Positions 1 through 64,000 of a stretch of DNA of 64,000 bases are shown here, piece by piece. Source of the DNA: Corynebacterium lactis RW2-5. Its GTDB lineage: Bacteria; Actinomycetota; Actinomycetes; Mycobacteriales; Mycobacteriaceae. The position numbers and the translations under genes were made by a program. The notes beneath the pieces were generated by a model. That model made no database searches, was not told where the DNA came from, and saw only the letters and a program-made list of their open reading frames with translations. The stretch is taken from assembly GCF_001274895.1 (NCBI RefSeq), contig NZ_CP006841.1:372001-436000 (forward strand), written 5' to 3'. How positions within the stretch are numbered: position 1 is the first letter of the stretch; the number at the start of each line of letters is the position of its first letter.

Positions 1-1
1 G

Positions 2-580
2 GCTAGTAAGAGCGCTCCCACACGGAAGTTGGCCGAGAAACCGACACGTTTCCATGTGGAGAATATGCCGGAAGGAACATCCATCGTCGTGCCGCAGGTG
101 TCGTCTGAAAAACGGAATTATATTCCGATAGGGTTCAGCGGACCTGAGGTATTGTACAGCGACAAAATTCGATTAATTCCCAATGCTCGTCTATACCACT
201 TCGGAATTTTAACGTCGCAGTTTCACAATTCGTGGATGCGGACGGTTGGAGTACGGCTTAAATCGGACTACAGCTATTCCAACGGCATCGTCTACAACAA
301 CTTTGTTTGGCCCGAGCCCGATGCAGAGGTAGAGGCGGACGTCGTAAAGCATGCCCAAGCGGTGTTGGACGCGCGCGAGCTGTACACAGGTTCCACCTTG
401 GCGGACATGTACGACCCCGACAACGCGTTCCTGTACCCGGAATTGGTGAAGGCCCACAAGGAATTGGATGCGGCGGTCGAGCGCGCCTACGGGGTCGACT
501 TCTCCGCGCTCCATGATGATGCGCGGGAGCAAGAGATTGTGGCGCACCTATTCGAGCTCTACAGCGAGGCAGTGGGGTAA
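2..580 (+). CDS. C-terminal part of an MmeI/YeeA-like class I DNA methyltransferase (5' end outside window)
   Basis: The frame is open to the left edge, so this is the tail of a longer gene and not a 183-residue protein. The visible part has the look of the specificity (TRD) and C-terminal end of large bifunctional methylase or methylase/nuclease enzymes: a segment with YIPIGF and 'ALYHFGILTS'-like text (here LYHFGILTSQFHNSWMR), then NNFVWPEP, then the closing helix DARELYTGSTLADMYDP that is common at the end of these enzymes. The family methylates adenine in a specific site as part of restriction-modification or phage defence. No catalytic NPPY motif can be checked because it would lie upstream. 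Family assignment is from recalled similarity of the C-terminal segment; moderately sure. Confidence 0.72.
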   Translation, partial: ASKSAPTRKLAEKPTRFHVENMPEGTSIVVPQVSSEKRNYIPIGFSGPEVLYSDKIRLIPNARLYHFGILTSQFHNSWMRTVGVRLKSDYSYSNGIVYNNFVWPEPDAEVEADVVKHAQAVLDARELYTGSTLADMYDPDNAFLYPELVKAHKELDAAVERAYGVDFSALHDDAREQEIVAHLFELYSEAVG

Positions 581-690
581 CAGAAGACCATAGGCGCGTG
601 TTGCTTTCGTGTTTTCTTTGGTGGGCCGTTAAATACGTTTCCATTTGAGCGTTTGTGTGGGTAGAGTTATCAAAACGAAGGAGGCCGGAA

Positions 691-864
691 ATGAACACGC
701 AGCAGCTGCGCAAAAACAGCGTTGAACAGGCAAAACATTCAAGCATGTTGGAAGGTCTCATTACGAGTAGGGCCTACGACGAAGATGCTGAGCGCTATGT
801 CGTCGGAGAAATCTCTGCAACGCAGCTAGTGGAACGCACTCGCGCACGATTCGGGTTGGCCTAG
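691..864 (+). CDS. VbhA-like antitoxin of a Fic module
   Basis: A 57-residue protein lying directly upstream of the Fic protein, with 5 bases between its stop and the Fic start. A strong Shine-Dalgarno sequence (GAAGGAGG, 678-685) sits before the ATG at 691; upstream GTG codons have none. Residues 17-22 read SSMLEG, which fits the inhibitory motif (S/T)xxxE(G/N) of class I Fic antitoxins, in which the glutamate blocks correct ATP binding in the partner. The rest (AYDEDAERYVVGEISATQLVERTRARFG) matches the usual antitoxin VbhA pattern of a second helix ending in a TxRxR-like tail. It should bind and silence the downstream Fic AMP-transferase. Confidence 0.8.
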   Translation: MNTQQLRKNSVEQAKHSSMLEGLITSRAYDEDAERYVVGEISATQLVERTRARFGLA

Positions 865-869
865 AAACT

Positions 870-1490
870 GTGGCGCCTCTTGACCCGTATATCGAGCCAG
901 GCACATCTACACTGAAAAACCTTCTCGGATTACGTAACCTGCGGGAGCTCGCTGCAGCGGAGGCTGACCTAGTTAATGCACGTACCGTTCAGCTCGGGGA
1001 TTTAGAATTTGAAACCTTTATTCCGAACTCTCGAGATGAGCGGGAGCTAAGAGCTATCCACCATCATCTTTTCCAAGATATTTATCCTTTCGCTGGTGAG
1101 ATTCGAACAATCGATATGAGACGTGGCGAGGGTGAATTATTCGCTCCATGCGCGGGAATATCTCAGAACCTATTTTCGCTCGCCGAGCAGCTGAACGACA
1201 AGAATCTGCTGCGTAACCTCGGCAGGAATGAATTCCTCAAAGAGCTGGTGTACTTCTACTCGATGCTGAATTGGATCCATCCTTTTCGGGAAGGAAATGG
1301 TCGGACCCAGCGTCTTTTCTGGTCGCGAGTTGCCCTCGATGCCGGATGGCTACTGGATTGGCGTCAGTTCGGCACTGACCTGAACGAAGCCAGCCGGATT
1401 TCTCGTGAGCAAAACGATGACTCATTACTCTTCGAGGGCTTTGAATCGATGCTTTTTCGAGCTGCAGATTGTGAACTTGACGGTCGTTAG
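870..1490 (+). CDS. fic: Fic-domain AMP-transferase toxin
   Basis: A 206-residue Fic/DOC-family protein. Residues 137-148 read HPFREGNGRTQR, the complete HxFx(D/E)GNGRxxR active-site loop with the catalytic histidine and the phosphate-binding GNGR. The upstream flap region (FAGEIRTIDMRRGE) is also typical. Proteins of this family attach AMP to a tyrosine or threonine hydroxyl of a target, for the VbhT/FicT type reported to be DNA gyrase and topoisomerase IV. The start is a GTG at 870, 5 bases after the antitoxin stop, so translation is probably coupled. No internal inhibitory glutamate helix is obvious; inhibition should come from the small upstream partner. Confidence 0.9.
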   Translation: MAPLDPYIEPGTSTLKNLLGLRNLRELAAAEADLVNARTVQLGDLEFETFIPNSRDERELRAIHHHLFQDIYPFAGEIRTIDMRRGEGELFAPCAGISQNLFSLAEQLNDKNLLRNLGRNEFLKELVYFYSMLNWIHPFREGNGRTQRLFWSRVALDAGWLLDWRQFGTDLNEASRISREQNDDSLLFEGFESMLFRAADCELDGR

Positions 1491-1579
1491 TTGGTAGCAA
1501 TAACCAGCTGTTCGTCGTCGGTACTGTTCGTGGTCGGTAAAGGTTCCGAACCCTGGCTCAGTCACCTATGCCTACGAAA

Positions 1580-1617
1580 CTCACTTATGTGTAGCACTGG
1601 GCGTAAGCATAAGTGAG
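1580..1617. repeat. Perfect 10-bp inverted repeat downstream of fic
   Basis: CTCACTTATG (1580-1589) pairs perfectly with CATAAGTGAG (1608-1617) across an 18-base loop. A third partial copy, CAAGTGAG, follows near 1629. There is no U-tract, so it is not a classical terminator; it could be a weak terminator or a protein-binding site between fic and the convergent gene. Confidence 0.5.
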
Positions 1618-1682
1618 AATCGCCGACACAAGTGAGCGGTGCAGGTCAATGACAGACTGCGGCACGACTGCCTTGACGGTAG

Positions 1683-2129
1683 CTATTCCGCATACCCCAT
1701 AAAACTGAAATACGGGACCTGGCCGCATGGTAGGGAAATGGACTCCTGTGCCGCTGCGAAAACAGCATCACTAATAGGGTCAATCTCGGCTTCGTCGAGG
1801 CTAGCCACTTTGGCCGAAAAGTGCTGCGAAATGACATAAAGCCTTGGTGCCTCGCGAATTTTGCGGGAGAGCACAGCGTTGACAGCCATGTCGTTCCATT
1901 CCGCTGATAGTCCGCCCACAATGCCGAACTCGTCCTCTTCATCAGTGGCGATTGTGAAGGTATCCGCGACAAAGACATCGTTGTTCCGTTCTGTGAGGTG
2001 CTGATACAAGCACTGATTCAAGCGTTCTGCTACTTCATGGGCGATAGCCTTGGTGCAATACACTCGTAGTTCTTCAATAAAACTTTGCATAAATTCTTGT
2101 CCAGATTCACTCCGTTCGGGCGACACCAC
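1683..2129 (-). CDS. Hypothetical protein, 148 aa
   Basis: I do not recognise this protein. It begins with GTG at 2129 preceded by GAGGGGAC on the minus strand, a fair ribosome-binding site. The sequence is soluble and acidic, without a signal peptide or membrane helix; it carries a helix-rich N-terminal half (FIEELRVYCTKAIAHEVAERLNQ) and a middle segment DEEDEFGIVGG. An overlapping minus-strand frame (1646-1978) has a less protein-like composition and is taken as a shadow. It stands alone between the Fic module and the AlkB remnant. Confidence 0.5.
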   Translation of the reverse strand: MVSPERSESGQEFMQSFIEELRVYCTKAIAHEVAERLNQCLYQHLTERNNDVFVADTFTIATDEEDEFGIVGGLSAEWNDMAVNAVLSRKIREAPRLYVISQHFSAKVASLDEAEIDPISDAVFAAAQESISLPCGQVPYFSFMGYAE

Positions 2130-2149
2130 TTCGTCCCCTCTATCTATTG

Positions 2150-2260
2150 ATGCGGAACAGTGCCTCGTCGCCGATTGACACCGACATGACCGGCGGTACG
2201 CGGTGGGTTCTTAACTGAGTGACGTAGCAGTTCGGATTGGTCACCCAGTGCGGGGTAGGC
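2150..2260 (-). pseudogene. Decayed alkB remnant
   Basis: Two blocks match the intact alkB gene 1.7 kb away in the same orientation. 2150-2192 matches about 3871-3913 at nearly every base (shared core CGCCGATTGACA), and 2215-2255 matches about 4115-4155 (shared core AGTGACGTAGC). In the intact gene about 200 bases lie between the two blocks; here only about 20 do, so an internal deletion has occurred. No reading frame survives. It is the relic of a duplicated or displaced alkB copy. Confidence 0.7.
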
Positions 2261-2318
2261 GAGTAGGAAGAAGCGTCAGAGTTGCCGCCAGGAAGACTTG
2301 ATATCTAACGCTTCTTTT

Positions 2319-2351
2319 TATCCCTTACTATCTTGTTAATCTTTACTATCT
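2319..2351. repeat. Left copy of a 33-bp direct repeat flanking the ATPase gene
   Basis: This AT-rich block (core ATCTTTACTATCT) matches 3539-3571 with two mismatches over 33 bases. It overlaps the 3' end of the ATPase gene and encodes its last residues and stop. Inside it, short units of the type CTTACTATC / CTTTACTATC recur. Confidence 0.8.
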
Positions 2352-3514
2352 GTGTCTTTCTGCCCCTTGAAAACGCTCACAGCCGCGTGTTCTCGGAGAT
2401 ATTCCCGCATGTAAGGAAGTTCGAAATCCACGAATCCGTATCTGGAACTCACGATGATTTCGGCTTCAATTAGCCGGCGTCGATAATTTCCTGCATACTG
2501 AGGGTTCGCGCCCAGTCTTTCGGCGATATCAGACATTGATGAGGGTCCGTCGTCTGCGGCCATCGCAACGAGGAATGTCCGGTCAACCTCCGATAAATCA
2601 GCTAGGGCAGGCTCATGGACAAGTTGTCCTAGCCGTCGCTTGGCCACGGTTGCCCCTTCGCTCACCGACCTGGCAGTAATTACAGTGCCTTCGCTGCGTT
2701 TAAAACATTGCTGTCCAATGAGCTGAATCATGAATGGGTAGCCGCCACAGGCTTCGACAGCGTCATCTAGGGCATCGGGCTCCCATGAAAAACCTGCATT
2801 CTCCACAGGTTCGGTAAGCGCGGCCTTAACTTCGTCTTTACCTATCAGCCCCAAATCAATACGGTTGGCGCGGCGTAGGAACGTTACGGGGTTCTTGCCT
2901 TCTTGACTAGCAAGCAGAGGTCTTATGGACTGAGGAATACCGGCCATCGCGACGGCGATGTTGCGTTCTTCACGAACGAGATGTTGGATTGTCGTGCCAA
3001 ACTCAATTACTTCATCACGACGGTGGTAGTGGAGTTCATCAAGGGTAATCAGGAGACCAACTGGTTCTTGCCCGAGCTGGCGGTCAACCTTTTCTTGCCA
3101 GTCGAGTAAATCAGTTAGTGCTGATCGAAGGGTAACCTGCGGTTGGTGCTGTAGAACATCGGAGAATTGGATTCCACCGATAGTCGGCAGAGTGACACCC
3201 GAGAGTCTCCGCTTGTGTGTACGCAAGGTGTCTTCGGCAAGCCGGAACAGCGTGTCCACAATACGCCCCGAAAACCCCGCTGTCGCAGTCTCCGAAATAA
3301 CCCACCAAGATCGACTTCTGGCCTCGTCCTCGAACGCGTTGAGCAGAACTGTTTTTCCTACGCCACGCAACCCCGTAATGAGTGAGATTCGCTCGTGACT
3401 TCCCGGACCGTCATCGAGGGCATCAGCAAAATCGGCAATCTCATTCTGACGACCTGCGAGGTAGGGAGGAGTCGATCCGAGAGTGGCCCGAAACGGGTTG
3501 GACGTGCGGTTCAT
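2336..3514 (-). CDS. AAA+/STAND-like ATPase, 392 aa
   Basis: A soluble P-loop ATPase. Walker A is GLRGVGKT (residues 48-55); Walker B is GLLITLDE (153-160), followed by LHYH. The C-terminal third (from about 310) looks like a winged-helix domain (SMSDIAERLGANPQYAGNYRRRLIEAEII), an arrangement seen in the archaeal-type ATPase family and Orc/Cdc6-like regulators and in ATPases of mobile or defence modules. The ATG at 3514 has no strong ribosome-binding site. Upstream is an AT-rich array of CTTTACTATC-like units, and a copy of that array also forms the 3' end of the gene. Biological role unknown; accessory location suggests a mobile cassette. Confidence 0.75.
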   Translation of the reverse strand: MNRTSNPFRATLGSTPPYLAGRQNEIADFADALDDGPGSHERISLITGLRGVGKTVLLNAFEDEARSRSWWVISETATAGFSGRIVDTLFRLAEDTLRTHKRRLSGVTLPTIGGIQFSDVLQHQPQVTLRSALTDLLDWQEKVDRQLGQEPVGLLITLDELHYHRRDEVIEFGTTIQHLVREERNIAVAMAGIPQSIRPLLASQEGKNPVTFLRRANRIDLGLIGKDEVKAALTEPVENAGFSWEPDALDDAVEACGGYPFMIQLIGQQCFKRSEGTVITARSVSEGATVAKRRLGQLVHEPALADLSEVDRTFLVAMAADDGPSSMSDIAERLGANPQYAGNYRRRLIEAEIIVSSRYGFVDFELPYMREYLREHAAVSVFKGQKDTDSKD

Positions 3515-3538
3515 GTCTAGAATGCTAGCGCCCTTTAC

Positions 3539-3571
3539 TATCCCTTACAATCTTTTTAATCTTTACTATCT
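3539..3571. repeat. Right copy of a 33-bp direct repeat flanking the ATPase gene
   Basis: Matches 2319-2351 with two mismatches. A further tandem unit extends the array to about 3581, where TTACTATCTTGTTAATCTT (3563-3581) again equals 2325-2343. The array lies just upstream of the ATPase start, where a promoter or a recombination site could be. Confidence 0.8.
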
Positions 3572-3600
3572 TGTTAATCTTGAGGGGCGGGGCACTCCAT

Positions 3601-4356
3601 TTAATCTCGTGACGCGGGGTACTCAATCCGGCGCGCATAAAGCCTTCCCGGTAACCAAAGGTAGGCAACCGACAGCTCCACCTGTCGAAAGGTGATGTTA
3701 AGGCGCCCTTTTTCCAGCCCGCAGCTCTCCCGCAGAGCTTCCGGTAGCGTACCTGGTCGGGTCTGCGGCACCCCGTGAAAAGCCAGGCGCTTCGGCCCAC
3801 CGAAGACAATCACGTCGCCGCTAGCGAGCGTCACATCATCCCATGGTTTGTTCCGATTCTCGGTGCCACCGATCCGGAACAGCGCCTCATCGCCGATTGA
3901 CAGCGACACAATCGGTGCGGGTGAATCCTCATTGAGGTCCTGATGCAGGCCCATCGTGGCACCCGGCGGGTAGTAATTCACCAGCGCCATGTCAGGGCGG
4001 AAGGACGTGGCCCAGGGGGCGAGGGTTTCGTCGTAAAGCGAGGCATCCTTAAGGGCAGTGCTAGCGAGACTTACAAGATTTGCGGGGATGGGCGGCACTC
4101 TGTGTCCGCCGACATCAGTGACGTAGCGGTACGGGTCGGTCGCCCAGTAGCGGCCCAGGTGCAGCATAAACACCTGCATCTGGCCGCTTTTCAGTTGTGG
4201 GCGCGACATCTGAAAAGGCGTGCCAATCAGCGTGCGGGCGATGTCGCGAAGCTGGCGCACGATGCCTGCTTGGTTCTGGAGGGACAGCCAATTCGGCAGG
4301 TGAACGATGCCCGGGGTGATGCGATCATTGTCGCGGGGCAGAGCGTCGAAGAGCAT
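3601..4356 (-). CDS. alkB: AlkB-like alpha-ketoglutarate/Fe(II) dioxygenase
   Basis: A 251-residue 2OG-Fe(II) oxygenase of the AlkB DNA-repair family, which removes methyl groups from 1-methyladenine and 3-methylcytosine by oxidation. The iron ligands are visible: HQD (H138, D140) and the distal histidine in AFHGV (H194). The RxNxxxR motif is RLNITFR (R218, R224), whose arginines bind 2-oxoglutarate and substrate. The start is placed at 4356, where the AlkB fold begins (MLFDALP); the frame extends 22 residues further up to 4422 but without family-like sequence. It is divergent from the MarR gene, with an AT-rich shared promoter region (about 4360-4440). Confidence 0.88.
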   Translation of the reverse strand: MLFDALPRDNDRITPGIVHLPNWLSLQNQAGIVRQLRDIARTLIGTPFQMSRPQLKSGQMQVFMLHLGRYWATDPYRYVTDVGGHRVPPIPANLVSLASTALKDASLYDETLAPWATSFRPDMALVNYYPPGATMGLHQDLNEDSPAPIVSLSIGDEALFRIGGTENRNKPWDDVTLASGDVIVFGGPKRLAFHGVPQTRPGTLPEALRESCGLEKGRLNITFRQVELSVAYLWLPGRLYARRIEYPASRD

Positions 4357-4440
4357 GAGGCTAAGTGTAGGTGGACATGCTTTGAAACGTATTATATGGT
4401 TGAAGTAAAGTAATAATTGCAAAAAAGAAATTAGCGCGAT

Positions 4441-4890
4441 ATGGAAAATAACATGAATGCTGGTGCGTGCCTTAGGTCTTCCTTGGCTAGTTTGCAGTGT
4501 GAGCTGGTTGCAGAACGAGCCTTAGCGAATCCGGACGGCATCACCTGGTTGCAATACGATGTGCTTTTTCAGTTGAGTAAAGAGAAACAAATCGTCCCTT
4601 CCAGTCTCAGCGCGGTTCTGGGGATATCGCGAGTAAAACTCTCCAAGGCACTAAAGGAGTTAAAGGAGTCAGGCTATATTGTTCAAGCTCCCAATCCGCT
4701 AGATGGCCGTGAACTGCTAACTTCCATTACGGAAAAAGGAGAGCAAACGCTGAGGAATATCTCTGCTAAGCACGAATCTTTGTATCAGGCAGCTGTAGCG
4801 GCGCTGCAGGAAGAAGACCTGTTGATTTTTGTGGGCCTGGCCGAAAAGCTAAGCAATGCGCTAAGGGCGAAGCGTCTTGAACAGTCATAG
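4441..4890 (+). CDS. MarR-family transcriptional regulator
   Basis: A 149-residue winged-helix repressor. The core reads LQYDVLFQLSKEKQIVPSSLSAVLGISRVKLSKALKELKESGYI, then the wing PNPLDGRELLTSITEKGEQTL, the signature of MarR proteins (DxR in the wing). The start could be ATG 4441 or ATG 4453; GGA seven bases before 4453 slightly favours the latter. It overlaps the UvrA-like gene downstream by 14 bases, so the two are cotranscribed. A drug-responsive repressor controlling its own operon, and perhaps the divergent alkB, is the likely role. Confidence 0.88.
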   Translation: MENNMNAGACLRSSLASLQCELVAERALANPDGITWLQYDVLFQLSKEKQIVPSSLSAVLGISRVKLSKALKELKESGYIVQAPNPLDGRELLTSITEKGEQTLRNISAKHESLYQAAVAALQEEDLLIFVGLAEKLSNALRAKRLEQS

Positions 4891-7228
4891 CCTTCCGTCG
4901 CGTCATGGAATCGGTCAAGGGGATGCGCGGGTAGGCAATTGCCAAGCAATCAATATTTTTGGGGCAAAAACTCATAATTTGCACGATGTCTCAGTAGCTA
5001 TCCCAAAGCATCACCTGGTCGCAATTACCGGAGTTTCTGGATCCGGAAAGAGCTCCTTGGTATCTACCTTGGCTGCTGGAGCTCAGCAAGCAGTAGCGTC
5101 ACTATTTCCACCTTTTGTGCAGGCCAGGATGAAAACCGAGAAGTCGGGAGAGGTCGGCAGACTGACAGGGTTAACTTTCACCGCGATAGTCGGCCAAAAA
5201 CGGTTTGCCAAGAATGCCCGTTCAACTGTCGGTACATTAACAGGAATTGCGCCTTATCTTAGGCTAATGTTTTCGCGCGCAGCGCAGCCGCCGGCAGGTT
5301 TCTCGCCAAATTACTCTCCGAATGATCCCCGGGGCATGTGCGAAAAGTGCTCTGGGCTCGGGTATGTAGACGATATTGACCTTGATGCGCTGATTGATTC
5401 GCAACGAAGCATTGATGACGGCGCTATCCGATTTCCCACATTTGAGCCTGGGACTTACCGCTGGAAAAGGCTCGCATACTCCGGAATTGCTGATGTGCAT
5501 ACTTCCTGGCGCGATTTACCGGAGCAAACGCGGAATATATTGCTCTACGGAGAGCAGGTGAAGCTTCGTAATCCGATGCCGGGATATCCGAAGCACGCGA
5601 TATTCGATGGTGTAATTCCGCGGTTGCGTAGTTCATATTTAGAAAAACCGGAAGCCAAGATAACGGCCAAAGAAAAGGCTGCATTGCAACGAGTGGTGCG
5701 AAGAATCGTTTGCCCAGAATGCGAAGGGCAGCGTGTCAACGCCGCAGCTCGTGCAAGTCGTCTCAGCGGCCTCAATATCGCTGAGGCGTCCCGGCTAAGT
5801 ATCAAGGGACTTACTCACTTCGTAAGTGGAGTAACGGACAAATCGATTGAAGCACCTCGTCAGCAGATTCTTACGCGTTGCAAATACGTAGAAGAGATTG
5901 GTCTGGGCTACCTGTCACTTAACCGCCTGACCGATACGCTATCTGGCGGTGAGTCTCAGCGGTTGAGAATCGTTGAGTTGTTGGGTGCATCTATTACGGA
6001 TGCAACTTTTGTTTTGGATGAGCCTTCGAGTGGGCTGCACCCTGCTGACGTAGACAGGTTGCTTGAGTCATTAAAACGCCTTAGAAATGTGGGAAATACG
6101 GTAATCGTGGTGGAACACAATCCTCAAATTATCGCTGCAAGTGACCATATTCTCGAGTTGGGGCCAGGGGCGGGAATTGACGGTGGATCAGTAATTTTCG
6201 AAGGCCCGCCACATCGCTTAGCGGTTGCCAGCACACCTACCGCGAAGGCCCTTCGTCAAAGGGTGAAGATTGCTGGTCGCGCGTTTTCAACTTCACACTC
6301 GATAAGCGTTGTTCATGCTAGCAGCAATAATCTCCGAGATATATCAGTCAGTTTCCCATTGAAGGCGCTCAGTGCGGTCTCTGGAGTTGCAGGTTCAGGG
6401 AAAAGCTCTTTAGTAGCCGCACTTGCAGACCAGCATTCAGGTGTGGCAGTAATTGACCAGAAACCGATTGCAGCGAGTAGCCGCTCATCGCTGCTGACTG
6501 CGCTCAATTTAGCTATTCCAATTCGGAAAATGTTCGCTCAGGCGTCGGGAATGAAGCCGAGTATGTTTAGCCCAAACGGCCAGGGAGCATGTCCCCTCTG
6601 TAAGGGGCGCGGGAGTATCCGTATTGACATGGCATTTATGGAAGATATCGAAGTCGAGTGTGAACAGTGCGGCGGAAGGAAATTCAACGAAACTGCTCTT
6701 TCTGCGCGTGTGGCGCGAGGAGAAAAGAAACTATCCATTGCAGACGTTCTTAGCGCGGATTTAGGCCAGTTGCAGTGGGTCTTCAGTGAACAGGCTGATA
6801 TCGCGGATGTCCTTAATCTGCTGCGCAATGTGGGGCTGGGTTACCTCACTCTCGGGCAGACGCTTGATAGTTTGTCCGGAGGGGAACTGCAGCGAATCAA
6901 GCTCGTTCGTTTGTTAGCGCAACGCCAAGACTCAGAAAGCATTATCGTGCTTGACGAAGTCTTTGACGGCTTGCATCCGCAAGATGTAAATCGTCTGGTG
7001 GCATTTCTGCGGAATCTGTCCGAACAGGGCCGTACCATCATTGTTGTGGAGCATAACCCGCTGGTCATCGGTCAGGTAGATTATGTTGTTGATCTCGGCC
7101 CTGGAGCTGGCGATGAAGGCGGCAACGTTGTCTTCAGCGGCACACCGACAGCACTTGCTGAATGCGAGGAGTCCACTACGGGAAAGTGGCTTCGCAGGCT
7201 TTCGAAAAGAACAAAGCTAGCGCGTTGA
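4877..7228 (+). CDS. UvrA-like ABC ATPase (UvrA2/DrrC type)
   Basis: A 783-residue protein with two ABC ATPase halves of UvrA architecture. Half one has Walker A GVSGSGKS (about 52-59), a signature LSGGESQRLRI (about 355) and FVLDEPSSGLHP. Half two has GVAGSGKS (about 504), LSGGELQRIKL (about 665) and VLDEVFDGLHP. Zinc-type cysteine pairs are present: CEKCSGLG (about 153), CPECEG (about 278), CPLCKGRG (about 571) and CEQCGG (about 594). True UvrA is about 950 residues; the shorter length suggests loss of the UvrB-binding insert, as in UvrA2 and DrrC, which give resistance to DNA-binding drugs. Translation starts at TTG 4877 inside the MarR gene. With its MarR partner it looks like a drug- or DNA-damage-tolerance cassette. 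Confidence 0.88.
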   Translation: MNSHSLPSRHGIGQGDARVGNCQAINIFGAKTHNLHDVSVAIPKHHLVAITGVSGSGKSSLVSTLAAGAQQAVASLFPPFVQARMKTEKSGEVGRLTGLTFTAIVGQKRFAKNARSTVGTLTGIAPYLRLMFSRAAQPPAGFSPNYSPNDPRGMCEKCSGLGYVDDIDLDALIDSQRSIDDGAIRFPTFEPGTYRWKRLAYSGIADVHTSWRDLPEQTRNILLYGEQVKLRNPMPGYPKHAIFDGVIPRLRSSYLEKPEAKITAKEKAALQRVVRRIVCPECEGQRVNAAARASRLSGLNIAEASRLSIKGLTHFVSGVTDKSIEAPRQQILTRCKYVEEIGLGYLSLNRLTDTLSGGESQRLRIVELLGASITDATFVLDEPSSGLHPADVDRLLESLKRLRNVGNTVIVVEHNPQIIAASDHILELGPGAGIDGGSVIFEGPPHRLAVASTPTAKALRQRVKIAGRAFSTSHSISVVHASSNNLRDISVSFPLKALSAVSGVAGSGKSSLVAALADQHSGVAVIDQKPIAASSRSSLLTALNLAIPIRKMFAQASGMKPSMFSPNGQGACPLCKGRGSIRIDMAFMEDIEVECEQCGGRKFNETALSARVARGEKKLSIADVLSADLGQLQWVFSEQADIADVLNLLRNVGLGYLTLGQTLDSLSGGELQRIKLVRLLAQRQDSESIIVLDEVFDGLHPQDVNRLVAFLRNLSEQGRTIIVVEHNPLVIGQVDYVVDLGPGAGDEGGNVVFSGTPTALAECEESTTGKWLRRLSKRTKLAR

Positions 7229-7409
7229 CTTCACGCAGACAGCGTGGTGTCAACATGTTTCTTGCGGAGCCGCTCCAGCGTCGCTAAGAAATTCGGTAGA
7301 TCAATTGCATAACAAGCGCACGCAAGTGCCTTCAGCTCGTGAGACCAATGGGTGTCCGCTCTCACAAGCCCACCTCTACTTACCTGTACCCACCCGTACA
7401 CTTGGCCCC

Positions 7410-7850
7410 ATGGAACCCCTGATTATCGCGCCGGGCCCCGGCATCCCGCACGGCCTCATCATCCCCGCCGCCGAGCTGCGGGAACGCTTCGCGCGCTCGG
7501 GTGGTCCCGGCGGTCAGGGGGTCAACACCACCGACAGTAAAGTCCAGCTCTCCGTCGACGTAGCCAGTCTTTCTTCGCTTTCCGACGCCCACCGCCGCCG
7601 GGCGCTTTGCAGCCTGGGGCCACGTCTTAACGGCACCATTCTCACCGTTTCGGTGAGCACGCAGCGTTCGCAGGTGCGCAACAGGGCGGAGGCGCGCAGG
7701 CGTCTAGCGGATTTGCTTCGTGATGCTGTTGCTCCGCCACCACCGAAGCGCCGGCGGACTAGGCCGACCAAGGCGGCGGAGCGGCGTCGTAAAGTGGCGA
7801 AGCAGAGACGATCTGAATTGAAGGCGAGCAGGCGGCGGCCGAGTCTGTAG
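7410..7850 (+). CDS. arfB: Peptidyl-tRNA hydrolase ArfB (ribosome rescue)
   Basis: A 146-residue release-factor-like protein. SGGPGGQGVNTTDSKVQL carries the GGQ motif that hydrolyses peptidyl-tRNA, and the C-terminal tail is very basic (KRRRTRPTKAAERRRKVAKQRR), as needed to enter the empty mRNA channel of stalled ribosomes. The length matches ArfB/YaeJ and is far below that of RF1/RF2. ATG 7410 starts the conserved part; the frame extends upstream to 7305 without family features. The 180 bases upstream hold nothing else that I recognise. Confidence 0.9.
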   Translation: MEPLIIAPGPGIPHGLIIPAAELRERFARSGGPGGQGVNTTDSKVQLSVDVASLSSLSDAHRRRALCSLGPRLNGTILTVSVSTQRSQVRNRAEARRRLADLLRDAVAPPPPKRRRTRPTKAAERRRKVAKQRRSELKASRRRPSL

Positions 7851-7916
7851 TTACCGCTGTCCACCTGTTGGTGCGCGATTTCGGGTTTTTGCTTACCTGC
7901 GTTGCACAATAGACGC

Positions 7917-8882
7917 ATGAACGAAAACCAGTCCGCCACTAACACCACCGTCGCCGCGTCCACCGCGTCCGGCGCAGCCGCGACCGCCAGCTCCGCAGCC
8001 GAGGCGATTTCGCGTATTCCCTCGATTATGTCCATCCAGTCGCATGTGAGCTTCGGCCACGTCGGCAACTCCGCCGCAGTGTTCCCGCTGCAGCGCGCGG
8101 GCTTCGAGGTCTGGCCGGTCCACACCGTCGCATTTTCCAACCACACCGGTTACGGCAAGTGGCAGGGCCCGCTGATTCCTGCCTCCGATGTGCGCGCTGT
8201 AATCCAGGGTATCGACGAGCTGGGCCGCCTGGGTGACGCCGACGCAGTCATCTCCGGCTACCAGGGCGGAAGCGACATCGCGGACGCTATTGTCGAGGCG
8301 GTCGCGCTGGTCAAGCAGCGGAACCCGAAGGCTATCTACTCCTGCGATCCGGTGATGGGCAATGCCAAGAGCGGCTGTCATGTCTCCGACGAAATTCCGC
8401 CGTTGCTGCGCGACAAGGTGGTTCCGGTGGCGGATGTCATCACGCCGAACCAGTTCGAGCTGGGTTACCTGACCGGGCGTGAGGTCAGCGACCTGGATTC
8501 CACTATCGCCGCAGCTCACGCTGCCCGCGAGATGGGTCCAGAGGCTGTGTTGGTCACCAGTGTGCTGCGTCCCGATGCTCCGGAGGGCACCATCGAGATG
8601 GTGGCAGTAAACGGCGTCGGTGCGTGGCTGGTGTCCACTCCGTACTTGCCGTTCAAGCGCAACGGTTCGGGCGACGTGACCGCTGCTCTGTTTGCGGGCA
8701 ATCTGGTCCGTGGTGCCGGCATCGACGGTGATCTGTCCGTGGCCCTTGGCAACACGGCCGCCAGTGTCTATGAACTGCTGAAGGTGACCTACGAGTCCGG
8801 CTCTGATGAGCTGGAGCTGATCAAGGCGCAGGAGGCGTACGTGAACCCGGAGCGTCGCTTCGAAGTCACGAAGATTGCGTAG
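7917..8882 (+). CDS. pdxY: Pyridoxal kinase PdxY
   Basis: A 321-residue kinase that phosphorylates pyridoxal (and related B6 vitamers) for salvage of pyridoxal 5'-phosphate. Family marks: SIMSIQSHVSFGHVGNSAAVFPLQRAG at the start of the fold, SGYQGG, the magnesium/phosphate motif YSCDPVMGN, TPNQFELGYLTG, and the anion-hole loop RNGSGDVTAAL with the catalytic aspartate. The first 35 residues are Ala/Thr/Ser-rich and unlike the family. ATG 7917 follows a CACAAT -10-like element by about 8 bases, so the message may be leaderless. A strong terminator follows the gene. Confidence 0.92.
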   Translation: MNENQSATNTTVAASTASGAAATASSAAEAISRIPSIMSIQSHVSFGHVGNSAAVFPLQRAGFEVWPVHTVAFSNHTGYGKWQGPLIPASDVRAVIQGIDELGRLGDADAVISGYQGGSDIADAIVEAVALVKQRNPKAIYSCDPVMGNAKSGCHVSDEIPPLLRDKVVPVADVITPNQFELGYLTGREVSDLDSTIAAAHAAREMGPEAVLVTSVLRPDAPEGTIEMVAVNGVGAWLVSTPYLPFKRNGSGDVTAALFAGNLVRGAGIDGDLSVALGNTAASVYELLKVTYESGSDELELIKAQEAYVNPERRFEVTKIA

Positions 8883-8960
8883 GTGATTTTCTACGAAGGT
8901 CGCGCAATCTCGCCGATGTGACCATCGGCATGTGTAGAGGTGCGTAAATTGGGGGAGGGG

Positions 8961-8993
8961 AAAGCGGCAGCGCTCTGTGTGCTGCCGCTTTTT
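8961..8993 (+). terminator. Rho-independent terminator after pdxY
   Basis: AAAGCGGCAGC (8961-8971) pairs perfectly with GCTGCCGCTTT (8981-8991) and is followed by a T-run. It closes the pdxY unit. Confidence 0.9.
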
Positions 8994-9098
8994 GTGCCTG
9001 GTAGGCGGCGATTTCATACTTAGAGGCCTAAATAGCAGAGATTGCGCAACTGGAAAACAAGTATTCACACTGTTGAAACCGTTTCCCTTATCGATAAA

Positions 9099-9119
9099 TA
9101 ATGAAAACGATTTCTATTT
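9099..9119. promoter_or_regulatory. Zur-like operator upstream of the ABC importer operon
   Basis: The 21-base stretch begins TAATGAAAACGATTT and ends ATTT. By eye it agrees with the actinobacterial zinc-uptake-regulator palindrome TAATGAAAATGATTT... (as I recall it) at about 17 of 21 positions. It lies 36 bases before the substrate-binding protein start. A second short palindrome, GAAAC-C-GTTTC (9075-9085), lies just upstream. Regulation by Zur or a related Fur-family protein is inferred. Confidence 0.55.
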
Positions 9120-9154
9120 TAGTTGCGCCTATCCTTAAATAAAGGGGGAACGCT

Positions 9155-10840
9155 ATGTTCGCTACTGACCTACGTCGAAATCCCACCTTCCGCCTGCATC
9201 GAGCAGCTGCAGTCTCGGTTTCGGCTCTCGCAATCTGCGGTCTTGGCCTGACTGCCTGTTCAAACCCGGATGACAAGTCCGCCGCAGGCGGTTCCGGTGC
9301 TGACACCGAGCACACTCTTGTCCTGCTGGACAACAACGAAACCGGTGCCTACAACCCGGTGTCCGGATACAGCCGTTCGGGTGATTCGCCGGTGTACGAG
9401 GGCCTTTTCCGACTCAAGCCAGTGTCGGGTGACACCTCCACGAAGCCCGTCGACTTCGAGCCTCTGCTAGCCTCCGGTCCCGCCGAGCCGAGCAACGGCA
9501 ACAAAACCTGGACCGTTCCTATCAAGGACGGCATCACCTTCTCGGATGGCACCACCTTTGGCCCGGAGGATGTCGTAGCCACCTACAAGGCAATCCTCGA
9601 CGAGCGCTCTGCCTCCTCCGAGGCTCCCAATTGGGAAATGCTCGATGACGTGCGTGCCGACGGCGACAAGGTTGTCTTCGAACTGAATATCCCGTACGCA
9701 GAGTTTGACCACCAGCTTCTCAATGGTATTGCCCCGTCGGAGGCGTTCAACTTCGATGATTTGAAGCCCGCCGAGGACTCCGACCTCAACACCAAGCCCG
9801 TGGGAACTGGTCCGTTCAAGCTCGAAGCTCTGCGTGCCGACGAGGCCATCTTCACGGCCCGCGAGGATTATCACGGCGGGACCCCTGAGCTGAAGAAGGT
9901 CATCTACCGAGTCAATCAAGACGAAAACTCCCGTGCCCAGCAGCTGCGCGGCGGCGAGGGCGACGGCACCATTATGGAGCCGGCGCTGGCGCAGGAATTC
10001 GAAGGCCAGGAGGGATTCAAGGTTGAGTCGGCACATTCGGCGGACTGGCGCGGAATCACCCTGCCGGCGGGCAACCCGGTCACCGGCGACCAGGCGATTC
10101 GCAACGCCGTCAACCTGGCCGTCAATCGAGAGGCCATGGCGAAGGACGTGATGAAGGGCCACGCGAAGCCGAACTCCACCTTCCTCGCGGACTTCTACGG
10201 CGACGCCTACGACCCGACCGCTGAAATCAAACACGACACCGCGAAAGCCGAGAAGCTTCTCGACGAGGCCGGGTGGAAGAAGGGTCCGGATGGCATCCGC
10301 GTTAAGGATGGTCAGCGCGCCACATTCGATGTCATCTATTTCCCGAACCGCGATCACGCCCGCACCGATTTGACCTTGGCGACAGCTTCTGACCTGAAAA
10401 AGGTGGGCATTGAGGTCAACCCGGTAGCCCGCGACTCCAAGTCGGTTACCCGTGATGATTACGCTAAGACCCCTGTAATGCTGGGTGGTGGTGGAACGCC
10501 GTATTCGGTGGACGGTCAGATTTACTCGATTCTGCATTCGAAGTACGCCGAGCCCGGCGCTGGAGCCAAGTGGGATAACGGTTCCGACTACGTCAATCCG
10601 GAGATTGATAAGCTGCTCGACCAGGCTCGTGTCGAGTCTGATCAGTCCAAGCGTGACGAGCTCTACCGCAAGATTCAGAAGCTCTACGCTGACAAGCCTG
10701 CCATGCTGCAGCTGGTCTACGTTGACCACGTGTATGTTGAGCGCGACCGCGGTTACACGCACCCGGAGGCAATTCTCGAGCCCCATGCCCACGGCCTGAA
10801 CTTCGGCCCGTGGTTCAACCTGGGGGCATGGCGTAAGTAA
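9155..10840 (+). CDS. Substrate-binding lipoprotein, SBP_bac_5 (peptide/nickel/metallophore) family
   Basis: A 561-residue extracytoplasmic binding protein with a lipoprotein signal peptide: a hydrophobic core (AAAVSVSALAICGL) and lipobox LTAC, Cys35. The mature part is family 5: FSDGTTFGPEDVVATYKAIL, PVGTGPFKL, NRDHARTDLTLATASDLKKVGIEV and a closing QKLYADKPAMLQL. Members bind oligopeptides, dipeptides, nickel chelates, or opine metallophores. The Zur-like site in front leans toward a metal complex as cargo, but the pocket cannot be read by eye. The permease ATG follows the stop directly, so this heads a five-gene operon. Confidence 0.9.
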   Translation: MFATDLRRNPTFRLHRAAAVSVSALAICGLGLTACSNPDDKSAAGGSGADTEHTLVLLDNNETGAYNPVSGYSRSGDSPVYEGLFRLKPVSGDTSTKPVDFEPLLASGPAEPSNGNKTWTVPIKDGITFSDGTTFGPEDVVATYKAILDERSASSEAPNWEMLDDVRADGDKVVFELNIPYAEFDHQLLNGIAPSEAFNFDDLKPAEDSDLNTKPVGTGPFKLEALRADEAIFTAREDYHGGTPELKKVIYRVNQDENSRAQQLRGGEGDGTIMEPALAQEFEGQEGFKVESAHSADWRGITLPAGNPVTGDQAIRNAVNLAVNREAMAKDVMKGHAKPNSTFLADFYGDAYDPTAEIKHDTAKAEKLLDEAGWKKGPDGIRVKDGQRATFDVIYFPNRDHARTDLTLATASDLKKVGIEVNPVARDSKSVTRDDYAKTPVMLGGGGTPYSVDGQIYSILHSKYAEPGAGAKWDNGSDYVNPEIDKLLDQARVESDQSKRDELYRKIQKLYADKPAMLQLVYVDHVYVERDRGYTHPEAILEPHAHGLNFGPWFNLGAWRK

Positions 10841-11890
10841 ATGACAAAAGCCGAGTCACACCCACACCTACAACCACGCCCAGCCCCCACTGCACACCAA
10901 TCCCGGTTTAGGAGCCGGAAACGGCAGGTCGCGGGGATCGTCGTAAGGCGAGTGGCGGTCGCAATTCCCATTCTGGTGATAGTGACGGCCGCGGTATTCG
11001 CACTAGCGTCGGTAAGTCCCTTCGACCCCCTCGATGCCTACCTCAAAGGGCAAGCGGGTAACTTAACCGACGCGCAGAGGGCCTCCATTTCTCATCAGCT
11101 GGGTCTGGACCGCTCCTGGTGGGAGTCGTGGCTCGTGTGGCTGCAGGGCCTGGCAACAGGAGACCTCGGCATCTCACGGTCCTACTCGCAACCGGTCACG
11201 CAGGTGCTTGCCGAGCGCCTACCCTGGACGATGCTACTCGGCGCCTGCGGGCTAATCGGTGCCATTGCTCTAGCGTTCGTGCTAGCCCTGTGGTCTGCAG
11301 TGCGTCGAGGGGGAGCGGTGGATCGGCTGGTCCTATCGGTCTCGACGGTAATCCAGGCGACTCCACCCTTCGTCGTTGCGCTCGGCGGGCTCGGCGTATT
11401 TGCCTTAGCCTGGAAGCTGTTTCCCACCGGAGGCTTGACCTATCCGGGGCAGCCGGTGACCTTTTCCTCTACGCTGGCGCACCTTACGCTGCCGGCGGTC
11501 GTCCTTGCAATCACGCAGGTACCATGGCTGGTGTTGTCGCTGCGCGAATCCATCGTCGAGGTCATGGATTCCGGCGCGGTCACCGGTGCGCAGGTCCGCG
11601 GAATCCCGCGCCGGACAATCATCTTTTCCCATATTCTGCCCACCGCAGTGCCGCCCTTCCTTGCTCTGATTGGCGCTCGTCTGTCGGAGCTGGTCGTCGG
11701 CTCGACGCTTGTAGAAGCGGTTTTCGCGTGGCCGGGACTGGGAACCGCACTGGTCAAATCGGCTCAGAGCTTAGACTTTCCGCTGCTGAGTATTCTTACC
11801 ATCGCGACAACGGGCATCGTCTTGCTCGGTAACTTGCTTGCCGACGTCGCCTTCGTCGTCCTCGATCCACGGGTGGAAGCAGATGCTTAA
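10841..11890 (+). CDS. ABC permease, DppB/NikB type
   Basis: A 349-residue inner-membrane permease with the family order: a basic N-terminus, TM1 (VAVAIPILVIVTAAVFALASV), the DppB-type loop SPFDPLDAYLKGQAG...QLGLDRSWWESWLVWLQGLATGDLGISRSYSQPV, and the EAA coupling loop (about GAVTGAQVRGIPRRTIIFSHILPTA) that docks to the ATPase. Starts immediately after the binding-protein stop and overlaps the next permease by 8 bases. Confidence 0.9.
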   Translation: MTKAESHPHLQPRPAPTAHQSRFRSRKRQVAGIVVRRVAVAIPILVIVTAAVFALASVSPFDPLDAYLKGQAGNLTDAQRASISHQLGLDRSWWESWLVWLQGLATGDLGISRSYSQPVTQVLAERLPWTMLLGACGLIGAIALAFVLALWSAVRRGGAVDRLVLSVSTVIQATPPFVVALGGLGVFALAWKLFPTGGLTYPGQPVTFSSTLAHLTLPAVVLAITQVPWLVLSLRESIVEVMDSGAVTGAQVRGIPRRTIIFSHILPTAVPPFLALIGARLSELVVGSTLVEAVFAWPGLGTALVKSAQSLDFPLLSILTIATTGIVLLGNLLADVAFVVLDPRVEADA

Positions 11891-12737
11891 AACGACAAAT
11901 CGCAAGCACATCAAAACGGCACTGCCCGCCCCCGTGACTCCAATAGTGGCTGTGGTGTGCCTTGTTCTTATTGCCGCCTATGCCTTTCTAACTCCGCTGC
12001 TCAACGACTCGGATTTGGTTCTCACCGACTTTGCCAATTCCGGTGTCGCCCCCGGTGCTGAGCATTTCTTCGGTACCGACTCCAAAGGCCACGACATCTT
12101 CGTTCGTGTCGCCGCTGGCATGCGGATTTCGCTGTTCATTGCAATTGTTACGGCGGTGTGCTCGGCGATTGTCGGCATCGTCCTCGGTGTTACCGCCGGT
12201 ATGGTTGGAGGGCGAGTCGACCGTGTCATCATGCGCAGCGCGGATGTTACCAATGCATTGCCGCACCTGCTGCTGGGCCTGCTGATTGTCAGCCTCTTCC
12301 GCGGTTCCGTCCCGGCAATAATCATTTCTTTGGTGCTGACCCACTGGGTCACTATCACCCGAACGGTCCGCGCATCCGTGCTGCACCTGCGGAGCGCCGA
12401 GTTCGTTGAGGCCGCGCTTCTGTCCGGAATGAGTCGCGTTCGCGTGCTGGTTCAGCACGTCGTCCCGGCGGCGCTCGGGCAGTCCCTCGTCGGCCTTATC
12501 CTGCTGATTCCGCACGCAATTTGGCACGAGTCTACGCTGTCATTCCTTGGGGTGGGGCTGCCCCCGCACAAGCCCTCCCTCGGCACTCTGCTTGCCGACG
12601 CCGAGGGTGCCCTGCTCCTGGGACATTGGTGGATTTTGGTGTTTCCCTCGTTCTTCCTCGTTGCGACCACGTTGTGTATTGCGGCCGTCGGCACGCATTT
12701 GAAGGAACGGGTGACCGGACAGGAGGTGCTGGTATGA
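11883..12737 (+). CDS. ABC permease, DppC/NikC type
   Basis: A 284-residue permease. It carries the DppC hallmark HFFGTDSKGHDIFVRVAAGMRISL near residue 60 and the EAA loop FVEAALLSGMSRVRVLVQHVVP. The ATG at 11883 lies inside the end of the preceding gene; the longer frame from 11838 is unlikely because it would overlap by more than 50 bases and starts with unrelated sequence. It ends in an ATGA overlap with the first ATPase. Confidence 0.9.
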   Translation: MLKTTNRKHIKTALPAPVTPIVAVVCLVLIAAYAFLTPLLNDSDLVLTDFANSGVAPGAEHFFGTDSKGHDIFVRVAAGMRISLFIAIVTAVCSAIVGIVLGVTAGMVGGRVDRVIMRSADVTNALPHLLLGLLIVSLFRGSVPAIIISLVLTHWVTITRTVRASVLHLRSAEFVEAALLSGMSRVRVLVQHVVPAALGQSLVGLILLIPHAIWHESTLSFLGVGLPPHKPSLGTLLADAEGALLLGHWWILVFPSFFLVATTLCIAAVGTHLKERVTGQEVLV

Positions 12738-13684
12738 GCGCTCGGGCAGGAGCCGACAAGCGTGAGAAGCTGCTGGAAATTGACGAGCTCACCGTTCGGA
12801 TTCCACTGCGCGGCGGCGACGTGGTTCACGCCGCGACTGATGTGTGCCTGACGGTGCACAGAGGCGAGGTCGTTGCAGTGGTGGGCGAGTCTGGGTGTGG
12901 TAAGTCCATTATCGCCTCGGCGGTGGTTGGCATGCTGCCTCCGCACGCGAGTGTGGAGGGCAGGGTGCGTTTCTATCCCCACGGCAAGACAGAGAGCGGC
13001 GGAAGCGGTGTAGACGGGGGTGCTGAGCCTATCGACATTCTTGCTCGGCGGAGGATGGGCGCAGGTTTGGCCCGCACTGACAAGGAGCTGGCGGGGCGGA
13101 AGATTGCGCTGGTGCCGCAGTCGGCAGCGACGTTTTTAACGCCCGTGCGCACTGTTGGAGCACAGCTAAAAGAGACTATTTCCGTCCTAGGTAGTGAACA
13201 CACGGTGGAGGGGCTGATGCGGCGCGTCAAGCTGGACGCGGATGTTGTTGCACAATACCCCCACGAGCTTTCCGGAGGTATGGCGCAGCGCGCCGCAGTG
13301 GCATTTGCTCTGGCCGGGGATCCCGAATTGGTGATTGCCGACGAGCCGACAGCCTCTCTAGACCCCGACCTGACGATGACACTGCTGGGTATGCTTCGCG
13401 AGATTGCTGACAGTGGGGTGGGAGTCATGCTCATTACGCATGACATTTCTGAGTTGCGCGACAGTGGCATCGCCGATTGGATCTCGGTGATGTACGCCTC
13501 GCGTTTCGAAGAGACGGGACCGGCTCAGCAGGTACTGGAGGCCCCTGCCAGCGCATACATGCGTGATCTGCTGGCAGCGTTACCCGAAAATGGCATGCGC
13601 CCCATGCCTGGCGTGGTGCCGTCGCTGACGAATTTGGATGAGGACTACTGCTACGCGCGCAGGCTCGAGGAGGCTGGCAGGTGA
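12734..13684 (+). CDS. ABC ATPase, DppD/NikD type
   Basis: A 316-residue ATPase of the importer. Walker A is GESGCGKS (residues 51-58), the signature LSGGMAQR, and Walker B LVIADEPTASLD; the end (ETGPAQQVLEAPASAYMRDLLAALP) is the usual DppD tail. AGGAGG at 12721-12726 precedes ATG 12734, which overlaps the stop of the permease (ATGA). About 35 residues after LPPHASVEGRVRFYPHG form an insert (SGGSGVDGGAEPIDILARRR) longer than usual. Confidence 0.9.
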   Translation: MSARAGADKREKLLEIDELTVRIPLRGGDVVHAATDVCLTVHRGEVVAVVGESGCGKSIIASAVVGMLPPHASVEGRVRFYPHGKTESGGSGVDGGAEPIDILARRRMGAGLARTDKELAGRKIALVPQSAATFLTPVRTVGAQLKETISVLGSEHTVEGLMRRVKLDADVVAQYPHELSGGMAQRAAVAFALAGDPELVIADEPTASLDPDLTMTLLGMLREIADSGVGVMLITHDISELRDSGIADWISVMYASRFEETGPAQQVLEAPASAYMRDLLAALPENGMRPMPGVVPSLTNLDEDYCYARRLEEAGR

Positions 13685-14361
13685 GTGACAAGGCACTGGT
13701 TGCGGAACATATCTCAAAGTCCTTCGGAGCCACGGATGGTTCGGCAAAAGATGTTTTGATGGATGTGTCGCTTCGAGTTGAACCGGGGCAGATTGTCGGG
13801 TTGCGCGGCCCCTCGGGAGTCGGCAAGTCCACGCTTGGGCGCATCCTCGCAGGGCTAGAGGTGCCAGATGCCGGCCGTTGCCTCTGCGACGGAGTTCAGA
13901 TCGAAGCGGTACGCAGCCGCGCTGGTCAGCGCGTTCGAGGTCGGATTGGGATGGTGTTTCAATCTCCCCGCAGATCGTGTGATCCGCGGATGACCCTGGG
14001 GCGTACGATTCGCTCGGCCTTGCGGCAGGGCGAGCGCGAAGACATCGCCGGGCTTATTCAGAAGGTTGGCCTGACACCGGATCTGTTGGACCGATTCCCC
14101 AGCCAGGTCTCCGATGGGCAGCTCCAACGCGCTGCCGTTGCCCGCACCCTGGCGGCACGCCCGCGCTATCTCGTCTGTGATGAGATGACCGCGATGCTTG
14201 ACGCTGCCAACTCCGCAGCAATCGTCGAGGTCATCCGTGGCTTCGCCGCCAATGGCGGTGGCGTACTCATGATTAGCCATGAACACAGGCTTCTCGACGC
14301 CGTGTGCGACCGCGTCGTACAGCTAGACGGCGATATGAGAGCTAACGTCATTCAGTTTTAA
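13681..14361 (+). CDS. ABC ATPase, DppF/NikE type
   Basis: A 226-residue ATPase, the second NBD of the importer. Walker A is GPSGVGKS (43-50), Walker B LVCDEMTAMLD. The signature reads VSDGQLQR instead of LSGGQxQR; Ser, the second Gly and Gln are kept, so it is probably still functional. It starts with GTG overlapping the previous stop (GTGA). It is shorter than canonical DppF (about 320 aa), as in CntF/NikE-type subunits, which lack the C-terminal oligopeptide extension. Confidence 0.87.
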   Translation: MSDKALVAEHISKSFGATDGSAKDVLMDVSLRVEPGQIVGLRGPSGVGKSTLGRILAGLEVPDAGRCLCDGVQIEAVRSRAGQRVRGRIGMVFQSPRRSCDPRMTLGRTIRSALRQGEREDIAGLIQKVGLTPDLLDRFPSQVSDGQLQRAAVARTLAARPRYLVCDEMTAMLDAANSAAIVEVIRGFAANGGGVLMISHEHRLLDAVCDRVVQLDGDMRANVIQF

Positions 14362-14368
14362 CAATGGC

Positions 14369-14394
14369 TACCCTAAAACGTTAAGCGTAGGGTA
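14369..14394. repeat. 7-bp inverted repeat between importer operon and MATE gene
   Basis: TACCCTA (14369-14375) and TAGGGTA (14388-14394) are separated by 12 bases, just after the importer operon. It could be a weak terminator or an operator for the MATE gene. Confidence 0.35.
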
Positions 14395-14560
14395 ATCTTC
14401 TCGTCGGGTTGGGCGGTGCCACAGGAGGGCAGTGCTCGCGTTGTCCAGTGGCGCGTGCTCTGTGAGACCTTGTTTGACGTCTCATAACTCGTTCGCGCAT
14501 CGCTCCAACCTCCAACCGAGTTCCTGCAAGAACCGACCGACGAGAACGAGTGATGAAAGC

Positions 14561-15913
14561 GTGACCTACCGTGATGTTTATTCGCTTGCATTGCCAATCG
14601 CGGGCGTACAGCTGGCTGGGGTCGCGTTGACAACCACCGATGTGTTGATGCTGCAGACCCTTGGCGTGATAGCAATTGCCGGCGGAGGACTTGCGATGCA
14701 GTTCTACAACCAGGTCCGCACCATGTGTGTGGGGATGGTCACTGCCGGCGGCAACCTAGTAGCCGAGGCAGCATCGGAGTGGGAAAAGACCGGTGACGAC
14801 GCTGCAGCAGAGCGGATTCGTCAAGCCGTGCGCAGCTGCATGTTGGTTGGCACTGTGACCGCCACAATCGGTGGTCTCATTGTGGTCTCCCTGGGCGTAC
14901 TAGCGCTGGTGTTGCCAATCCACGAGTCCGTCGCCCATCTCGCCTTTGCAATGACGGTTGCCCTCGCGCCGGGGCTGCTGCCGATGATGTGGTTAAACGT
15001 CTTGCGCCAGTTCGCGGTCGGCATGCGCCGTCCTGGATCCCTGCTGGTTGTTACTCTCGTATCAATTGCCGTCAACGCTGCGCTCAATGCCGCATTCCTG
15101 TGGCTGGCCAGCGTAAACGGTTGGGGAGCAGTCTGGGGGCTGGCGGGCATCGGCTTTTCCACGACATGTGTCCAGGTCTTCACGCTCCTGTCCTTCGCCG
15201 GGCTGGTCCGAAAGGACCGGCAGCTGCGACGATTTTTCGCTGTTATTCCGAGACCGGGCGACGCGGTATGTGTGAGTCGCATTGTCCGGCTTGGGGTCCC
15301 AGTGTCGCTGACCTACGGCTCAGAAGCCGCAATTACCACCATTGCAGGAGTCGCCATGGGATTGGTCAGTCCGGCCATGTTAGCGGCGCACACTGTCGTC
15401 AATCAGATTGCCTACATCGTCTACCAGGTCTGCATCGGATTTTCGCACGGTGGGTCGATTTTGGTCAGCCGCGCTCGCAGCGCTGGGGCTGAGGCCGTGA
15501 AACGGGTTGCGCGGCGCGTCCTCGTTTCCGTGGTCACCTACCTCGGCGCTATCGGATTGGTGTGGCTGCTGTGGGGCAAGTACGTCGTCGGGCTTTTCCT
15601 CGCAGATACAAATCCGGACGTTGTTCACATCGCCACGGTTCTGCTCTGCCTTGCAGTGCTTCAGCAACTCGCCAAGGGAGGCCAGAACGTACTCGTGGGA
15701 CTCCTGCGTGGGCTGCGCGACACCAAGTCCGGCCTCACCGCGACGCTATGGGGCTACTGGGTGGTGGGCGTTCCGGCACTGCTATTTTTTGGTCTTGGCC
15801 TGCGTTGGGAAGGCTATGGCGTTTGGACTGGCCTTATCTTGGGATTCTCCACTACGGCAGGCCTGCTCTATCTCTCTTTCCGACGTCACCTCCAACGCGT
15901 AAATTCCGCGTGA
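14561..15913 (+). CDS. MATE-family multidrug/metabolite exporter
   Basis: A polytopic membrane protein with about 12 helices, typical MATE features (YSLALPIAGVQLAGVALTTTDVLMLQTLG at the first helix, repeated AxNxxLNxxFI-like segment NAALNAAFLWL in both halves, GVPVSLTYGSE opening the second half). MATE proteins move cationic drugs or metabolites out in exchange for Na+ or H+. The frame is open from 14432, where GTG has AGGAGG a few bases in front, but the first 43 residues are unlike the family; GTG 14561, right before TYRDVYSLALP, is the more likely start. It sits between two ABC importers, so it may export a metal chelator, which is inference. Confidence 0.85.
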   Translation: MTYRDVYSLALPIAGVQLAGVALTTTDVLMLQTLGVIAIAGGGLAMQFYNQVRTMCVGMVTAGGNLVAEAASEWEKTGDDAAAERIRQAVRSCMLVGTVTATIGGLIVVSLGVLALVLPIHESVAHLAFAMTVALAPGLLPMMWLNVLRQFAVGMRRPGSLLVVTLVSIAVNAALNAAFLWLASVNGWGAVWGLAGIGFSTTCVQVFTLLSFAGLVRKDRQLRRFFAVIPRPGDAVCVSRIVRLGVPVSLTYGSEAAITTIAGVAMGLVSPAMLAAHTVVNQIAYIVYQVCIGFSHGGSILVSRARSAGAEAVKRVARRVLVSVVTYLGAIGLVWLLWGKYVVGLFLADTNPDVVHIATVLLCLAVLQQLAKGGQNVLVGLLRGLRDTKSGLTATLWGYWVVGVPALLFFGLGLRWEGYGVWTGLILGFSTTAGLLYLSFRRHLQRVNSA

Positions 15914-16051
15914 TGTCTTTAAGTTGTCTCACGCCCTCACCCAGAATTTCACCGAACCAGCCTTTGAATTGACAATGTGTCTCCTTCTTCGAAGGGGCCC
16001 ATGAGGAGTTGAAAGCGCCGTCACATGACTGCGGGCTCCGGAAAGACAAAT

Positions 16052-17254
16052 ATGAAAGCTAGTTCTCCTTTTTCCGCAAATGTTGTGCTGCGCGAAGCGT
16101 CTGCAAAGATGATTTTCGCGGCACTCCTAGCCGTATCACTGGTCCTTTTAGCGGCCTGTTCCGGTGGGAATGAAGGCGCTTCCGCTGGCGGCGAAAAACG
16201 CACCGTCGTCGATGCGCTTGGCCGAGAGGTTAACGTCCCGAAGAATGTTGAGCGGATCTTGATGGGTGGGCAAAAAATGCTCTACACCACGGCACTTCTC
16301 AATCCGGAAAATCCCACTGAGAAGATTGCCGCGTGGCCGGAGGATCTTAAGGAAAACGACAAAGCCACCTACGACCGGTATGCCGAGAAGTTTCCGCAGA
16401 TTAAGGACATCCCGACCACGGGGGAAGTCTACAACAACACAATGTCTCTCGAGCAGGCGCTTGAGTCGCGTCCCGATGTCTTCGTCGTCAATGCTGGCGT
16501 TTTCGACGCAGCTAAAGACGCCGGCATTGTCGATGGGCTAGAAAAGGCAGGCGTGCCGACGGTAACCGTCGACTACTTCATCGACCCGGTAAAGAACACG
16601 GTGCCCAGCATCCGAATGATGGGACAGCTCTTGGGGCGTGAAAAGCAGGCTGAGGACTTCATCACGTACTACGAGCAGAAGGTTCACAGTGTCACGGATC
16701 TCCTCGCCGAGAAAAAGCCGACACCAACGCCGACCTTTTTGTGGCGCGCACCTGGCTACTTCGACTGCTGCTCGACCTTCGCGAAGTCCAATCTGGCACA
16801 GATCGTCAACTTTGCCGGAGGCAAAAACCTCGGTGATGACATGATCGATGCGAAGCAGGGGCAGGTATCCCCAGAGGCCCTGGCCGGAAAGAATCCCGAG
16901 GTCATCATTGCTACGGGCGCGGATTGGGATCAGGGCAAGACCCCGGTTAAGGAAGGGGCCTACGTTCCGCTGGGTTATTCGGAATCGAAGCCGGAGGCGC
17001 AAAAGGCGCTAGGTGAGGTCGTCGGCAAGCAGCCCGCTGTGCGTGAGGTCAAAGCGGTGAAGAACAAGCGCACCTTCGTCGCGTGGCACCATTTTTACGA
17101 TTCGCCCTATAACTTCCTGGCGGTTGAGATGTTTGCAAAGGCAATGCATCCAAGCCTATTTAGTGACATTGATGTGGACCGAGAAGTACGTGATCTCCAC
17201 GACAAGTTCCTGCCAGTCGAGGCTACCGGAACCTTCTGGGCTGGACTGGAGTGA
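16052..17254 (+). CDS. FecB-like (PF01497-type) metal-chelate binding lipoprotein
   Basis: About 400 residues, with a lipoprotein signal peptide ending in LLAAC (Cys36 from ATG 16052). The mature part begins TVVDALGREVNVPKNVERIL, the usual opening of iron-siderophore/B12/heme binding proteins, and has SLEQALESRPDVFVV and AGGKNLGDD. ATG 16052 has GGAAAG eight bases upstream; ATG 16025 (nine residues longer) has none at a proper distance. An unusual C-terminal stretch WHHFYDSPYNFLAVEMFAKAMHP occurs in binding proteins for nickel/cobalt or heme-like ligands, but I cannot fix the ligand. First gene of a three-gene importer. Confidence 0.85.
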   Translation: MKASSPFSANVVLREASAKMIFAALLAVSLVLLAACSGGNEGASAGGEKRTVVDALGREVNVPKNVERILMGGQKMLYTTALLNPENPTEKIAAWPEDLKENDKATYDRYAEKFPQIKDIPTTGEVYNNTMSLEQALESRPDVFVVNAGVFDAAKDAGIVDGLEKAGVPTVTVDYFIDPVKNTVPSIRMMGQLLGREKQAEDFITYYEQKVHSVTDLLAEKKPTPTPTFLWRAPGYFDCCSTFAKSNLAQIVNFAGGKNLGDDMIDAKQGQVSPEALAGKNPEVIIATGADWDQGKTPVKEGAYVPLGYSESKPEAQKALGEVVGKQPAVREVKAVKNKRTFVAWHHFYDSPYNFLAVEMFAKAMHPSLFSDIDVDREVRDLHDKFLPVEATGTFWAGLE

Positions 17255-18324
17255 TACCTATGGCGCAGGATCGGCAAGAGTGTCAGCCAATGCATTGGTA
17301 CCGGCGTGCGGCGCGGAAGAAGTGGGCGATAATCGCGCTGATTGCTTTGGTGCTGGCCATGGCGTCGCTTGCGGACTTTCTGCTCGGAGGTGGCAGCATG
17401 CCCGCGCGTGATGTTCTGTATACGCTGCTGCACCCAACCAGCGCTCGGCCCATTGACCATCAGATTGTTTTTGAGATCCGGCTTCCCATGACGGTAACTG
17501 CGGTACTCATCGGAGTGGCGTTGGCTGCAGCGGGCTCACAGATGCAGACTATTTTGGGAAATCCGCTGGCTGAGCCGTACACCTTAGGCGTGTCCGCTGC
17601 AGCGGGCTTCGGTGCAGCTCTTGCTGTGGTTACGGGTTTTGCGTCGGAAGGGCTTGGCGCAGTTTTTGGTATGGCCGGAACCGCGTGGGTTTTCGCGATG
17701 CTGGCGTGTGCCGCAATCTTGATTTTCTCGCGGTTCCGCGGCCCCGGTGTGGAAGGCATGATTTTGCTTGGTATTGCCATCGTGTTCTTCTTCGATGCGC
17801 TGCTGGCACTAATGCAGTACTTGGCATCAGAAACGCAGCTTGAACAGGTGGTGTTCTGGACCATGGGCAGCCTGACTCGTGCCAATTGGGTCCAGATTGG
17901 CCTGCTCGCGGTGATAACTGTGTTTGGTCTGCTCTTCTTCTATAGGAATGCATGGTCGCTGACTGCGTTTCGAATGGGCGATGACCGTGCCCGCTCCCTC
18001 GGCATTGACGTCGCTAGAATGCGTGCATTAACGCTGGTTGTGGTTTCTTTTATGGCCGCCACCGCAGTGTCGATGGCCGGCACGATTGGCTTTATCGGCC
18101 TGGTGGGCCCGCATGTGGCGCGACTGCTGGTGGGGGAGGAACAACGATATTTTCTCACCGCGTCGGCGCTTACAGGGGCTCTGCTCCTGGTTGCGGCATC
18201 GGCAGTGTCGAAGGCGATTCAGCCCGGCGTGATTTTGCCCGTGGGGATCATCACCGCGATTGTGGGCGTGCCGGTTTTCGTCGCCATTATTGCAGGGCAA
18301 AGGAGGGAAGCGTGGGCAGGTTAG
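17251..18324 (+). CDS. FecCD-family ABC permease
   Basis: A 357-residue permease with about ten helices. Family marks: RLPMTVTAVLIGVALAAAGSQMQTILGNPLAEPYTLGVSAAAGFGAAL, WTMGSL, and MAGTIGFIGLVGPHVARLLVGEEQRYFLTASALTGALLL, the loop that contacts the ATPase. Start GTG 17251 overlaps the preceding stop (GTGA); ATG 17260 is an alternative. Forms the membrane channel (as a homodimer, since only one permease gene is present). Confidence 0.9.
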   Translation: MIPMAQDRQECQPMHWYRRAARKKWAIIALIALVLAMASLADFLLGGGSMPARDVLYTLLHPTSARPIDHQIVFEIRLPMTVTAVLIGVALAAAGSQMQTILGNPLAEPYTLGVSAAAGFGAALAVVTGFASEGLGAVFGMAGTAWVFAMLACAAILIFSRFRGPGVEGMILLGIAIVFFFDALLALMQYLASETQLEQVVFWTMGSLTRANWVQIGLLAVITVFGLLFFYRNAWSLTAFRMGDDRARSLGIDVARMRALTLVVVSFMAATAVSMAGTIGFIGLVGPHVARLLVGEEQRYFLTASALTGALLLVAASAVSKAIQPGVILPVGIITAIVGVPVFVAIIAGQRREAWAG

Positions 18325-19148
18325 GTACTTGTAGTTCGGATCTTGCCGACAAGGGGGTAGACACCGGCGAAACTAGGGACAAAAGAGCTGCTCATGCTCG
18401 CAGCAGAGTCAGCTGTCAGGCACGCGGTGTGACCTTTTCCTATGGGAACCGGAAAATCCTAGACCAGGTAGATATTGGACCGCTGGCGCCGGGCAGTGTG
18501 ACCGCGCTCGTAGGCCCCAACGGGACTGGTAAATCGACTCTGCTCAGGTGCCTTGCCGGATTGGAATCTTGCACTGGCGAAGTCGCCATGGATTCCGTGC
18601 TTTACCTGCCCCAAGATCCACCGCCACTGAGTTCTTTGACTGTGTATGAGAGTGTGCTGCTAGCTAGACAGCAATCGTTTTCGGGATTTGCGGGGCTGCG
18701 TATCAGTTCAAAAGTGCGTGCCGACGTCGAGGAGACCCTCGACCAACTAGGACTAAGCGTGTTGGCCTCTCGGATGATGTCGCAGCTTTCCGGCGGGCAA
18801 CGGCAATTGGTGAGCTTCGCGCAGGCCGTCGTCAGGCGTCCAGAGGTCTTGCTTCTCGACGAGCCCACCAGCGCCCTCGATCTGCGCAATCAGCTGATGC
18901 TTCTGGAACAGGTCCAAAAAAATGCCCGGCAGCTGCCATGTGCTGTTGTCATGACATTGCACGATCTTGCCCAGGCAGCTCGATTTTGCAGTCAGGTGCT
19001 GGTGATGTCGAAAGGGCGGATATACAGTCAGGGCAAACCGGAGGAGGTTATCACCGATCAGATGCTGCGTGAGGTCTATCAAGTGCATGGCTCTGTGTTA
19101 TCGACAGCTGACGGCGGCCTGGCTGTCGAGGTAGGGGAGGCGATTTAG
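18312..19148 (+). CDS. FecE-like ABC ATPase
   Basis: A 278-residue ATPase of the same importer: Walker A GPNGTGKST (68-76), signature LSGGQRQ (about 158), Walker B VLLLDEPTSALD (about 180), H-loop MTLHDLAQAARFC. A strong ribosome-binding site (AAAGGAGGG, about 18299-18307) precedes GTG 18312, which lies inside the permease 3' end (13-base overlap). The first 34 residues are basic and family-unlike. Confidence 0.9.
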   Translation: MGRLGTCSSDLADKGVDTGETRDKRAAHARSRVSCQARGVTFSYGNRKILDQVDIGPLAPGSVTALVGPNGTGKSTLLRCLAGLESCTGEVAMDSVLYLPQDPPPLSSLTVYESVLLARQQSFSGFAGLRISSKVRADVEETLDQLGLSVLASRMMSQLSGGQRQLVSFAQAVVRRPEVLLLDEPTSALDLRNQLMLLEQVQKNARQLPCAVVMTLHDLAQAARFCSQVLVMSKGRIYSQGKPEEVITDQMLREVYQVHGSVLSTADGGLAVEVGEAI

Positions 19149-19373
19149 GTTTTGTTTCCCACGGGGGCGGGGCGGTAGCTCGGCTAGCAAAGGGATCCTG
19201 TAGTGATGCCCCCCCCTGCTCGCGCTGGCACTAACAGGCAGCGATGCTCACTAAAAACACGTCATTGTACTGCCTTTTGTTGGGTGTGGTGGTCGCGGGC
19301 ATAAAATAACCCCGGTCCTTCGGCGATAAGCCGAAATATGAAGTTTCGAGAATGCGTGATGAGGAGTGCCCCA

Positions 19374-20738
19374 GTGGAATACAGCGTTTTTGATTTGTTG
19401 ATGGACGTGGGGCTGATCTCCGTCCTGCTCATTGTGGGAACGTTCATGCGCCGACACTTCAGATGGTTTCGTAATCTGCTGATTCCCGCGCCGATTACCG
19501 CAGGCCTGCTCGGCCTGTTGCTCGGACCGGAGGTGCTGGGAATCATGCCATTCTCATCTGCCCTCGGTAGCTACTCCACGCTGCTCATCGCGGTGGTATT
19601 CGCTGCCATGCCGTATTCGATGACTTTTGCCTCTCGAGATATTTCCAAAGCGAAGAACATGTGGGCGTACTCAGCTGCGATGTTTTTAGGGCAGTGGGGC
19701 ATTTTCGTCCTTCTCGGCATACTGGTATTCGCGCCGCTGTTCGGTACTGATGACTGGTTCGGGATGATTCTTCCCGTCGGTTTCGTCGGTGGCTTTGGTA
19801 CTGCGGCAGCTGTCGGTGGCGCACTGGATTCCATCGGTATCCAGGAAGCCGCATCCCTGGGCTTTACCGCCGCTACGGTTGGAACGCTGGCTGCGATTGT
19901 GGGCGGAATCATCTTCGCAAACTGGGGTATCAAAACAGGCCGCACTTCTACTCTTCCGGAGAAGCTGCCATGGGAGCTGCGCTCGGGTGAGATTACGAAG
20001 AAATCTAGGCAGCCGTCAATTGGTAATGCGACGACCAATCCATCCTCCATTGAACCGTTAGCTCTGCATGCGGGTTTCATCGCGGTGACGGTGACCATCG
20101 CATACATTATCCAGCAGTTGATTCAGGATTATTTTGAGAACGTCTCCATCCCGCTGTTCGCTCTGTCTTTCGTGGTTGGCATTGGTGGCCGTATCTTCCT
20201 CAACATCATTAGGCGGCCGGAGTACCTAGATCCCACGACTGTGAGGTCTATCTCTGGCGCATCTACGGATTTCCTCATCGCCTTCGGTGTGGCCTCGATT
20301 GTGCCGACCGCAGTAGCTAGCTACTGGGTTCCGTTGCTTATCCTGTTTGCCCTGGGGGTGGTGTATTGCACGCTGTTCTTCTTCGTGGCTTCACCACTCT
20401 TCTTCGGCGAAAAGTGGCTAGAGCGTGGCATCTTTGGCTGGGGATGGTCAACTGCTGCGGTGGCAACTGGTATCGCGCTTTTGAAGATTGTCGACCCGGA
20501 GCTAAAGTCCGGTGCCCTGAACGAATACGGCATCGCATATGTGGGCTACGCGCCGATTGAAATTGCCGTCAATATTTTCGCGCCAATTGCCGTCATCGCA
20601 GGTTTCACGCTGGGTTTCGGTGCGATTACTACGGTTGCCGCAGTGGTGATTTTCTTGATTCCGTTCTTCCTCGGTTGGCGGCCGGGTAGGGGAGAAAGGG
20701 GCGTTAGGAAGGGTAGAACAGCTGCTGCCAACGCTTAA
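19374..20738 (+). CDS. GltS-like sodium/glutamate symporter
   Basis: A polytopic protein (about 11 helices) resembling bacterial glutamate:Na+ symporters: DVGLISVLLIVGTFMRRHFRWFRNLLIPAPITAGLLGLLLGPE, GFVGGFGTAAAVGGAL (glycine-rich re-entrant segment) and GWSTAAVATGIALLK, the second glycine-rich loop. The best start is GTG 19374, with GAGGAG seven bases upstream; the frame extends to 19338. Substrate (glutamate or another dicarboxylate) is not proven from sequence. The 225 bases upstream hold a promoter region with no clear operator. Confidence 0.8.
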   Translation: MEYSVFDLLMDVGLISVLLIVGTFMRRHFRWFRNLLIPAPITAGLLGLLLGPEVLGIMPFSSALGSYSTLLIAVVFAAMPYSMTFASRDISKAKNMWAYSAAMFLGQWGIFVLLGILVFAPLFGTDDWFGMILPVGFVGGFGTAAAVGGALDSIGIQEAASLGFTAATVGTLAAIVGGIIFANWGIKTGRTSTLPEKLPWELRSGEITKKSRQPSIGNATTNPSSIEPLALHAGFIAVTVTIAYIIQQLIQDYFENVSIPLFALSFVVGIGGRIFLNIIRRPEYLDPTTVRSISGASTDFLIAFGVASIVPTAVASYWVPLLILFALGVVYCTLFFFVASPLFFGEKWLERGIFGWGWSTAAVATGIALLKIVDPELKSGALNEYGIAYVGYAPIEIAVNIFAPIAVIAGFTLGFGAITTVAAVVIFLIPFFLGWRPGRGERGVRKGRTAAANA

Positions 20739-20936
20739 GTCGCGCTCGTTTCCACAAGCCGGGTCATCCAGCTGCATACCACCCCGTTACGCATTCGCCC
20801 CCCAAGGTTCCGCTTGTCATGGGGCGTATTAAACAACGGAAAACAGCGCAGGTAGCCAAGCGGGGCAACTATCGCAAAGCGACCTCATGACCAGGCGAAA
20901 GAAGGGGCAAAGGGCCTGCTAATGAGGTAAACGCCT

Positions 20937-21911
20937 CTAGTAGTAGAAGGGAAACTCGTCCCAGTTCGGGTCGCGCTTTTCCAGGAAGGCCTCCTTGCCC
21001 TCAACGGCCTCATCTGTCATGTAGGCCAGGCGCGTTGCTTCACCTGCGAAGACTTGCTGGCCCATGAGGCCGTCGTCGGTGAGGTTGAAGGCGAACTTCA
21101 GCATGCGCTGCGCAGTTGGGGACTTGCCGTTGATCATGCGGCCCCACTCGACGGCGACGTCCTCCAGTTCGCCGTGATCGGCGACCTCGTTAACGGCGCC
21201 CATGCGGTGCATCGTCTCAGCATCGTAGGAGCGGCCGAGAAAGAAAATCTCGCGGGCGAACTTCTGGCCGACCTGCTTTGCCAGGTACGCCGAGCCGTAT
21301 CCGGCGTCGAAGGATCCGACGTCGGCGTCGGTCTGCTTGAAGCGGGCTTCTTGGCGCGACGCCAGGGTCAGGTCGCATACCACGTGCAGGGAGTGACCGC
21401 CGCCGGCAGCCCAACCGTTGACCACGGCAATGACAACCTTGGGCATGGTGCGAATCAGGCGCTGCACTTCCAGGATGTGGAGGCGTCCGCCCTCGACTTT
21501 CGCACGCGCCTCATCGACGCTGGAGGCGTCGGCATGCACTACGTCGGAGTCGTGTGAGGTGGCGTACTGGTAGCCCGAGCGGCCACGAATGCGCTGGTCA
21601 CCGCCGGAGCAGAATGCCCAGCCGCCGTCCTTCGGCGAGGGGCCGTTGCCGGTCAGCAGCACCACGCCCACGTCCGGTGTGCGGCGCGCGTGATCGAGGG
21701 CGCGGTAGAGCTCGTCGACTGTGTGCGGGCGGAATGCGTTGCGAACCTCCGGGCGGTCAAAGGCAATGCGCACGATGCCGTTGACACGGCCCTCGCCGGC
21801 GTGGCGGTGGTAAGTGATGTCTGTTAGGTTCTCGAAGCCATCGACGGTCTTCCACTGCTCGGGACGGAATGGATTGTCGGTGGAGTATTCACGGTTTTCG
21901 GTGTGTGCCAT
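20937..21911 (-). CDS. menB: 1,4-dihydroxy-2-naphthoyl-CoA synthase MenB
   Basis: A 324-residue crotonase-fold enzyme of menaquinone synthesis; it closes the second ring of the naphthoquinone from O-succinylbenzoyl-CoA. Visible motifs: GGWAFCSGGDQ (oxyanion hole), VNGWAAGGGHSLHVVCDLTLAS, and DADVGSFDAGYGSAYLAKQVGQKFAREIFFLGR, the MenB-specific stretch with the catalytic aspartate. The end DPNWDEFPFYY is also conserved in MenB. It lies divergent from menC with 86 bases between the starts. Confidence 0.96.
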   Translation of the reverse strand: MAHTENREYSTDNPFRPEQWKTVDGFENLTDITYHRHAGEGRVNGIVRIAFDRPEVRNAFRPHTVDELYRALDHARRTPDVGVVLLTGNGPSPKDGGWAFCSGGDQRIRGRSGYQYATSHDSDVVHADASSVDEARAKVEGGRLHILEVQRLIRTMPKVVIAVVNGWAAGGGHSLHVVCDLTLASRQEARFKQTDADVGSFDAGYGSAYLAKQVGQKFAREIFFLGRSYDAETMHRMGAVNEVADHGELEDVAVEWGRMINGKSPTAQRMLKFAFNLTDDGLMGQQVFAGEATRLAYMTDEAVEGKEAFLEKRDPNWDEFPFYY

Positions 21912-21997
21912 GTGTTTTAGTGTGCCACGTGTTTGGCGTTACTTTGGGTGGCGCGACCGGCGCACCCCAATCCGCCGCTGCCTCTAGCATGAGAGTT

Positions 21998-23023
21998 ATG
22001 TCCGCCAACGCCAACAATCCCTCCAGCCTCACGCCGAAGCCCTCCCTCGACGACATCCTCTCCCGCGCTCACGTCGTCGCGCTTCCGATGGCTGTGAAGT
22101 TCCGCGGTGTCACTACCCGCGAGGCCCTCCTAATCGACGGCCCCGCCGGATGGGGCGAGTTTGCCCCCTTCCTCGAATACGATGCCCGAGAGTCTGCCAC
22201 GTGGCTGCGCTCGGCTATCGAGTGCGCCTATTTTGGCCTGCCCACTCCGCTTCGCGATTCGGTCGAGGTCAATGCCACCATTCCTTCGGTATCGCCGGGT
22301 GAGGTTCGCAACGTCGTAAAGCGCTACCCGGGCTGCCGCACTTTCAAGGTCAAGGTTGCGGAGCGTGGTCAATTGCTTGCCGACGACATCTCCCGCGTCC
22401 ACGCCGTGCGCGTAGCGGTGCGGGATCTCTACGGGATTGAGCCGGTTATTCGCGTTGATGCGAACCGTGGGTGGAGCGTGGCCGAGGCGATTCGCGCAGC
22501 TCACGAGTTAGGCGAGTTGGAGTACATGGAGCAGCCCGTGGCAAGCGTTGCGGAGCTGCGCCAGGTTCGCGATGCCGTGGGGGATTTCTGCCGGGTGGCG
22601 GCGGATGAGTCGATACGCAGGGCGGACGATCCGTACCTGGTCGTGCGGGAGAAAGCTGCGGACGTCGGCGTGATGAAGGTCGCGCCGCTTGGCGGTCCGC
22701 GGCGCCTGCTGCGCCTGGCGGGGGAGTTGTCGTTGGACGTCACGGTCGCCAGTGCCTTGGACACCGGGGTGGGGATTGCGGCGGGGCTGTACACGGCGGC
22801 GGCGCTGCCTGCGACTGCGACGCAGCCCATGCCCGCCGCAGCTGGTCTGGCCACGTCCTCGCTGTTTGTGGAGGATGTTATCGAGCCGCGCCCCCTCGTC
22901 GATGGCCGCCTTCCGGTGGCGAATCCTGTTCCGGACCCCGCACGCCTGGCGGAGCTCGCTGCGAGCCACGAGCGCCGCGATTGGTGGTTCGAGCGCGTGC
23001 GTCAGTGCTATCCGTTCCTGTAG
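21998..23023 (+). CDS. menC: o-Succinylbenzoate synthase MenC
   Basis: A 341-residue enolase-superfamily enzyme making o-succinylbenzoate from SHCHC. Catalytic features: TFKVKVAE (first lysine), VIRVDANRGWSVAEA (metal Asp), YMEQPV (metal Glu), VAADESIRR (metal Asp) and VMKVAPLGG (second lysine). The start is ATG 21998; TAGCAT about ten bases upstream suggests a leaderless message. The longer frame to 21869 overlaps menB and is not family-like. Confidence 0.93.
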   Translation: MSANANNPSSLTPKPSLDDILSRAHVVALPMAVKFRGVTTREALLIDGPAGWGEFAPFLEYDARESATWLRSAIECAYFGLPTPLRDSVEVNATIPSVSPGEVRNVVKRYPGCRTFKVKVAERGQLLADDISRVHAVRVAVRDLYGIEPVIRVDANRGWSVAEAIRAAHELGELEYMEQPVASVAELRQVRDAVGDFCRVAADESIRRADDPYLVVREKAADVGVMKVAPLGGPRRLLRLAGELSLDVTVASALDTGVGIAAGLYTAAALPATATQPMPAAAGLATSSLFVEDVIEPRPLVDGRLPVANPVPDPARLAELAASHERRDWWFERVRQCYPFL

Positions 23024-23040
23024 GACAGCCCCTAGGGAAG

Positions 23041-23074
23041 GTTTAGGAATTTTTCTTTTGAGGGTTCCCTAAAC
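23041..23074. repeat. Inverted repeat upstream of the MFS gene
   Basis: GTTTAGG (23041-23047) and CCTAAAC (23068-23074) face each other across 20 bases; a longer match with mismatches (GGGAA / TTCCC) is nested. It lies before the promoter of the leader ORF and MFS gene; may be an operator or the menC terminator. Confidence 0.4.
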
Positions 23075-23097
23075 AACGTTCATGCCTTAGTGTTTGT

Positions 23098-23175
23098 ATG
23101 ACTACGCAACAATGCAGTGAGTTGGGTGGGTTTTCAGCCGTGCAACCGCACTTAGCCCCAGGAGGGCCACCATGA
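23098..23175 (+). CDS. Possible 25-codon leader ORF coupled to the MFS gene
   Basis: ATG 23098 opens a 25-codon frame whose TGA (23173-23175) overlaps the ATG of the MFS gene (ATGA). A -10-like TAGTGT lies about five bases upstream, so it could be translated from a leaderless message. It encodes MTTQQCSELGG... and contains the MFS Shine-Dalgarno within its last codons. Such coupling is known in mycobacteria, but whether this one is translated is unknown. Confidence 0.35.
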   Translation: MTTQQCSELGGFSAVQPHLAPGGPP

Positions 23176-24464
23176 CAAACACGCTAAACCGGCCAAGCAC
23201 GCGAACGCGGCCAGTCCGGCCAGACGAACCAACAGCGCCGAACGCGTCGACCATGTTCAGCGTCTTGCAGGGCCCCACCTTTAGAAAGCTCTTTGCGGCC
23301 CAGGTTATCGCACTAGTCGGAACCGGTCTCCTCACAGTCGCCCTCGGACTCCTGGCCTTCGACATCGCAGGGGATGCGGCAGGCGCGGTCCTCGGCACGG
23401 CCCTGACGATCAAGATGGTCGCCTACGTCGGACTTTCCCCGGTGATCTCCGCAGTCGCCGCCCGCATCCCGCGCAAGCCCCTGCTTATCGGCGCCGACCT
23501 CGTGCGCGTCGGCATTGCCGCCTGCCTGCCGTTTGTCACACAAACCTGGCAGATTTACGTTCTGATCTTTATCCTCCAATCCGCCTCCGCCGCTTTCACT
23601 CCGGCCTTCCAGTCAACGATCCCCGCGATCCTGCCGGAGGAGCGCGACTACACCAAGGCCCTGTCGCTGTCCCGCCTCGCTTACGACCTGGAATCCGTCG
23701 TAAGCCCAATGCTGGCGGCAGCCCTGCTGACGGTGATGAGTTTCCATAATCTCTTCGTCGGCACCGCTCTCGGCTTCGCAGCTTCTGCGCTTCTTGTGGC
23801 CCGAACTGTCCTGCCTGCCGCTCCAATGCGCGCCGAGTCTCCGTTCCGCGAGCGCCTGACCTGCGGTGTTCGCCTCATGTTCGGCCTCCGGGAGCTGCGC
23901 GGGATCCAGGGCATCAACCTCGCCGTCGCCGCTGTGCAGTCGATGGTGATCGTTAACACCGTGGTCCTCGTGCGCGACTACCTCGACCGCCCGCAGTCGG
24001 ACGTCGCGGTGCTGCTTGGCGCGTTTGGTGCCGGCTCGATGCTGGTGGCGCTCGCGATGCCGCGGCTATCGCGCACGTTCCGCGACTTCCGCATGATGCT
24101 CGCCGGGGCCACCGCCGCCGTCGCGCTGTTGGGCGTGTTTGGGCTCGCCGTCCCTTCGCTTGCCGACGCCCCCTCGGCCCCAACCGCCACCACCTCCTGG
24201 GCGTTGGTGCTGGTTGCCTGGCTTGTTCTCGGTGCTGCGGTGTCGTTGATGCTGACACCATTGTCGAACGTCATTGCCGGTGCAAGTACCGAGTCGACCC
24301 GTCCGGCACTGTTTGCGGCGCAGTTTTCGCTGTCGCACGCGTGCTTCCTCATTACCTACCCGCTGGCTGGTCTGGCGGGCTCAGTGCTGGGACTTTCGGC
24401 GACGTGCGCAATTTTGGTGGGTGTCGGTGCCCTTGGCGTCGCAATTGCCGCACGAAATCGGTAA
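23172..24464 (+). CDS. MFS transporter, EntS/NreB-like
   Basis: A 430-residue protein with 12 predicted helices. After a 35-residue basic N-terminus come FRKLFAAQVIALVGTGLLTVALGLLAFDIAG and VGLSPVISAVAARIPRKPLLIGADLVRVGIAACLPF, the MFS motif region seen in the MFS_3 (enterobactin exporter-like) group. AGGAGG five bases before the ATG. Substrate unknown; an efflux role is likely. It stands between menC and menD, which is where many corynebacteria carry an MFS gene. A very long hairpin follows. Confidence 0.85.
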   Translation: MTNTLNRPSTRTRPVRPDEPTAPNASTMFSVLQGPTFRKLFAAQVIALVGTGLLTVALGLLAFDIAGDAAGAVLGTALTIKMVAYVGLSPVISAVAARIPRKPLLIGADLVRVGIAACLPFVTQTWQIYVLIFILQSASAAFTPAFQSTIPAILPEERDYTKALSLSRLAYDLESVVSPMLAAALLTVMSFHNLFVGTALGFAASALLVARTVLPAAPMRAESPFRERLTCGVRLMFGLRELRGIQGINLAVAAVQSMVIVNTVVLVRDYLDRPQSDVAVLLGAFGAGSMLVALAMPRLSRTFRDFRMMLAGATAAVALLGVFGLAVPSLADAPSAPTATTSWALVLVAWLVLGAAVSLMLTPLSNVIAGASTESTRPALFAAQFSLSHACFLITYPLAGLAGSVLGLSATCAILVGVGALGVAIAARNR

Positions 24465-24504
24465 GCACCGTCCTCACCGCCCACGTCGCCCGCGCTGCCC
24501 ACAA

Positions 24505-24572
24505 TTTTTGCCAGCTTTTTGTAGGAAGTAGCGCCAAAAATCGGGTTACTTCCTACAAAAAGCTGGCAAAAA
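24505..24572. terminator. 26-bp perfect hairpin, bidirectional terminator-like
   Basis: 24505-24530 and 24547-24572 are exact reverse complements over 26 bases, with a 16-base loop. The arms start with T5G and end with CA5, so a T-tract exists on both strands. It lies between the MFS gene and menD. Its length is above that of a normal intrinsic terminator. Confidence 0.8.
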
Positions 24573-24621
24573 GTGAATGAGGAGAGGGGGACTCCCGAGT
24601 AGGCGCAGTAGCCTATGAAAT

Positions 24622-26415
24622 GTGAACGAAAACCAGGAAACGTCTAACCAGGCAGACTTCAACCAGTCCACCTCTCAGCAGTTCCCCTCGGAGGTAACGG
24701 CAGCCCTTATCGTCGATGAGCTGGTCCGCCTCGGAACCGTCGATGCTGTGGTGTGCCCGGGGTCCCGCTCGGCACCGCTGGCCCGCGCACTGGTTCAGGC
24801 CGCCGACGCGGCCCGTCTGCGTCTGCACGTGCGCATTGATGAGCGCTCCGCAGCCTTCCTCGCCCTGGGCCTGGCGTCGCAGACGCGCCGAATCACCCCG
24901 ATTATTACGACCTCGGGCACGGCCGTCGCCAACTTGGCCCCCGCTATGGTGGAGGCCACCGCGTCCGGTATCCCGCTGCTGGCCCTGACCGCGGACCGTC
25001 CCGCGCACTACCGCGGCACCGGAGCAAACCAGACCATCGTGCAGGATCGACTCTTCGCAGATGCCTCCGTCGTGGAGTTTGACCTGGACGGCACCCACGA
25101 GGTCACCGCCGCCGTCGCCGCGCAGATTCGCGCACGCGTCGATCGCCTGGCCGCCGCGATGCTCGGCGGGGTCGATGCTTTCTCGGGGGCGGGGCACCTC
25201 AATGTCCGCTTCGTCGAGCCGCTCGTGCCTAACGACGACCACGTCGCCGCCATCCCCGAAGGCCGCGCAGACGGAGGTCCCTGGACTCGCATCGGCGCAG
25301 GTGAGGTCGGTTTGGACAGCGCCATTGCGGCCAATGCTCCGGCAGTCGCAACAATCGACCTTTCCCGCCGCACTCTCGTGATCGCGGGCTCGAACGCCCC
25401 ACACCTGCCCGCCCTGGAGGATGTCCCGACCATTGCGGAGCCGAACTCGTATGCTCCCGCAGTGCCGGTGCATCCGCTGGCGGCTGGTACCTTCGCGCAG
25501 ATCCCTCCGGAGCAAATCGTGCTGGTTGGCCGTCCGACGCTGCACCGTGGCATCGCCAAGCTGCTGGCGAACCCAGACATCGAGCTGACGGTAGTGGCGC
25601 CCGCCGCAAACCACGGCTCCGGCGCGGAGTATCCGGACGTGACAGGCAATGCCCGTGCCGTCGTAAAGCAGGTAAAAGCAGTGGGCGAGCAGGACCCGCA
25701 GTGGCTGAAGATTTGCGAGGCGGCGAGCGAACTGGCGGTCAACGCGGTGCGTCAGACGCTCACCGAGTCGATTGAGGCTGACGAGCCGCTGACCGGCTTC
25801 CACGTGGCGGCGGCGCTGACCGACAGCCTGCGCACCGGCGATAACGTGGTGCTGGGGGCGTCGAACCCGGTGCGTGACGTCTCCTACACGGGACTTCCGT
25901 TTCCCGGTGTGAACACCTACGCTGGGCGCGGCGCAGCGGGCATCGACGGTACGGTCGCGACGGCAATTGGCGTGGCGCTGGCCTCCGACCGGACGCATGC
26001 CGACGACATCCGTCCCCCGCGCACCCTGGCACTCATGGGCGATCTTGCTTTCCAGCATGACTCGGCGGCGCTCGCGATTGGTCCGGGGGAGCCGCGGCCG
26101 GAGAACCTCACGATTGTTGTGGCCAACGATGGGGGAGGCGGGATCTTCGAGACGCTAGAGGCCGGGGTGCCTGCGCTGCGCGGCAGCTTCGAACGAATCT
26201 TCGGCACCCCGCAGGACGTGGACTTCTCCGCGCTGTGCGACGCCTACGGCGTCGACTACGTCCACGTGGACCGACTGCCGGACCTGCTGGCGCAGCTGCA
26301 CCCGGACACCGACGTGGAAGGAATCCGCGTCGTGGAGGTGCGGACTACCCGCGCGACGCGTCGGCAGCTGCACGCGAAGCTGGCCTACAATTCTCAGTTG
26401 GATAACGCCAGCTAA
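24622..26415 (+). CDS. menD: 2-succinyl-5-enolpyruvyl-6-hydroxy-3-cyclohexene-1-carboxylate synthase MenD
   Basis: A 597-residue thiamin-diphosphate enzyme that joins isochorismate and 2-oxoglutarate (SEPHCHC synthase). Marks: VVCPGSRSAPLA at the start of the PYR domain, the catalytic-Glu region VRIDERSAAFLALGLA, TTSGTAVANLAPAMVEA, LTADRPAHYRGTGANQTIVQDRLF, and the ThDP motif GDLAFQHD...VVANDGGGGIFETLE. The start is GTG 24622; no ribosome-binding site, and TAGCCTAT a short way upstream suggests a leaderless message. Part of the block menD-DUF3592-mgtA-menG. Confidence 0.96.
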   Translation: MNENQETSNQADFNQSTSQQFPSEVTAALIVDELVRLGTVDAVVCPGSRSAPLARALVQAADAARLRLHVRIDERSAAFLALGLASQTRRITPIITTSGTAVANLAPAMVEATASGIPLLALTADRPAHYRGTGANQTIVQDRLFADASVVEFDLDGTHEVTAAVAAQIRARVDRLAAAMLGGVDAFSGAGHLNVRFVEPLVPNDDHVAAIPEGRADGGPWTRIGAGEVGLDSAIAANAPAVATIDLSRRTLVIAGSNAPHLPALEDVPTIAEPNSYAPAVPVHPLAAGTFAQIPPEQIVLVGRPTLHRGIAKLLANPDIELTVVAPAANHGSGAEYPDVTGNARAVVKQVKAVGEQDPQWLKICEAASELAVNAVRQTLTESIEADEPLTGFHVAAALTDSLRTGDNVVLGASNPVRDVSYTGLPFPGVNTYAGRGAAGIDGTVATAIGVALASDRTHADDIRPPRTLALMGDLAFQHDSAALAIGPGEPRPENLTIVVANDGGGGIFETLEAGVPALRGSFERIFGTPQDVDFSALCDAYGVDYVHVDRLPDLLAQLHPDTDVEGIRVVEVRTTRATRRQLHAKLAYNSQLDNAS

Positions 26416-26466
26416 GGCGTGCCCGCTAAAGAATCGACTGTGAAGACTTAAGGAGGGAGGAACGAG

Positions 26467-26961
26467 ATGCCGTCGTGGAGAATGTCCCTGGCGGGCTGGC
26501 CGCGCAGGCTGCGGCAACTGATCCTGTTCCTCCTGATCTGCTTGATGGTGTCGTGCGCCGGGATGATTGTCGGCAGTTTCCTCAACGACCGGGCTATCAA
26601 CGCGAACATGGGTGAGGCCATCGCGAATGTGCGCTCGGTGGAGCTGCTGCGCACCACGGTGGACTTCGTCGACGACAACGGTGACTTCCAGTCCCCGCCG
26701 ACGGGGTTGCTCTACCCGGTCGGCCTCGAGGAGGGACAGCGCGTGCGGGTTGAGTACGACCGCCTGGACCCGAATGTCGTGCGCGTGGCCGGGCGGGCGT
26801 GGACGTTGTCGATCATTCCCGCTGGCAGCATCGCTGTCGTAGGTCTGCTGGTCGCGGCGCCGCTGTGGTGGCTGTCGGTGCGCGCAACCTTGCGTTCACG
26901 AAGAACTTCCGAAAAGGTCAACGGCGGGTCACCGGAGCTTCGAAACGAGTTGGAAAACTAG
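26467..26961 (+). CDS. DUF3592-type membrane protein
   Basis: A 164-residue protein with two membrane helices (LILFLLICLMVSCAGMIVGSFL near the start and IIPAGSIAVVGLLVAAPLWWL near 120) and an extracytoplasmic beta-rich segment between them (VRSVELLRTTVDFVDDNGDFQSPPTGLLYPVGLEEGQRVRVEYD). This is the DUF3592 layout. A homologue sits at the same place, between menD and mgtA, in Mycobacterium tuberculosis (Rv0556). Good ribosome-binding site (GGAGGGAGG). Function unknown. Confidence 0.8.
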   Translation: MPSWRMSLAGWPRRLRQLILFLLICLMVSCAGMIVGSFLNDRAINANMGEAIANVRSVELLRTTVDFVDDNGDFQSPPTGLLYPVGLEEGQRVRVEYDRLDPNVVRVAGRAWTLSIIPAGSIAVVGLLVAAPLWWLSVRATLRSRRTSEKVNGGSPELRNELEN

Positions 26962-26965
26962 CACC

Positions 26966-28228
26966 ATGCGCGTTGCCATCATTGCCGAGAGTTTCCTGCC
27001 GAACATCAACGGAGTGACAAACTCCGTGCTCCGGGTGCTCGAGCACCTGCGCGAAAATGGGCACGAGGCCCTGGTTATCGCGCCGGGCGCCCGGGACTGG
27101 CAGGAGGAGGCCGAGTTTTACTGCGGCTACCGCATCGAGCGCGTTCCCACGGTGATGGTTCCGCTTATTGATTCGCTGCCGATTGGCGTACCTCACGGCA
27201 AGGTCGCGGTGGCGCTGGCGAAGTTCAAGCCGGACGTGGTACACCTGGCCTCCCCATTCGTGCTCGGAGGAGCGGGGGCGCTGACAGCGAAGGCGATGGG
27301 CATCCCGGTGGTGGCGGTCTACCAGACCGATGTTGCGGGCTTCGCCAAGAACTACAAGCTCGCCGGGTTGTCGACCGCGGCGTGGTCGTGGACGCGCGTG
27401 ATTCACAACGCGTGTGCGCGCACCCTGGCGCCGTCGTCACCGACTATTGAAGATCTGCGCAGCCACCGCATCCGCCACGTCCATCGCTGGGGTCGCGGTG
27501 TCGACGCGGTCCGCTTTACTCCGACGAAGCGCAACGGCAACCTGCGCCGTAAGTGGAGCCCGCAGGGCAAGTTCATCGTCGGCTACGTCGGGCGCCTCGC
27601 CGCGGAGAAGTCCGTGGAGCGACTAGCTGTGCTGCGCCACCGCGAGGACATCCAGCTGGTCATCGTCGGCGACGGCCCGGAGCGGCCACACCTGGAAAAG
27701 CTCATGCCCGAGGCCGTCTTCACCGGCCAGCTCACCGGCGACGATCTCGCCGAGGCCTTCGCCAGCCTCGACGTATTCGTCCACACCGGTGACTTCGAAA
27801 CCTTCTGCCAGGCTGTCCAGGAAGCCCACGCGTCCGGTGTCCCGGCCATCGCCCCCAACGCCGGTGGCCCCCGCGACCTCATCACCAATGGAGTCAACGG
27901 GCGACTGCTCGAGCCTTCCTCCTTCGCCCGTGATCTTCCGGCCGCCGTGGATTCCCTCCTGCTTGCCGACGATGTCCTTGCCCGCAAGCAGCTCCGCACC
28001 CGATGCAGGGAGACGGTGGCCGAGCGTACGTGGACCGCACTCTGCGAGGAATTGTTGCGTCATTACGAGGCGGTCTCTGGTGTCTCGGCAGCTCCGGTCG
28101 TAACGGCCGCTCCAGCGCAGCGACACCCTGCGTCCGCGATGTCTTCTGCCGCCTCTATGCAGTCCTCCAAATCCCCTGCGGTGTCCCACGGTAAGGTGAC
28201 GGACGCGCAGCGGAAGACCGTCGCGTAA
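26966..28228 (+). CDS. mgtA: GDP-mannose-dependent alpha-mannosyltransferase MgtA
   Basis: A 420-residue GT-B glycosyltransferase of family GT4. N-terminal [26 protein letters not shown] is the acceptor-side loop; the donor-side motif E(x7)E is ETFCQAVQE, followed by [18 protein letters not shown]. By position (after menD and DUF3592, before menG) it equals Rv0557 and the corynebacterial MgtA, which puts mannose on a glucuronyl diacylglycerol anchor, the start of the LM-B lipoglycan. It starts four bases after the previous stop. The last 40 residues are low-complexity (Ala/Ser/Pro). Confidence 0.87.
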
Positions 28229-28238
28229 TCTGGAGTCC

Positions 28239-28928
28239 GTGTCTAGGGCTGATTTAACAAAGAACCCGCGCGATGTCGCCTCGATGTTCGATGGTGTGGG
28301 CAAGAATTACGACATCACCAATACCGTTCTCACTGGCGGCATTGACCACTACTGGCGTGTTCGTACGGCGAAGCGCCTGAATCTTCAGCCCGGCCAGAAG
28401 GCTCTCGACCTGGCAGCTGGAACCGCGGTGTCGACTGTCGAGCTAACTAAGTCCGGCGCCTATGTCGTCGCCTGCGACTTCTCCCGCGGAATGCTCAAGG
28501 CCGGTGCGCACCGCGATGTGCCAAAGGTCTGCGGCGACGGTATGCAGCTTCCTTTCCCGGACAACACCTTTGACTCGGTGACCATCAGTTTCGGCTTGCG
28601 CAACATTGTCGACTACAAGGCCGGGCTGGCTGAGCTGGCGCGGGTGACCAAACCCGGCGGTCAGCTGACAGTGTGTGAATTCTCCACTCCTGTGGTTCCG
28701 GTTTTCAGTACCTTCTACAAGGAGTACCTGATGCGGGCTCTGCCGCAGATTGCGAAGGTCGTCTCCTCGAATCCAGAGGCCTACGTATACCTGGCGGAGT
28801 CCATTCGCGCATGGCCGAACCAGGCCGAGCTGGCCCGTGATATCAATGCCTCCGGATGGGTTGATGCCGGGTGGCAAAACCTTACCTTTGGCATCGCTGC
28901 GCTGCACTCGGCAACCAAACCCGCCTGA
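28239..28928 (+). CDS. menG: Demethylmenaquinone methyltransferase MenG (UbiE family)
   Basis: A 229-residue SAM-dependent methyltransferase for the last carbon step of menaquinone. Marks: [16 protein letters not shown] (UbiE opening), [15 protein letters not shown] (SAM motif I), [28 protein letters not shown] (UbiE signature) and [16 protein letters not shown]. Start GTG 28239, ten bases after mgtA. Confidence 0.95.
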
Positions 28929-28935
28929 GCCACAA

Positions 28936-30318
28936 TTACGCCCAGGGTTTACGCCCGGCGATGCCGTCAAATCCCAGCGATGCCCGGCCCGCAGCCTTCC
29001 ACAATCGCGCCACGGCATCTCGGTCCTCCTCAGCGACCAGGTTGCCCATCAGTCGCGCAGCCACACCCATGAGCGGCTCGCCCCACGGGGCGCCAATTGT
29101 CATCGGGCCAACCGCGGGCAGGAACTTCGGGTAGGTCAGCGTCAGCGCGAGTTTTCTCGCCAACGAGAATCCCTCCCCGTAGTGTCGCTGCAGCAGTGCT
29201 GGCCAGGCATGCGTCAGGCCGTCTCGGCCCGCGCCAATCGCGCTGATCAGCTCAACCGCCAGCCGCGCGGATTCCATTCCGTAGTCGATGCCTTCGCCGT
29301 TGAGCGGATTGACTAGGCATGCGGCATCACCGAGCAGTGCCCAGTTGGACCCTGCCACATTCGACACCGCGCCGCCCATCGGCAGCAGCGCAGAGGTCAC
29401 CATCTCGGGTTCGCCCATGGACCATGCCCCGCGCACCTGCCCGTGGTAGTCGCGCAGCAGCTTCTTTACGTTCGCCCGCGCGGGACGCGATGCCGTCGCA
29501 AGTGCGCCGCACCCCAGGTTTGCGCGACCGTCGCCAAGCGGGAAGATCCAGCCATAGCCTGGGTGGGTCTGCCCGTCGGCGCCCCGCAGCTCCAGGTGGG
29601 AGTGGATCCACTCATCATCCGCGCCCGCTGACGCGTCGGCACGCACGTCCACATAGGATCGCGCCGCCACCCCGAATACACTGTCACGATGCCAGGTCCG
29701 CCCCAATTGCTTGCCGACGACACTTCGGACCCCATCGGCCACCAGCAGCCAGCGAGTCCGGATGTGGTGCGTCGAGGTTTCGTCGCCGGGCTTTACGGTG
29801 ACCCCTGTGACGCCCGGCACTCCTGCGCCGGCACCCGCCTTGCTGATGCTGCCGCGCTCCACGCCAACGACGGGCACGCCGTCGAAAACCTTCGCACCCG
29901 CCTCGCGCGCGGCATCTAGGAGAAACGCGTCCAGTTCGGTGCGCGGCATGGCTGAGCCCTCGGAGGGGAAGGGCCCGCTCGGCCACAGCGCGGTGATCGA
30001 GCCTCCGAAACCGTGCAGCTTCAGCCCGCGATTACGGGTGCGGCCGAGGATGGCGTCGGCAAGCCCTAGGCGGCGGAGCTCCGCGATGGCGCGCGGCGTG
30101 AGGCCGTCCCCACAGGTCTTGTCGCGAGGAAAGACTTGAGAATCGAGCAAGACTACGTCGAGGCCCGCGCGGGCGGCGTGGATCGCGGCCGCGGAACCCG
30201 TAGGCCCTGCGCCGACAACCACTACCTCGGCGGAGGAGGGCAGCTGCGCTGAGGAATGGGCACTGCTCCTTGCGACGGGTTTCGGGGAGGGCACGCACTC
30301 GTTCGGGCTCGACATCAT
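28936..30318 (-). CDS. menJ: Geranylgeranyl-reductase-family FAD enzyme, MenJ
   Basis: A FAD-dependent reductase (about 460 residues) that saturates one isoprene unit of the menaquinone tail, as shown for Rv0561c of M. tuberculosis. FAD-binding motif VVVVGAGPTGSAAAIHAARAGLDVVLLDS, then PRDKTCGDGLTPRAI (typical of geranylgeranyl reductases) and LLGDAACLVNPLNGEGIDYGMESA (second FAD motif GD). The likely start is ATG 30318 (or the adjacent 30315), since TTATAC about 12 bases upstream suggests a leaderless message; the frame runs to 30366. Convergent with menG, divergent from the prenyl synthase. Confidence 0.9.
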   Translation of the reverse strand: MMSSPNECVPSPKPVARSSAHSSAQLPSSAEVVVVGAGPTGSAAAIHAARAGLDVVLLDSQVFPRDKTCGDGLTPRAIAELRRLGLADAILGRTRNRGLKLHGFGGSITALWPSGPFPSEGSAMPRTELDAFLLDAAREAGAKVFDGVPVVGVERGSISKAGAGAGVPGVTGVTVKPGDETSTHHIRTRWLLVADGVRSVVGKQLGRTWHRDSVFGVAARSYVDVRADASAGADDEWIHSHLELRGADGQTHPGYGWIFPLGDGRANLGCGALATASRPARANVKKLLRDYHGQVRGAWSMGEPEMVTSALLPMGGAVSNVAGSNWALLGDAACLVNPLNGEGIDYGMESARLAVELISAIGAGRDGLTHAWPALLQRHYGEGFSLARKLALTLTYPKFLPAVGPMTIGAPWGEPLMGVAARLMGNLVAEEDRDAVARLWKAAGRASLGFDGIAGRKPWA

Positions 30319-30438
30319 TGCCCCAGCGTATAACGTTGCGTTGCTAAATATGGGAACTGGCCCCATAGCAACTATGCTCGTAGGGTATCTTCATTTAGCA
30401 GATTCTTATCATTTAGACGTGGGTTAGGCAGGACTCGA

Positions 30439-31494
30439 ATGCGTACTGGAGACTACTCCGGGCTTGGTTCCGGAAGTGCTCAGGGCACTGGTGCAGAGAA
30501 AAGCGCCGGTTCTTTCTTCGTTGACGAGGCGCTGGAGGCCGCGATCACCGAAGGAATGCGCAAGAGCGAAGAGCTCCTGATTAACGAGCTGGACCAGGGC
30601 GAGGAGTTCCTCGTCGAGCGAGTTTCGCATCTCGCGAAGGCCGGCGGGAAGCGCTTCCGCCCCATGTTTACAATGCTGGCCGCGCAATTCGGTGAAAACC
30701 CGAAGTCCGAGAACGTCATCACCGCCGCGACCGTGCTGGAGATGACGCACCTGGCGACCCTCTATCACGACGACGTGATGGACGAGGCCGACAAGCGCCG
30801 CGGTGTCGACTCCGCTAACTCCCGCTGGGACAATACCGTGGCGATTCTGGCGGGCGACTACCTCTTCGCCACCGCGTCCCGGCTTCTGTCGCGTCTGGGT
30901 TCGGAGACTGTTGCCCACTTCGCCGAGACCTTCGGCGTGCTGGTCACGGGCCAGATGCGCGAATGTCTTGATGATTCCGATCTGCAGATTGAGCAGCGTA
31001 TCGACCGTTACATCAAGGTCATCTCGGAGAAGACCGGCGTACTGATTGCGTCGGCCGGCTACCTCGGCGCGCTGCACGCGGGAGCAAGCGAAAACGTCAC
31101 TGCCGCGTTGCGCCGCTACGGCGAGCTGATTGGCATCATCTTCCAGATTGTCGACGACATCATCGACATCTCCTCCAACACCGATCAGTCCGGCAAGACC
31201 CCGGGCACGGATCTTCGCGAAGGCGTGTTCACCCTGCCGGTCCTCTACGCCCTCCAGGAGGACAGCCCCGCCGCCGCCCGCCTACGCGAGCTTCTCGTGG
31301 GCCCTATCACCGATGATGCGCTTGTCGACGAGGCCCTCGACCTCCTTGCGCAAACCAAGGGCGTTGAGCGTGCGCTGGACATGGTCCGCGGGTTGCTCGA
31401 GGAGTCGGATCAGGTCATTGCCGAGCTCCCCGATGGGGCGGCGAAGGAGTCCTTGCGCCAGGTGGCGCGTTACACCGTTGAGCGTGTGGGGTAG
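30439..31494 (+). CDS. Polyprenyl diphosphate synthase (menaquinone side chain)
   Basis: A 351-residue trans-prenyltransferase. First aspartate-rich motif DDVMDEADKRRG, second DDIIDISSNTDQSGKTPGTDLREG, and GGKRFRP near residue 72. It makes the long isoprenoid chain used by menA for menaquinone; the syntenic M. tuberculosis gene is grcC1 (Rv0562). ATG 30439 is chosen by the start of the frame; a GCAGGAC-like weak site precedes it. Last core gene before the tRNA-Tyr and the island. Confidence 0.92.
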   Translation: MRTGDYSGLGSGSAQGTGAEKSAGSFFVDEALEAAITEGMRKSEELLINELDQGEEFLVERVSHLAKAGGKRFRPMFTMLAAQFGENPKSENVITAATVLEMTHLATLYHDDVMDEADKRRGVDSANSRWDNTVAILAGDYLFATASRLLSRLGSETVAHFAETFGVLVTGQMRECLDDSDLQIEQRIDRYIKVISEKTGVLIASAGYLGALHAGASENVTAALRRYGELIGIIFQIVDDIIDISSNTDQSGKTPGTDLREGVFTLPVLYALQEDSPAAARLRELLVGPITDDALVDEALDLLAQTKGVERALDMVRGLLEESDQVIAELPDGAAKESLRQVARYTVERVG

Positions 31495-31693
31495 TTCAAG
31501 CCTCGGCCGGTGTAGTTGTGGCGTGCTTGGCGATTGTTGCTTTTAGTGTGCGTTGATCCTAGCGCGTGTCGTTTCTAGCGTGCGTCGTTTCCGAGTTGTG
31601 CCGCTGTCGTTTAGTTTATGCTTCCTGACCAGCCGATTTGCTTAGTTTGTTGCTTAGTGGGTAGCATTCCATTCGCACCGTTTAAGAGTGCAC

Positions 31694-31775
31694 GCCAGAT
31701 TGCCCGAGCGGCCAAAGGGAGCGGATTGTAAATCCGTCGGCATTGCCTACGTTGGTTCGAATCCATCATCTGGCA
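31694..31775 (+). tRNA. tRNA-Tyr (GTA)
   Basis: Acceptor GCCAGAT (31694-31700) pairs with ATCTGGC (31768-31774), discriminator A. Anticodon GTA within TTGTAAA; long variable arm; T-loop GGTTCGAATCC. CCA is not encoded. Confidence 0.95.
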
Positions 31776-31795
31776 CAGTTTTCCTTTTGAGGGAA

Positions 31796-31826
31796 GAAAG
31801 CGCCCGTCTTTTTGACGGGCGCTTTC
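31796..31826 (+). terminator. Terminator hairpin after tRNA-Tyr
   Basis: GAAAGCGCCCGTC (31796-31808) pairs perfectly with GACGGGCGCTTTC (31814-31826), 13 bp, with a TTTTT loop. It ends three bases before the left end of the insertion sequence. Confidence 0.85.
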
Positions 31827-31828
31827 GC

Positions 31829-31862
31829 GGGTTAAAGGACAAAAGTGGGTTAAAGGACAAAA
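31829..31862. repeat. Tandem 16-bp repeat at the IS left end
   Basis: GGGTTAAAGGACAAAA occurs at 31829-31844 and again at 31847-31862, separated by two bases. The first copy is part of the terminal inverted repeat. The duplication may be a transposase-binding site or a scar of two insertion ends. Confidence 0.75.
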
Positions 31863-31889
31863 TGTGTGTCTTTCCCGGGTGTGTCGAGG

Positions 31890-33075
31890 TTAGCTGACCC
31901 AACCTTTTTGGATGCCGAGGTTGTGCTGGTAGCCGGTGTCGATGGCGGTGTCGTATTCTGCTGGTGCACCGATGTCATTGGTAGTGGCTGTGGTGTCGTG
32001 GGCAATCAAGTCTGTTGCTGTGGTAAGTGCGTCTTGACCCCATCGTTGGTCCCTGGCGATTCGTATCGGATCGTCAGGGACTTCTGTGTGTAGGTACAGC
32101 CACCAATCAATTACGGTGCGTTGATGTGGTGTTGATAAGCCGCGGTGCCTGCGAGCGAGTTCTTTAATAGGTGCGTTGATGCCGCCTTCCAGGCTGTTTG
32201 TTGTTGCGGCCAGCCGGTCCGGGGCGATGGTCTCTGGTGCGGGTTGCAGGTAGGTAAACAGTAGGTTTCTGCGGTGTAGGGACAGCAGTGATTGGTAGGC
32301 GGCTCGTACGCGTTGGTGTGTGTACACCCTGGTGTATGCCCCGGTGACGGGGTCGCGGGTGGTGGTTTTCTCGTTCATCCACTCTTTGTAGGTGTGGCCG
32401 AAGTTGTGGAGGTGGGTGACCCATCTGGCTGCCTGGTCAAGGTCTGTGATGCGGGTGAGTTTTAGGGCCAGGTGGTAGATGGTTTTGCCGGCGTCGGTGC
32501 GGGGTTGGCTGGTGGTGTGGCGTCGGATGGGCGCGTTGGGCGTGGACGAGGCAGCGTTGGATGCGTGTGTCGGGCCAGCAGTGGTGGATTGCTGATTGTG
32601 CTCCTTGTCCGCCGTCTATGACTGCGATTAGTGGTGCGGCGAAGGGTCGGATGAGTTCGGTGTAGGCGGCGGTGGTTTCGCCTCTTGCCCAGGTCCAGTT
32701 GATGACGTGGGTGTCGTTGGCGGCGATGAGGAGGCATCCGCTTTTGAGGTAGGTGGCGTCGAGGAAGATTTGGTCGTGGATGCGCCAGGTGTCGATGGTG
32801 GGTGTGGGGATGATCCACCAGCACCACTGGAATCGATGATGCATGGTTTGTCGTGTCACGCCGTGTTTGGCCGCAATGGCTGACATTGATTGGGTGCCGG
32901 TTGCCCAGTTAATGAAGCATGCCATGGTGGCTGCGTTTTTGTTGTGTGTTTGGGTGCTGCGGGTAAAGGAGTGGCCGCAGTGCGTGCATCGCCAGCGGGT
33001 TGTTCCTTTGCTGGTGGTGCCGTTTTTCTTTGTGGTCTGGTTGCATAGTGGGCATCGGGGTCGGTTGGTGGTCAT
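31890..33075 (-). pseudogene. IS1249-type transposase, interrupted by one frameshift
   Basis: The N-terminal part (33075 down to about 32530) starts with a zinc ribbon (CPLCNQTTKK...CTHCGHSF) and a helix-turn-helix (MSAIAAKHGVTRQTMHHRFQ), then the first catalytic Asp (FLDATYLKSG) and second (VIDGGQG). After VHAQRA the frame turns to junk; skipping one base at the GGG of 32529-32531 restores RRHTTSQPRTDAGKTIYHLALKL and leads through EWMNEKTTTRDP into the C-terminal frame, with the last catalytic Glu in TNSLEGGINAPIKELARRHRG. One extra base therefore breaks a transposase of about 395 residues. A sequencing error, a natural mutation, or slippage are all possible. Confidence 0.8.
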
Positions 33076-33243
33076 TCCTCATATCCAACCGGCTGGGTGT
33101 TTAGCATAGGTGCGGTTGGACGTGTGGGATGGTGTGGTCAATAGCTTGTGGGGAGCTATTATCGCGTGGTTTGCAGACCCACTTTTCTTTACTAAGCCCT
33201 AACTCCAGTTTGTCGTTGACCCCCAAACTTACTACGCGCATGG

Positions 33244-33262
33244 TAAGTTGAGGCTTACCTAA
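33244..33262. promoter_or_regulatory. DtxR-like iron box upstream of mbtH/exporter operon
   Basis: On the minus strand TTAGGTAAGCCTCAACTTA, 15 of 19 matches to TTAGGTTAGCCTAACCTAA. A -35-like TTGACC lies at 33216-33221, so the box would cover the -10/+1 area. Iron-loaded DtxR would repress the operon starting at 33343. Confidence 0.8.
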
Positions 33263-33342
33263 GCTCACTCCGGTGGAAGTTTTCCGTTATACCGGTCGGT
33301 GAGCGATAGAGATAGATGACATTCGGCTAGGGAGTGTGTGTG

Positions 33343-33570
33343 GTGTCCAGTAACCCTTTTGATAATGAGGAAGGGACGTTTTTTGCCCTCGTGAATGACC
33401 AGGGGCAATACTCCCTCTGGCCGACCTTTGCCGCCGTCCCTTCAGGATGGAGTGTGGCATTAGGAAACTCTGACGAAGGTGAACCCGTCGGAGTATCTCG
33501 CAGCGACGCATTAGCTTACATCGAACAACGATGGACCACGTTACAGCCGGTCCGAAAGACAAGGGATTAA
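33343..33570 (+). CDS. MbtH-like NRPS partner protein (CchK-like)
   Basis: A 75-residue MbtH-family protein. Conserved core: NPFDNEEGTFFALVNDQGQYSLWPTFAAVPSGW, with the NxExQxSLWP and PxGW elements, then the C-terminal helix SRSDALAYIEQRW. MbtH proteins bind NRPS adenylation domains and are needed for their folding or activity. AGGGAG eight bases before GTG 33343 picks this start among several in-frame GTGs (33334, 33340). First gene behind a DtxR box; its client should be the NRPS encoded 5 kb downstream. Confidence 0.93.
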   Translation: MSSNPFDNEEGTFFALVNDQGQYSLWPTFAAVPSGWSVALGNSDEGEPVGVSRSDALAYIEQRWTTLQPVRKTRD

Positions 33571-35367
33571 TTGAGTGTTGTTCTCCCCACGGCGTCGCGT
33601 CGCGAGGCGAGCCGTGATGTGTGTGCGATACTGCGGAAGGATTGGAAGTCATCAGCTGCTGCAGTGACTTTCACTTTTGCCGGTGCGCTGCTGAGTTTGC
33701 TGCCGGTTCTGCTGTTGGCGCAGGTGATCGACGAGGTCGTCTCTGGCGACGCCATTTCCGGTTTTGGTTTTGTCATGTTCTGGGTGGCTCTGGCTATTGC
33801 CGGGTCGGCAGTAGTTTCCGGCCTCGCCGAAGCTTATACGGGGGTCACGATAGCTAGAGTTGTTGCTCGATTGCGCGAGCGGGCCGTGGCATCCGTGCTG
33901 AATCTTCCCCCGGCGACAGTTGCGCTGTTTGGGCGCGGTGAGATTTTGGGTCGGGTCGGCGCCGACATCGCAGTCCTGGTGGCTAGCGCTCGCAAGTCAG
34001 TTCCCTCAACGCTGAGCGCCTTAATGATGGTCATCGTGGCCAGCATGGGAATCGCTGGTGTCGATTGGCGCTTAGCCCTTGCTGGACTCACCGGCATCCC
34101 TTTCTATTATCTGGGGTTGCGTTGGTATCTTCCTCGATCAGCGCCGTTGTACCAGCGACAGCGAAGGCTTGAGTCCGGAGTCATCGGATCGCTGCAAAGC
34201 GCAATTGATGGTATTCGGACCGTGAGATCTCATCGCCTCGCCCCTGCCCGGAAAAGCGTCATTAGCTACCATGCGGCAGAATCGCGTGATACCTCTATCG
34301 CGTCATTTAGGGTCTTTTCGGGCTTGGTTGGTAGAGAGAATTTTGCCGAGTTCATGGGACTCTCCGCGCTCTCGGTGGTGGGCTGGTTGCTTTTCAAGAA
34401 TGGAGAAGTATCAGTGGGAGATATTGCTGCCGCTCTCATTCTCTTTCACCGTCAATTCGTGCCCATTGGAACAATTCTTTTCACTTTTGACGAGCTTCAG
34501 CGAAGTGGAGCTGCGTTGACCCGCATCGTGGGACTCACCCACTTTGTTCGTCATGACCCTCCGCGTCCACTATCCCAGCAATCAATCCCCACGCAGGCTC
34601 CGGTGTTGGATGTGCGAGGCCTGAACTATTCATATTCGGACGGCCCGAAAGTGTTGAAGGGCTTGGATTTTACGGTCGAAGCAGGTCAAACTGTGTGCCT
34701 CGTAGGTCGTTCAGGTGCTGGCAAGTCGACTGTCGCCGGAATATTGTCGGGAACCCTGGAGCTTGCAGAACGGGGTGTCATCACCGTCGATGGTCGAGAT
34801 GTCGTGGACATGTCCGACGAGGAACGCAGTGGGATGTTTTGCGTTGCCGCGCAGGAAAATTACGTCTTCTCAATGAGTGTGAGAGAAAACCTGCGGCTAG
34901 CGCAGGAGGCCGCCAGCGATGCTGAAATCTGGCACGCCTTACATCTCACTGGCGCGGATCAGTGGTGCGCCTCTTTACGTCATGAAGACAAACAGGGCTT
35001 AGACACAATGCTGGGGGAGGGGGGACTTCATATCGACGCCGTGGCAGCGCAACGGATGGCATTGGCCAGAGTGGCATTGTCGCGGGCTGGCGTCGTAATT
35101 CTTGATGAATCGACATCTGAAGGTGATGCTGAGCCCAATGACATGGAGGAAAGCCTTCACCCTTTTGGCATGACATTGGAGGATGCGGCACATGCGGCGT
35201 TGAGAGACCGGACCGCCATTGTGATTGCGCACCGACTCAGCCAAGCCAGATCTGCCGATCGCGTGCTGGTGATGGAACGAGGGGAAATTGTTGAAACTGG
35301 CTCCCACGATGAATTAATTGGGCAGCGAGGGGCATATGCAGACATGTGGGCGGCTTGGAATGTCTAA
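33571..35367 (+). CDS. ABC exporter subunit 1 (membrane + ATPase), degenerate signature
   Basis: A 598-residue half-transporter: six helices in residues 30-320, ATPase domain from about 345. Walker A GRSGAGKST (379-387), Q-loop AAQEN (426-430), Walker B with catalytic Glu VVILDEST (508-515), H-loop IAHR: all intact. But the place of LSGGQ reads LGEGGLHIDAVAAQR (481-495), so the signature is lost. It starts with TTG directly after the mbtH stop and overlaps the next gene by 8 bases. Its partner shows the opposite pattern, so the two should form a heterodimer with one working ATP site. Equivalent to the coelichelin-cluster ABC transporters CchG/CchI; a role in siderophore export is inferred. 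Confidence 0.88.
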   Translation: MSVVLPTASRREASRDVCAILRKDWKSSAAAVTFTFAGALLSLLPVLLLAQVIDEVVSGDAISGFGFVMFWVALAIAGSAVVSGLAEAYTGVTIARVVARLRERAVASVLNLPPATVALFGRGEILGRVGADIAVLVASARKSVPSTLSALMMVIVASMGIAGVDWRLALAGLTGIPFYYLGLRWYLPRSAPLYQRQRRLESGVIGSLQSAIDGIRTVRSHRLAPARKSVISYHAAESRDTSIASFRVFSGLVGRENFAEFMGLSALSVVGWLLFKNGEVSVGDIAAALILFHRQFVPIGTILFTFDELQRSGAALTRIVGLTHFVRHDPPRPLSQQSIPTQAPVLDVRGLNYSYSDGPKVLKGLDFTVEAGQTVCLVGRSGAGKSTVAGILSGTLELAERGVITVDGRDVVDMSDEERSGMFCVAAQENYVFSMSVRENLRLAQEAASDAEIWHALHLTGADQWCASLRHEDKQGLDTMLGEGGLHIDAVAAQRMALARVALSRAGVVILDESTSEGDAEPNDMEESLHPFGMTLEDAAHAALRDRTAIVIAHRLSQARSADRVLVMERGEIVETGSHDELIGQRGAYADMWAAWNV

Positions 35368-37042
35368 AGAGAAACAGCCGATGCCTACTTCTCCACTGGT
35401 GACTTTGCGCCAACTTCTTGCAAGCAATAAGCGGCTCATCGCAGTGTGCACTGGCCTGTTGAGTATCTATCAGATGGCAGAAGCGCTGATCGCTGTGTTA
35501 CTGGGCTGGTTAGCCCACAACCTCATTGCCAGTGACAGCGTGTGGAATCTACTCGTAGGCATCGTAGCGTTAGGAATAGCGCTAGCCACTGTGTCTTTGA
35601 GCTGGCAAATTGGTTTTCGAACTTTGCAGAGCGCTTCTGCGCGTACTGCCTACGATCTGAGGGAGAAGCTCGTCGCACGTGTTGTCAGTGATAGCGGGCA
35701 CGGTCAGAACAAAGATGAGCTCCCCCGTCAAGAGCTGCCCACAGTGATGGGAGAGGATGTTGTCCAGGCGGTGGATATCATTGAAATCGTTCCAGTGGGA
35801 ATCAGCGCGCTCCTCGGTACGATCTTTTGTACGATTGTTCTAGCGATCATTGACCTTCCGCTTGGGGCGGTAGTTCTGGTTTTGAGTGCCACGGTGTTGA
35901 TGGTGCTGCAGGGGATGTCGCGAGTTATTGAGCGACGAGCTGAGCAGCAGCAAGCACTATTGGCGCGCGTGACTGCGCGCATGACGGACATTCTGCAGGG
36001 GCTACCGGTCATCGCTGGGGTGGCGGGTGCGCACCCTGCCTACAACGGATACACACTGAGATCTGAACGGGCGCATTCAGACGCTCGAAGACTCGCCTGG
36101 ATCAGCGGTGGCTATGAGGCTGTGGCAGTGGGAAGCAATCTGCTTTTGCTCAGCGTGGTCGGTTTATACGCGGGGTATCGGGCCGTGTATGGGGAAGTCA
36201 CAGTAGGGGAATTGGTCACGGTCGTCGCGCTTTCGCAATTTATCGCGGAACCAATGCGGCAATGTAGCCGGATGCCCCGCTACATTGGGCTGGCGCGGGC
36301 TTCGGTGAGGAGGCTGCAACGCGTATCTCCTCCGCCTGAGCTCCGCGAAGGTTATGCAGTTCCCGCGGCACGGGGGCAGGGTGAAGCCATCCGGATTCAT
36401 GGTTCAGGCGAAGTGACGTTCACCGAAGGGCACCTCACAGCGGTTCAGTGCACGGCTCGATGGGCAGACGAGGTTATCGACGCCCTCGTGTCTGGGGAGC
36501 CGACGATGAAAAACCATCAGAACGATACTTCGCCCGCCTCTTCGCCGATGGAGGTGTTTGTTCGGGGGCGGGATGTTAGGGAGCTGTCGGTGAAGAACTT
36601 GCGAGCTAGAATTCTGGCCGAGCCGAGAAATCCTGTGATCTTTGGTTCCACCGTGCGGGATGTTTTGCGGGCAGGCTCGGCGGCAGATGATGCAGGCCGG
36701 GTGGAAGACGATGTTCGCATCCTTCATGTCTTGAGCGAATTGGGGTTGGATGAGTTGTCTCAAGGAGGGGATAGTGTTCTGAATCTCGAGCTCACCGAAG
36801 GTGCGCGTAATTTGTCTGGAGGTCAACGTCAAAGGCTTGGTTTGGCACGATCTTTGCTAGCAAATCCAGAGGTTTTGGTGATGGTCGATCCTCTGTCGTC
36901 TCTGGATTCGGTGACAGCGATGAAGGTGGCGCGTGCGGTGAAAGTGATTCGCAGACATCAGACGACGATTGTCCTTTGTGGGGGTAGGGCATTTCAATCG
37001 GTAGCAGGCAAAGTAGCTCATGTGAAGCCATTAGTAGGGTGA
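35360..37042 (+). CDS. ABC exporter subunit 2 (membrane + ATPase), degenerate Walker A
   Basis: A 560-residue half-transporter with an N-terminal membrane domain (GLLSIYQMAEALIAVLLGWLAHNL and following) and an ATPase domain lacking most catalytic parts: no GxxGxGKS/T loop (about 356-368 reads EGHLTAVQCTARW), Q-loop Gln replaced (LAEPRNP), Walker B with Pro in place of the catalytic Glu (VLVMVDPLSSLD), and no H-loop His (VLCGGRA). The signature LSGGQRQR (485-492) is perfect. ATG 35360 overlaps the first subunit; ATG 35381 is an alternative. It supplies LSGGQ to its partner's ATP site. Confidence 0.85.
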   Translation: MSKEKQPMPTSPLVTLRQLLASNKRLIAVCTGLLSIYQMAEALIAVLLGWLAHNLIASDSVWNLLVGIVALGIALATVSLSWQIGFRTLQSASARTAYDLREKLVARVVSDSGHGQNKDELPRQELPTVMGEDVVQAVDIIEIVPVGISALLGTIFCTIVLAIIDLPLGAVVLVLSATVLMVLQGMSRVIERRAEQQQALLARVTARMTDILQGLPVIAGVAGAHPAYNGYTLRSERAHSDARRLAWISGGYEAVAVGSNLLLLSVVGLYAGYRAVYGEVTVGELVTVVALSQFIAEPMRQCSRMPRYIGLARASVRRLQRVSPPPELREGYAVPAARGQGEAIRIHGSGEVTFTEGHLTAVQCTARWADEVIDALVSGEPTMKNHQNDTSPASSPMEVFVRGRDVRELSVKNLRARILAEPRNPVIFGSTVRDVLRAGSAADDAGRVEDDVRILHVLSELGLDELSQGGDSVLNLELTEGARNLSGGQRQRLGLARSLLANPEVLVMVDPLSSLDSVTAMKVARAVKVIRRHQTTIVLCGGRAFQSVAGKVAHVKPLVG

Positions 37043-37091
37043 ATGCGATGTCGATAAAAGGAGTCACTGAGGGGTTGTTGGACTTTTCCAT

Positions 37092-37110
37092 GTAGGTTAG
37101 CCTTGCCTTA
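37092..37110. promoter_or_regulatory. DtxR-like iron box upstream of the monooxygenase-NRPS operon
   Basis: GTAGGTTAGCCTTGCCTTA, 15 of 19 matches to the DtxR consensus, with an intact left half TAGGTTAGCCT. It lies 51 bases before GTG 37161. Confidence 0.8.
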
Positions 37111-37160
37111 TATGTGCCCGCCTTAGCAAGGTGGTTGGCAGAACTCAGAGAAAGGCCAAC

Positions 37161-38540
37161 GTGACCATCATCACCCGTCAAACGCAGATTAATGCTGAGC
37201 GCGATTTCCAAGGAGATGCTGTACGCGACATCGTGGGGATTGGACTTGGCCCCGGAAATCTAGGGCTCGCAGTGGCCATAGAAGAGCAAGCCCCTGAACT
37301 GGATGTCCTCTTCTTAGAAGCGAACTCAGAGTTCCAATGGCACCCCGGAATGCTCCTCAAAGGCAGCAACATGCAGATTAGCTTTCTCAAGGATCTGGTC
37401 ACCGTACGCAATCCTCAAAGCAGGTTCAGCTTCCTTAACTATCTTCATCACAAGGGTCGGCTGGTTGATTTCATCAACCGACAAACCTTCACTCCAGAGC
37501 GTGTGGAATTTGCCGACTACCTGCGATGGATTGCCGATCGCATCGTCGCGGAAACGCTGTACAGCACCAGCGTGACCTCAATTGACGCTCTTGTCGAGCC
37601 AGATGATGACGGAGCCCGGTTCATCGTCCACGCACAGCAGAAGCTGCAGGATTATGCCGGTGAAAAATGCCAGCGACAAGAAGTGTCAATTCGCTGCAAG
37701 AATGTTGTGGTTGCCCGCGGTCTAGAGAGCAAAATGCCCGCCTGGGCTGAGCATGATGACATTGACACTGAGCGAGTCTTCCACAACATCGATCTGATTC
37801 CCCGAAGCCGTCAACTTCTCAAAAGTGGGTGGGATCTTCGCCGCGTTCTCGTGGTCGGGGGAGGGCAATCCGCAGCAGAAACCATTCGATACTTCCATGA
37901 TTGTCCTCACGTCGGTACGGTGACCGCGAGCTTCAATAGTTACGGATTCATTCCCGCCGATGACAGTCCCTTTGCCAACCGAGTCTTTGATCCGGCTGCC
38001 GTCGATGATTTCTTCGAAGCCCCAGAGGATGTTCGCAGCGATCTGTTGATTCGTCATCGCTATACCAACTATGCGTGCGTTGAATCCGAGCTGCTCGAGG
38101 AATTGCATGAACGTCAGTATCGGGAAAGCGTGACGGGGCGTAAGCGCTTGGACCTACGCCGGGCCACAGAGGTCTTGGGCGCGCGTAGTCGGACCGATGG
38201 CAGCGTTGACGTCGAAATTCGGCACCGAATCACCGGCGAAGTGGTGACGGAAAACTTCGATGTCGTTGTTTGCGCTACTGGCTTTCGCTCGCGAGGTCTT
38301 AACGGCATCCACAGCGGTAGCGATGAATTCAGCGTGACGAGGGACTACGGCGTCACTCGCAATGGACAGCGCGTGCCTGGTTTATTTGTTCAAGGAAATA
38401 CCGAGTCAACCCACGGGCTGGGGTCCACCTTGTTGTCGAATATCGCTACCCGATCGGGAGAGCTCGTAGATGCCCTGACCAAGGAACTACGTGGGGAGAA
38501 CCATCACGTGGATCGGCACCACGATCAAGTTTTTCCATGA
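37161..38540 (+). CDS. cchB: L-ornithine N5-monooxygenase (CchB/PvdA family)
   Basis: A 459-residue flavoprotein that hydroxylates the side-chain amine of ornithine with FAD, NADPH and O2, the first step toward hydroxamates. FAD motif GIGLGPGN (residues 26-33), family stretch FLEANSEFQWHPGMLLKGSNMQISFLKDLVTVRNP (substrate side), NADPH motif VLVVGGGQSAAE (about 230), and the D/ATGFRSR motif (about 372). AGAAAGG five bases before GTG 37161 sets the start; the frame extends to 37131. The DtxR box just upstream implies induction in low iron. Next gene is the NRPS that uses the product. Confidence 0.94.
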   Translation: MTIITRQTQINAERDFQGDAVRDIVGIGLGPGNLGLAVAIEEQAPELDVLFLEANSEFQWHPGMLLKGSNMQISFLKDLVTVRNPQSRFSFLNYLHHKGRLVDFINRQTFTPERVEFADYLRWIADRIVAETLYSTSVTSIDALVEPDDDGARFIVHAQQKLQDYAGEKCQRQEVSIRCKNVVVARGLESKMPAWAEHDDIDTERVFHNIDLIPRSRQLLKSGWDLRRVLVVGGGQSAAETIRYFHDCPHVGTVTASFNSYGFIPADDSPFANRVFDPAAVDDFFEAPEDVRSDLLIRHRYTNYACVESELLEELHERQYRESVTGRKRLDLRRATEVLGARSRTDGSVDVEIRHRITGEVVTENFDVVVCATGFRSRGLNGIHSGSDEFSVTRDYGVTRNGQRVPGLFVQGNTESTHGLGSTLLSNIATRSGELVDALTKELRGENHHVDRHHDQVFP

Positions 38541-38639
38541 CGCCAAAAACACGCCTGGCCGTGAGCAGCCTCTAGTCATCCCTAAACAGGCTCTCCTGCC
38601 GGGCTCGCCGTGCATTTCCCCATCTTCGAAAGGGCCCCC

Positions 38640-41600
38640 GTGACCAAGCCTCTGTCTACGCATGTTCAACTGAGCACGCATGAAAGTGACGTGCTTCGCC
38701 GCTATCTCCAAGAATCGCCGGCTGCCACAAATGACAACCTGGCGCTGGCGCTCGCCCTCGGAATCTTTTATTGGGTGAGTCGCCGAGTGGATCCCGTCGG
38801 CCACGATGGCATTGACGTCGCGTTCATCGACTGCATTGCTCCGAAGCAAGAATCTGTTCAGCATGTACTGCGTGGTGACCAGCGTTTCCTAGAATTGCTC
38901 ACCCTACGTGAGCAGGAAAGTTTCGGTAGCCGGGATCTAGGTCAGCACGGTCAACTATGTGTAGAGGGAGTGGAGGGGAATCGCACTTCAGTGCGCATAC
39001 GAGTTGAAGGAGAGATGTGCGGCTCGCGCAGTTCCCTCGAACCTCAGGACTCGGGTACTCGTGACATCAGCGTGGATATTGAGATCAACCTCCCGAGCCA
39101 TGCGGATGAGTCTTCATTGCGCGCGCTGAACGAATCTGCCGTGAAAAATACTGTGCGTGATGTGCTGGCATTTCCAGATCGCAGTCTCGCTACAGTCGGT
39201 GGCCCCAGCGAGAATGAGCGGATTGAACAGCAGTATCGGTGGAACCAAACGGATCGTGACCGAGACCGCCCTGATCTCATCAGCCTGCTGCTCGATCGCG
39301 CAGAGCGCACCCCAGAGGCGCCCGCGGTGGTGCATGGAGATCTGAAGCTGACCTACTCCGAACTTGTTGCGCACGCGACGTCGGTCGCGAAGGAGCTGCG
39401 CGCCAAAGGCATCGGAGACGGGGAGAGTGTCGGTATTTCGCTCCCGCGTAGTGCAGAGATGATTGTCGGCATTGTTGCCGTTCTTCTCGCTGGTGGAAGC
39501 TTTGTGCCTCTGGACCCCAGTTGGCCAGAATCTCGCAGGGAATCAGTGAGCAGAGATGCCGGGTTGGCATATGTGCTCACAGAGGCGAATTGTGTTGTGG
39601 GAGACTCCTCTGAAGTAGGCGTGGAGTCGGCGAGGAAGCTATTCACTCCGCCTTCTGAGGACGACGTCGCTTATGTCATCTTCACGTCGGGCAGTACCGG
39701 GCGTCCCAAAGGCGCCATGATTCGTCACGGTGCGATCGTGGAGCGTCTGTTGTGGCAGCGAGATCAGATCCTAGTCTTCGGTCAGGACGATGCTTCGCTT
39801 TTCAAGGCCCCACTCGCGTTCGACATTTCTATCAATGAGATCTTCCTGCCTTTGGTCAGCGGTGGGCGAGTAGTCGTCGCTGAGCCTGGAGTGGAACAGG
39901 ATCCCACGCGCCTAGCCCGGCTTATACATAAAGAGCAAGTGACATTTGCTTACCTCGTGTCTAGCGTTCTGGACGTCATGCTCTGGCAATCCGAGCACAC
40001 CAACCTCCTCGAGAGCTTGCGACATCTGTGGTGCGGAGGAGAGATGCTCACTCAAGCGCTGTTTCAGCGTTTTCGTCGGCAGCTGGCGATTCCGCTCTAC
40101 CACGGTTATGGACCGGCCGAAGCGACTATCGGAGTGTCACATGTTATCTATCGCGGTGATGAAGACCGCCTGAACACAAGTATCGGTGTGGCCAATCCGA
40201 ATTGTCGCCTTTATGTACTCGACGAAAACCTGCGAGTGGTTCCACACCAGGAAATTGGCGAGCTCTATGTCGCCGGCTACCTGTTGTCCGAGGGCTATAT
40301 CAATGCTCCGGGTCTGACCGCCAGTCGATTCGTGGCTGATGTGTTTGCGTCGGATGGAAGCCGGATGTACCGGACAGGAGACCTCGTTCGACGACTAGAC
40401 GATGGATCGTTGGAGTTTGTCGGCCGTTCGGATAACCAGGTGAAAATCCGAGGGATGCGCTTGGAATTGGAGGACGTCGAATCAGCTCTCGTCGGTCATC
40501 CCGCAGTGGAGTCCGCAAGTGTTATCGCTCGCGAGGGCCGTTTGCTCGGCTATGTCACGGTGGACAAAGCAAGCACCGATGCCTCAGCACTCGGCACTGA
40601 TGCTGTGCCGATCAGAAACTGGTGTGCTGATTTTCTGCCTGAGTACATGGTGCCGGCGATCGTCACAGTGTTGGACGAACTGCCGCGGACCGTGAACGGA
40701 AAAGTCGATCGCCGTGCACTGCCAGAGCCAACATGGACGTTGACCAATGACAGCCCAGCAGATGCTGAGCGCGATGGGGAGACAGTGGCGCTCATTGCAG
40801 AAGCGATGGCAGAAACCCTGAAAATCCCCTCTTCCGGAGCTCACACTGACTTCTTCGACATCGGTGGGGATAGCCTAAGAGCGATTACGTTGCTCTCAAC
40901 ACTCGGGCGGCGTGGAATTGAGGTGAGCGTAGGGGATATTTTCACTGCCCGTACGCCCCATCAGCTAGCCCGCTTGGCGGAAGACCGCGGCAAACGCGCA
41001 GAAGACCCGGACGATAATCCCGTGGGCGAGGTTGATTCATTGCCAATCCTGAGGTGGTTTGATTCCGTAGCTCAACACTTCGACGGCTTTATCCAGTCTG
41101 TGGAGTTCGCTGTTCCAGATTGCGTGGATGAACAGTTGGCTCGACAGATGATCTCCAAGGTGCTGGATGCCCACCCTGCGCTCACAGCTCGCGTACACCG
41201 GAACCCCTTGCGTCTAGAGTTGCCTGATACAAAGGGCGAAAGCGCAGTCGTCCTAGCGCGGTCTACGGATACCGATGCGTTGGTGTCCCTTCTGGATCCG
41301 GATCATGGCGTGGTGCTCGTCGCGGGGTTGATTCCCGGCAGGCTGCGTCTTGTGGCACATCATCTCGTGGTTGATGGCGTGTCGTGGGACATTATCGGTG
41401 AAGATCTTGCTGCTGCCTACCGGGGCGAGGAGCTGCTCGCGGAGCGCACCTCGTTGCGTCGATGGTCACAACTCCTGCAAAGCGCGGTGGATAGGGGGAG
41501 TTTCGCAGAACAGGCCTCCGCGTCGCTCGCCACACTGCCTGAAGTAGACGAACCTCTACACGAACCCCAGCTTTCATCGCTGACAGACAGCGCTAGCACA

Positions 41601-44600
41601 ACCGCGACCGTTAGGGATGAGCGCAGTGTCGTCCATGAAACTTCCGTGCAGACCACCGAGGAGGTCTTGCAGAAGGTTCCTCAAGCATTTCGCACCGGCG
41701 CTAATGCCGTGCTCTTGACCGCGCTGAGTGTGACATTGGCGCGGTGGCGCCGGAGCAGCCAGACGTGGAGCCTCGTGGAACTCGAGGGACATGGGCGTGA
41801 AACCCGATACGTGCCAGGTCCTCATGGCAGGGAAGCGGACCTTTCACGAACTGTCGGCTGGTTTACCTGCCTCTATCCCGTACTCATCGATCCCACCGAC
41901 GCTGCACTTGACAGTGCTGGCATGAAGGAGCCGCACGATACTTCCGCACCTCCGCTGGCGCTCGCTCTCAACGCAGTAAAAGACCAGCTTAACGCCATTC
42001 CTGGCAATGGCGTTCCCTACCAAGCTCAAACATGGTTGGGCCATGCTGCGGAAACTCATTCTCAGGCACAGGTGCTGTTTAACTATCTGGGACGAGTGTC
42101 CACTGGCGCTGGGGACTTCTTGCCTGCGGAAACTACGGGACAACTTGGAGAACGACGCGATCCCCGGCAACCGCTTGTCCGGGAACTGGAGTTTAATGCG
42201 ATTGCCGAAGAGACCGATGAAGGGTACGTACTGCGCACCACCATCTCGTGGGCTAATGGCAGAATTTCCCAAGACAGAATCGATGAGCTGCTGGAGACTT
42301 GGGATGCGGCACTGCAAGAAGTAGCCGCGCTGTCTGAGGTGCGCATGTTGTCGCAGGGGGATGTGGAACCTGCACCCGTCACGGCTGAGGACCTTGCCCA
42401 CATCACCGCACGGAGTACCAAGCACCTTGTGGACGTGTTGCCTTTGACTGCGCTGCAACACGGCATGTACTTCCAAGCATTGTTTGATGAATCGGCCAGC
42501 TCCTATGTGGAACAACAGGTTCTCCATGTGGAATGCAGGGAAACTTTCGATAGGGAGCGCTTTACTCGCGCAGTTCGCCGACTGGTACAGCGACACCCTT
42601 TGCTGAGCGCTCGTCCATGGGAGACAAGTGCTGGAGATATGGTCGCGGTGATCGACCCAGGTATCGCTGAGAATATGCACGTCGACTATGTGGACGTAGC
42701 CGTTCCGGACACCCTCGGTGAAAATGAGCTCAGTGAGTGGCTCATGCAACGCGCGGAGACCATCGCTGCAGAAGACCTAACGCAGGGCATAGCGTTGCAG
42801 CCAGTTTCGGCGGATGGTCTGCTTGAACCATTGATGAGGTGGACAGTCCTGCTTCCCAGTGGGAATGCTGTCGATCAGGCGATGGTGTCGCCAAAGACCA
42901 CGGGACAGGAATCTGGTGTGCCTCCCATTGCAGTGATTCAAACCGTCCATCACCTCGTCGCCGATGGCTGGTCCGTGCCGATCATGTTGCGAGACATTTT
43001 AGAAATCTACCGCGACGATGATGCTCGAATTCCCCGATACAATCCCCAGGCAGGAATCGCCGGGAGCGTTCGGTGGGTCGCCCGCAGGGATCATGAGGAA
43101 GATCTGGGGATCTGGCGGAGTGAAATGTTCAATGCACGCCCGACAGTGTTGTGCTCTGGTGCGTCACAGTCTTTGGAACGCCGAGAGCTGGACATCAGAG
43201 ACACCCGGGTGGCACAGCTCAGTCAGCGTGCCCGTGAGGCTGGTGTAGGTGTGCCCGATGTGGTGCATGCCGCATGGGGACTGGTCCTTCGCGCTCTCAT
43301 TGGATGCGAACCGGGAGCTGATGTGGTCTTTGCGACGTCAGTATCGGGGCGTGATATCCCCGTGCCCGGAGTGACTGATGCCGTAGGCATGCAGCTCAAC
43401 ACCATTCCGGTCGTCGCGCCGGGTGAGGCTGATCCAACGCTGCCCATCACCAGTCTGCTGCGCGCGATGATGCAGCACAATAATCGGGTACGTGACGTCC
43501 AGCATGTCAGCCTGAGTGATATCGCTCGCGACATGGGTACGAACGCCAGTGAGCTGCTAGACACCCTCATGGTGGTGGAAGTGCCCTTGTCAGCTGAGGA
43601 TCTGGACTGTCCTGGTTCTCCTCTGACTGTGGCCGATGTGCGAAACAATGGTGTGCCACACTTCCCCTTGTCTGTTGTAGTGAATCCTTCTGCCGACAAT
43701 CCTCTAAGGCTGATCTACGATCCGCAGCGGATTTCTGATCTTCGTGTGGAACGGATAGCTCAGATGCTTGCCGAGAGTGTGGATAGTCTCCTATCGAGGG
43801 CCGGGTCGGTGACCACGGTGGGCGAGATTTCCACGATGCTGGGTTCCATTGCTTCTTCTGCGGCCGACTCGTTCACCCTCGATTCCCTGTGGCGACGCAA
43901 CACTGAGCACTTCAATGATCGCATCGCCCTGTCCTGCGTGGATGATAGTGGTGCAGCGCAGCAGTGGACGTATAAACAGCTGGATGACAAAGCGCAGTGT
44001 TTGCTTGCTGAGCTGGAAAGACGCGTTCGGGTGGACAAGCCCCGTGTGGTCCTGCTCTTGGACCGGGATGTCTGGCAGGTGGCAGCCATTGTTGCCACCG
44101 CTCTTTCTGGAGGAACCTTTATCCCCGTGGACTCGCTGTCCCCGCAGGATCGGATCGAGCTCATTGTGGATTCCTGCCAGCCCGACGCCGTCATCGTGAC
44201 TCCCTCTGCACGAGAAACGCTCGACCAAATGGTGGATTGTCCAGTCATAGTCGCTTCTGAGGAGGCGATGCACCAAGAATCCCAGCCACGGGTTCCGTTG
44301 ACTGGCGCGGTGGCGTCGAGAAACACAAAAGAACGTGTGGCCGTAAGAGCCGCTGAAGACGATATTGCCTATGTGATTTACACGTCCGGATCCACTGGAC
44401 GCCCCAAGGGAGTGGCAGTCACTCACGCAAACGTCGTGAGTATGTTGCAGAATGCCCGAAGCCATGTGGAGTTTTCGAAGCAGGACGTGTGGTCGATTAG
44501 CCACAGCTTCGCATTCGATTTTTCTGTGTGGGAGTTGTGGGGCGCGTTTAGCTCTGGTGGGCACGCAGTGGTGATGCCCTACGCTTTAATGCGCTCTCCG

Positions 44601-47600
44601 GAAGATGCGGGCCGTGTATTGCAGGAGCAGGGGGTGACGATACTTAGTCAGACACCGACGAGCTTCTCCTCGCTCGAGCCCTACCTCGGTGCTCAATCCG
44701 CTGTGCGCGTAGTGGTATTCGGTGGTGAATCCTTGGAGGCTAAGACCGCAGCATCTTATTGCGCTGCGCATCCGCGTATTCGCTTTATCAACATGTACGG
44801 CATTACGGAGACTACGGTGCACGTCACGGCACATGAATGTTCCGTGGATACCGGGGAGCCGAAATGTCCCATCGGACATCCAATGGATGGGTTACGAGTC
44901 TATGTCTTGGACAACAACTTGCAGCCGGTGAGAGCAGGCGAGACGGGAATCATTTACGTGTCCGGCTCGCAGGTCACTGCTGGCTATATGGGGTTGCCGG
45001 GGATGACAGCCTCGCGCTTCGTTGCCGATCCTTTCACGGGCGATGGAAGTCGGATGTATTGCAGCAATGATCTGGCGACTGTGTTGAGCAATGGGCATCT
45101 CGATTATGTGGGCCGTGCGGATCGGCAGGTCCAGTTGCGCGGCTACCGGGTAGAGCGGGGAGAGATTGAAGCTGCGTTGGAGGCAGTACCGGGCGTACGT
45201 GAGGCCGCTGTGGTCATCGTTGAGACCCCGGAGGGCCAGGTTGCGGGGGCGCTGTTGATCGTAGATCCTCGGGAGGACGCCAACGCAGTGATCGCTCGAG
45301 CGGCTGCGAAAGCACGAAAGGCGTTACCTGCATACATGGTTCCGCAACGTTTTGCAGTGAGAGCTGAAATGCCGCAAACGATTAATGGAAAGAGAGATGA
45401 CAGAGCTGTTGTTGAGCTCCTCGGAGAGGACGTGGAACAGCCGAAACAGACAGATTCTTCGGACACAGTGGAGATGATTGCGCGCGCAATTGCAGAAGCC
45501 CTTCGGCTCGATCCAGAGCAGGTGGATGCTGACTCAGATTTCTTCCGCTTGGGTGGAGACAGCATCCTTGCGATTCGCGTTACTCATGTGTTGGCGCGGG
45601 CGGAATTAAGCGTGACCCCACGGGACTTCTTTCTCGGGCGTACACCACGGTTGATCGCCGAACGTGTGGAAGCCAAGCTCGGCGAACGGGTGCGTTCGGT
45701 GAATAAGCAGAATCACACGAATACCGACGAGCAAATGAATATTGCCTATCAAAAGAGTACCGACCCGGCAGAGCAAGCTGGTGCATTTCCCGCTTCGGCG
45801 ATGCTGCGCAGGCAATTGGGTTTGGGAATGAGCGATCGTTTTGTTCAGGCTCATCGGCTAGATCTGGGGCCGGTGGGCGTGGAGCAACTCCGGCAGGCTG
45901 TGCAGCTGGTGGCTGAAGCTCACCCCATACTTCGGGCTCAAGTGGAGACGCATCGTGCAGCTGAACAAGCAGAAGCACAGCGTGCGAGCGCCCGCTTTGT
46001 CATTCCAGAACCTGCAGATTCCTCCGTACACAAGCAAGGAGAGGAAGTAGGTCCGCTGGTGCTTCCCACCCTGAGCATCGACACGTTGATTGAGCACATT
46101 GATTTAGAGCGTGGTCGCACTCTCGTTCTGGGATGCGTGGATGGCTATGTGAAGGCTGTTGCACATCATGCTGTCATTGACAGCGCTAGTTGGATCATTG
46201 TGGAAGATGATCTGCGAGATGCGGTAGCTGGGCGGAAAGTTTTGCGTGAGAAGTTCAGCTATAGAGCTCTTACGCAGCGTGAGCTTATCGACGCACACGC
46301 TGTGTCTTCTCCAGATCTCGACCATTGGACCGCGGTGGCGTCCGTCCCACGTCCAGTTGAAGGAGTGAATCAGTGGAGCGCGGATCTCGTTGAGACAACA
46401 ACGGTGACAATTGGAGGTAACACGGCGAGAATCATGCAGGATATTGCGCCTGCTGTCATGGGCGTGGAAGTGCAAGATCTCGTCACTGCTGTCGTCACCG
46501 TTGCCGTCGCACGCATCATGGGTATCAACCTGCCTAGCGATGATGATGTGCCACTGTGGGCCGTTGATGTGGAGGGGCATGGTCGTCCGGAGGATCGGGA
46601 TTGTGCTCGAACCATCGGTTGGTTCACCACGATTTCTCCCGTGACGCTTCCTCTTACCGATGTAGCGCATGCGGCGCGTGTTGCTGCTGAGATGCGAAGG
46701 AACCATGAACAAGGCAAGGCACCGGATCGCCGCACCTATCAAGGGATTCGTTACACCCACCCTCAGGGCGCAGAATTGCACTCGCGAGGAGCACAAATCC
46801 TGGTCAACTACCTTGGGCGTGGAGAGACAGATACGGTCCTCAGCGTTCCTCGGGATCCTGCATGCACATGGACGAACTACCTCGTGGAAACCGACGTGTG
46901 GGCCAGCGACCAGCAGTTGCACATGGACCTAGCGGTGATCGGATCATTGATCTCGGCGGCATGCCTGGAGGCTGCTATCAACGACGTGGCCCAAGAATTG
47001 TGTGAGCTCGTCAGCCACGCGGAGATCACAACGGGGCGAAAGGCTCCACTGAGCGTGTTGCAACGCGGAATATGGTTCCAGTCTTCAGTCTCTTCCCCCG
47101 GTGCCTATGTGGCGCAAACAATGTTGACGTTCAACCGAAAGCTGGACGCGGACGCCGTGGTAGAGGCGTTCCAAGATACAGTCACGGTGCATCCGGCCAT
47201 GGGAGCGTCCTTCCGCACCAATTATTCCGGCCTTCCGGAGCAAACATTGCCGTGGTCCGGGCGCGGAATAAATCTGCCCGTCGAGGTGATTGAGGGCGAT
47301 GTAGAAACCATCATGTACGCAGATCGCCGCGCAGGTGTGGACCTCACCCGTGCGCCTTTGGCGAAAGCGAAGATTATTCCCGCCACCGGCGAGCAACAGG
47401 GCGATACGCTGCTACTTACCTATCACTTGATCCTGGTTGATGGCTGGTCGAGAACAACGATGTTGCGTACCTTCCTGGAAAGGTTGACCGCGCGGTCTGG
47501 GCCGGAAGGAAGCAGAGAAAACAACGAAGTCGTGGCTGCTCAGCCAAACATTGTGGATGTCCTGCAGGACACCGTTGATGAAACCAAGGAGCAGACCGAT

Positions 47601-50201
47601 AGCCACTATTGGGCACAGCGATTGAGGACCTTGTCCCAGCCCACGATCATCGCTCCTCGCGCTGCTGCGCTGCCCCTCGAGCCGTCAGTGTGTGAGTTGC
47701 CGCGACAACTTTTTGCTGAACTCGATGAAGACATGACTGACGCACTCAGTAGCACGATCCGAACGTGCGGGGTGACTTTAACCTCGGTCGTTAACGCCGC
47801 CGTTGCTGTGGCTCTCGGCCAGGCCACAGGCGACCCAGACGTTGTGTTTGGTCAATCCGTGAGCGGACGCGATGCGTTGAAGGACTCAGCAGCATCAGAT
47901 GTGGTGGGAGTGCTACTCAACACAGTGCCGATTCGGGTCACCACACGTCCCGAACACACATTGGAGCAGTTGGTCAACGATGTTCATATCCAGCGTATCG
48001 AGGATATGGAACACGATGCCGCGGATCTGGGTGCCATTCAGAAACAATTAGGCGTGGAAGCGCTATTCGACTCGATGGTCGTGGTGCAGAATTTTCTCGA
48101 CCTTGATGCGGCTGCCGAACTGCGTTCGCGACATGGCGTGGTGCGAGAACGCGCTGAAGACTCCACACACTTCCCCTTGACGTGGGTGTTTACTCCTGGA
48201 ACACATTTGGGTATCAAGTTGGAGTTTCGTCAGGATCTTGTCGATGAAGACCTCGCAGCATCAGTATTGGAGACAGTGACGAGTATTCTTCGAGCGTACG
48301 TCGACCGGGCTGATATTCCCCTTGCCCAGTTGACTTCGCCCAGCTCGCAAGTGCACAGTGGTTCAATCGGGGCATCGGACGCACAGTCGCAAATTGTATC
48401 CTGGCAGCAAGGTGAAGGGATTGAACGCACGATCGTGCACGAGCTTGCGGATACAGCACGGCGCTTTCCCGAGAATGTGGCCATCGTGGACAGCTCCCAA
48501 CAGTGGACCTTCCGCGATGTCGTGGGGCGTTGCTCCGATCTAGTCCGAAACCTAAGGATCCACGAAGTGAGCCGAGGCGATACCGTCGCCATCGCGGTGG
48601 AGCGCTCCGCTCATTCCGTCATTGCTCTTCTCGGTGCTCTATGGGCGGGAGTTCGCTATGTTCCGCTCGACCTCACTCATCCGGATGGGCGCCTTCAAGC
48701 AATCCTCGAAGACAGCCGACCTGCGCTCGTGCTGGTGGATCCAGGCTCGAAGATGCGAATGGAGCGGCTGGGCGATGAGCTTTGCATCGATGTCACCACG
48801 ATGAATTCTGCAGCCGCTTTTACCTCACCTGTAGCAACACCTGATGACGATGCTTACCTGATGTACACATCGGGTTCGACGGGCAAACCGAAGGGAGTGG
48901 TTATTCAGCATCGTGGACTGCAAAATATGTTGGACAATCACCGTCGAAAAATCTTCGCACCAGCAGCGAGAGATGGACAGGTCCTGCGGATCGCGCATGC
49001 GATCAGTTTCGCGTTCGACATGTCGTGGGAAGAGCTCTTCTGGCTTACCGAGGGGCATGAAGTGCGCATCTTCTCCGAAGACTTAAGGCGCGATGCAACG
49101 TCCATGGTTGAAGCAATCCACGAACATCAGGTGGACGTTATCAATGTCACCCCAACAGTTGCCGAACAGTTGATTGCTGAGGGCATGTTCCAAGCCGGCC
49201 AGCACCGCCCGCGGGTGGTACTGCTGGGCGGCGAGGCCGTCTCGCAAAACCTGTGGAATGCGCTGCGCAATGCCGAAGGTGTACGTGGATATAACCTTTA
49301 TGGTCCTACCGAATACACCATCAACGCACTGGGAGCAGGTACCGATGAGAGCGCCTTGCCCGTCATTGGCAAGCCCGTCGACCGTACTGCCGCGTTCGTG
49401 TTAGATACGTGGTTGCGTCCGGTTTCCCATGGAATGGCGGGAGAATTGTACTTAGCTGGGAGCGGCCTTGCGAGTGAATACTTCGGGCTGCCTGCACGAA
49501 CCGCGAGCTCAATGGTCGCCTGTCCATGGGGAGCTCCTGGCGAGCGCATGTATCGCACCGGAGATATAGTGCGGTTGCGAGCAGATGGTCTCTATGAATA
49601 CCTCGGTAGAAGTGACGATCAAGTGAAGATTCGCGGCCACCGAGTGGACCCAGGTGATGTCTCGGCTGCCGTGATGCGGAGCGCAGACTCTAGAATTCTC
49701 CAATGTGTGACGGGTTCCGTTGACGTGTCCGGCAGCACCGCTTTGGCGTGCCATGTCGTCGCCCCGAGCGTGTGTGGTTCGAATCCGACGACGAAAAAGG
49801 GTTTCCTTACCGCCATCCGAATGGCACTGCGGGAAGAACTCCCGAGCTATATGATTCCGGAGCGATGGTCGATTGTGGAAGAAATCCCAATGACATCCAA
49901 CGGCAAGGCGGACTTCGCTGCGCTCGGGTCCGGCGATCGTATTGCAGAACAGGGACGTGAACCTGTCGGCGAGGTTGAAGCAGTGGTGGCAGAACTGTTC
50001 GCGGAGTCTCTGGATATTGAGCCGGAAGAAGTGCCCGCGGATGTTGACTACTTTGACCTCGGCGGGCATTCCATGGCGGTGATTAAGCTCTGCGCTTTGC
50101 TTCGCGGAGAATGGGGCGTGTCTGTGGGAGTGCGTGAGTTCTATGCACTGAGAACCGTCGAGCGCGTCGCGAAGCGTGTGGAAGGAGGTGTGCAGTCTTG
50201 A
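38640..50201 (+). CDS. cchH: Trimodular NRPS, coelichelin synthetase-like (A-T-E-C-A-T-E-C-A-T)
   Basis: About 3853 residues. Approximate domains by position: relic condensation-like N-terminus 38640-39220; A1 39270-40740; T1 with GGDS (Ser codon 40872); E1 41030-42390 with HHLVVDGVSW; C2 42430-43800 with HHLVADG; A2 43880-45420; T2 with GGDS (Ser 45561); E2 45780-47030 with HHAVIDSASW; C3 47040-48350 with YHLILVDG (first His is Tyr, second His kept); A3 48420-49920; T3 with GGHS (Ser 50070). No thioesterase follows. Pocket codes aligned by eye to GrsA: DINYWGGIGK, DFWSVGMVHK, DMENLGLINK, pointing to N5-formyl-N5-hydroxyornithine, threonine, N5-hydroxyornithine, with the first two epimerised. 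The GGDS form of T1/T2 and GGHS of T3 fit carriers that feed an E domain or do not. GTG 38640 has GAAAGG six bases upstream; GTG 38610 is an alternative. Confidence 0.95.
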   Translation: MTKPLSTHVQLSTHESDVLRRYLQESPAATNDNLALALALGIFYWVSRRVDPVGHDGIDVAFIDCIAPKQESVQHVLRGDQRFLELLTLREQESFGSRDLGQHGQLCVEGVEGNRTSVRIRVEGEMCGSRSSLEPQDSGTRDISVDIEINLPSHADESSLRALNESAVKNTVRDVLAFPDRSLATVGGPSENERIEQQYRWNQTDRDRDRPDLISLLLDRAERTPEAPAVVHGDLKLTYSELVAHATSVAKELRAKGIGDGESVGISLPRSAEMIVGIVAVLLAGGSFVPLDPSWPESRRESVSRDAGLAYVLTEANCVVGDSSEVGVESARKLFTPPSEDDVAYVIFTSGSTGRPKGAMIRHGAIVERLLWQRDQILVFGQDDASLFKAPLAFDISINEIFLPLVSGGRVVVAEPGVEQDPTRLARLIHKEQVTFAYLVSSVLDVMLWQSEHTNLLESLRHLWCGGEMLTQALFQRFRRQLAIPLYHGYGPAEATIGVSHVIYRGDEDRLNTSIGVANPNCRLYVLDENLRVVPHQEIGELYVAGYLLSEGYINAPGLTASRFVADVFASDGSRMYRTGDLVRRLDDGSLEFVGRSDNQVKIRGMRLELEDVESALVGHPAVESASVIAREGRLLGYVTVDKASTDASALGTDAVPIRNWCADFLPEYMVPAIVTVLDELPRTVNGKVDRRALPEPTWTLTNDSPADAERDGETVALIAEAMAETLKIPSSGAHTDFFDIGGDSLRAITLLSTLGRRGIEVSVGDIFTARTPHQLARLAEDRGKRAEDPDDNPVGEVDSLPILRWFDSVAQHFDGFIQSVEFAVPDCVDEQLARQMISKVLDAHPALTARVHRNPLRLELPDTKGESAVVLARSTDTDALVSLLDPDHGVVLVAGLIPGRLRLVAHHLVVDGVSWDIIGEDLAAAYRGEELLAERTSLRRWSQLLQSAVDRGSFAEQASASLATLPEVDEPLHEPQLSSLTDSASTTATVRDERSVVHETSVQTTEEVLQKVPQAFRTGANAVLLTALSVTLARWRRSSQTWSLVELEGHGRETRYVPGPHGREADLSRTVGWFTCLYPVLIDPTDAALDSAGMKEPHDTSAPPLALALNAVKDQLNAIPGNGVPYQAQTWLGHAAETHSQAQVLFNYLGRVSTGAGDFLPAETTGQLGERRDPRQPLVRELEFNAIAEETDEGYVLRTTISWANGRISQDRIDELLETWDAALQEVAALSEVRMLSQGDVEPAPVTAEDLAHITARSTKHLVDVLPLTALQHGMYFQALFDESASSYVEQQVLHVECRETFDRERFTRAVRRLVQRHPLLSARPWETSAGDMVAVIDPGIAENMHVDYVDVAVPDTLGENELSEWLMQRAETIAAEDLTQGIALQPVSADGLLEPLMRWTVLLPSGNAVDQAMVSPKTTGQESGVPPIAVIQTVHHLVADGWSVPIMLRDILEIYRDDDARIPRYNPQAGIAGSVRWVARRDHEEDLGIWRSEMFNARPTVLCSGASQSLERRELDIRDTRVAQLSQRAREAGVGVPDVVHAAWGLVLRALIGCEPGADVVFATSVSGRDIPVPGVTDAVGMQLNTIPVVAPGEADPTLPITSLLRAMMQHNNRVRDVQHVSLSDIARDMGTNASELLDTLMVVEVPLSAEDLDCPGSPLTVADVRNNGVPHFPLSVVVNPSADNPLRLIYDPQRISDLRVERIAQMLAESVDSLLSRAGSVTTVGEISTMLGSIASSAADSFTLDSLWRRNTEHFNDRIALSCVDDSGAAQQWTYKQLDDKAQCLLAELERRVRVDKPRVVLLLDRDVWQVAAIVATALSGGTFIPVDSLSPQDRIELIVDSCQPDAVIVTPSARETLDQMVDCPVIVASEEAMHQESQPRVPLTGAVASRNTKERVAVRAAEDDIAYVIYTSGSTGRPKGVAVTHANVVSMLQNARSHVEFSKQDVWSISHSFAFDFSVWELWGAFSSGGHAVVMPYALMRSPEDAGRVLQEQGVTILSQTPTSFSSLEPYLGAQSAVRVVVFGGESLEAKTAASYCAAHPRIRFINMYGITETTVHVTAHECSVDTGEPKCPIGHPMDGLRVYVLDNNLQPVRAGETGIIYVSGSQVTAGYMGLPGMTASRFVADPFTGDGSRMYCSNDLATVLSNGHLDYVGRADRQVQLRGYRVERGEIEAALEAVPGVREAAVVIVETPEGQVAGALLIVDPREDANAVIARAAAKARKALPAYMVPQRFAVRAEMPQTINGKRDDRAVVELLGEDVEQPKQTDSSDTVEMIARAIAEALRLDPEQVDADSDFFRLGGDSILAIRVTHVLARAELSVTPRDFFLGRTPRLIAERVEAKLGERVRSVNKQNHTNTDEQMNIAYQKSTDPAEQAGAFPASAMLRRQLGLGMSDRFVQAHRLDLGPVGVEQLRQAVQLVAEAHPILRAQVETHRAAEQAEAQRASARFVIPEPADSSVHKQGEEVGPLVLPTLSIDTLIEHIDLERGRTLVLGCVDGYVKAVAHHAVIDSASWIIVEDDLRDAVAGRKVLREKFSYRALTQRELIDAHAVSSPDLDHWTAVASVPRPVEGVNQWSADLVETTTVTIGGNTARIMQDIAPAVMGVEVQDLVTAVVTVAVARIMGINLPSDDDVPLWAVDVEGHGRPEDRDCARTIGWFTTISPVTLPLTDVAHAARVAAEMRRNHEQGKAPDRRTYQGIRYTHPQGAELHSRGAQILVNYLGRGETDTVLSVPRDPACTWTNYLVETDVWASDQQLHMDLAVIGSLISAACLEAAINDVAQELCELVSHAEITTGRKAPLSVLQRGIWFQSSVSSPGAYVAQTMLTFNRKLDADAVVEAFQDTVTVHPAMGASFRTNYSGLPEQTLPWSGRGINLPVEVIEGDVETIMYADRRAGVDLTRAPLAKAKIIPATGEQQGDTLLLTYHLILVDGWSRTTMLRTFLERLTARSGPEGSRENNEVVAAQPNIVDVLQDTVDETKEQTDSHYWAQRLRTLSQPTIIAPRAAALPLEPSVCELPRQLFAELDEDMTDALSSTIRTCGVTLTSVVNAAVAVALGQATGDPDVVFGQSVSGRDALKDSAASDVVGVLLNTVPIRVTTRPEHTLEQLVNDVHIQRIEDMEHDAADLGAIQKQLGVEALFDSMVVVQNFLDLDAAAELRSRHGVVRERAEDSTHFPLTWVFTPGTHLGIKLEFRQDLVDEDLAASVLETVTSILRAYVDRADIPLAQLTSPSSQVHSGSIGASDAQSQIVSWQQGEGIERTIVHELADTARRFPENVAIVDSSQQWTFRDVVGRCSDLVRNLRIHEVSRGDTVAIAVERSAHSVIALLGALWAGVRYVPLDLTHPDGRLQAILEDSRPALVLVDPGSKMRMERLGDELCIDVTTMNSAAAFTSPVATPDDDAYLMYTSGSTGKPKGVVIQHRGLQNMLDNHRRKIFAPAARDGQVLRIAHAISFAFDMSWEELFWLTEGHEVRIFSEDLRRDATSMVEAIHEHQVDVINVTPTVAEQLIAEGMFQAGQHRPRVVLLGGEAVSQNLWNALRNAEGVRGYNLYGPTEYTINALGAGTDESALPVIGKPVDRTAAFVLDTWLRPVSHGMAGELYLAGSGLASEYFGLPARTASSMVACPWGAPGERMYRTGDIVRLRADGLYEYLGRSDDQVKIRGHRVDPGDVSAAVMRSADSRILQCVTGSVDVSGSTALACHVVAPSVCGSNPTTKKGFLTAIRMALREELPSYMIPERWSIVEEIPMTSNGKADFAALGSGDRIAEQGREPVGEVEAVVAELFAESLDIEPEEVPADVDYFDLGGHSMAVIKLCALLRGEWGVSVGVREFYALRTVERVAKRVEGGVQS

Positions 50202-50216
50202 TTGCGGGATTCTCCT

Positions 50217-51224
50217 CTAGCCCATAAGTTCGCGGAGTGAAGGGATAATGTGGTGTCTCCACGTCGCTGGATCGTGCCCTCCCGGCGTGCGAAGGTTGGA
50301 TGTGTGAAAACCGCTGCGGGTGAGTTCGGTTGCAACGGTGTCTACATGACGATGCATGAGGGGCTCCTCGGCTCCAGCAGTGACGATGATGCGTGGCCGC
50401 TGAGGGGATACGTGGGAGGTCGATTCCTGGCCGGGGTCACAGAGTCTTTGTTCCCTTAGGGCTGCGGCTACCGAACCGCCGGCGGGGCCTTTGGTGAGGT
50501 CTGTCTCCGGTTGATCTGCTGACCACCACACCGCGGGGGATTGGGCGAGGACACCCCGGACGGCGGATGGTTGTTCTTCTGCAGAAAGAATGCCGGCTCG
50601 GAGGGCGGCCAAGCCGCCGAGGCTCTGGCCTACGATGATCATTTCGCTGTTTCCGATGACCTGAGGTATTTGCGTGGCGAGGGCGTGGGCGCAGTGTTCG
50701 GAGATGTATTCTTCGCGTCGGTTTTTGGCGGCGGGCAGAAAGAGTCGATTGATTTCGGGTAGCGAGCCTGAGTGTACGGCAAGGTCTAGTGCGGTGGTGA
50801 GGTCGTGAAGATGAATCCAGTCATCGCCGTCGAGGAACACAGCGGTGATTTCTGCGGCACGATCGTCGAAACGGGCAGTACAGCGCCTGTGGAAGATGCT
50901 TTGCTCCAAGCGCAGGCGGCGGCCTGGGAGTTCGGCGATGGCGTGTGAGGGGCGAGATGGCCAGAGATCTCGATTGACGCTATCAGCAGAGAGAATGCTG
51001 GAATGGGGACCTGCCCCGTCGTGGTTGTGTGGATCTGGAATCGCGCGGTCATCAAGGTGGAATCCGTAGGTGACTTCAACGTCTTCGGGGACGTGTACCT
51101 CTACGGTGGATTCTGAGGGGCACAGGGGAATATCGGCTCGGTAGGGGTCCACAAAAACTACGGAGCTGGCATGGGGTGGTACGGACAGATGGTGAACGGT
51201 GGTTGCGTCGTTGTTTCGAGGCAC
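50217..51224 (-). CDS. cchJ: Fes/IroE-like alpha/beta-hydrolase (CchJ-like esterase)
   Basis: A 335-residue esterase of the enterobactin-esterase type: an N-terminal beta-rich domain with VTYGFHLDDRAIPDPHN, then ITAVFLDGDDW, RLFLPAAKNRREEYIS, the nucleophile elbow GQSLGG (Ser201) and a C-terminal histidine in PGGHDPATWRHH (about 320). No signal peptide. Fes-type enzymes hydrolyse ferric siderophores; in the coelichelin cluster the homologue CchJ is proposed to free the peptide from the NRPS, which lacks a thioesterase. The same need exists here. Start GTG 51224; convergent with the NRPS (15 bases apart) and divergent from the formyltransferase across a DtxR box. Confidence 0.87.
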   Translation of the reverse strand: MPRNNDATTVHHLSVPPHASSVVFVDPYRADIPLCPSESTVEVHVPEDVEVTYGFHLDDRAIPDPHNHDGAGPHSSILSADSVNRDLWPSRPSHAIAELPGRRLRLEQSIFHRRCTARFDDRAAEITAVFLDGDDWIHLHDLTTALDLAVHSGSLPEINRLFLPAAKNRREEYISEHCAHALATQIPQVIGNSEMIIVGQSLGGLAALRAGILSAEEQPSAVRGVLAQSPAVWWSADQPETDLTKGPAGGSVAAALREQRLCDPGQESTSHVSPQRPRIIVTAGAEEPLMHRHVDTVATELTRSGFHTSNLRTPGGHDPATWRHHIIPSLRELMG

Positions 51225-51251
51225 AGGAAGCTTACTTTCATCGTTGACGAC

Positions 51252-51270
51252 ATAGGTAAGACTAAGCTAA
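51252..51270. promoter_or_regulatory. DtxR-like iron box between esterase and formyltransferase
   Basis: ATAGGTAAGACTAAGCTAA, 15 of 19 matches to the DtxR consensus, placed 10 bases before ATG 51281 and 27 bases before the divergent GTG 51224, so it can control both genes. Confidence 0.78.
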
Positions 51271-51280
51271 CATTTCCGAC

Positions 51281-52225
51281 ATGCGAGTTGCTGTTTTTGG
51301 CTTTCAGTCATGGGGACATCGGACACTGTCTGCGGTTATCAATGCTGGTCATCAAGTGGTTCTAGTAGTTACGCATCCGACAAGCGATCATCCCTACGAG
51401 CAAATGTGGGCTGACTCGGTTGAGGAACTCGCCATAGAAAACGGTCTCCCAGTCTGTGTTACTGAGCGGGTGGGAGATGACGTTATCGACGCATTGCGGA
51501 CTGCCGCTCCAGACATCATCGTGGCGAATAACTGGCGAACTTGGTTACCTCCAGAGATTTTTAGCGTGCCTCGGCATGGTGCGCTGAATGTCCATGATGG
51601 GCTGCTTCCTGAATATGCGGGATTCTCTCCTATCTTGTGGGCACTGCTGAACCGCGAGACCCATGTTGGTGTCACGGTGCATGAGATGAATGAAATTCTG
51701 GATGGTGGGCCTATCGTTGCCCAGCACGCGATTCCGGTGGGACCAGAGGACACCACGACAGATTTGGTTCTTAAGACCATTGACCTCATCGAACCACTGG
51801 TTAAGCGGGCGTTGAATGATGTTGCCGAAGGGCGCGTTCAGGCGCAGCCTCAAGATCCCAACCGTGCCACCTATTTCCATAAGCGTGACGAGCAGGAATC
51901 TCGCATAGATTTCACCCAACCTGCGGAAGATATCGCTCTGCTGGTGAGAGCACAATCAGATCCGTACCCGAACGCATTTTTTGAGTTTCGGGGCCAGCGG
52001 ATTCGTGTCCTCGCTGCACATGTATCTCGTGGCCGATTTGGGGGCGCCCCTGGTCGAGTGACCGTCCCTTGCGAGGGAGGAATCGCGGTGGTCTGCGGTG
52101 CTCATCGTGCATACGCCCCTGCACCGGCCATTGTGCTTGACCGGGTTCGCCTCGACGACGGATCTGAGCTTCTAGCAACTGAATTCTTCGGGCACAGAGC
52201 AGGATATATCGAACCTAAGGTGTAA
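51281..52225 (+). CDS. cchA: N5-hydroxyornithine formyltransferase (CchA-like)
   Basis: A 314-residue enzyme of the Fmt family. It carries the 10-formyl-tetrahydrofolate catalytic triad: N103 and H105 in NVHDGLLPEYAGFSP, D141 in MNEILDGG. The C-terminal domain is Fmt-like (THF...RIDFTQPAEDIALLVRAQSDPYPNAFFEF). A housekeeping methionyl-tRNA formyltransferase would lie next to def/priA; this copy sits among siderophore genes, as cchA does. It should formylate N5-hydroxyornithine to give the hydroxamate that module 1 loads. ATG 51281 follows the DtxR box closely. Confidence 0.92.
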   Translation: MRVAVFGFQSWGHRTLSAVINAGHQVVLVVTHPTSDHPYEQMWADSVEELAIENGLPVCVTERVGDDVIDALRTAAPDIIVANNWRTWLPPEIFSVPRHGALNVHDGLLPEYAGFSPILWALLNRETHVGVTVHEMNEILDGGPIVAQHAIPVGPEDTTTDLVLKTIDLIEPLVKRALNDVAEGRVQAQPQDPNRATYFHKRDEQESRIDFTQPAEDIALLVRAQSDPYPNAFFEFRGQRIRVLAAHVSRGRFGGAPGRVTVPCEGGIAVVCGAHRAYAPAPAIVLDRVRLDDGSELLATEFFGHRAGYIEPKV

Positions 52226-52290
52226 CCCCTTCCCACTGTGGATAGCCATAGTCGCGTGCTGTGAAATCCACCCGTTCTCACGGAGAAAGA

Positions 52291-53307
52291 ATGACCATTA
52301 AGAAAATTATCGCTAGTGCCGCTGTGGTGCTGACCTTAGGCGCAACCGTTGCCGCGTGTTCGAGCAATGAACAGGACAGTAAGGCACAGGAGTCTCATGC
52401 AGCTGAGGCGGAACAAGGGGCATTCCCCACCACCATCGAACACAGGTATGGCGCTACAGAGATTAAGGAAGCGCCCAAGCGGGTGGTGTCTCTCGGCTAC
52501 ACCGATCAGGACGCATTGCTGGCGTTGGGAGTCACTCCAGTGTCAGTGAAGTACTGGGATGGGATGACGCCGGACGGCCAGGCTGCTGGAAACTGGTCAA
52601 ACAAGAAGATCGAAGGCAATCAGCCGCGTATCGACAAGGATTCGGAAGTCAACGCCGAAGCCATTGCCAAGGACAATCCTGACCTCATCGTGGCCGTGTA
52701 CTCCGATATCGACGAGGACACCTACAAGAAGCTGTCCAAGATTGCGCCAGTTGTCGTCCAACAGGGCAAATACGAAGAACTGCAACAACCGTGGGATGTC
52801 ACCACAGAGCAAATTGGCCGAGCAGTGGGTAAGCCTGAAGAAGCCAAGCGTCAGGTTCAGAAAGTCAAAGACAAATTCGACGCATTGAAGAAGCGTCACC
52901 CAGAATGGGCAAATAAAGAGCTGGGCGTTGCAACAATCGAAGAGGAAAAGCTGGCCGTTTTCTCTGAAGGCGATCCACGGAGTCGTTTCTTCACGCAGCT
53001 GGGCTTCAAGATCAACCCAGCATATGCCGGCATCACGAAGGGTAAGTTCTACGGTGAGGTGTCGAAGGAGAACGCTGACCTCGTGGATTCAGATGTTCTG
53101 ATCTGGGATCAGTTGTCCTATTCCCCGAAGAAGGGCAAGGCTTCCGTGACCGAGGATCCGATTGTATCCAAGCTCCGCGCTGTCAAGGGCGGAGCGAGTG
53201 TCTACCTAGAAAAGGACTTGGAAAAGGCCTTCGGATGGCAGACAGTTCTCAGCTTGGATTATGTGCTGGATAACATCGAGAAGCCTTTGGCGGACGCCAC
53301 ACGCTAG
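52291..53307 (+). CDS. Ferric-siderophore-binding lipoprotein (CchF-like)
   Basis: A 338-residue FecB/FepB-type binding protein. Signal peptide MTIKKIIASAAVVLTLGA with lipobox VAAC (Cys23). The mature part has TTIEHRYGATEIKEAPKRVVSLGYTDQDALLALGVTPV, AIAKDNPDLIVAVYSD and a coiled helix KVKDKFDALKKRHPEW, typical of siderophore-binding proteins. GGAGAAAG before ATG 52291 sets the start. 65 bases after the formyltransferase, probably in its transcript. It should capture the ferric product and deliver it to the permeases encoded on the other strand. Confidence 0.93.
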   Translation: MTIKKIIASAAVVLTLGATVAACSSNEQDSKAQESHAAEAEQGAFPTTIEHRYGATEIKEAPKRVVSLGYTDQDALLALGVTPVSVKYWDGMTPDGQAAGNWSNKKIEGNQPRIDKDSEVNAEAIAKDNPDLIVAVYSDIDEDTYKKLSKIAPVVVQQGKYEELQQPWDVTTEQIGRAVGKPEEAKRQVQKVKDKFDALKKRHPEWANKELGVATIEEEKLAVFSEGDPRSRFFTQLGFKINPAYAGITKGKFYGEVSKENADLVDSDVLIWDQLSYSPKKGKASVTEDPIVSKLRAVKGGASVYLEKDLEKAFGWQTVLSLDYVLDNIEKPLADATR

Positions 53308-53367
53308 CGTGCGTTCCTGAGGCTAGCTCTAGACGATGGTCTGAGGCTAACTCTGGAAAAGACATTG

Positions 53368-53398
53368 AGAGGGTGGCAATGAGCCACCCTCTTTCTTT
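53368..53398. terminator. Intrinsic terminator after the siderophore-binding protein
   Basis: AGAGGGTGGC (53368-53377) pairs perfectly with GCCACCCTCT (53383-53392), then TTCTTTT. It closes the plus-strand unit and may serve the convergent ATPase unit as well. Upstream, TGAGGCTA(G/A)CTCT occurs twice (about 53320 and 53342). Confidence 0.88.
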
Positions 53399-53439
53399 TA
53401 AACATGTCTACCTGTGCTTATCTTCCCTCATTCAAAGGG

Positions 53440-54273
53440 TTAATGGGGGACGACCAAGGGGCCGCCAGTAACTGGGTCGGTGATGACCAAGGCGTTGAGA
53501 GCAAAAGCCTCGTGCAGGATTTTAGGAGAAATCACGTCCACCGGATGTCCACTGGCCAGAATTTCACCATTTTTCATCACGATGAGGTTGTCGCTGTAGC
53601 GGATTGCCAAGTTGAGATCGTGAAGCACCATCGCGACGGTTCGGTTCAATTTTCGACGCAACTTCTGGACGAGCTCCAAAATCTCTACTGACGTTGCCAG
53701 ATCAAGGTAGGTAGTGGGTTCGTCGAGGAAGAGGATATCTGTGTTTTGAGCCAAAACCATCGAAATCCACACGCGTTGCCGCTGACCTCCGGACAAGGAA
53801 TCCAAAGTGCGTTCCGCCAGTTCCAAAGAGCCGGTGAGCTCAAGTGCCTGGCGAACCTCATGCTCATCCGTGGAGGACCATTGGCGCATCCATGATTGGT
53901 GAGGGTGACGGCCTCTGGAAACGAGATCTGCGACTCTAATACCCTCTGGGGCTAGCGGAGTCTGGGGGAGGATACCGATGGTTTGCGCGATATCTTTGCG
54001 CTTCATCGTGGAAATGTTGGTGCCATTGACGTAGACCTCGCCAGCCCTTTTGGGGATGAGCTGAGACATTGCCCTAAGTAGTGTTGACTTACCACTACCG
54101 TTTGCTCCGATAATGGTCGTTATCTCTCCGACGAGGAGGTCTACGTCGAGATTGTCAATGACAGTGCGTTCCTCATATCCCACTATCAGTCCGCGGGCAG
54201 TCATGCTGGGGTGTGGAAGCAGAGATGGTGCCGTGTTGACATTGGGTTTATCGGTGTGGAGTAGATGGCTCAT
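53440..54273 (-). CDS. Ferric-siderophore ABC ATPase (CchE-like)
   Basis: A 277-residue FecE-type ATPase: Walker A GANGSGKST (56-64), signature LSGGQRQR, Walker B ILFLDEPTTYLD, H-loop VLHDLNLAIRYSD; the family text QTPLAPEGIRVADLVSRGRHPHQSW is that of iron-siderophore importers. ATG 54273 overlaps the stop of the permease (ATGA). Last gene of a three-gene minus-strand operon. Confidence 0.93.
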   Translation of the reverse strand: MSHLLHTDKPNVNTAPSLLPHPSMTARGLIVGYEERTVIDNLDVDLLVGEITTIIGANGSGKSTLLRAMSQLIPKRAGEVYVNGTNISTMKRKDIAQTIGILPQTPLAPEGIRVADLVSRGRHPHQSWMRQWSSTDEHEVRQALELTGSLELAERTLDSLSGGQRQRVWISMVLAQNTDILFLDEPTTYLDLATSVEILELVQKLRRKLNRTVAMVLHDLNLAIRYSDNLIVMKNGEILASGHPVDVISPKILHEAFALNALVITDPVTGGPLVVPH

Positions 54274-55367
54274 TGGATTGAGTTCTTTCGATTGCGTTGA
54301 ATAAGTAGATAGATAAGGAACGCTCCGCCGATAGCAGAAGTGAGAATGCCTACGGGTAGTTCAACTGGTAAGAGCGATTGGGTGGCCATGTCTGCCAATA
54401 ACAACAGAGCGGCTCCGGTGAGTGCGGACGCCAGAAGGGGAGGAGCGGAGGAATCGCATAGGCGAAGGGCCAATTGGGGCGCGACGAAAGCAACGAATCC
54501 AATGGGGCCTGCCACCGACACTGCTATGGCGGCAAGAGCGACTGCCGTACCAAGCAGTGCGATCTGTACGCCTCGAATATTTTGCCCCAGGGCGCGGGAC
54601 AGGTTGGGGCCCAACACTGTCACCAAGAGTTGATGACTGATCCACGCTAGAGGTGGGGCCAACAGGAGCACGGTCACAACGACGGGCCAGGTTTTCGACC
54701 ATTGCGCGGAGGCAAGTGATCCTGTGAGCCAGAGCTGAGCAGTGGAGGCATCTCGCAAGTCTGCACGGATCATCAAGAAGTTCATATATGACGTCAAGAT
54801 GGCAGAGATAATGAGGCCGAAGAGAACGAGGCGGAAGGAATCAGTCGCGTGCTTCCACGTCAGCATCCACATGACTGCAGCTGTGATGATCGCACCAAAA
54901 AGGGCTGCTAAGGGTATTCCAATGCCGCTCAGCCATGCTAGAAAACCGGTGGCGCCGGATCCTAGTGTTATGACGGTGACGGCCGCTGCGGATGCGCCGG
55001 CAGTGAAACCTAGAATATCTGGGCTGGCTAATGCATTTCGGGTGACGGACTGAGTGAGCGCACCCGAGAGGCCTAGCGCGCAGCCGACTGCAATCGCGGT
55101 CACCGTCCGTGGCATGCGCCACTCCCACACTACGAGCCGTTCGATGCGGGACCCGTGGTCTGTGAAAATGACCTCGAGCACGCGGGGAGCCGAAATTGGG
55201 AATTCGCCTAATCCGATGGAAAAAGTCCCGAGCACGGCAATTGATGTGAGTAATAGCAGTGACACGCACAATGCGCGTGGTCGCCATACGCAGGTGAAAG
55301 GGCCCACGCGGAATTGTGGACGGCCGGGAACCACAGCCTGAGAGGTGCGGGTAAATGAGGTACTCAT
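54270..55367 (-). CDS. Ferric-siderophore ABC permease 2 (CchD-like)
   Basis: A 365-residue FecCD permease with about nine helices. Marks: EWRMPRTVTAIAVGCALGLSGALTQSVTRNALASPDILGFTAGASAA, WLTGSL, VAGPIGFVAFVAPQLALRL and the closing LPVGILTSAIGGAFLIYLL. The start at ATG 55367 overlaps the previous gene by ATGA; the longer frame to 55538 runs through that gene and is discarded. Confidence 0.92.
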   Translation of the reverse strand: MSTSFTRTSQAVVPGRPQFRVGPFTCVWRPRALCVSLLLLTSIAVLGTFSIGLGEFPISAPRVLEVIFTDHGSRIERLVVWEWRMPRTVTAIAVGCALGLSGALTQSVTRNALASPDILGFTAGASAAAVTVITLGSGATGFLAWLSGIGIPLAALFGAIITAAVMWMLTWKHATDSFRLVLFGLIISAILTSYMNFLMIRADLRDASTAQLWLTGSLASAQWSKTWPVVVTVLLLAPPLAWISHQLLVTVLGPNLSRALGQNIRGVQIALLGTAVALAAIAVSVAGPIGFVAFVAPQLALRLCDSSAPPLLASALTGAALLLLADMATQSLLPVELPVGILTSAIGGAFLIYLLIQRNRKNSIQ

Positions 55368-56359
55368 GAGATGGACACCATCCGGCGTCGATAAACAAGG
55401 GCCATAAAGAATGGGGCGCCCACGAAGGCGAGCACGATGCCCACTTGCAGCTCCCCGGGGCGGGCGATGATACGCCCCACGATGTCGGCGGTCAACAACA
55501 TGATTGCCCCAGACAGAGCAGAAAAGGGGATAATCCACCGATAGTCGGGTCCGGTGAAGGCACGAACGATGTGTGGAACGGTAAGCCCAATGAAGGTAAT
55601 CGGACCGGCGGCTGCGGTTGCTGCGCCGGCCAGAAGGGCGATGAGGGCCATGCCTACAAGACGGGCACGCTGAGTATTGACTCCCAGTCCCGCGGCGATG
55701 TCATCGCCAAGGTTGAGGAGGTTGAGCTGTGGTGCAGTAGCGCACGCAGCAATGATGCCTACAGCGATAAAGGGGAGAACACCCAAGAAAACAGAGAGAT
55801 CGCGGCCCGCTATGGAGCCGATTGTCCAGAAGCGCATGTGATCCAGGCTCGCGTCATTCGTGAGAATGATTCCGCTGATGATGGCACTGAGGACAGCTGA
55901 CAGAGCGGCGCCACCAAGCACGAGGGTTAGTGGGGTCGAGAAGCCACCGCCGACAGATGCGAGTCCGAATACCGCCATTGTCGCGATGATGGCGCCAATA
56001 AATGCCCACAGGCTTGTGGCCCACGCGGAGGTGACGCTAAACAGGCTAAAACTGATGACAACAGCGAGGGCTGCTCCGTAATTAATGCCTAAGATTCCTG
56101 TGTCGGCGAGAGGATTGCGTGTGTGTCCTTGAATCAATGCGCCCGATATGCCCAGTGCGGCTCCAGCAACAAGACCAAGCAGAGTCCGGGGAATGCGCAG
56201 TTCGACGATGATTCTCTGATTCACGTTTAAGGCGTCAGTATGCGTGAAAACGGTGGAGAGGTTTTGGAAGACTGAGGCGACTTCTGCCGTGGGGATGGGC
56301 CGAGATCCGATCATGACGCTCAGGATCGTGCTGGCGCAGAGCAGTATGGCAAGTGCCAC
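55364..56359 (-). CDS. Ferric-siderophore ABC permease 1 (CchC-like), start codon in doubt
   Basis: A FecCD permease of at least 331 residues: ELRIPRTLLGLVAGAALGISGALIQGHTRNPLADTGILGINYGAALAV, FWTIGSIAGRD, AAGPITFIGLTVPHIVRAFTGPDYRWIIPFSALSGA and PGELQVGIVLAFVGAPFF. The first usable start by standard codons is GTG 56359, but it opens inside the first helix and lacks a spaced ribosome-binding site. Sixty-six bases upstream in frame a perfect AAGGAGG (56437-56431) stands five bases before ATA (56425-56423), and the 22 codons between encode a basic, permease-like N-terminus (PPRFRTRFPSRRLVSF). The natural start has probably changed from ATG to ATA. Heads the uptake operon behind a DtxR box. Confidence 0.88.
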   Translation of the reverse strand: MALAILLCASTILSVMIGSRPIPTAEVASVFQNLSTVFTHTDALNVNQRIIVELRIPRTLLGLVAGAALGISGALIQGHTRNPLADTGILGINYGAALAVVISFSLFSVTSAWATSLWAFIGAIIATMAVFGLASVGGGFSTPLTLVLGGAALSAVLSAIISGIILTNDASLDHMRFWTIGSIAGRDLSVFLGVLPFIAVGIIAACATAPQLNLLNLGDDIAAGLGVNTQRARLVGMALIALLAGAATAAAGPITFIGLTVPHIVRAFTGPDYRWIIPFSALSGAIMLLTADIVGRIIARPGELQVGIVLAFVGAPFFMALVYRRRMVSIS

Positions 56360-56422
56360 AAAGCTTACAAGGCGCCTTGAAGGGAAACGGGTACGGAATC
56401 GAGGGGGGTGGATGAGGGAAGC

Positions 56423-56437
56423 TATGGATTCCTCCTT
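56423..56437 (-). promoter_or_regulatory. Shine-Dalgarno plus ATA at the expected start of permease 1
   Basis: Minus strand reads AAGGAGGAATCCATA. The spacing of five bases is ideal and the ATA is in frame with the permease, with no stop between. No ATG, GTG or TTG exists in frame between the upstream TAA and GTG 56359. Confidence 0.7.
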
Positions 56438-56545
56438 GGGGCCGGGCCGAGTAGCGAAGAGCTGTTGCAGGAGATCGGCCTGTGCGCCTTGTGGTGCCGA
56501 TCTGGATCGGTTGCAATGGTGGCGACGAGTGTTAGCTTATATGAA

Positions 56546-56564
56546 TAAGGTAACGCTAATCAAA
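56546..56564. promoter_or_regulatory. DtxR-like iron box upstream of the uptake operon
   Basis: TAAGGTAACGCTAATCAAA, 14 of 19 matches to the degenerate DtxR consensus TWAGGTTAGSCTAACCTWA. It lies about 110-120 bases before the probable permease start; the region between holds no other gene. Confidence 0.65.
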
Positions 56565-56619
56565 GTTTTTCTCTCCATGTGATGGATGCTGTGCATGTTG
56601 CGATATTCGGGGAGTGGCT

Positions 56620-56844
56620 TCAGCGGGGGGCTTCTGCTGTGGCACAGGCTCCGCCTATGAGATGGAAACTTACTTCTGGTCGGCGGGGCTCCTCGGGGGC
56701 GATATCGCTGGACGAGCCCTTGTCGCCCTTGTCGTTGTGGTTCGTGGTGACGGACTTCATCTCCTCTGTGCCGGCGACGGCGATGCCGGAGATGGTGACG
56801 GCGGTGGCGGTGGACAGAGCCAGCACGGACTTCTTGAGCTTCAT
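56620..56844 (-). CDS. Short secreted protein, probably a truncated gene
   Basis: A 74-residue frame starting ATG 56844, with AAGGATT upstream. It begins with a clear signal peptide (MKLKKSVLALSTATAVTISGIAVAG) and continues with a hydrophilic stretch (TEEMKSVTTNHNDKGDKGSSSD), after which the sequence loses character. This looks like the front end of a longer corynebacterial secreted protein cut off at the island border. I do not recognise the family. Confidence 0.45.
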   Translation of the reverse strand: MKLKKSVLALSTATAVTISGIAVAGTEEMKSVTTNHNDKGDKGSSSDIAPEEPRRPEVSFHLIGGACATAEAPR

Positions 56845-56954
56845 AAGCGGAATCCTTCGTGTCGATCTTTCAGCTACGCGCTGAATGTGGGTGAGGATCG
56901 GCGGCTTATGTGGTCAAGCGATGGTGTTGATTTCGGGGTCGGGGGATAACTTAA

Positions 56955-58431
56955 GGGTTAAACGACAGAAGGGGATGCGGACGGAATCTTGGAGGATTCC
57001 ATCATGAACCGCTCATACACCAAGGAGCAGCGACGCAGAGCTCTGCAGGTTTACAAGCGCACTCAATCGGTGACCAAGGCCGTCCGTGAACTTGGTTATC
57101 CAGGGCGATGGACGCTGTACAAATGGTTGCGTGAACCCGCCAAACCTGGTCGACCCCCGCAAACAGTCAAATACATTGACCCGCTACCCGTTTGAGGTCA
57201 AGCTTCGTGCTGTTGAGCTCTTCAACGCTGGTTGGAGGCCAGCTGACATTGCTGTGGAATGCGGGCTGCGCTCAAAGATGAGTGTCTATTCTTGGGCACA
57301 ACGCCACTGTGAAGAGGGAAAATGGGGTTTGATGTCGAACAGAGAACGCAAAGAGCACACTCGCATGCCCACCCGAGCAGCATTCGAGAAATCATTAGCC
57401 GATGATCCTGCAGAATTGAAAAGCACATGGCGCAACTGCTCGTTGACAAGGCTGTTTTGGAAAAGGAGCTCGAGCTTGTAAAAAAGACGTCAGCGTCATC
57501 CCGGGTCAGCTCAGCAATAAGCACAAGGCTGAAGTGGTTGACGCGTTACGCGGCGAGTTTCCGTTATCTATGCTGCTTGCTGCTATTGATCTTGCGGCAT
57601 CAAGCTTCTACTACCAACTCCAACAGCGATTTGCTCCGGATACGCACGCGCATATCCGCGAAATGCTTCATGAGATTAGTTCTGAGTCGAATAACACCTA
57701 CGGCTATGGCCGACTTTGGTGGGAACTGCGCCATCGTGGGCTCGTTATCAGTGAGAAGGTCGTCCGCCGTCTCATGCCCGAAGAGGGAATTCGTCCCTGG
57801 TTGCCGAAACGAAAGTGGCGTTACTCCAGCTATCAAGGGGAAATTTCTCCTGCACCACCTAACCTGGGCAACCGCAATTTTCATGCTGAGCATCCAAATC
57901 GGTTGTGGCTGACTGACATCAGTGTTTTCGCTACTAACTAAGGTCGCGTGTACCTGTCTGCCATCATCGACTGTTTTGACGGCAAGGTCGTGGCAGCAAA
58001 AACAAGTGTTCATCCCACCATGGAGTGAGCAGAAGAAACCTTGTACGCAGCAATCGCAACCGAAAAGCCGGCAATGGATGGCTCCTTGGTGATTCACTCA
58101 GACCGCGGAGCACATTATCGAGGCAGCAGCTGGCGAAGTATGACCGAGAAGTTCGGAATACCTCGCTCGATGTCGAAGAAGGGTTGTAGCCCCGGCAATG
58201 CAGCATGCGAGGGGTTCTTCGGCCGAATGAAAAACGAAATGTACTACGGCAGAACCTGGCAGAACCCCCAAGAGCTCAAAGAAGCAATCGCGACATACAT
58301 TGAGTTCTACAACGATCACCGAATCAAGATCAGCCTCGATGGTTTGAGCATTGTCGAATACCGAAAAGTCAATGTAGCGTGAGATTGAAACTGTCTAAAA
58401 AACGTCCGCATCCCCTCCTGTCGCTTAACCC
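56955..58431 (+). mobile_element. IS3-family insertion sequence, decayed
   Basis: A 1477-bp element bounded by 29-bp terminal inverted repeats (56955-56983 and the reverse complement of 58403-58431) that differ at two positions; both contain GGGGATGCGGACG. A 3-bp direct duplication TAA flanks it on each side, as expected for IS3. Inside is a broken orfA-orfB pair. It forms the right border of the siderophore island. Confidence 0.9.
57004..58382 (+). pseudogene. IS3-family transposase orfA/orfB with frameshifts and stops
   Basis: The orfA part begins MNRSYTKEQRRRALQVYKRTQSVTKAVRELGYPGRWTLYKWL (helix-turn-helix), shifts frame near 57190, continues YPFEVKLRAVELFNAGWRPADIAVECGLRS, shifts again near 57425 into MAQLLVDKAVLEKELELVKK (leucine-zipper end), and again near 57485. 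The orfB part (DVSVIPGQLSNKHKAEVVDALRGEF...) has the DDE core: LWLTDISVF, HSDRGAHYRG, and EGFFGRMKNEM. Two in-frame stops interrupt it, TAA at 57939-57941 and TGA at 58026-58028. Inactive. Confidence 0.88.
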
Positions 58432-58598
58432 TAAACGCCACGCAAACCCCCAAAGCGCACCCAAAAACCAATGCGAAAACGTCCTGCCACCTGCAGAGTT
58501 GTGTTCATCTGTGTATTCAGGTTAATCTATCCAAGGCTTCACGGAGAGCACAGGGAAACAACCTATGGTTGGTTCTACTGGTCTTGAAGGATGCTGAT

Positions 58599-58671
58599 GC
58601 CCCCTTAGCTCAGTCGGCAGAGCGTTTCCATGGTAAGGAAAAGGTCGACAGTTCGATTCTGTCAGGGGGCT
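58599..58671 (+). tRNA. tRNA-Thr (GGT)
   Basis: Acceptor GCCCCCT (58599-58605) pairs with AGGGGGC, discriminator T. The anticodon loop ATGGTAA within the TTTCC/GGAAA stem gives GGT. Confidence 0.93.
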
Positions 58672-58711
58672 CTGTTCTTTTATCCGGTCATTTTTCCGGA
58701 TGGGGAATAGG

Positions 58712-58785
58712 GGCGATGTAGCTCAGATGGTGAGAGCGCACGACTCATAATCGTGAGGTCGGGGGTTCGATCCCCCCCATCGCTA
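58712..58785 (+). tRNA. tRNA-Met (CAT)
   Basis: Acceptor GGCGATG pairs with CATCGCT, discriminator A. Anticodon CAT in ACTCATAAT; T-arm GGGGGTTCGATCCCCC. Elongator type by its regular D-arm and paired acceptor end. Confidence 0.92.
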
Positions 58786-58868
58786 CTGCGGACTATCAGT
58801 TCGTTTTCCCGCCTTAACTGCATTTGATGCGATAAGGTGGGGCATTGTCGGCTAATGGTCGGCAGTGA

Positions 58869-58941
58869 AGGGGCGTGGCTCAATTGGTAGAGCAGCGGTC
58901 TCCAAAACCGCAGGTTGCAGGTTCGAGTCCTGTCGCCCCTG
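58869..58941 (+). tRNA. tRNA-Trp (CCA)
   Basis: Acceptor AGGGGCG pairs with CGCCCCT, discriminator G. Anticodon CCA in CTCCAAA. Its place before secE-nusG is standard for actinobacteria. Confidence 0.95.
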
Positions 58942-58946
58942 CAAGC

Positions 58947-59007
58947 ACCCGCCATCTGGTCGGAGGTCTTATAGCAAGGCCTTTGCCGGGTGGCGGGTTT
59001 TCTTTTT
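58947..59007 (+). terminator. Terminator after tRNA-Trp
   Basis: ACCCGCCA (58947-58954) pairs with TGGCGGGT (58991-58998) and is followed by TTTCTTTTT. The 36-base loop can fold further. It closes the tRNA unit before secE. Confidence 0.75.
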
Positions 59008-59111
59008 GATAGCGTGTACACTCAGATAGACTTGTACTTCGGTCAAAGCCACTGCGGATAGAGCCCGTGGAGCTTTTGCCGATTTTCATTTTTTATTTCA
59101 AGAGGAGAATC

Positions 59112-59420
59112 GTGGCTGAGGAAAAGCACACCGTCCCAGCGGCTGCTCGTCCGACGGGTAAGCGTCAGGCTACCGGCGCTCAGGCCCCGGTTAAGGCCAA
59201 GCCTGCTCGTTCCAAGGACACGGGGGAGATGTCCACCCGGAACCCGCTGATTTTCCTGAAGCAGGTCGGCGAGGAGCTCCGAAAGGTTATTTGGCCGACT
59301 TCCCGTCAGATGGTCACCTACAGCATCGTCGTGATTCTGTTCCTGATTGTCATGGTTGTGCTGGTCTGGGGTGTCGATACCCTGGCTGGTCTCGGCATCC
59401 AGCAGGTGCTCGGCTCCTAG
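59112..59420 (+). CDS. secE: Protein translocase subunit SecE
   Basis: A 102-residue subunit of the SecYEG channel. An actinobacterial basic N-terminal extension (about 50 residues) precedes the core NPLIFLKQVGEELRKVIWPTSRQMVTYSIVVILFLIVMVVLVWGVDTLAG, with the conserved VxWPT element and one transmembrane helix. GAGGAG before GTG 59112 sets the start. Confidence 0.95.
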   Translation: MAEEKHTVPAAARPTGKRQATGAQAPVKAKPARSKDTGEMSTRNPLIFLKQVGEELRKVIWPTSRQMVTYSIVVILFLIVMVVLVWGVDTLAGLGIQQVLGS

Positions 59421-59435
59421 CCAGTTTTCGGTGCC

Positions 59436-59465
59436 GCAAAAGAGCTTCTGGAATAGCTCTTTTGC
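59436..59465 (+). terminator. Hairpin between secE and nusG
   Basis: GCAAAAGAGCT (59436-59446) pairs perfectly with AGCTCTTTTGC (59455-59465). It lacks a following T-run beyond its own arm; a partial terminator that separates secE from the nusG promoter. Confidence 0.65.
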
Positions 59466-59542
59466 TTGCCGACGAAGCCCTTAACGGGTCCCCTAACAAC
59501 GCTTCGGCGGCTACGTGTGGACACGTTTTTTCTCGCATCGGT

Positions 59543-59548
59543 TATACT
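59543..59548 (+). promoter_or_regulatory. Probable -10 element for nusG
   Basis: TATACT (59543-59548) in the secE-nusG gap, with a T-rich -35 area about 17 bases upstream; the untranslated leader to 59664 would be about 110 bases. Confidence 0.45.
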
Positions 59549-59663
59549 GACTTGTCAGTGATGCTATTCATCCCGCCTCCGGGTTACGGAAGGCGGGATT
59601 ATTCGTTGCAGGCCCGTCCGCCCCGGGTCCTAAGAGTTCTCAACAAAGAGGGGTTAGCACAGA

Positions 59664-60530
59664 ATGAACGACGCACAGAACATTTTCTCCGATGCTCAGG
59701 AGCCGCAGGCAGACCTTGCTGCTGCCGCCGACGCAAACGCAGACGCAACCGCCGACGCAACCGCGACCGAAGTCGCTGATGTCCCGGCAGCAGACGCAGC
59801 AGAGGTCGCTATTGAAGCAACCGACACCACCGCTGCCGACGCGACCACCGACGCTGAGGCTCAGGCCGCGGCCGACGCTGACGCGGACTACCGCAAGCGC
59901 CTGCGCGAGTTCCAGCGCGAACTGAAGCGCCGTCCGGGCGATTGGTACATCATCCAGTGCTACTCGGGCTACGAGAACAAGGTGAAGACCAACCTTGAGA
60001 TGCGCGCCCAGACCATGGGTGTGGACGAGCAGATCCACGAGGTCATCGTCCCGGTCGAGGAGGTCGAGGAGCGCAAGGACGACGGCAAGAAGAAGATTGT
60101 CAAGCGCAAGCTGCTCCCGGGCTACGTGCTGGTTCGCATGAGCCTCGACGACCCGTCCTGGTCCGTCGTTCGCGACACCCCGGGCGTGACCTCCTTCGTC
60201 GGTAGCGAGGGCCAGCCCTCCAAGGTGAAGATCCGCGAGGTCGCTAAGTTCCTGATGCCGAAGGAGGTCGTCACGGCCGACAACGGTGAGACCGCTCAGA
60301 CTGACGGCGAGCTCGCTGTTGCGGCAGCTCCGAAGGCCGAAAAGCAGTCGGTCGCCGTCGACTACGAGGTCGGCGAGTCCGTCACCATCCTCTCCGGCCC
60401 GTTCGCATCCGTCGCCGCGACCATCTCCGAGATTGACCCGGAGACCGGCCGCATGAAGGCGCTCGTGTCCATCTTCGGCCGCGAGACCCCGGTCGAGCTG
60501 GGTATCGATGAGGTCGAGAAGCTCAACTAG
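59664..60530 (+). CDS. nusG: Transcription termination/antitermination factor NusG
   Basis: A 288-residue NusG. The first about 80 residues are an Ala/Asp-rich acidic extension usual in actinobacteria. The NGN domain follows ([44 protein letters not shown] ... [30 protein letters not shown]), then a C-terminal KOW domain ([44 protein letters not shown]). It binds RNA polymerase and links it to Rho or the ribosome. Confidence 0.96.
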
Positions 60531-60584
60531 GCTTTTGCGCCCTTTCGCTTGCCAACGGCCACGGGCCCGGACGTGAAGATTTTG

Positions 60585-60628
60585 ATGCACGCTTTAGCTG
60601 CGGTAACGTAGCCAAGCGTGCATTTTTC
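60585..60628 (+). terminator. Intrinsic terminator after nusG
   Basis: ATGCACGCTT (60585-60594) pairs perfectly with AAGCGTGCAT (60614-60623) and is followed by a T-run. The rest of the 213-base gap to rplK holds its promoter, which I cannot place exactly. Confidence 0.85.
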
Positions 60629-60743
60629 TATGCACGGTAAATTCGTATCCCCGGTGGCTGACCCGATTGTTGGCATCCGGACGGGGTGCGTGGCCTTTTC
60701 ATCGGGGCTGCGTGCGCCGGTAACTAGGAAGTAGGTAAAACCG

Positions 60744-61181
60744 ATGGCTCCGAAGAAGAAGCTTTCTGCAATCATCAAGCTGCAGATCCAGGCTGGTGCC
60801 GCTAACCCGGCTCCGCCGGTTGGCCCGGCACTGGGTGCCCATGGCGTCAACATCATGGAGTTCTGCAAGGCTTACAACGCAGCAACCGAGAACCAGCGTG
60901 GCAACGTCGTTCCGGTTGAAATCTCCGTCTACGAAGACCGCTCCTTCACCTTCGTTCTGAAGACCCCGCCGGCTGCGAAGCTGCTGCTGAAGGCCGCTGG
61001 CATCCAGAAGGGCTCCGGCGTTCCGCACACCAACAAGGTCGGTTCTGTGACCTGGGAGCAGTGCAAGGAAATTGCCGAGCTGAAGAAGCCGGACCTCAAT
61101 GCAAACGACATCGAGATGGGCGCTCGCATCATCGCCGGTACCGCTCGCTCCATGGGCATCACGGTCGAGGGTGCAAAGTAA
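60744..61181 (+). CDS. rplK: 50S ribosomal protein L11
   Basis: A 145-residue L11 with [35 protein letters not shown] (N-terminal domain at the GTPase centre) and [12 protein letters not shown] at the end. GGAAGTAGGT precedes ATG 60744. Confidence 0.98.
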
Positions 61182-61282
61182 TTTCCTCTCGAAGTTAAAA
61201 ACTTCACGTGGTAGGGCCAGCTTCGGCCCGCTGACACACCACACTCCAACCCTTTCAATATCTTTTTGAGATTGGATTTTTC

Positions 61283-61996
61283 ATGAGCAAGAACTCTAAG
61301 GCTTACCGCGCCGCCGCCGAGAAGATCGACGCTGGCCGCATTTACTCCCCGATTGAGGCTGCAAAGCTGGTCAAGGAGACCTCCTCCAAGAACTACGACG
61401 CTTCCGTCGATGTTGCTATCCGCCTGGGCGTTGATCCGCGCAAGGCTGACCAGCTCGTCCGCGGCACCGTCTCCCTGCCGAACGGCACCGGTAAGACCGT
61501 CCGCGTCGTTGTCTTCGCCGCTGGCGAGAACGCCACCAAGGCTGAGGAAGCTGGCGCTGACTTCGTCGGTTCCGAGGAACTGATCGAGAAGATCCAGGGC
61601 GGCTGGACCGACTTCGACGCTGCAATCGCTACCCCGGACCAGATGGCCAAGGTCGGTCGCGTTGCTCGTATCCTCGGCCCGCGTGGTCTGATGCCGAACC
61701 CGAAGACCGGCACCGTTACCCCGGATGTCGCCAAGGCTGTCACCGAGATCAAGGGCGGTAAGATTTCCTTCCGCGTTGACAAGGCTGCCAACCTGCAGGC
61801 AATCATCGGTAAGGCTTCCTTCGACGCTGAGAAGCTGGCCGAGAACTACGGCGCTCTCATCGACGAGCTGCTGCGTCTGAAGCCGTCCGCTGCGAAGGGT
61901 AAGTACCTGAAGAAGGTCACCATCTCCGCCACCAACGGCCCGGGCATCCCGGTTGACGCTTCCGTCATCAAGAACTACACCAGCTCCGAGGCCTAA
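61283..61996 (+). CDS. rplA: 50S ribosomal protein L1
   Basis: A 237-residue L1: [75 protein letters not shown] and [13 protein letters not shown]. It follows rplK by 101 bases and ends before a terminator. Confidence 0.98.
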
Positions 61997-62050
61997 TCTG
62001 GCGCTGCGGTTTAAAGGGCCGCGTAGGCGGCCTGAATTGCCGAATCAAAT

Positions 62051-62096
62051 AAGAGGTCATGCTCCCCGATATTTCCCGGGGCAGGGCCTCTTTTTT
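62051..62096 (+). terminator. Intrinsic terminator after rplA
   Basis: Outer arms AAGAGG (62051-62056) and CCTCTT (62087-62092), inner arms CCCCG (62064-62068) and CGGGG (62077-62081), then a T6 run. Confidence 0.85.
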
Positions 62097-62230
62097 CGTG
62101 CCCGGTAGGAGGCGGGGAAGGCGTCGGCAAGCGAAGAGAAAAACTCCTGCGCTGCTTTAACAGAATTTTCATGGTGCAAATTAGTGAGAAAGTCACTCAC
62201 GTCGGGGTGGGGTTCCCTAGAATCGCGACT

Positions 62231-62851
62231 ATGCACTTTCCATCCGAGGTTGACTGCGAGCGAGAGGCGCTGGGCGAGCTTGAGCGCCTAGCGCAGCTCG
62301 ACGACGGCTCCGGAATTATCGAGCCACAGCTGATCTCCTACCTGGATTCCCTGGGGGATGACGCCTATGATATGCCCTGCTTGCGTGTTGCGGGGCAGAC
62401 GCTGCTCGGGGAAGTCCTGACTGGTCTCGGCGAGGACGAGCATGTTGCGAGTGTCCTGGAGCGTAATATTGCGGACTCGATACCGTGGATTGGCATGACA
62501 GAAGGCGAGGCCCTGCGCGTGCGGGCCGCGCAGGTCGTAGTGATTCGCCTGTTGCGGATTATTGCTCGGATGGAGGCGGTAGAGCTGCGCGATGTGGTTG
62601 CGCGGTGCCAGCGCTCCATCGTGCCGCCGGCGATTCAGCTGGCGTTATCCCTGACCGTTGATGTGTTGGGCGCGGCCGCGCTGGACGCCCATCCGGACGA
62701 TATGGTGCGCGTGGTACTGGACTATGCAGATCGTGTCATGTGGCTTGCCGACGGAGAGCTGATTGACTACTTCGCAGAGCTCGAGCAGATCGTGCAGGCA
62801 CGCGAACGCGACCTGCGTTTCGGGGAAACCGGACCGGCGCATTTTCAGTGA
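62231..62851 (+). CDS. Hypothetical protein, 206 aa
   Basis: I do not recognise the family. A soluble, acidic, helix-rich protein without signal peptide or membrane helix (ERLAQLDDGSGIIEPQLISYLDSLGDDAYDMPCLRVAGQTLLGEVL). TAGAAT eight bases before ATG 62231 suggests a leaderless message; the frame extends to 62171. It lies alone between rplA and the L10 leader. Confidence 0.7.
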   Translation: MHFPSEVDCEREALGELERLAQLDDGSGIIEPQLISYLDSLGDDAYDMPCLRVAGQTLLGEVLTGLGEDEHVASVLERNIADSIPWIGMTEGEALRVRAAQVVVIRLLRIIARMEAVELRDVVARCQRSIVPPAIQLALSLTVDVLGAAALDAHPDDMVRVVLDYADRVMWLADGELIDYFAELEQIVQARERDLRFGETGPAHFQ

Positions 62852-62921
62852 TTAGACCTGCATATGGGGTAATTAAGGGCGAGGTTTGGAACACTCGCAC
62901 CGAAGTATTGAACGGGCGGAT

Positions 62922-62949
62922 TTGGTTAATTGCTCGACTGTCGTATAAA
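62922..62949 (+). promoter_or_regulatory. Promoter of the rplJ-rplL operon
   Basis: -35-like TTGGTT (62922-62927) and -10 TATAAA (62944-62949) with 16-base spacing; transcription would start near 62956 and give a leader of about 290 bases. Confidence 0.6.
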
Positions 62950-62955
62950 GTACCT

Positions 62956-63245
62956 ACACGAAGTTTGACCGGCTCGTAAGGGCTGGCACTCAAGTTTCAC
63001 CGAAGACCGTCGGTTATCCGTTAATTCGGGTTGAAGGTTCGGCGTTTTTACGCTGGCGGCCCACGCAGGAGGACTTGGAAGCGCGAAAGCGCAGGTTCGA
63101 GATTTTGACCGAGCCTGATGCTATTAAGTACTTTGGCGCCCCATCCTTTATGCGAGGATTGGGGCGTTTGTCGTATGTAGCGCAGATCCTTTCTGAATCT
63201 AACTGGCGGAAAATTGCAAAGACCAGGAAGGAGGCGAGAGTACAC
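62956..63245 (+). ncRNA. L10 leader (autoregulatory 5' UTR of rplJ)
   Basis: The 394-base gap before rplJ is filled by this long leader. It is the expected site for the ribosomal L10 leader, which binds the L10(L12)4 complex to lower rplJ-rplL expression. A strong hairpin, CGCCCCATCCT (63137-63147) with AGGATTGGGGCG (63155-63166, one bulged T), followed by TTTGTC, could act as an attenuator. The kink-turn of the family was not mapped by eye. Confidence 0.65.
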
Positions 63246-63758
63246 ATGGCAGCAAACGCTGAGAAGATCGCAGCAGTTGCAGCGCTGAAGCAGGACGTCG
63301 AAGAGTCCAACGCTATCGTGCTGACCGAGTACCGCGGCCTGTCCGTTGCGGAGATTACCGAACTGCGTCGTGCGCTTGGCGCAGATGTTAAGTACTCCGT
63401 CGCCAAGAACACCATGATCAAGCTCGCCGCCGCTGAGGCGGGAGTTGAGGGTCTTGATGAGCACCTGAACGGCCCGACTGCAGTCGCCTTCATCAAGGGC
63501 GAGGCTGTGGATGCGGCTAAGGCGATCAAGAAGTTCGCCGGTGACAACAAGAACCTCGTGGTCAAGGGCGGCTACATGGACGGCGTTGCAATGGACGCAA
63601 CGCAGTTCGAGGCTCTTGCGGATATGGATAACCGCGAGACCACGCTGGCAAAGCTGGCTGGTGCCTTCAACGGCGTTCTGGCGAACGTCGCTGGCCTGCT
63701 CGACGCTCCGACCTCCTCGGTTGCCCGCCTCGCTGCGGCTCTCGAGGAAAAGAAGTAA
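63246..63758 (+). CDS. rplJ: 50S ribosomal protein L10
   Basis: A 170-residue L10: EESNAIVLTEYRGLSVAEITELRRALGADVKYSVAKNTMIKLAA is the RNA-binding domain, and the C-terminal helix (ASVARLAAALEEKK-like) holds L7/L12 dimers. ATG 63246 follows GGAAGGAGG (63226-63234); the frame extends upstream through the leader but without family sequence. Confidence 0.97.
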   Translation: MAANAEKIAAVAALKQDVEESNAIVLTEYRGLSVAEITELRRALGADVKYSVAKNTMIKLAAAEAGVEGLDEHLNGPTAVAFIKGEAVDAAKAIKKFAGDNKNLVVKGGYMDGVAMDATQFEALADMDNRETTLAKLAGAFNGVLANVAGLLDAPTSSVARLAAALEEKK

Positions 63759-63869
63759 ATCGAGTTCGGCTCGCGATCCACGCGAACAACTTTTTAAATA
63801 TCACTTAGACGGCTTCGACCCCAGGTATGTCCCGTGGGGAGGCCGCACCACACTCATAGGAGAATACCC

Positions 63870-64000
63870 ATGGCTAAGTACACCACTGAGGAACTGCTCG
63901 AGGCTTTCAAGGAGATGACCCTCGTTGAGCTGACCGAGTTCAAGAAGGCTTTCGAGGAGGAGTTCGACGTTACCGCCGCTGCTCCGGTTGCTGTTGCTGC
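63870..64000 (+). CDS. rplL: 50S ribosomal protein L7/L12 (3' end outside window)
   Basis: The first 43 codons are visible: [33 protein letters not shown] then the Ala/Val-rich hinge. AGGAG precedes ATG 63870. Same operon as rplJ. Confidence 0.96.

What the first reader, a model, noticed from the sequence alone, without database searches (positions are those of the whole stretch)
33244..56564. Complete coelichelin-type siderophore system in a Corynebacterium
Seen: MbtH protein, ABC exporter pair, ornithine N5-monooxygenase, A-T-E-C-A-T-E-C-A-T NRPS, Fes-like esterase, Fmt-like formyltransferase, siderophore-binding lipoprotein, two FecCD permeases and an ATPase, all within 23 kb. Known: the same set of functions makes up the cch cluster of Streptomyces coelicolor (cchA-K). 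I do not know of a described coelichelin pathway in Corynebacterium, where the known siderophores are of other kinds. Inference: this strain makes coelichelin or a very close tris-hydroxamate. A phosphopantetheinyl transferase is not in the window and must be supplied from elsewhere.
Basis: partly seen in the sequence, partly recalled or inferred. Interest (0 to 1): 0.93.

Follow-up and report, generated by a model that had tools for sequence, protein, structure and literature searches.

The report
Mobile coelichelin-type siderophore island in Corynebacterium
A 26.7-kb stretch of this Corynebacterium chromosome, missing from its sister species, carries eleven genes predicted to make, export and take back an iron scavenger like coelichelin, and a related version that is almost identical in seven other Corynebacterium species has likely jumped between species on an insertion sequence.

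Summary
In detail: eleven intact genes at 33343-56359 (MbtH, exporter pair, ornithine hydroxylase, 3863-aa trimodular NRPS, esterase, formyltransferase, binding lipoprotein, ATPase, two permeases). Four DtxR-type iron boxes occur in the 64 kb, all upstream of cluster genes (0.02 expected). NRPS codes (DINYWGGIGK / DFWSVGMVHK / DMENLGLINK) fit the coelichelin type, with a corynebacterial N-to-S change at the Thr module. Coelichelin or a very close tris-hydroxamate is the best prediction; no chemistry was done. It is not the first in the genus: a 2023 C. striatum paper reports a coelichelin-like cluster. New is mobility. The sister species has tRNA-Tyr and tRNA-Thr adjacent where the window carries 26.7 kb between them. 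A related version differs by 1-5 nt over 13.4 kb in seven species whose rpoB is only 81-96% identical. In single-contig genome G183 it lies between two IS3503 copies with an exact 8-bp target duplication; three other species show the clean empty site. Eight genomes carry captured ribosomal-operon DNA (rpsH-rplF side) matching a home location intact in G037. The window's own copy is an older relative (68% nt) with IS relics; how it arrived is not shown.

The parts
31826..58490 (.). whole segment absent from sister species G090 (26.7 kb between tRNA-Tyr and tRNA-Thr)
   Evidence: window aligns to L182 (G090) up to 31825 and again from 58491, with 251 unrelated bp between in G090; tRNAs
31694..31776 (+). 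tRNA-Tyr, left border of the insertion site
   Evidence: ARAGORN
31847..33199 (-). IS3503-like (IS256 family) relic with split transposase ORFs 32437-33075 and 31890-32378 and imperfect terminal repeats
   Evidence: 84% to full IS3503 copies beside the relatives' clusters; ends; MULE transposase domain below cut-off; family name from the 100% match of the relatives' IS to a C. jeikeium plasmid
33244..33262 (+). DtxR-type box 1 (2 mismatches), upstream of MbtH
33343..33570 (+). MbtH-like protein
   Evidence: PF03621
33571..35367 (+). ABC exporter half 1 (Walker A present)
   Evidence: PF00664+PF00005
35318..37042 (+). ABC exporter half 2 (no Walker A; degenerate nucleotide-binding domain)
   Evidence: motif scan
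37092..37110 (+). DtxR-type box 2 (2 mismatches), upstream of the hydroxylase/NRPS
37131..38540 (+). L-ornithine N5-monooxygenase
   Evidence: PF13434 E=2.7e-98; nucleotide-binding motifs; best solved relatives MbtG and KtzI
38610..50201 (+). trimodular NRPS, A-T-E-C-A-T-E-C-A-T, no thioesterase domain found; codes DINYWGGIGK, DFWSVGMVHK, DMENLGLINK
50217..51224 (-). Fes-like esterase (GQSLG), predicted CchJ-like releasing or hydrolysing enzyme
   Evidence: PRK10439 below cut-off
51252..51270 (+). DtxR-type box 3 (3 mismatches), between the divergent esterase and formyltransferase genes
51281..52225 (+). formyltransferase, predicted hydroxyornithine N5-formyltransferase
   Evidence: PF00551+PF02911; 56% to the formyltransferase of the Nonomuraea gerenzanensis cluster
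52261..53307 (+). ferric-siderophore-binding lipoprotein
   Evidence: PF01497; N-terminal hydrophobic stretch ending in Cys33
53440..54273 (-). uptake ATPase (FecE/FepC-like)
54270..55538 (-). FecCD permease B
   Evidence: PF01032
55364..56359 (-). FecCD permease A
   Evidence: PF01032
56546..56564 (+). DtxR-type box 4 (3 mismatches), upstream of the permease operon
56955..58431 (.). second insertion-sequence relic with 28-bp inverted ends (family not tested)
   Evidence: ends; 77.6% copy in G227 directly beside a 66% relative of the left relic; the one ORF piece scanned gave no Pfam hit
58599..58672 (+). tRNA-Thr, right border of the insertion site
   Evidence: ARAGORN

Best explanation
This 26.7-kb segment between tRNA-Tyr and tRNA-Thr, absent from the sister species, is likely an inserted siderophore island whose eleven genes are predicted to make, export and re-import coelichelin or a very close tris-hydroxamate under DtxR iron control, and a closely related version of the cluster has likely moved between Corynebacterium species on IS3503. 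Predicted working: at low iron DtxR would leave four boxes, opening four transcription units. The hydroxylase would make N5-hydroxyornithine and the formyltransferase N5-formyl-N5-hydroxyornithine. With MbtH and a PptT-type transferase from elsewhere in the genome, the NRPS would load fhOrn, Thr and hOrn, epimerise the first two, and add a second fhOrn by re-use of module 1. The esterase would release the tetrapeptide (or free iron from it later). The exporter pair would secrete it, and lipoprotein, permeases and ATPase would bring the ferric form back. Shown: gene content, codes, box positions, absence in the sister species, near-identity of clusters across species, and one IS3503 composite transposon (G183) with target duplication and empty sites. 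Inferred: product, release step, regulation, and that transfer followed transposition.
For: Domains and order. Codes: A1 DINYWGGIGK and A3 DMENLGLINK in 52 of 52 trimodular NRPSs, A2 DFWN[IV]GMVHK in 37 of 41 other rows and DFWS[IV]GMVHK in 11 of 11 Corynebacterium-like rows (of these only P0011 carries a Corynebacterium name); DFWSVGMVHK is listed among Thr codes in PMC12283262 (passage). Named comparator Nonomuraea gerenzanensis, whose authors compare cluster 19 to coelichelin (PMC5431353, passage): same A1 and A3 codes, plus hydroxylase, formyltransferase, esterase and exporter halves. Four DtxR-type boxes in 64 kb, all in the cluster; 0 of 100 shuffles reach 4, mean 0.02. No IucA/IucC synthetase in the genome; a PptT/Npt-like transferase is present. 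Insertion. Mobility of relatives: 1-5 differences over 13.4 kb in seven species against rpoB 80.9-96.4% in the 21 pairs; IS3503 on both sides with 8-bp duplication GCACCTCC in G183; contiguous empty site in G156, G122 and G059; captured ribosomal-operon DNA in eight genomes, matching the home state in G037.
Against: No product has been measured. The A2 code differs from the usual one at position 278 (N to S); PMC12283262 also ties DFWSVGMVHK to gamma-chloro-Thr (passage), so a Thr analogue cannot be excluded. S. coelicolor CchH itself was not among the sequences I had; Streptomyces trimodular NRPSs are only about 41% identical. Gene order differs from the Nonomuraea cluster, where no MbtH, ATPase or permease match appeared within the 40 kb read. 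The window copy has only one IS3503-like relic, a different relic on the right, and no readable target duplication, so its own mode of entry is not shown. Of the Corynebacterium nasal isolates CAS-tested in PMC11296517 (passages) only C. propinquum made siderophores, so presence of such a cluster may not mean production; which of those isolates carry it is unknown.
Confidence: 0.83

Rival explanations
1. The cluster makes a different tris-hydroxamate, for example with Ser or a modified Thr at residue 2, because the corynebacterial synthetases share an altered module-2 code.
For: Asn278 to Ser in 11 of 11 Corynebacterium-like NRPSs and in only 1 of 41 others (P0112, itself a different code). 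PMC12283262 (passage) links DFWSVGMVHK to gamma-chloro-Thr as well as Thr.
Against: The same passage lists DFWSVGMVHK under Thr-activating codes; the Ser codes it gives (DVWHLSLVDK, DVWHMSLVDK) are quite different. No halogenase is among the eleven cluster proteins.
Confidence: 0.12
2. The cluster is a vertically inherited ancestral trait that most corynebacteria lost; the window's state is original and the sister species deleted it.
For: NRPSs of Corynebacterium type form one clade (7 of 7 rows in the tree, SH-aLRT 100); G037 and G227 both carry the cluster upstream of rpsH.
Against: G090 and five other species examined have tRNA-Tyr and tRNA-Thr adjacent, the window cluster is bounded by IS relics, relatives' clusters lie elsewhere (G149 has this tRNA site empty and its cluster about 0.4 Mb away), and seven species differ by 1-5 nt while rpoB differs by 3.6-19%.
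Confidence: 0.08
3. The near-identity between species reflects contaminated or mis-binned assemblies rather than transfer.
For: G238, G082 and G086 are drafts of about 60-470 contigs.
Against: In G149, G032, G081, G222, G227 and G183 cluster and rpoB lie on the same contig of 1-2-contig genomes, sequences beyond the shared unit differ between genomes, and G183 shows a target duplication with empty sites elsewhere.
Confidence: 0.03
4. The genes are present but the pathway is silent or decayed in the window strain.
For: Transposase relics show age; one relative (G157) has its longest frame cut to 2450 from 3629 codons; apart from C. propinquum no nasal Corynebacterium isolate in PMC11296517 made siderophores (passages).
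Against: All eleven window frames are open and core motifs of NRPS, hydroxylase and esterase are intact; four DtxR-type boxes are kept.
Confidence: 0.15

Closest known systems
cch (coelichelin) cluster of Streptomyces coelicolor
   Same: Trimodular NRPS A/T/E-C/A/T/E-C/A/T with Orn-, Thr-, Orn-type domains and no built-in thioesterase, a separate release enzyme, hydroxylase and formyltransferase genes, iron-controlled (PMC5932044 and PMC9854754, passages).
   Different: About 41% identity to Streptomyces trimodular NRPSs, Ser at code position 278 of module 2, DtxR-type boxes, and an island or transposon setting.
Coelichelin-like cluster reported in C. striatum (PMC10486106, passages)
   Same: Same genus and the same comparison with coelichelin.
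   Different: That paper names it from similarity; in the passages read it gives no codes, boxes, insertion site or mobility.
Nonomuraea gerenzanensis cluster 19 (L120)
   Same: Identical A1 and A3 codes, hydroxylase, formyltransferase, esterase, binding protein, exporter halves.
   Different: Different gene order; no FecCD/ATPase/MbtH match in the 40 kb read; module-2 code DFWNIGMVHK. That L120 is cluster 19 is inferred.
IS3503-flanked pbp2m unit of corynebacteria (PMC7694903, passages)
   Same: Same insertion sequence, cargo shared across Corynebacterium species.
   Different: Cargo there is a resistance gene unit; here an 11-gene NRPS siderophore system.
RUSTI islands of cheese bacteria (PMC5526665, passages)
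   Same: Iron-uptake island exchanged among actinobacteria including Corynebacterium; the paper also mentions an actinobacterial HGT Group 32 with both siderophore acquisition and biosynthesis genes (not described further in the passages seen).
   Different: ActinoRUSTI is an import island inside a proposed ICE; here an NRPS synthesis-plus-uptake cluster and an IS3503 composite transposon.
iuc3 aerobactin composite transposon of Klebsiella (PMC9997749, abstract)
   Same: Siderophore genes between two copies of an insertion sequence.
   Different: NRPS-independent aerobactin (recalled), truncated IS3-family elements on plasmids; here an NRPS system on chromosomes with a target duplication.

Membership tests
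coelichelin-type NRPS clusters | one trimodular NRPS A-T-E-C-A-T-E-C-A-T | tested here: met
   definition from PMC5932044 (passages)
coelichelin-type NRPS clusters | module 1 code of the fhOrn type (DINYWGGIGK) | tested here: met
   identical in 52 of 52 rows; that this is CchH module 1's own code is recalled
coelichelin-type NRPS clusters | module 2 Thr code | tested here: met
   DFWSVGMVHK, a Thr code in PMC12283262 (passage; also gamma-chloro-Thr), but one residue (N278S) off the usual pattern
coelichelin-type NRPS clusters | module 3 code of the hOrn type (DMENLGLINK) | tested here: met
   identical in 52 of 52 rows; assignment to hOrn recalled
coelichelin-type NRPS clusters | no TE domain, separate esterase gene | tested here: met
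   no TE family; esterase 50217-51224
coelichelin-type NRPS clusters | ornithine hydroxylase and formyltransferase in the cluster | tested here: met
coelichelin-type NRPS clusters | direct sequence orthology with S. coelicolor CchH | not tested
   no S. coelicolor record among the sequences fetched; Streptomyces relatives at about 41%
coelichelin-type NRPS clusters | product coelichelin | not testable with these tools
   needs LC-MS; predicted ions
DtxR regulon | 19-bp DtxR box upstream of genes | tested here: met
   four boxes with 2-3 mismatches; consensus from PMC1382209 (passages); binding untested
IS3503 composite transposon (relative G183) | two IS copies, outer target duplication, empty site | tested here: met
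IS3503 composite transposon (window) | two copies of the same IS flanking the cluster | tested here: not met
   one IS3503-like relic on the left, an unlike relic on the right
NRPS-independent siderophore (IucA/IucC) systems known in corynebacteria | IucA/IucC synthetase | tested here: not met
   no match in the whole genome

The most novel reading that the evidence does not exclude
A complete iron-regulated NRPS siderophore pathway (synthesis, export, uptake) circulates among Corynebacterium species as an IS3503 composite transposon that carries a ribosomal-operon scar as a return address of its donor, so that siderophore production, and possibly uptake-only cheating, is a transferable trait in this genus; the window holds an older, independently settled island of the same family whose synthetase has a genus-specific module-2 code.
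Probability: 0.65. Interest if true: 0.75.

Novelty: new variant of a known kind. Interest (0 to 1): 0.62.

Why it matters
Corynebacteria are major members of human skin and nose, and in one study no nasal Corynebacterium isolate except C. propinquum made a siderophore (PMC11296517, passages). A whole NRPS siderophore system that hops between species would help explain patchy production, makes a testable model of how a costly public good spreads and is cheated on, and links an insertion sequence that flanks resistance genes in this genus (PMC7694903, passages) to iron competition. The captured ribosomal DNA gives a rare direct clue to the donor lineage.

Tried and rejected
Considered and rejected: an aerobactin-like NRPS-independent route (no IucA/IucC synthetase); a plasmid home (all 1995 plasmid records that match the hydroxylase are under 60% identity; the esterase matched one record, Nonomuraea; records very near the window may be left out of both); Ser at module 2 (code unlike Ser codes). 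Led nowhere: naming the host species. Structure prediction was not used. Among the families listed, no NCBIfam model reached its cut-off for the ten cluster proteins scanned. The first rpoB comparison mixed strands and was redone. The 251 bp of G090 that stand in place of the insert have no convincing match in the window's flanks, so no target duplication could be read for the window. G155 and G159 carry only the uptake half, formyltransferase and a cut esterase on contigs that end in another repeat; with no hydroxylase found in those genomes this looks like loss, but unassembled sequence is not excluded. On re-check, my first wording that the captured ribosomal piece always stops inside rplF was wrong: it stops there in G149 and G086 and runs further in G032, G238, G155 and G159. 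G032 is only a weak empty-site witness: 29 bp of the right flank adjoin the left one.
Full report
WHAT IS THERE. The window (G000:C1:372001-436000 of a 2.77-Mb single-contig genome) holds eleven open genes between 33343 and 56359 whose families are those of a hydroxamate NRPS siderophore system. The 3863-aa synthetase has three adenylation and three carrier domains and five condensation-family stretches; the motifs of two epimerisation and two condensation domains and of all carriers are intact, and no thioesterase domain was found. One exporter half lacks a Walker A motif.

IRON CONTROL. A scan for the DtxR consensus (PMC1382209, passages) with up to three mismatches finds four sites in the 64 kb, at 33244, 37092, 51252 and 56546. 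All lie between genes of this cluster or at its edges, upstream of a gene, one of them between divergent genes; 0.02 were expected and 0 of 100 shuffles reached four. The genome has three matches to the iron-dependent repressor family. Regulation itself is untested.

WHAT IT WOULD MAKE. I aligned the 52 NRPSs of 3400-3900 aa out of 121 sequences (query plus the 120 listed of 1536 hits) and read the ten specificity positions. A1 is DINYWGGIGK and A3 DMENLGLINK in 52 of 52. A2 is DFWNIGMVHK or DFWNVGMVHK in 37 of 41 rows outside the Corynebacterium-like clade and DFWSIGMVHK or DFWSVGMVHK in 11 of 11 inside it; four outside rows have other codes. Of the eleven, one is the window's and one (P0011) carries a Corynebacterium name; the rest are unnamed, and the ten are 67-98% identical to the window's. 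From memory, the first and third codes are those of CchH for formyl-hydroxyornithine and hydroxyornithine. PMC12283262 (one passage) lists DFWSVGMVHK with Thr codes and ties it to gamma-chloro-Thr too. Nonomuraea gerenzanensis, whose authors compare a cluster to coelichelin (PMC5431353, passage), has the same A1 and A3 codes and DFWNIGMVHK at A2. PMC5932044 and PMC9854754 (passages) give the same module order for coelichelin. PMC9854754 says the tetrapeptide holds two Thr by re-use of module 2; I recall two formyl-hydroxyornithines instead (re-use of module 1), which is what a tris-hydroxamate needs. With that composition the predicted ions are 566.278 and, with iron, 619.189. A PptT/Npt-like phosphopantetheinyl transferase gene lies at C1:~1.204 Mb (NCBIfam matches below cut-off). 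No IucA/IucC synthetase is present.

NOT THE FIRST. PMC10486106 (passages) reports a coelichelin-like cluster as commonly occurring in C. striatum. PMC12188740 (12 of 19 passages) counts 130 NRPS clusters in respiratory corynebacteria; it was not among the 25 papers holding both 'coelichelin' and 'Corynebacterium'. PMC11078359 has coelichelin only in its reference list.

DISTRIBUTION. In 242 genomes of the genus, 40 have any hydroxylase match and 12 (window included) have one at 75% or more; one more has 64%. The esterase search gives 22 of 242 matches at E 1e-10, of which the same 12 are full length at 55% or more. All eleven genes stand in the same order and orientation in the window and in ten other genomes; G086 lacks the first genes on its contig, which starts inside the cluster; G021 is collinear up to the binding protein, with no good permease or ATPase match in the part fetched. 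In G157 the longest frame is 2450 codons instead of 3629, so its synthetase gene is broken or mis-sequenced.

THE WINDOW COPY IS AN INSERTION. In the nearest relative by one protein, G090 (89%), DNA matching the window runs through tRNA-Tyr to window position 31825 and resumes at 58491 before tRNA-Thr, with 251 unrelated bp between. In all six genomes in which I found these tRNAs outside the window (L182-L187) they lie about 0.2-0.7 kb apart; two further stretches (L188, L189) showed no tRNA. That the window gained rather than the others lost the segment is the simpler reading, not a proof. The insert is bounded by an IS3503-like relic (31847-33199; 1353 bp, one full copy in the genome) and by a different relic with 28-bp inverted ends (56955-58431). 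No target duplication could be read.

RELATIVES MOVE. Seven species (G149, G032, G081, G222, G082, G238, G086) differ pairwise by 1-5 positions over 13.4 kb from hydroxylase to esterase, while a 1.8-kb rpoB core is 80.9-96.4% identical in the 21 pairs. G227, G183 and G157 differ from them by 49-72 positions. G037 is 94% and the window 68% identical. G227 and G157 are close species (rpoB 99.2%), so their likeness to each other proves nothing. Four of the seven (G149, G032, G081, G222) are genomes of one or two contigs with cluster and rpoB on the same contig.

HOW. The element beside these clusters is 1380 bp, 100% identical to a C. jeikeium plasmid element annotated as IS3503 (IS256-like; NC_003490.1), with perfect 24-bp ends. 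In G183 it stands on both sides in the same orientation (the right copy is itself interrupted), and both outer ends adjoin the same eight bases, GCACCTCC. Nine genomes match the left flank: G183 itself, four with long matches and four with short ones. In G156, G122 and G059 the left and right flanks are contiguous, with an overlap of exactly eight bases in G156 and G122; in G032 only 29 bp of the right flank adjoin. The four short ones were not examined. G081 also has IS3503 sequence on both sides (left copy partial) and G082 has IS3503 fragments at both contig ends; G149, G032 and G222 have it on the left only in the parts fetched, and G227, G157, G037, G238, G086 and G021 show none by this test. 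So one composite transposon is proven, and for several carriers the vehicle is not seen.

WHERE FROM. Beside the permease gene G149, G032, G238, G086, G155 and G159 carry the same 817 bp with all of rpsH and the start of rplF, 100% identical; G082 has 645 bp of it and G222 only the first part of rpsH. In all eight, the match to G037 runs unbroken from the permease side into ribosomal DNA; it ends within rplF in G149 and G086, at IS3503 in G082, and about 1.4-1.5 kb further on in G032, G238, G155 and G159. Those carriers whose second match is listed also have a native copy, at 77-78% (G149, G032, G238, G155, G159) or 82% (G082); for G222 the listed match at 78% is the native one; the second match of G086 is not listed. 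G037's only copy is 98% identical and lies directly beside its cluster: 4.9 kb at 96.1%, with ribosomal sequence continuing beyond. So the donor probably was a species near G037 with the cluster upstream of rpsH. G227 too has its cluster upstream of rpsH, with about 11 kb between, but its rpsH is only 80% like the captured one.

LINEAGE. In a 26-row NRPS tree the seven Corynebacterium-like rows form one clade (SH-aLRT 100), on the Gordonia/Dermatophilus side of a midpoint-drawn root and apart from Streptomyces, Nonomuraea and Lentzea (the program warns of long branches).

PRINT SEARCHES. No paper on an IS-borne coelichelin-type cluster was seen in the listings; these cover open-licence PMC papers only and some show just the top rows. 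Nearest mobile systems: RUSTI and HGT Group 32 (PMC5526665, passages), the iuc3 composite transposon (PMC9997749, abstract), and IS3503-flanked pbp2m (PMC7694903, passages). PMC8304765 (passages) lists IS3503 with resistance genes.

VERDICT. The finding is real and its chemistry call is likely right, but not first of its kind. The added value is that this family of clusters is mobile within the genus. 

Noticed in passing
L128 (G159) and L129 (G155): Two genomes keep the binding protein, ATPase, permeases, formyltransferase and a cut esterase, but no hydroxylase was found in the genome: possible uptake-only 'cheater' remnants, or unassembled sequence.
   Followed up: partly
L110/L109 (G157): The synthetase frame is broken (longest frame 2450 versus 3629 codons) in a cluster otherwise 99.5% or more identical to the mobile copies.
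   Followed up: no
window 38610-39251: The window synthetase has 214 residues before the start of the aligned first A-domain region, where three other Corynebacterium-like rows have 39-45 and seven rows of other genera or unnamed 40-191; it may be a remnant of a lost N-terminal domain.
   Followed up: no
window 46164-46187 (E2 domain): The second epimerisation domain reads HHAVIDSA in 10 of 11 Corynebacterium-like rows against HHLAVDAV in 30 of 41 others.
   Followed up: no
L105 (G037): A roughly 10-kb extra segment sits between the binding-protein and ATPase genes of the home-state cluster.
   Followed up: no
L188:1174-3551 (G227): Relatives of both window IS elements lie side by side near nusG, about 45 kb from that genome's cluster.
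   Followed up: no
NZ_LR134468.1:89500-90753 (H1): A Tsukamurella tyrosinosolvens plasmid encodes a 49% relative of the hydroxylase.
   Followed up: no
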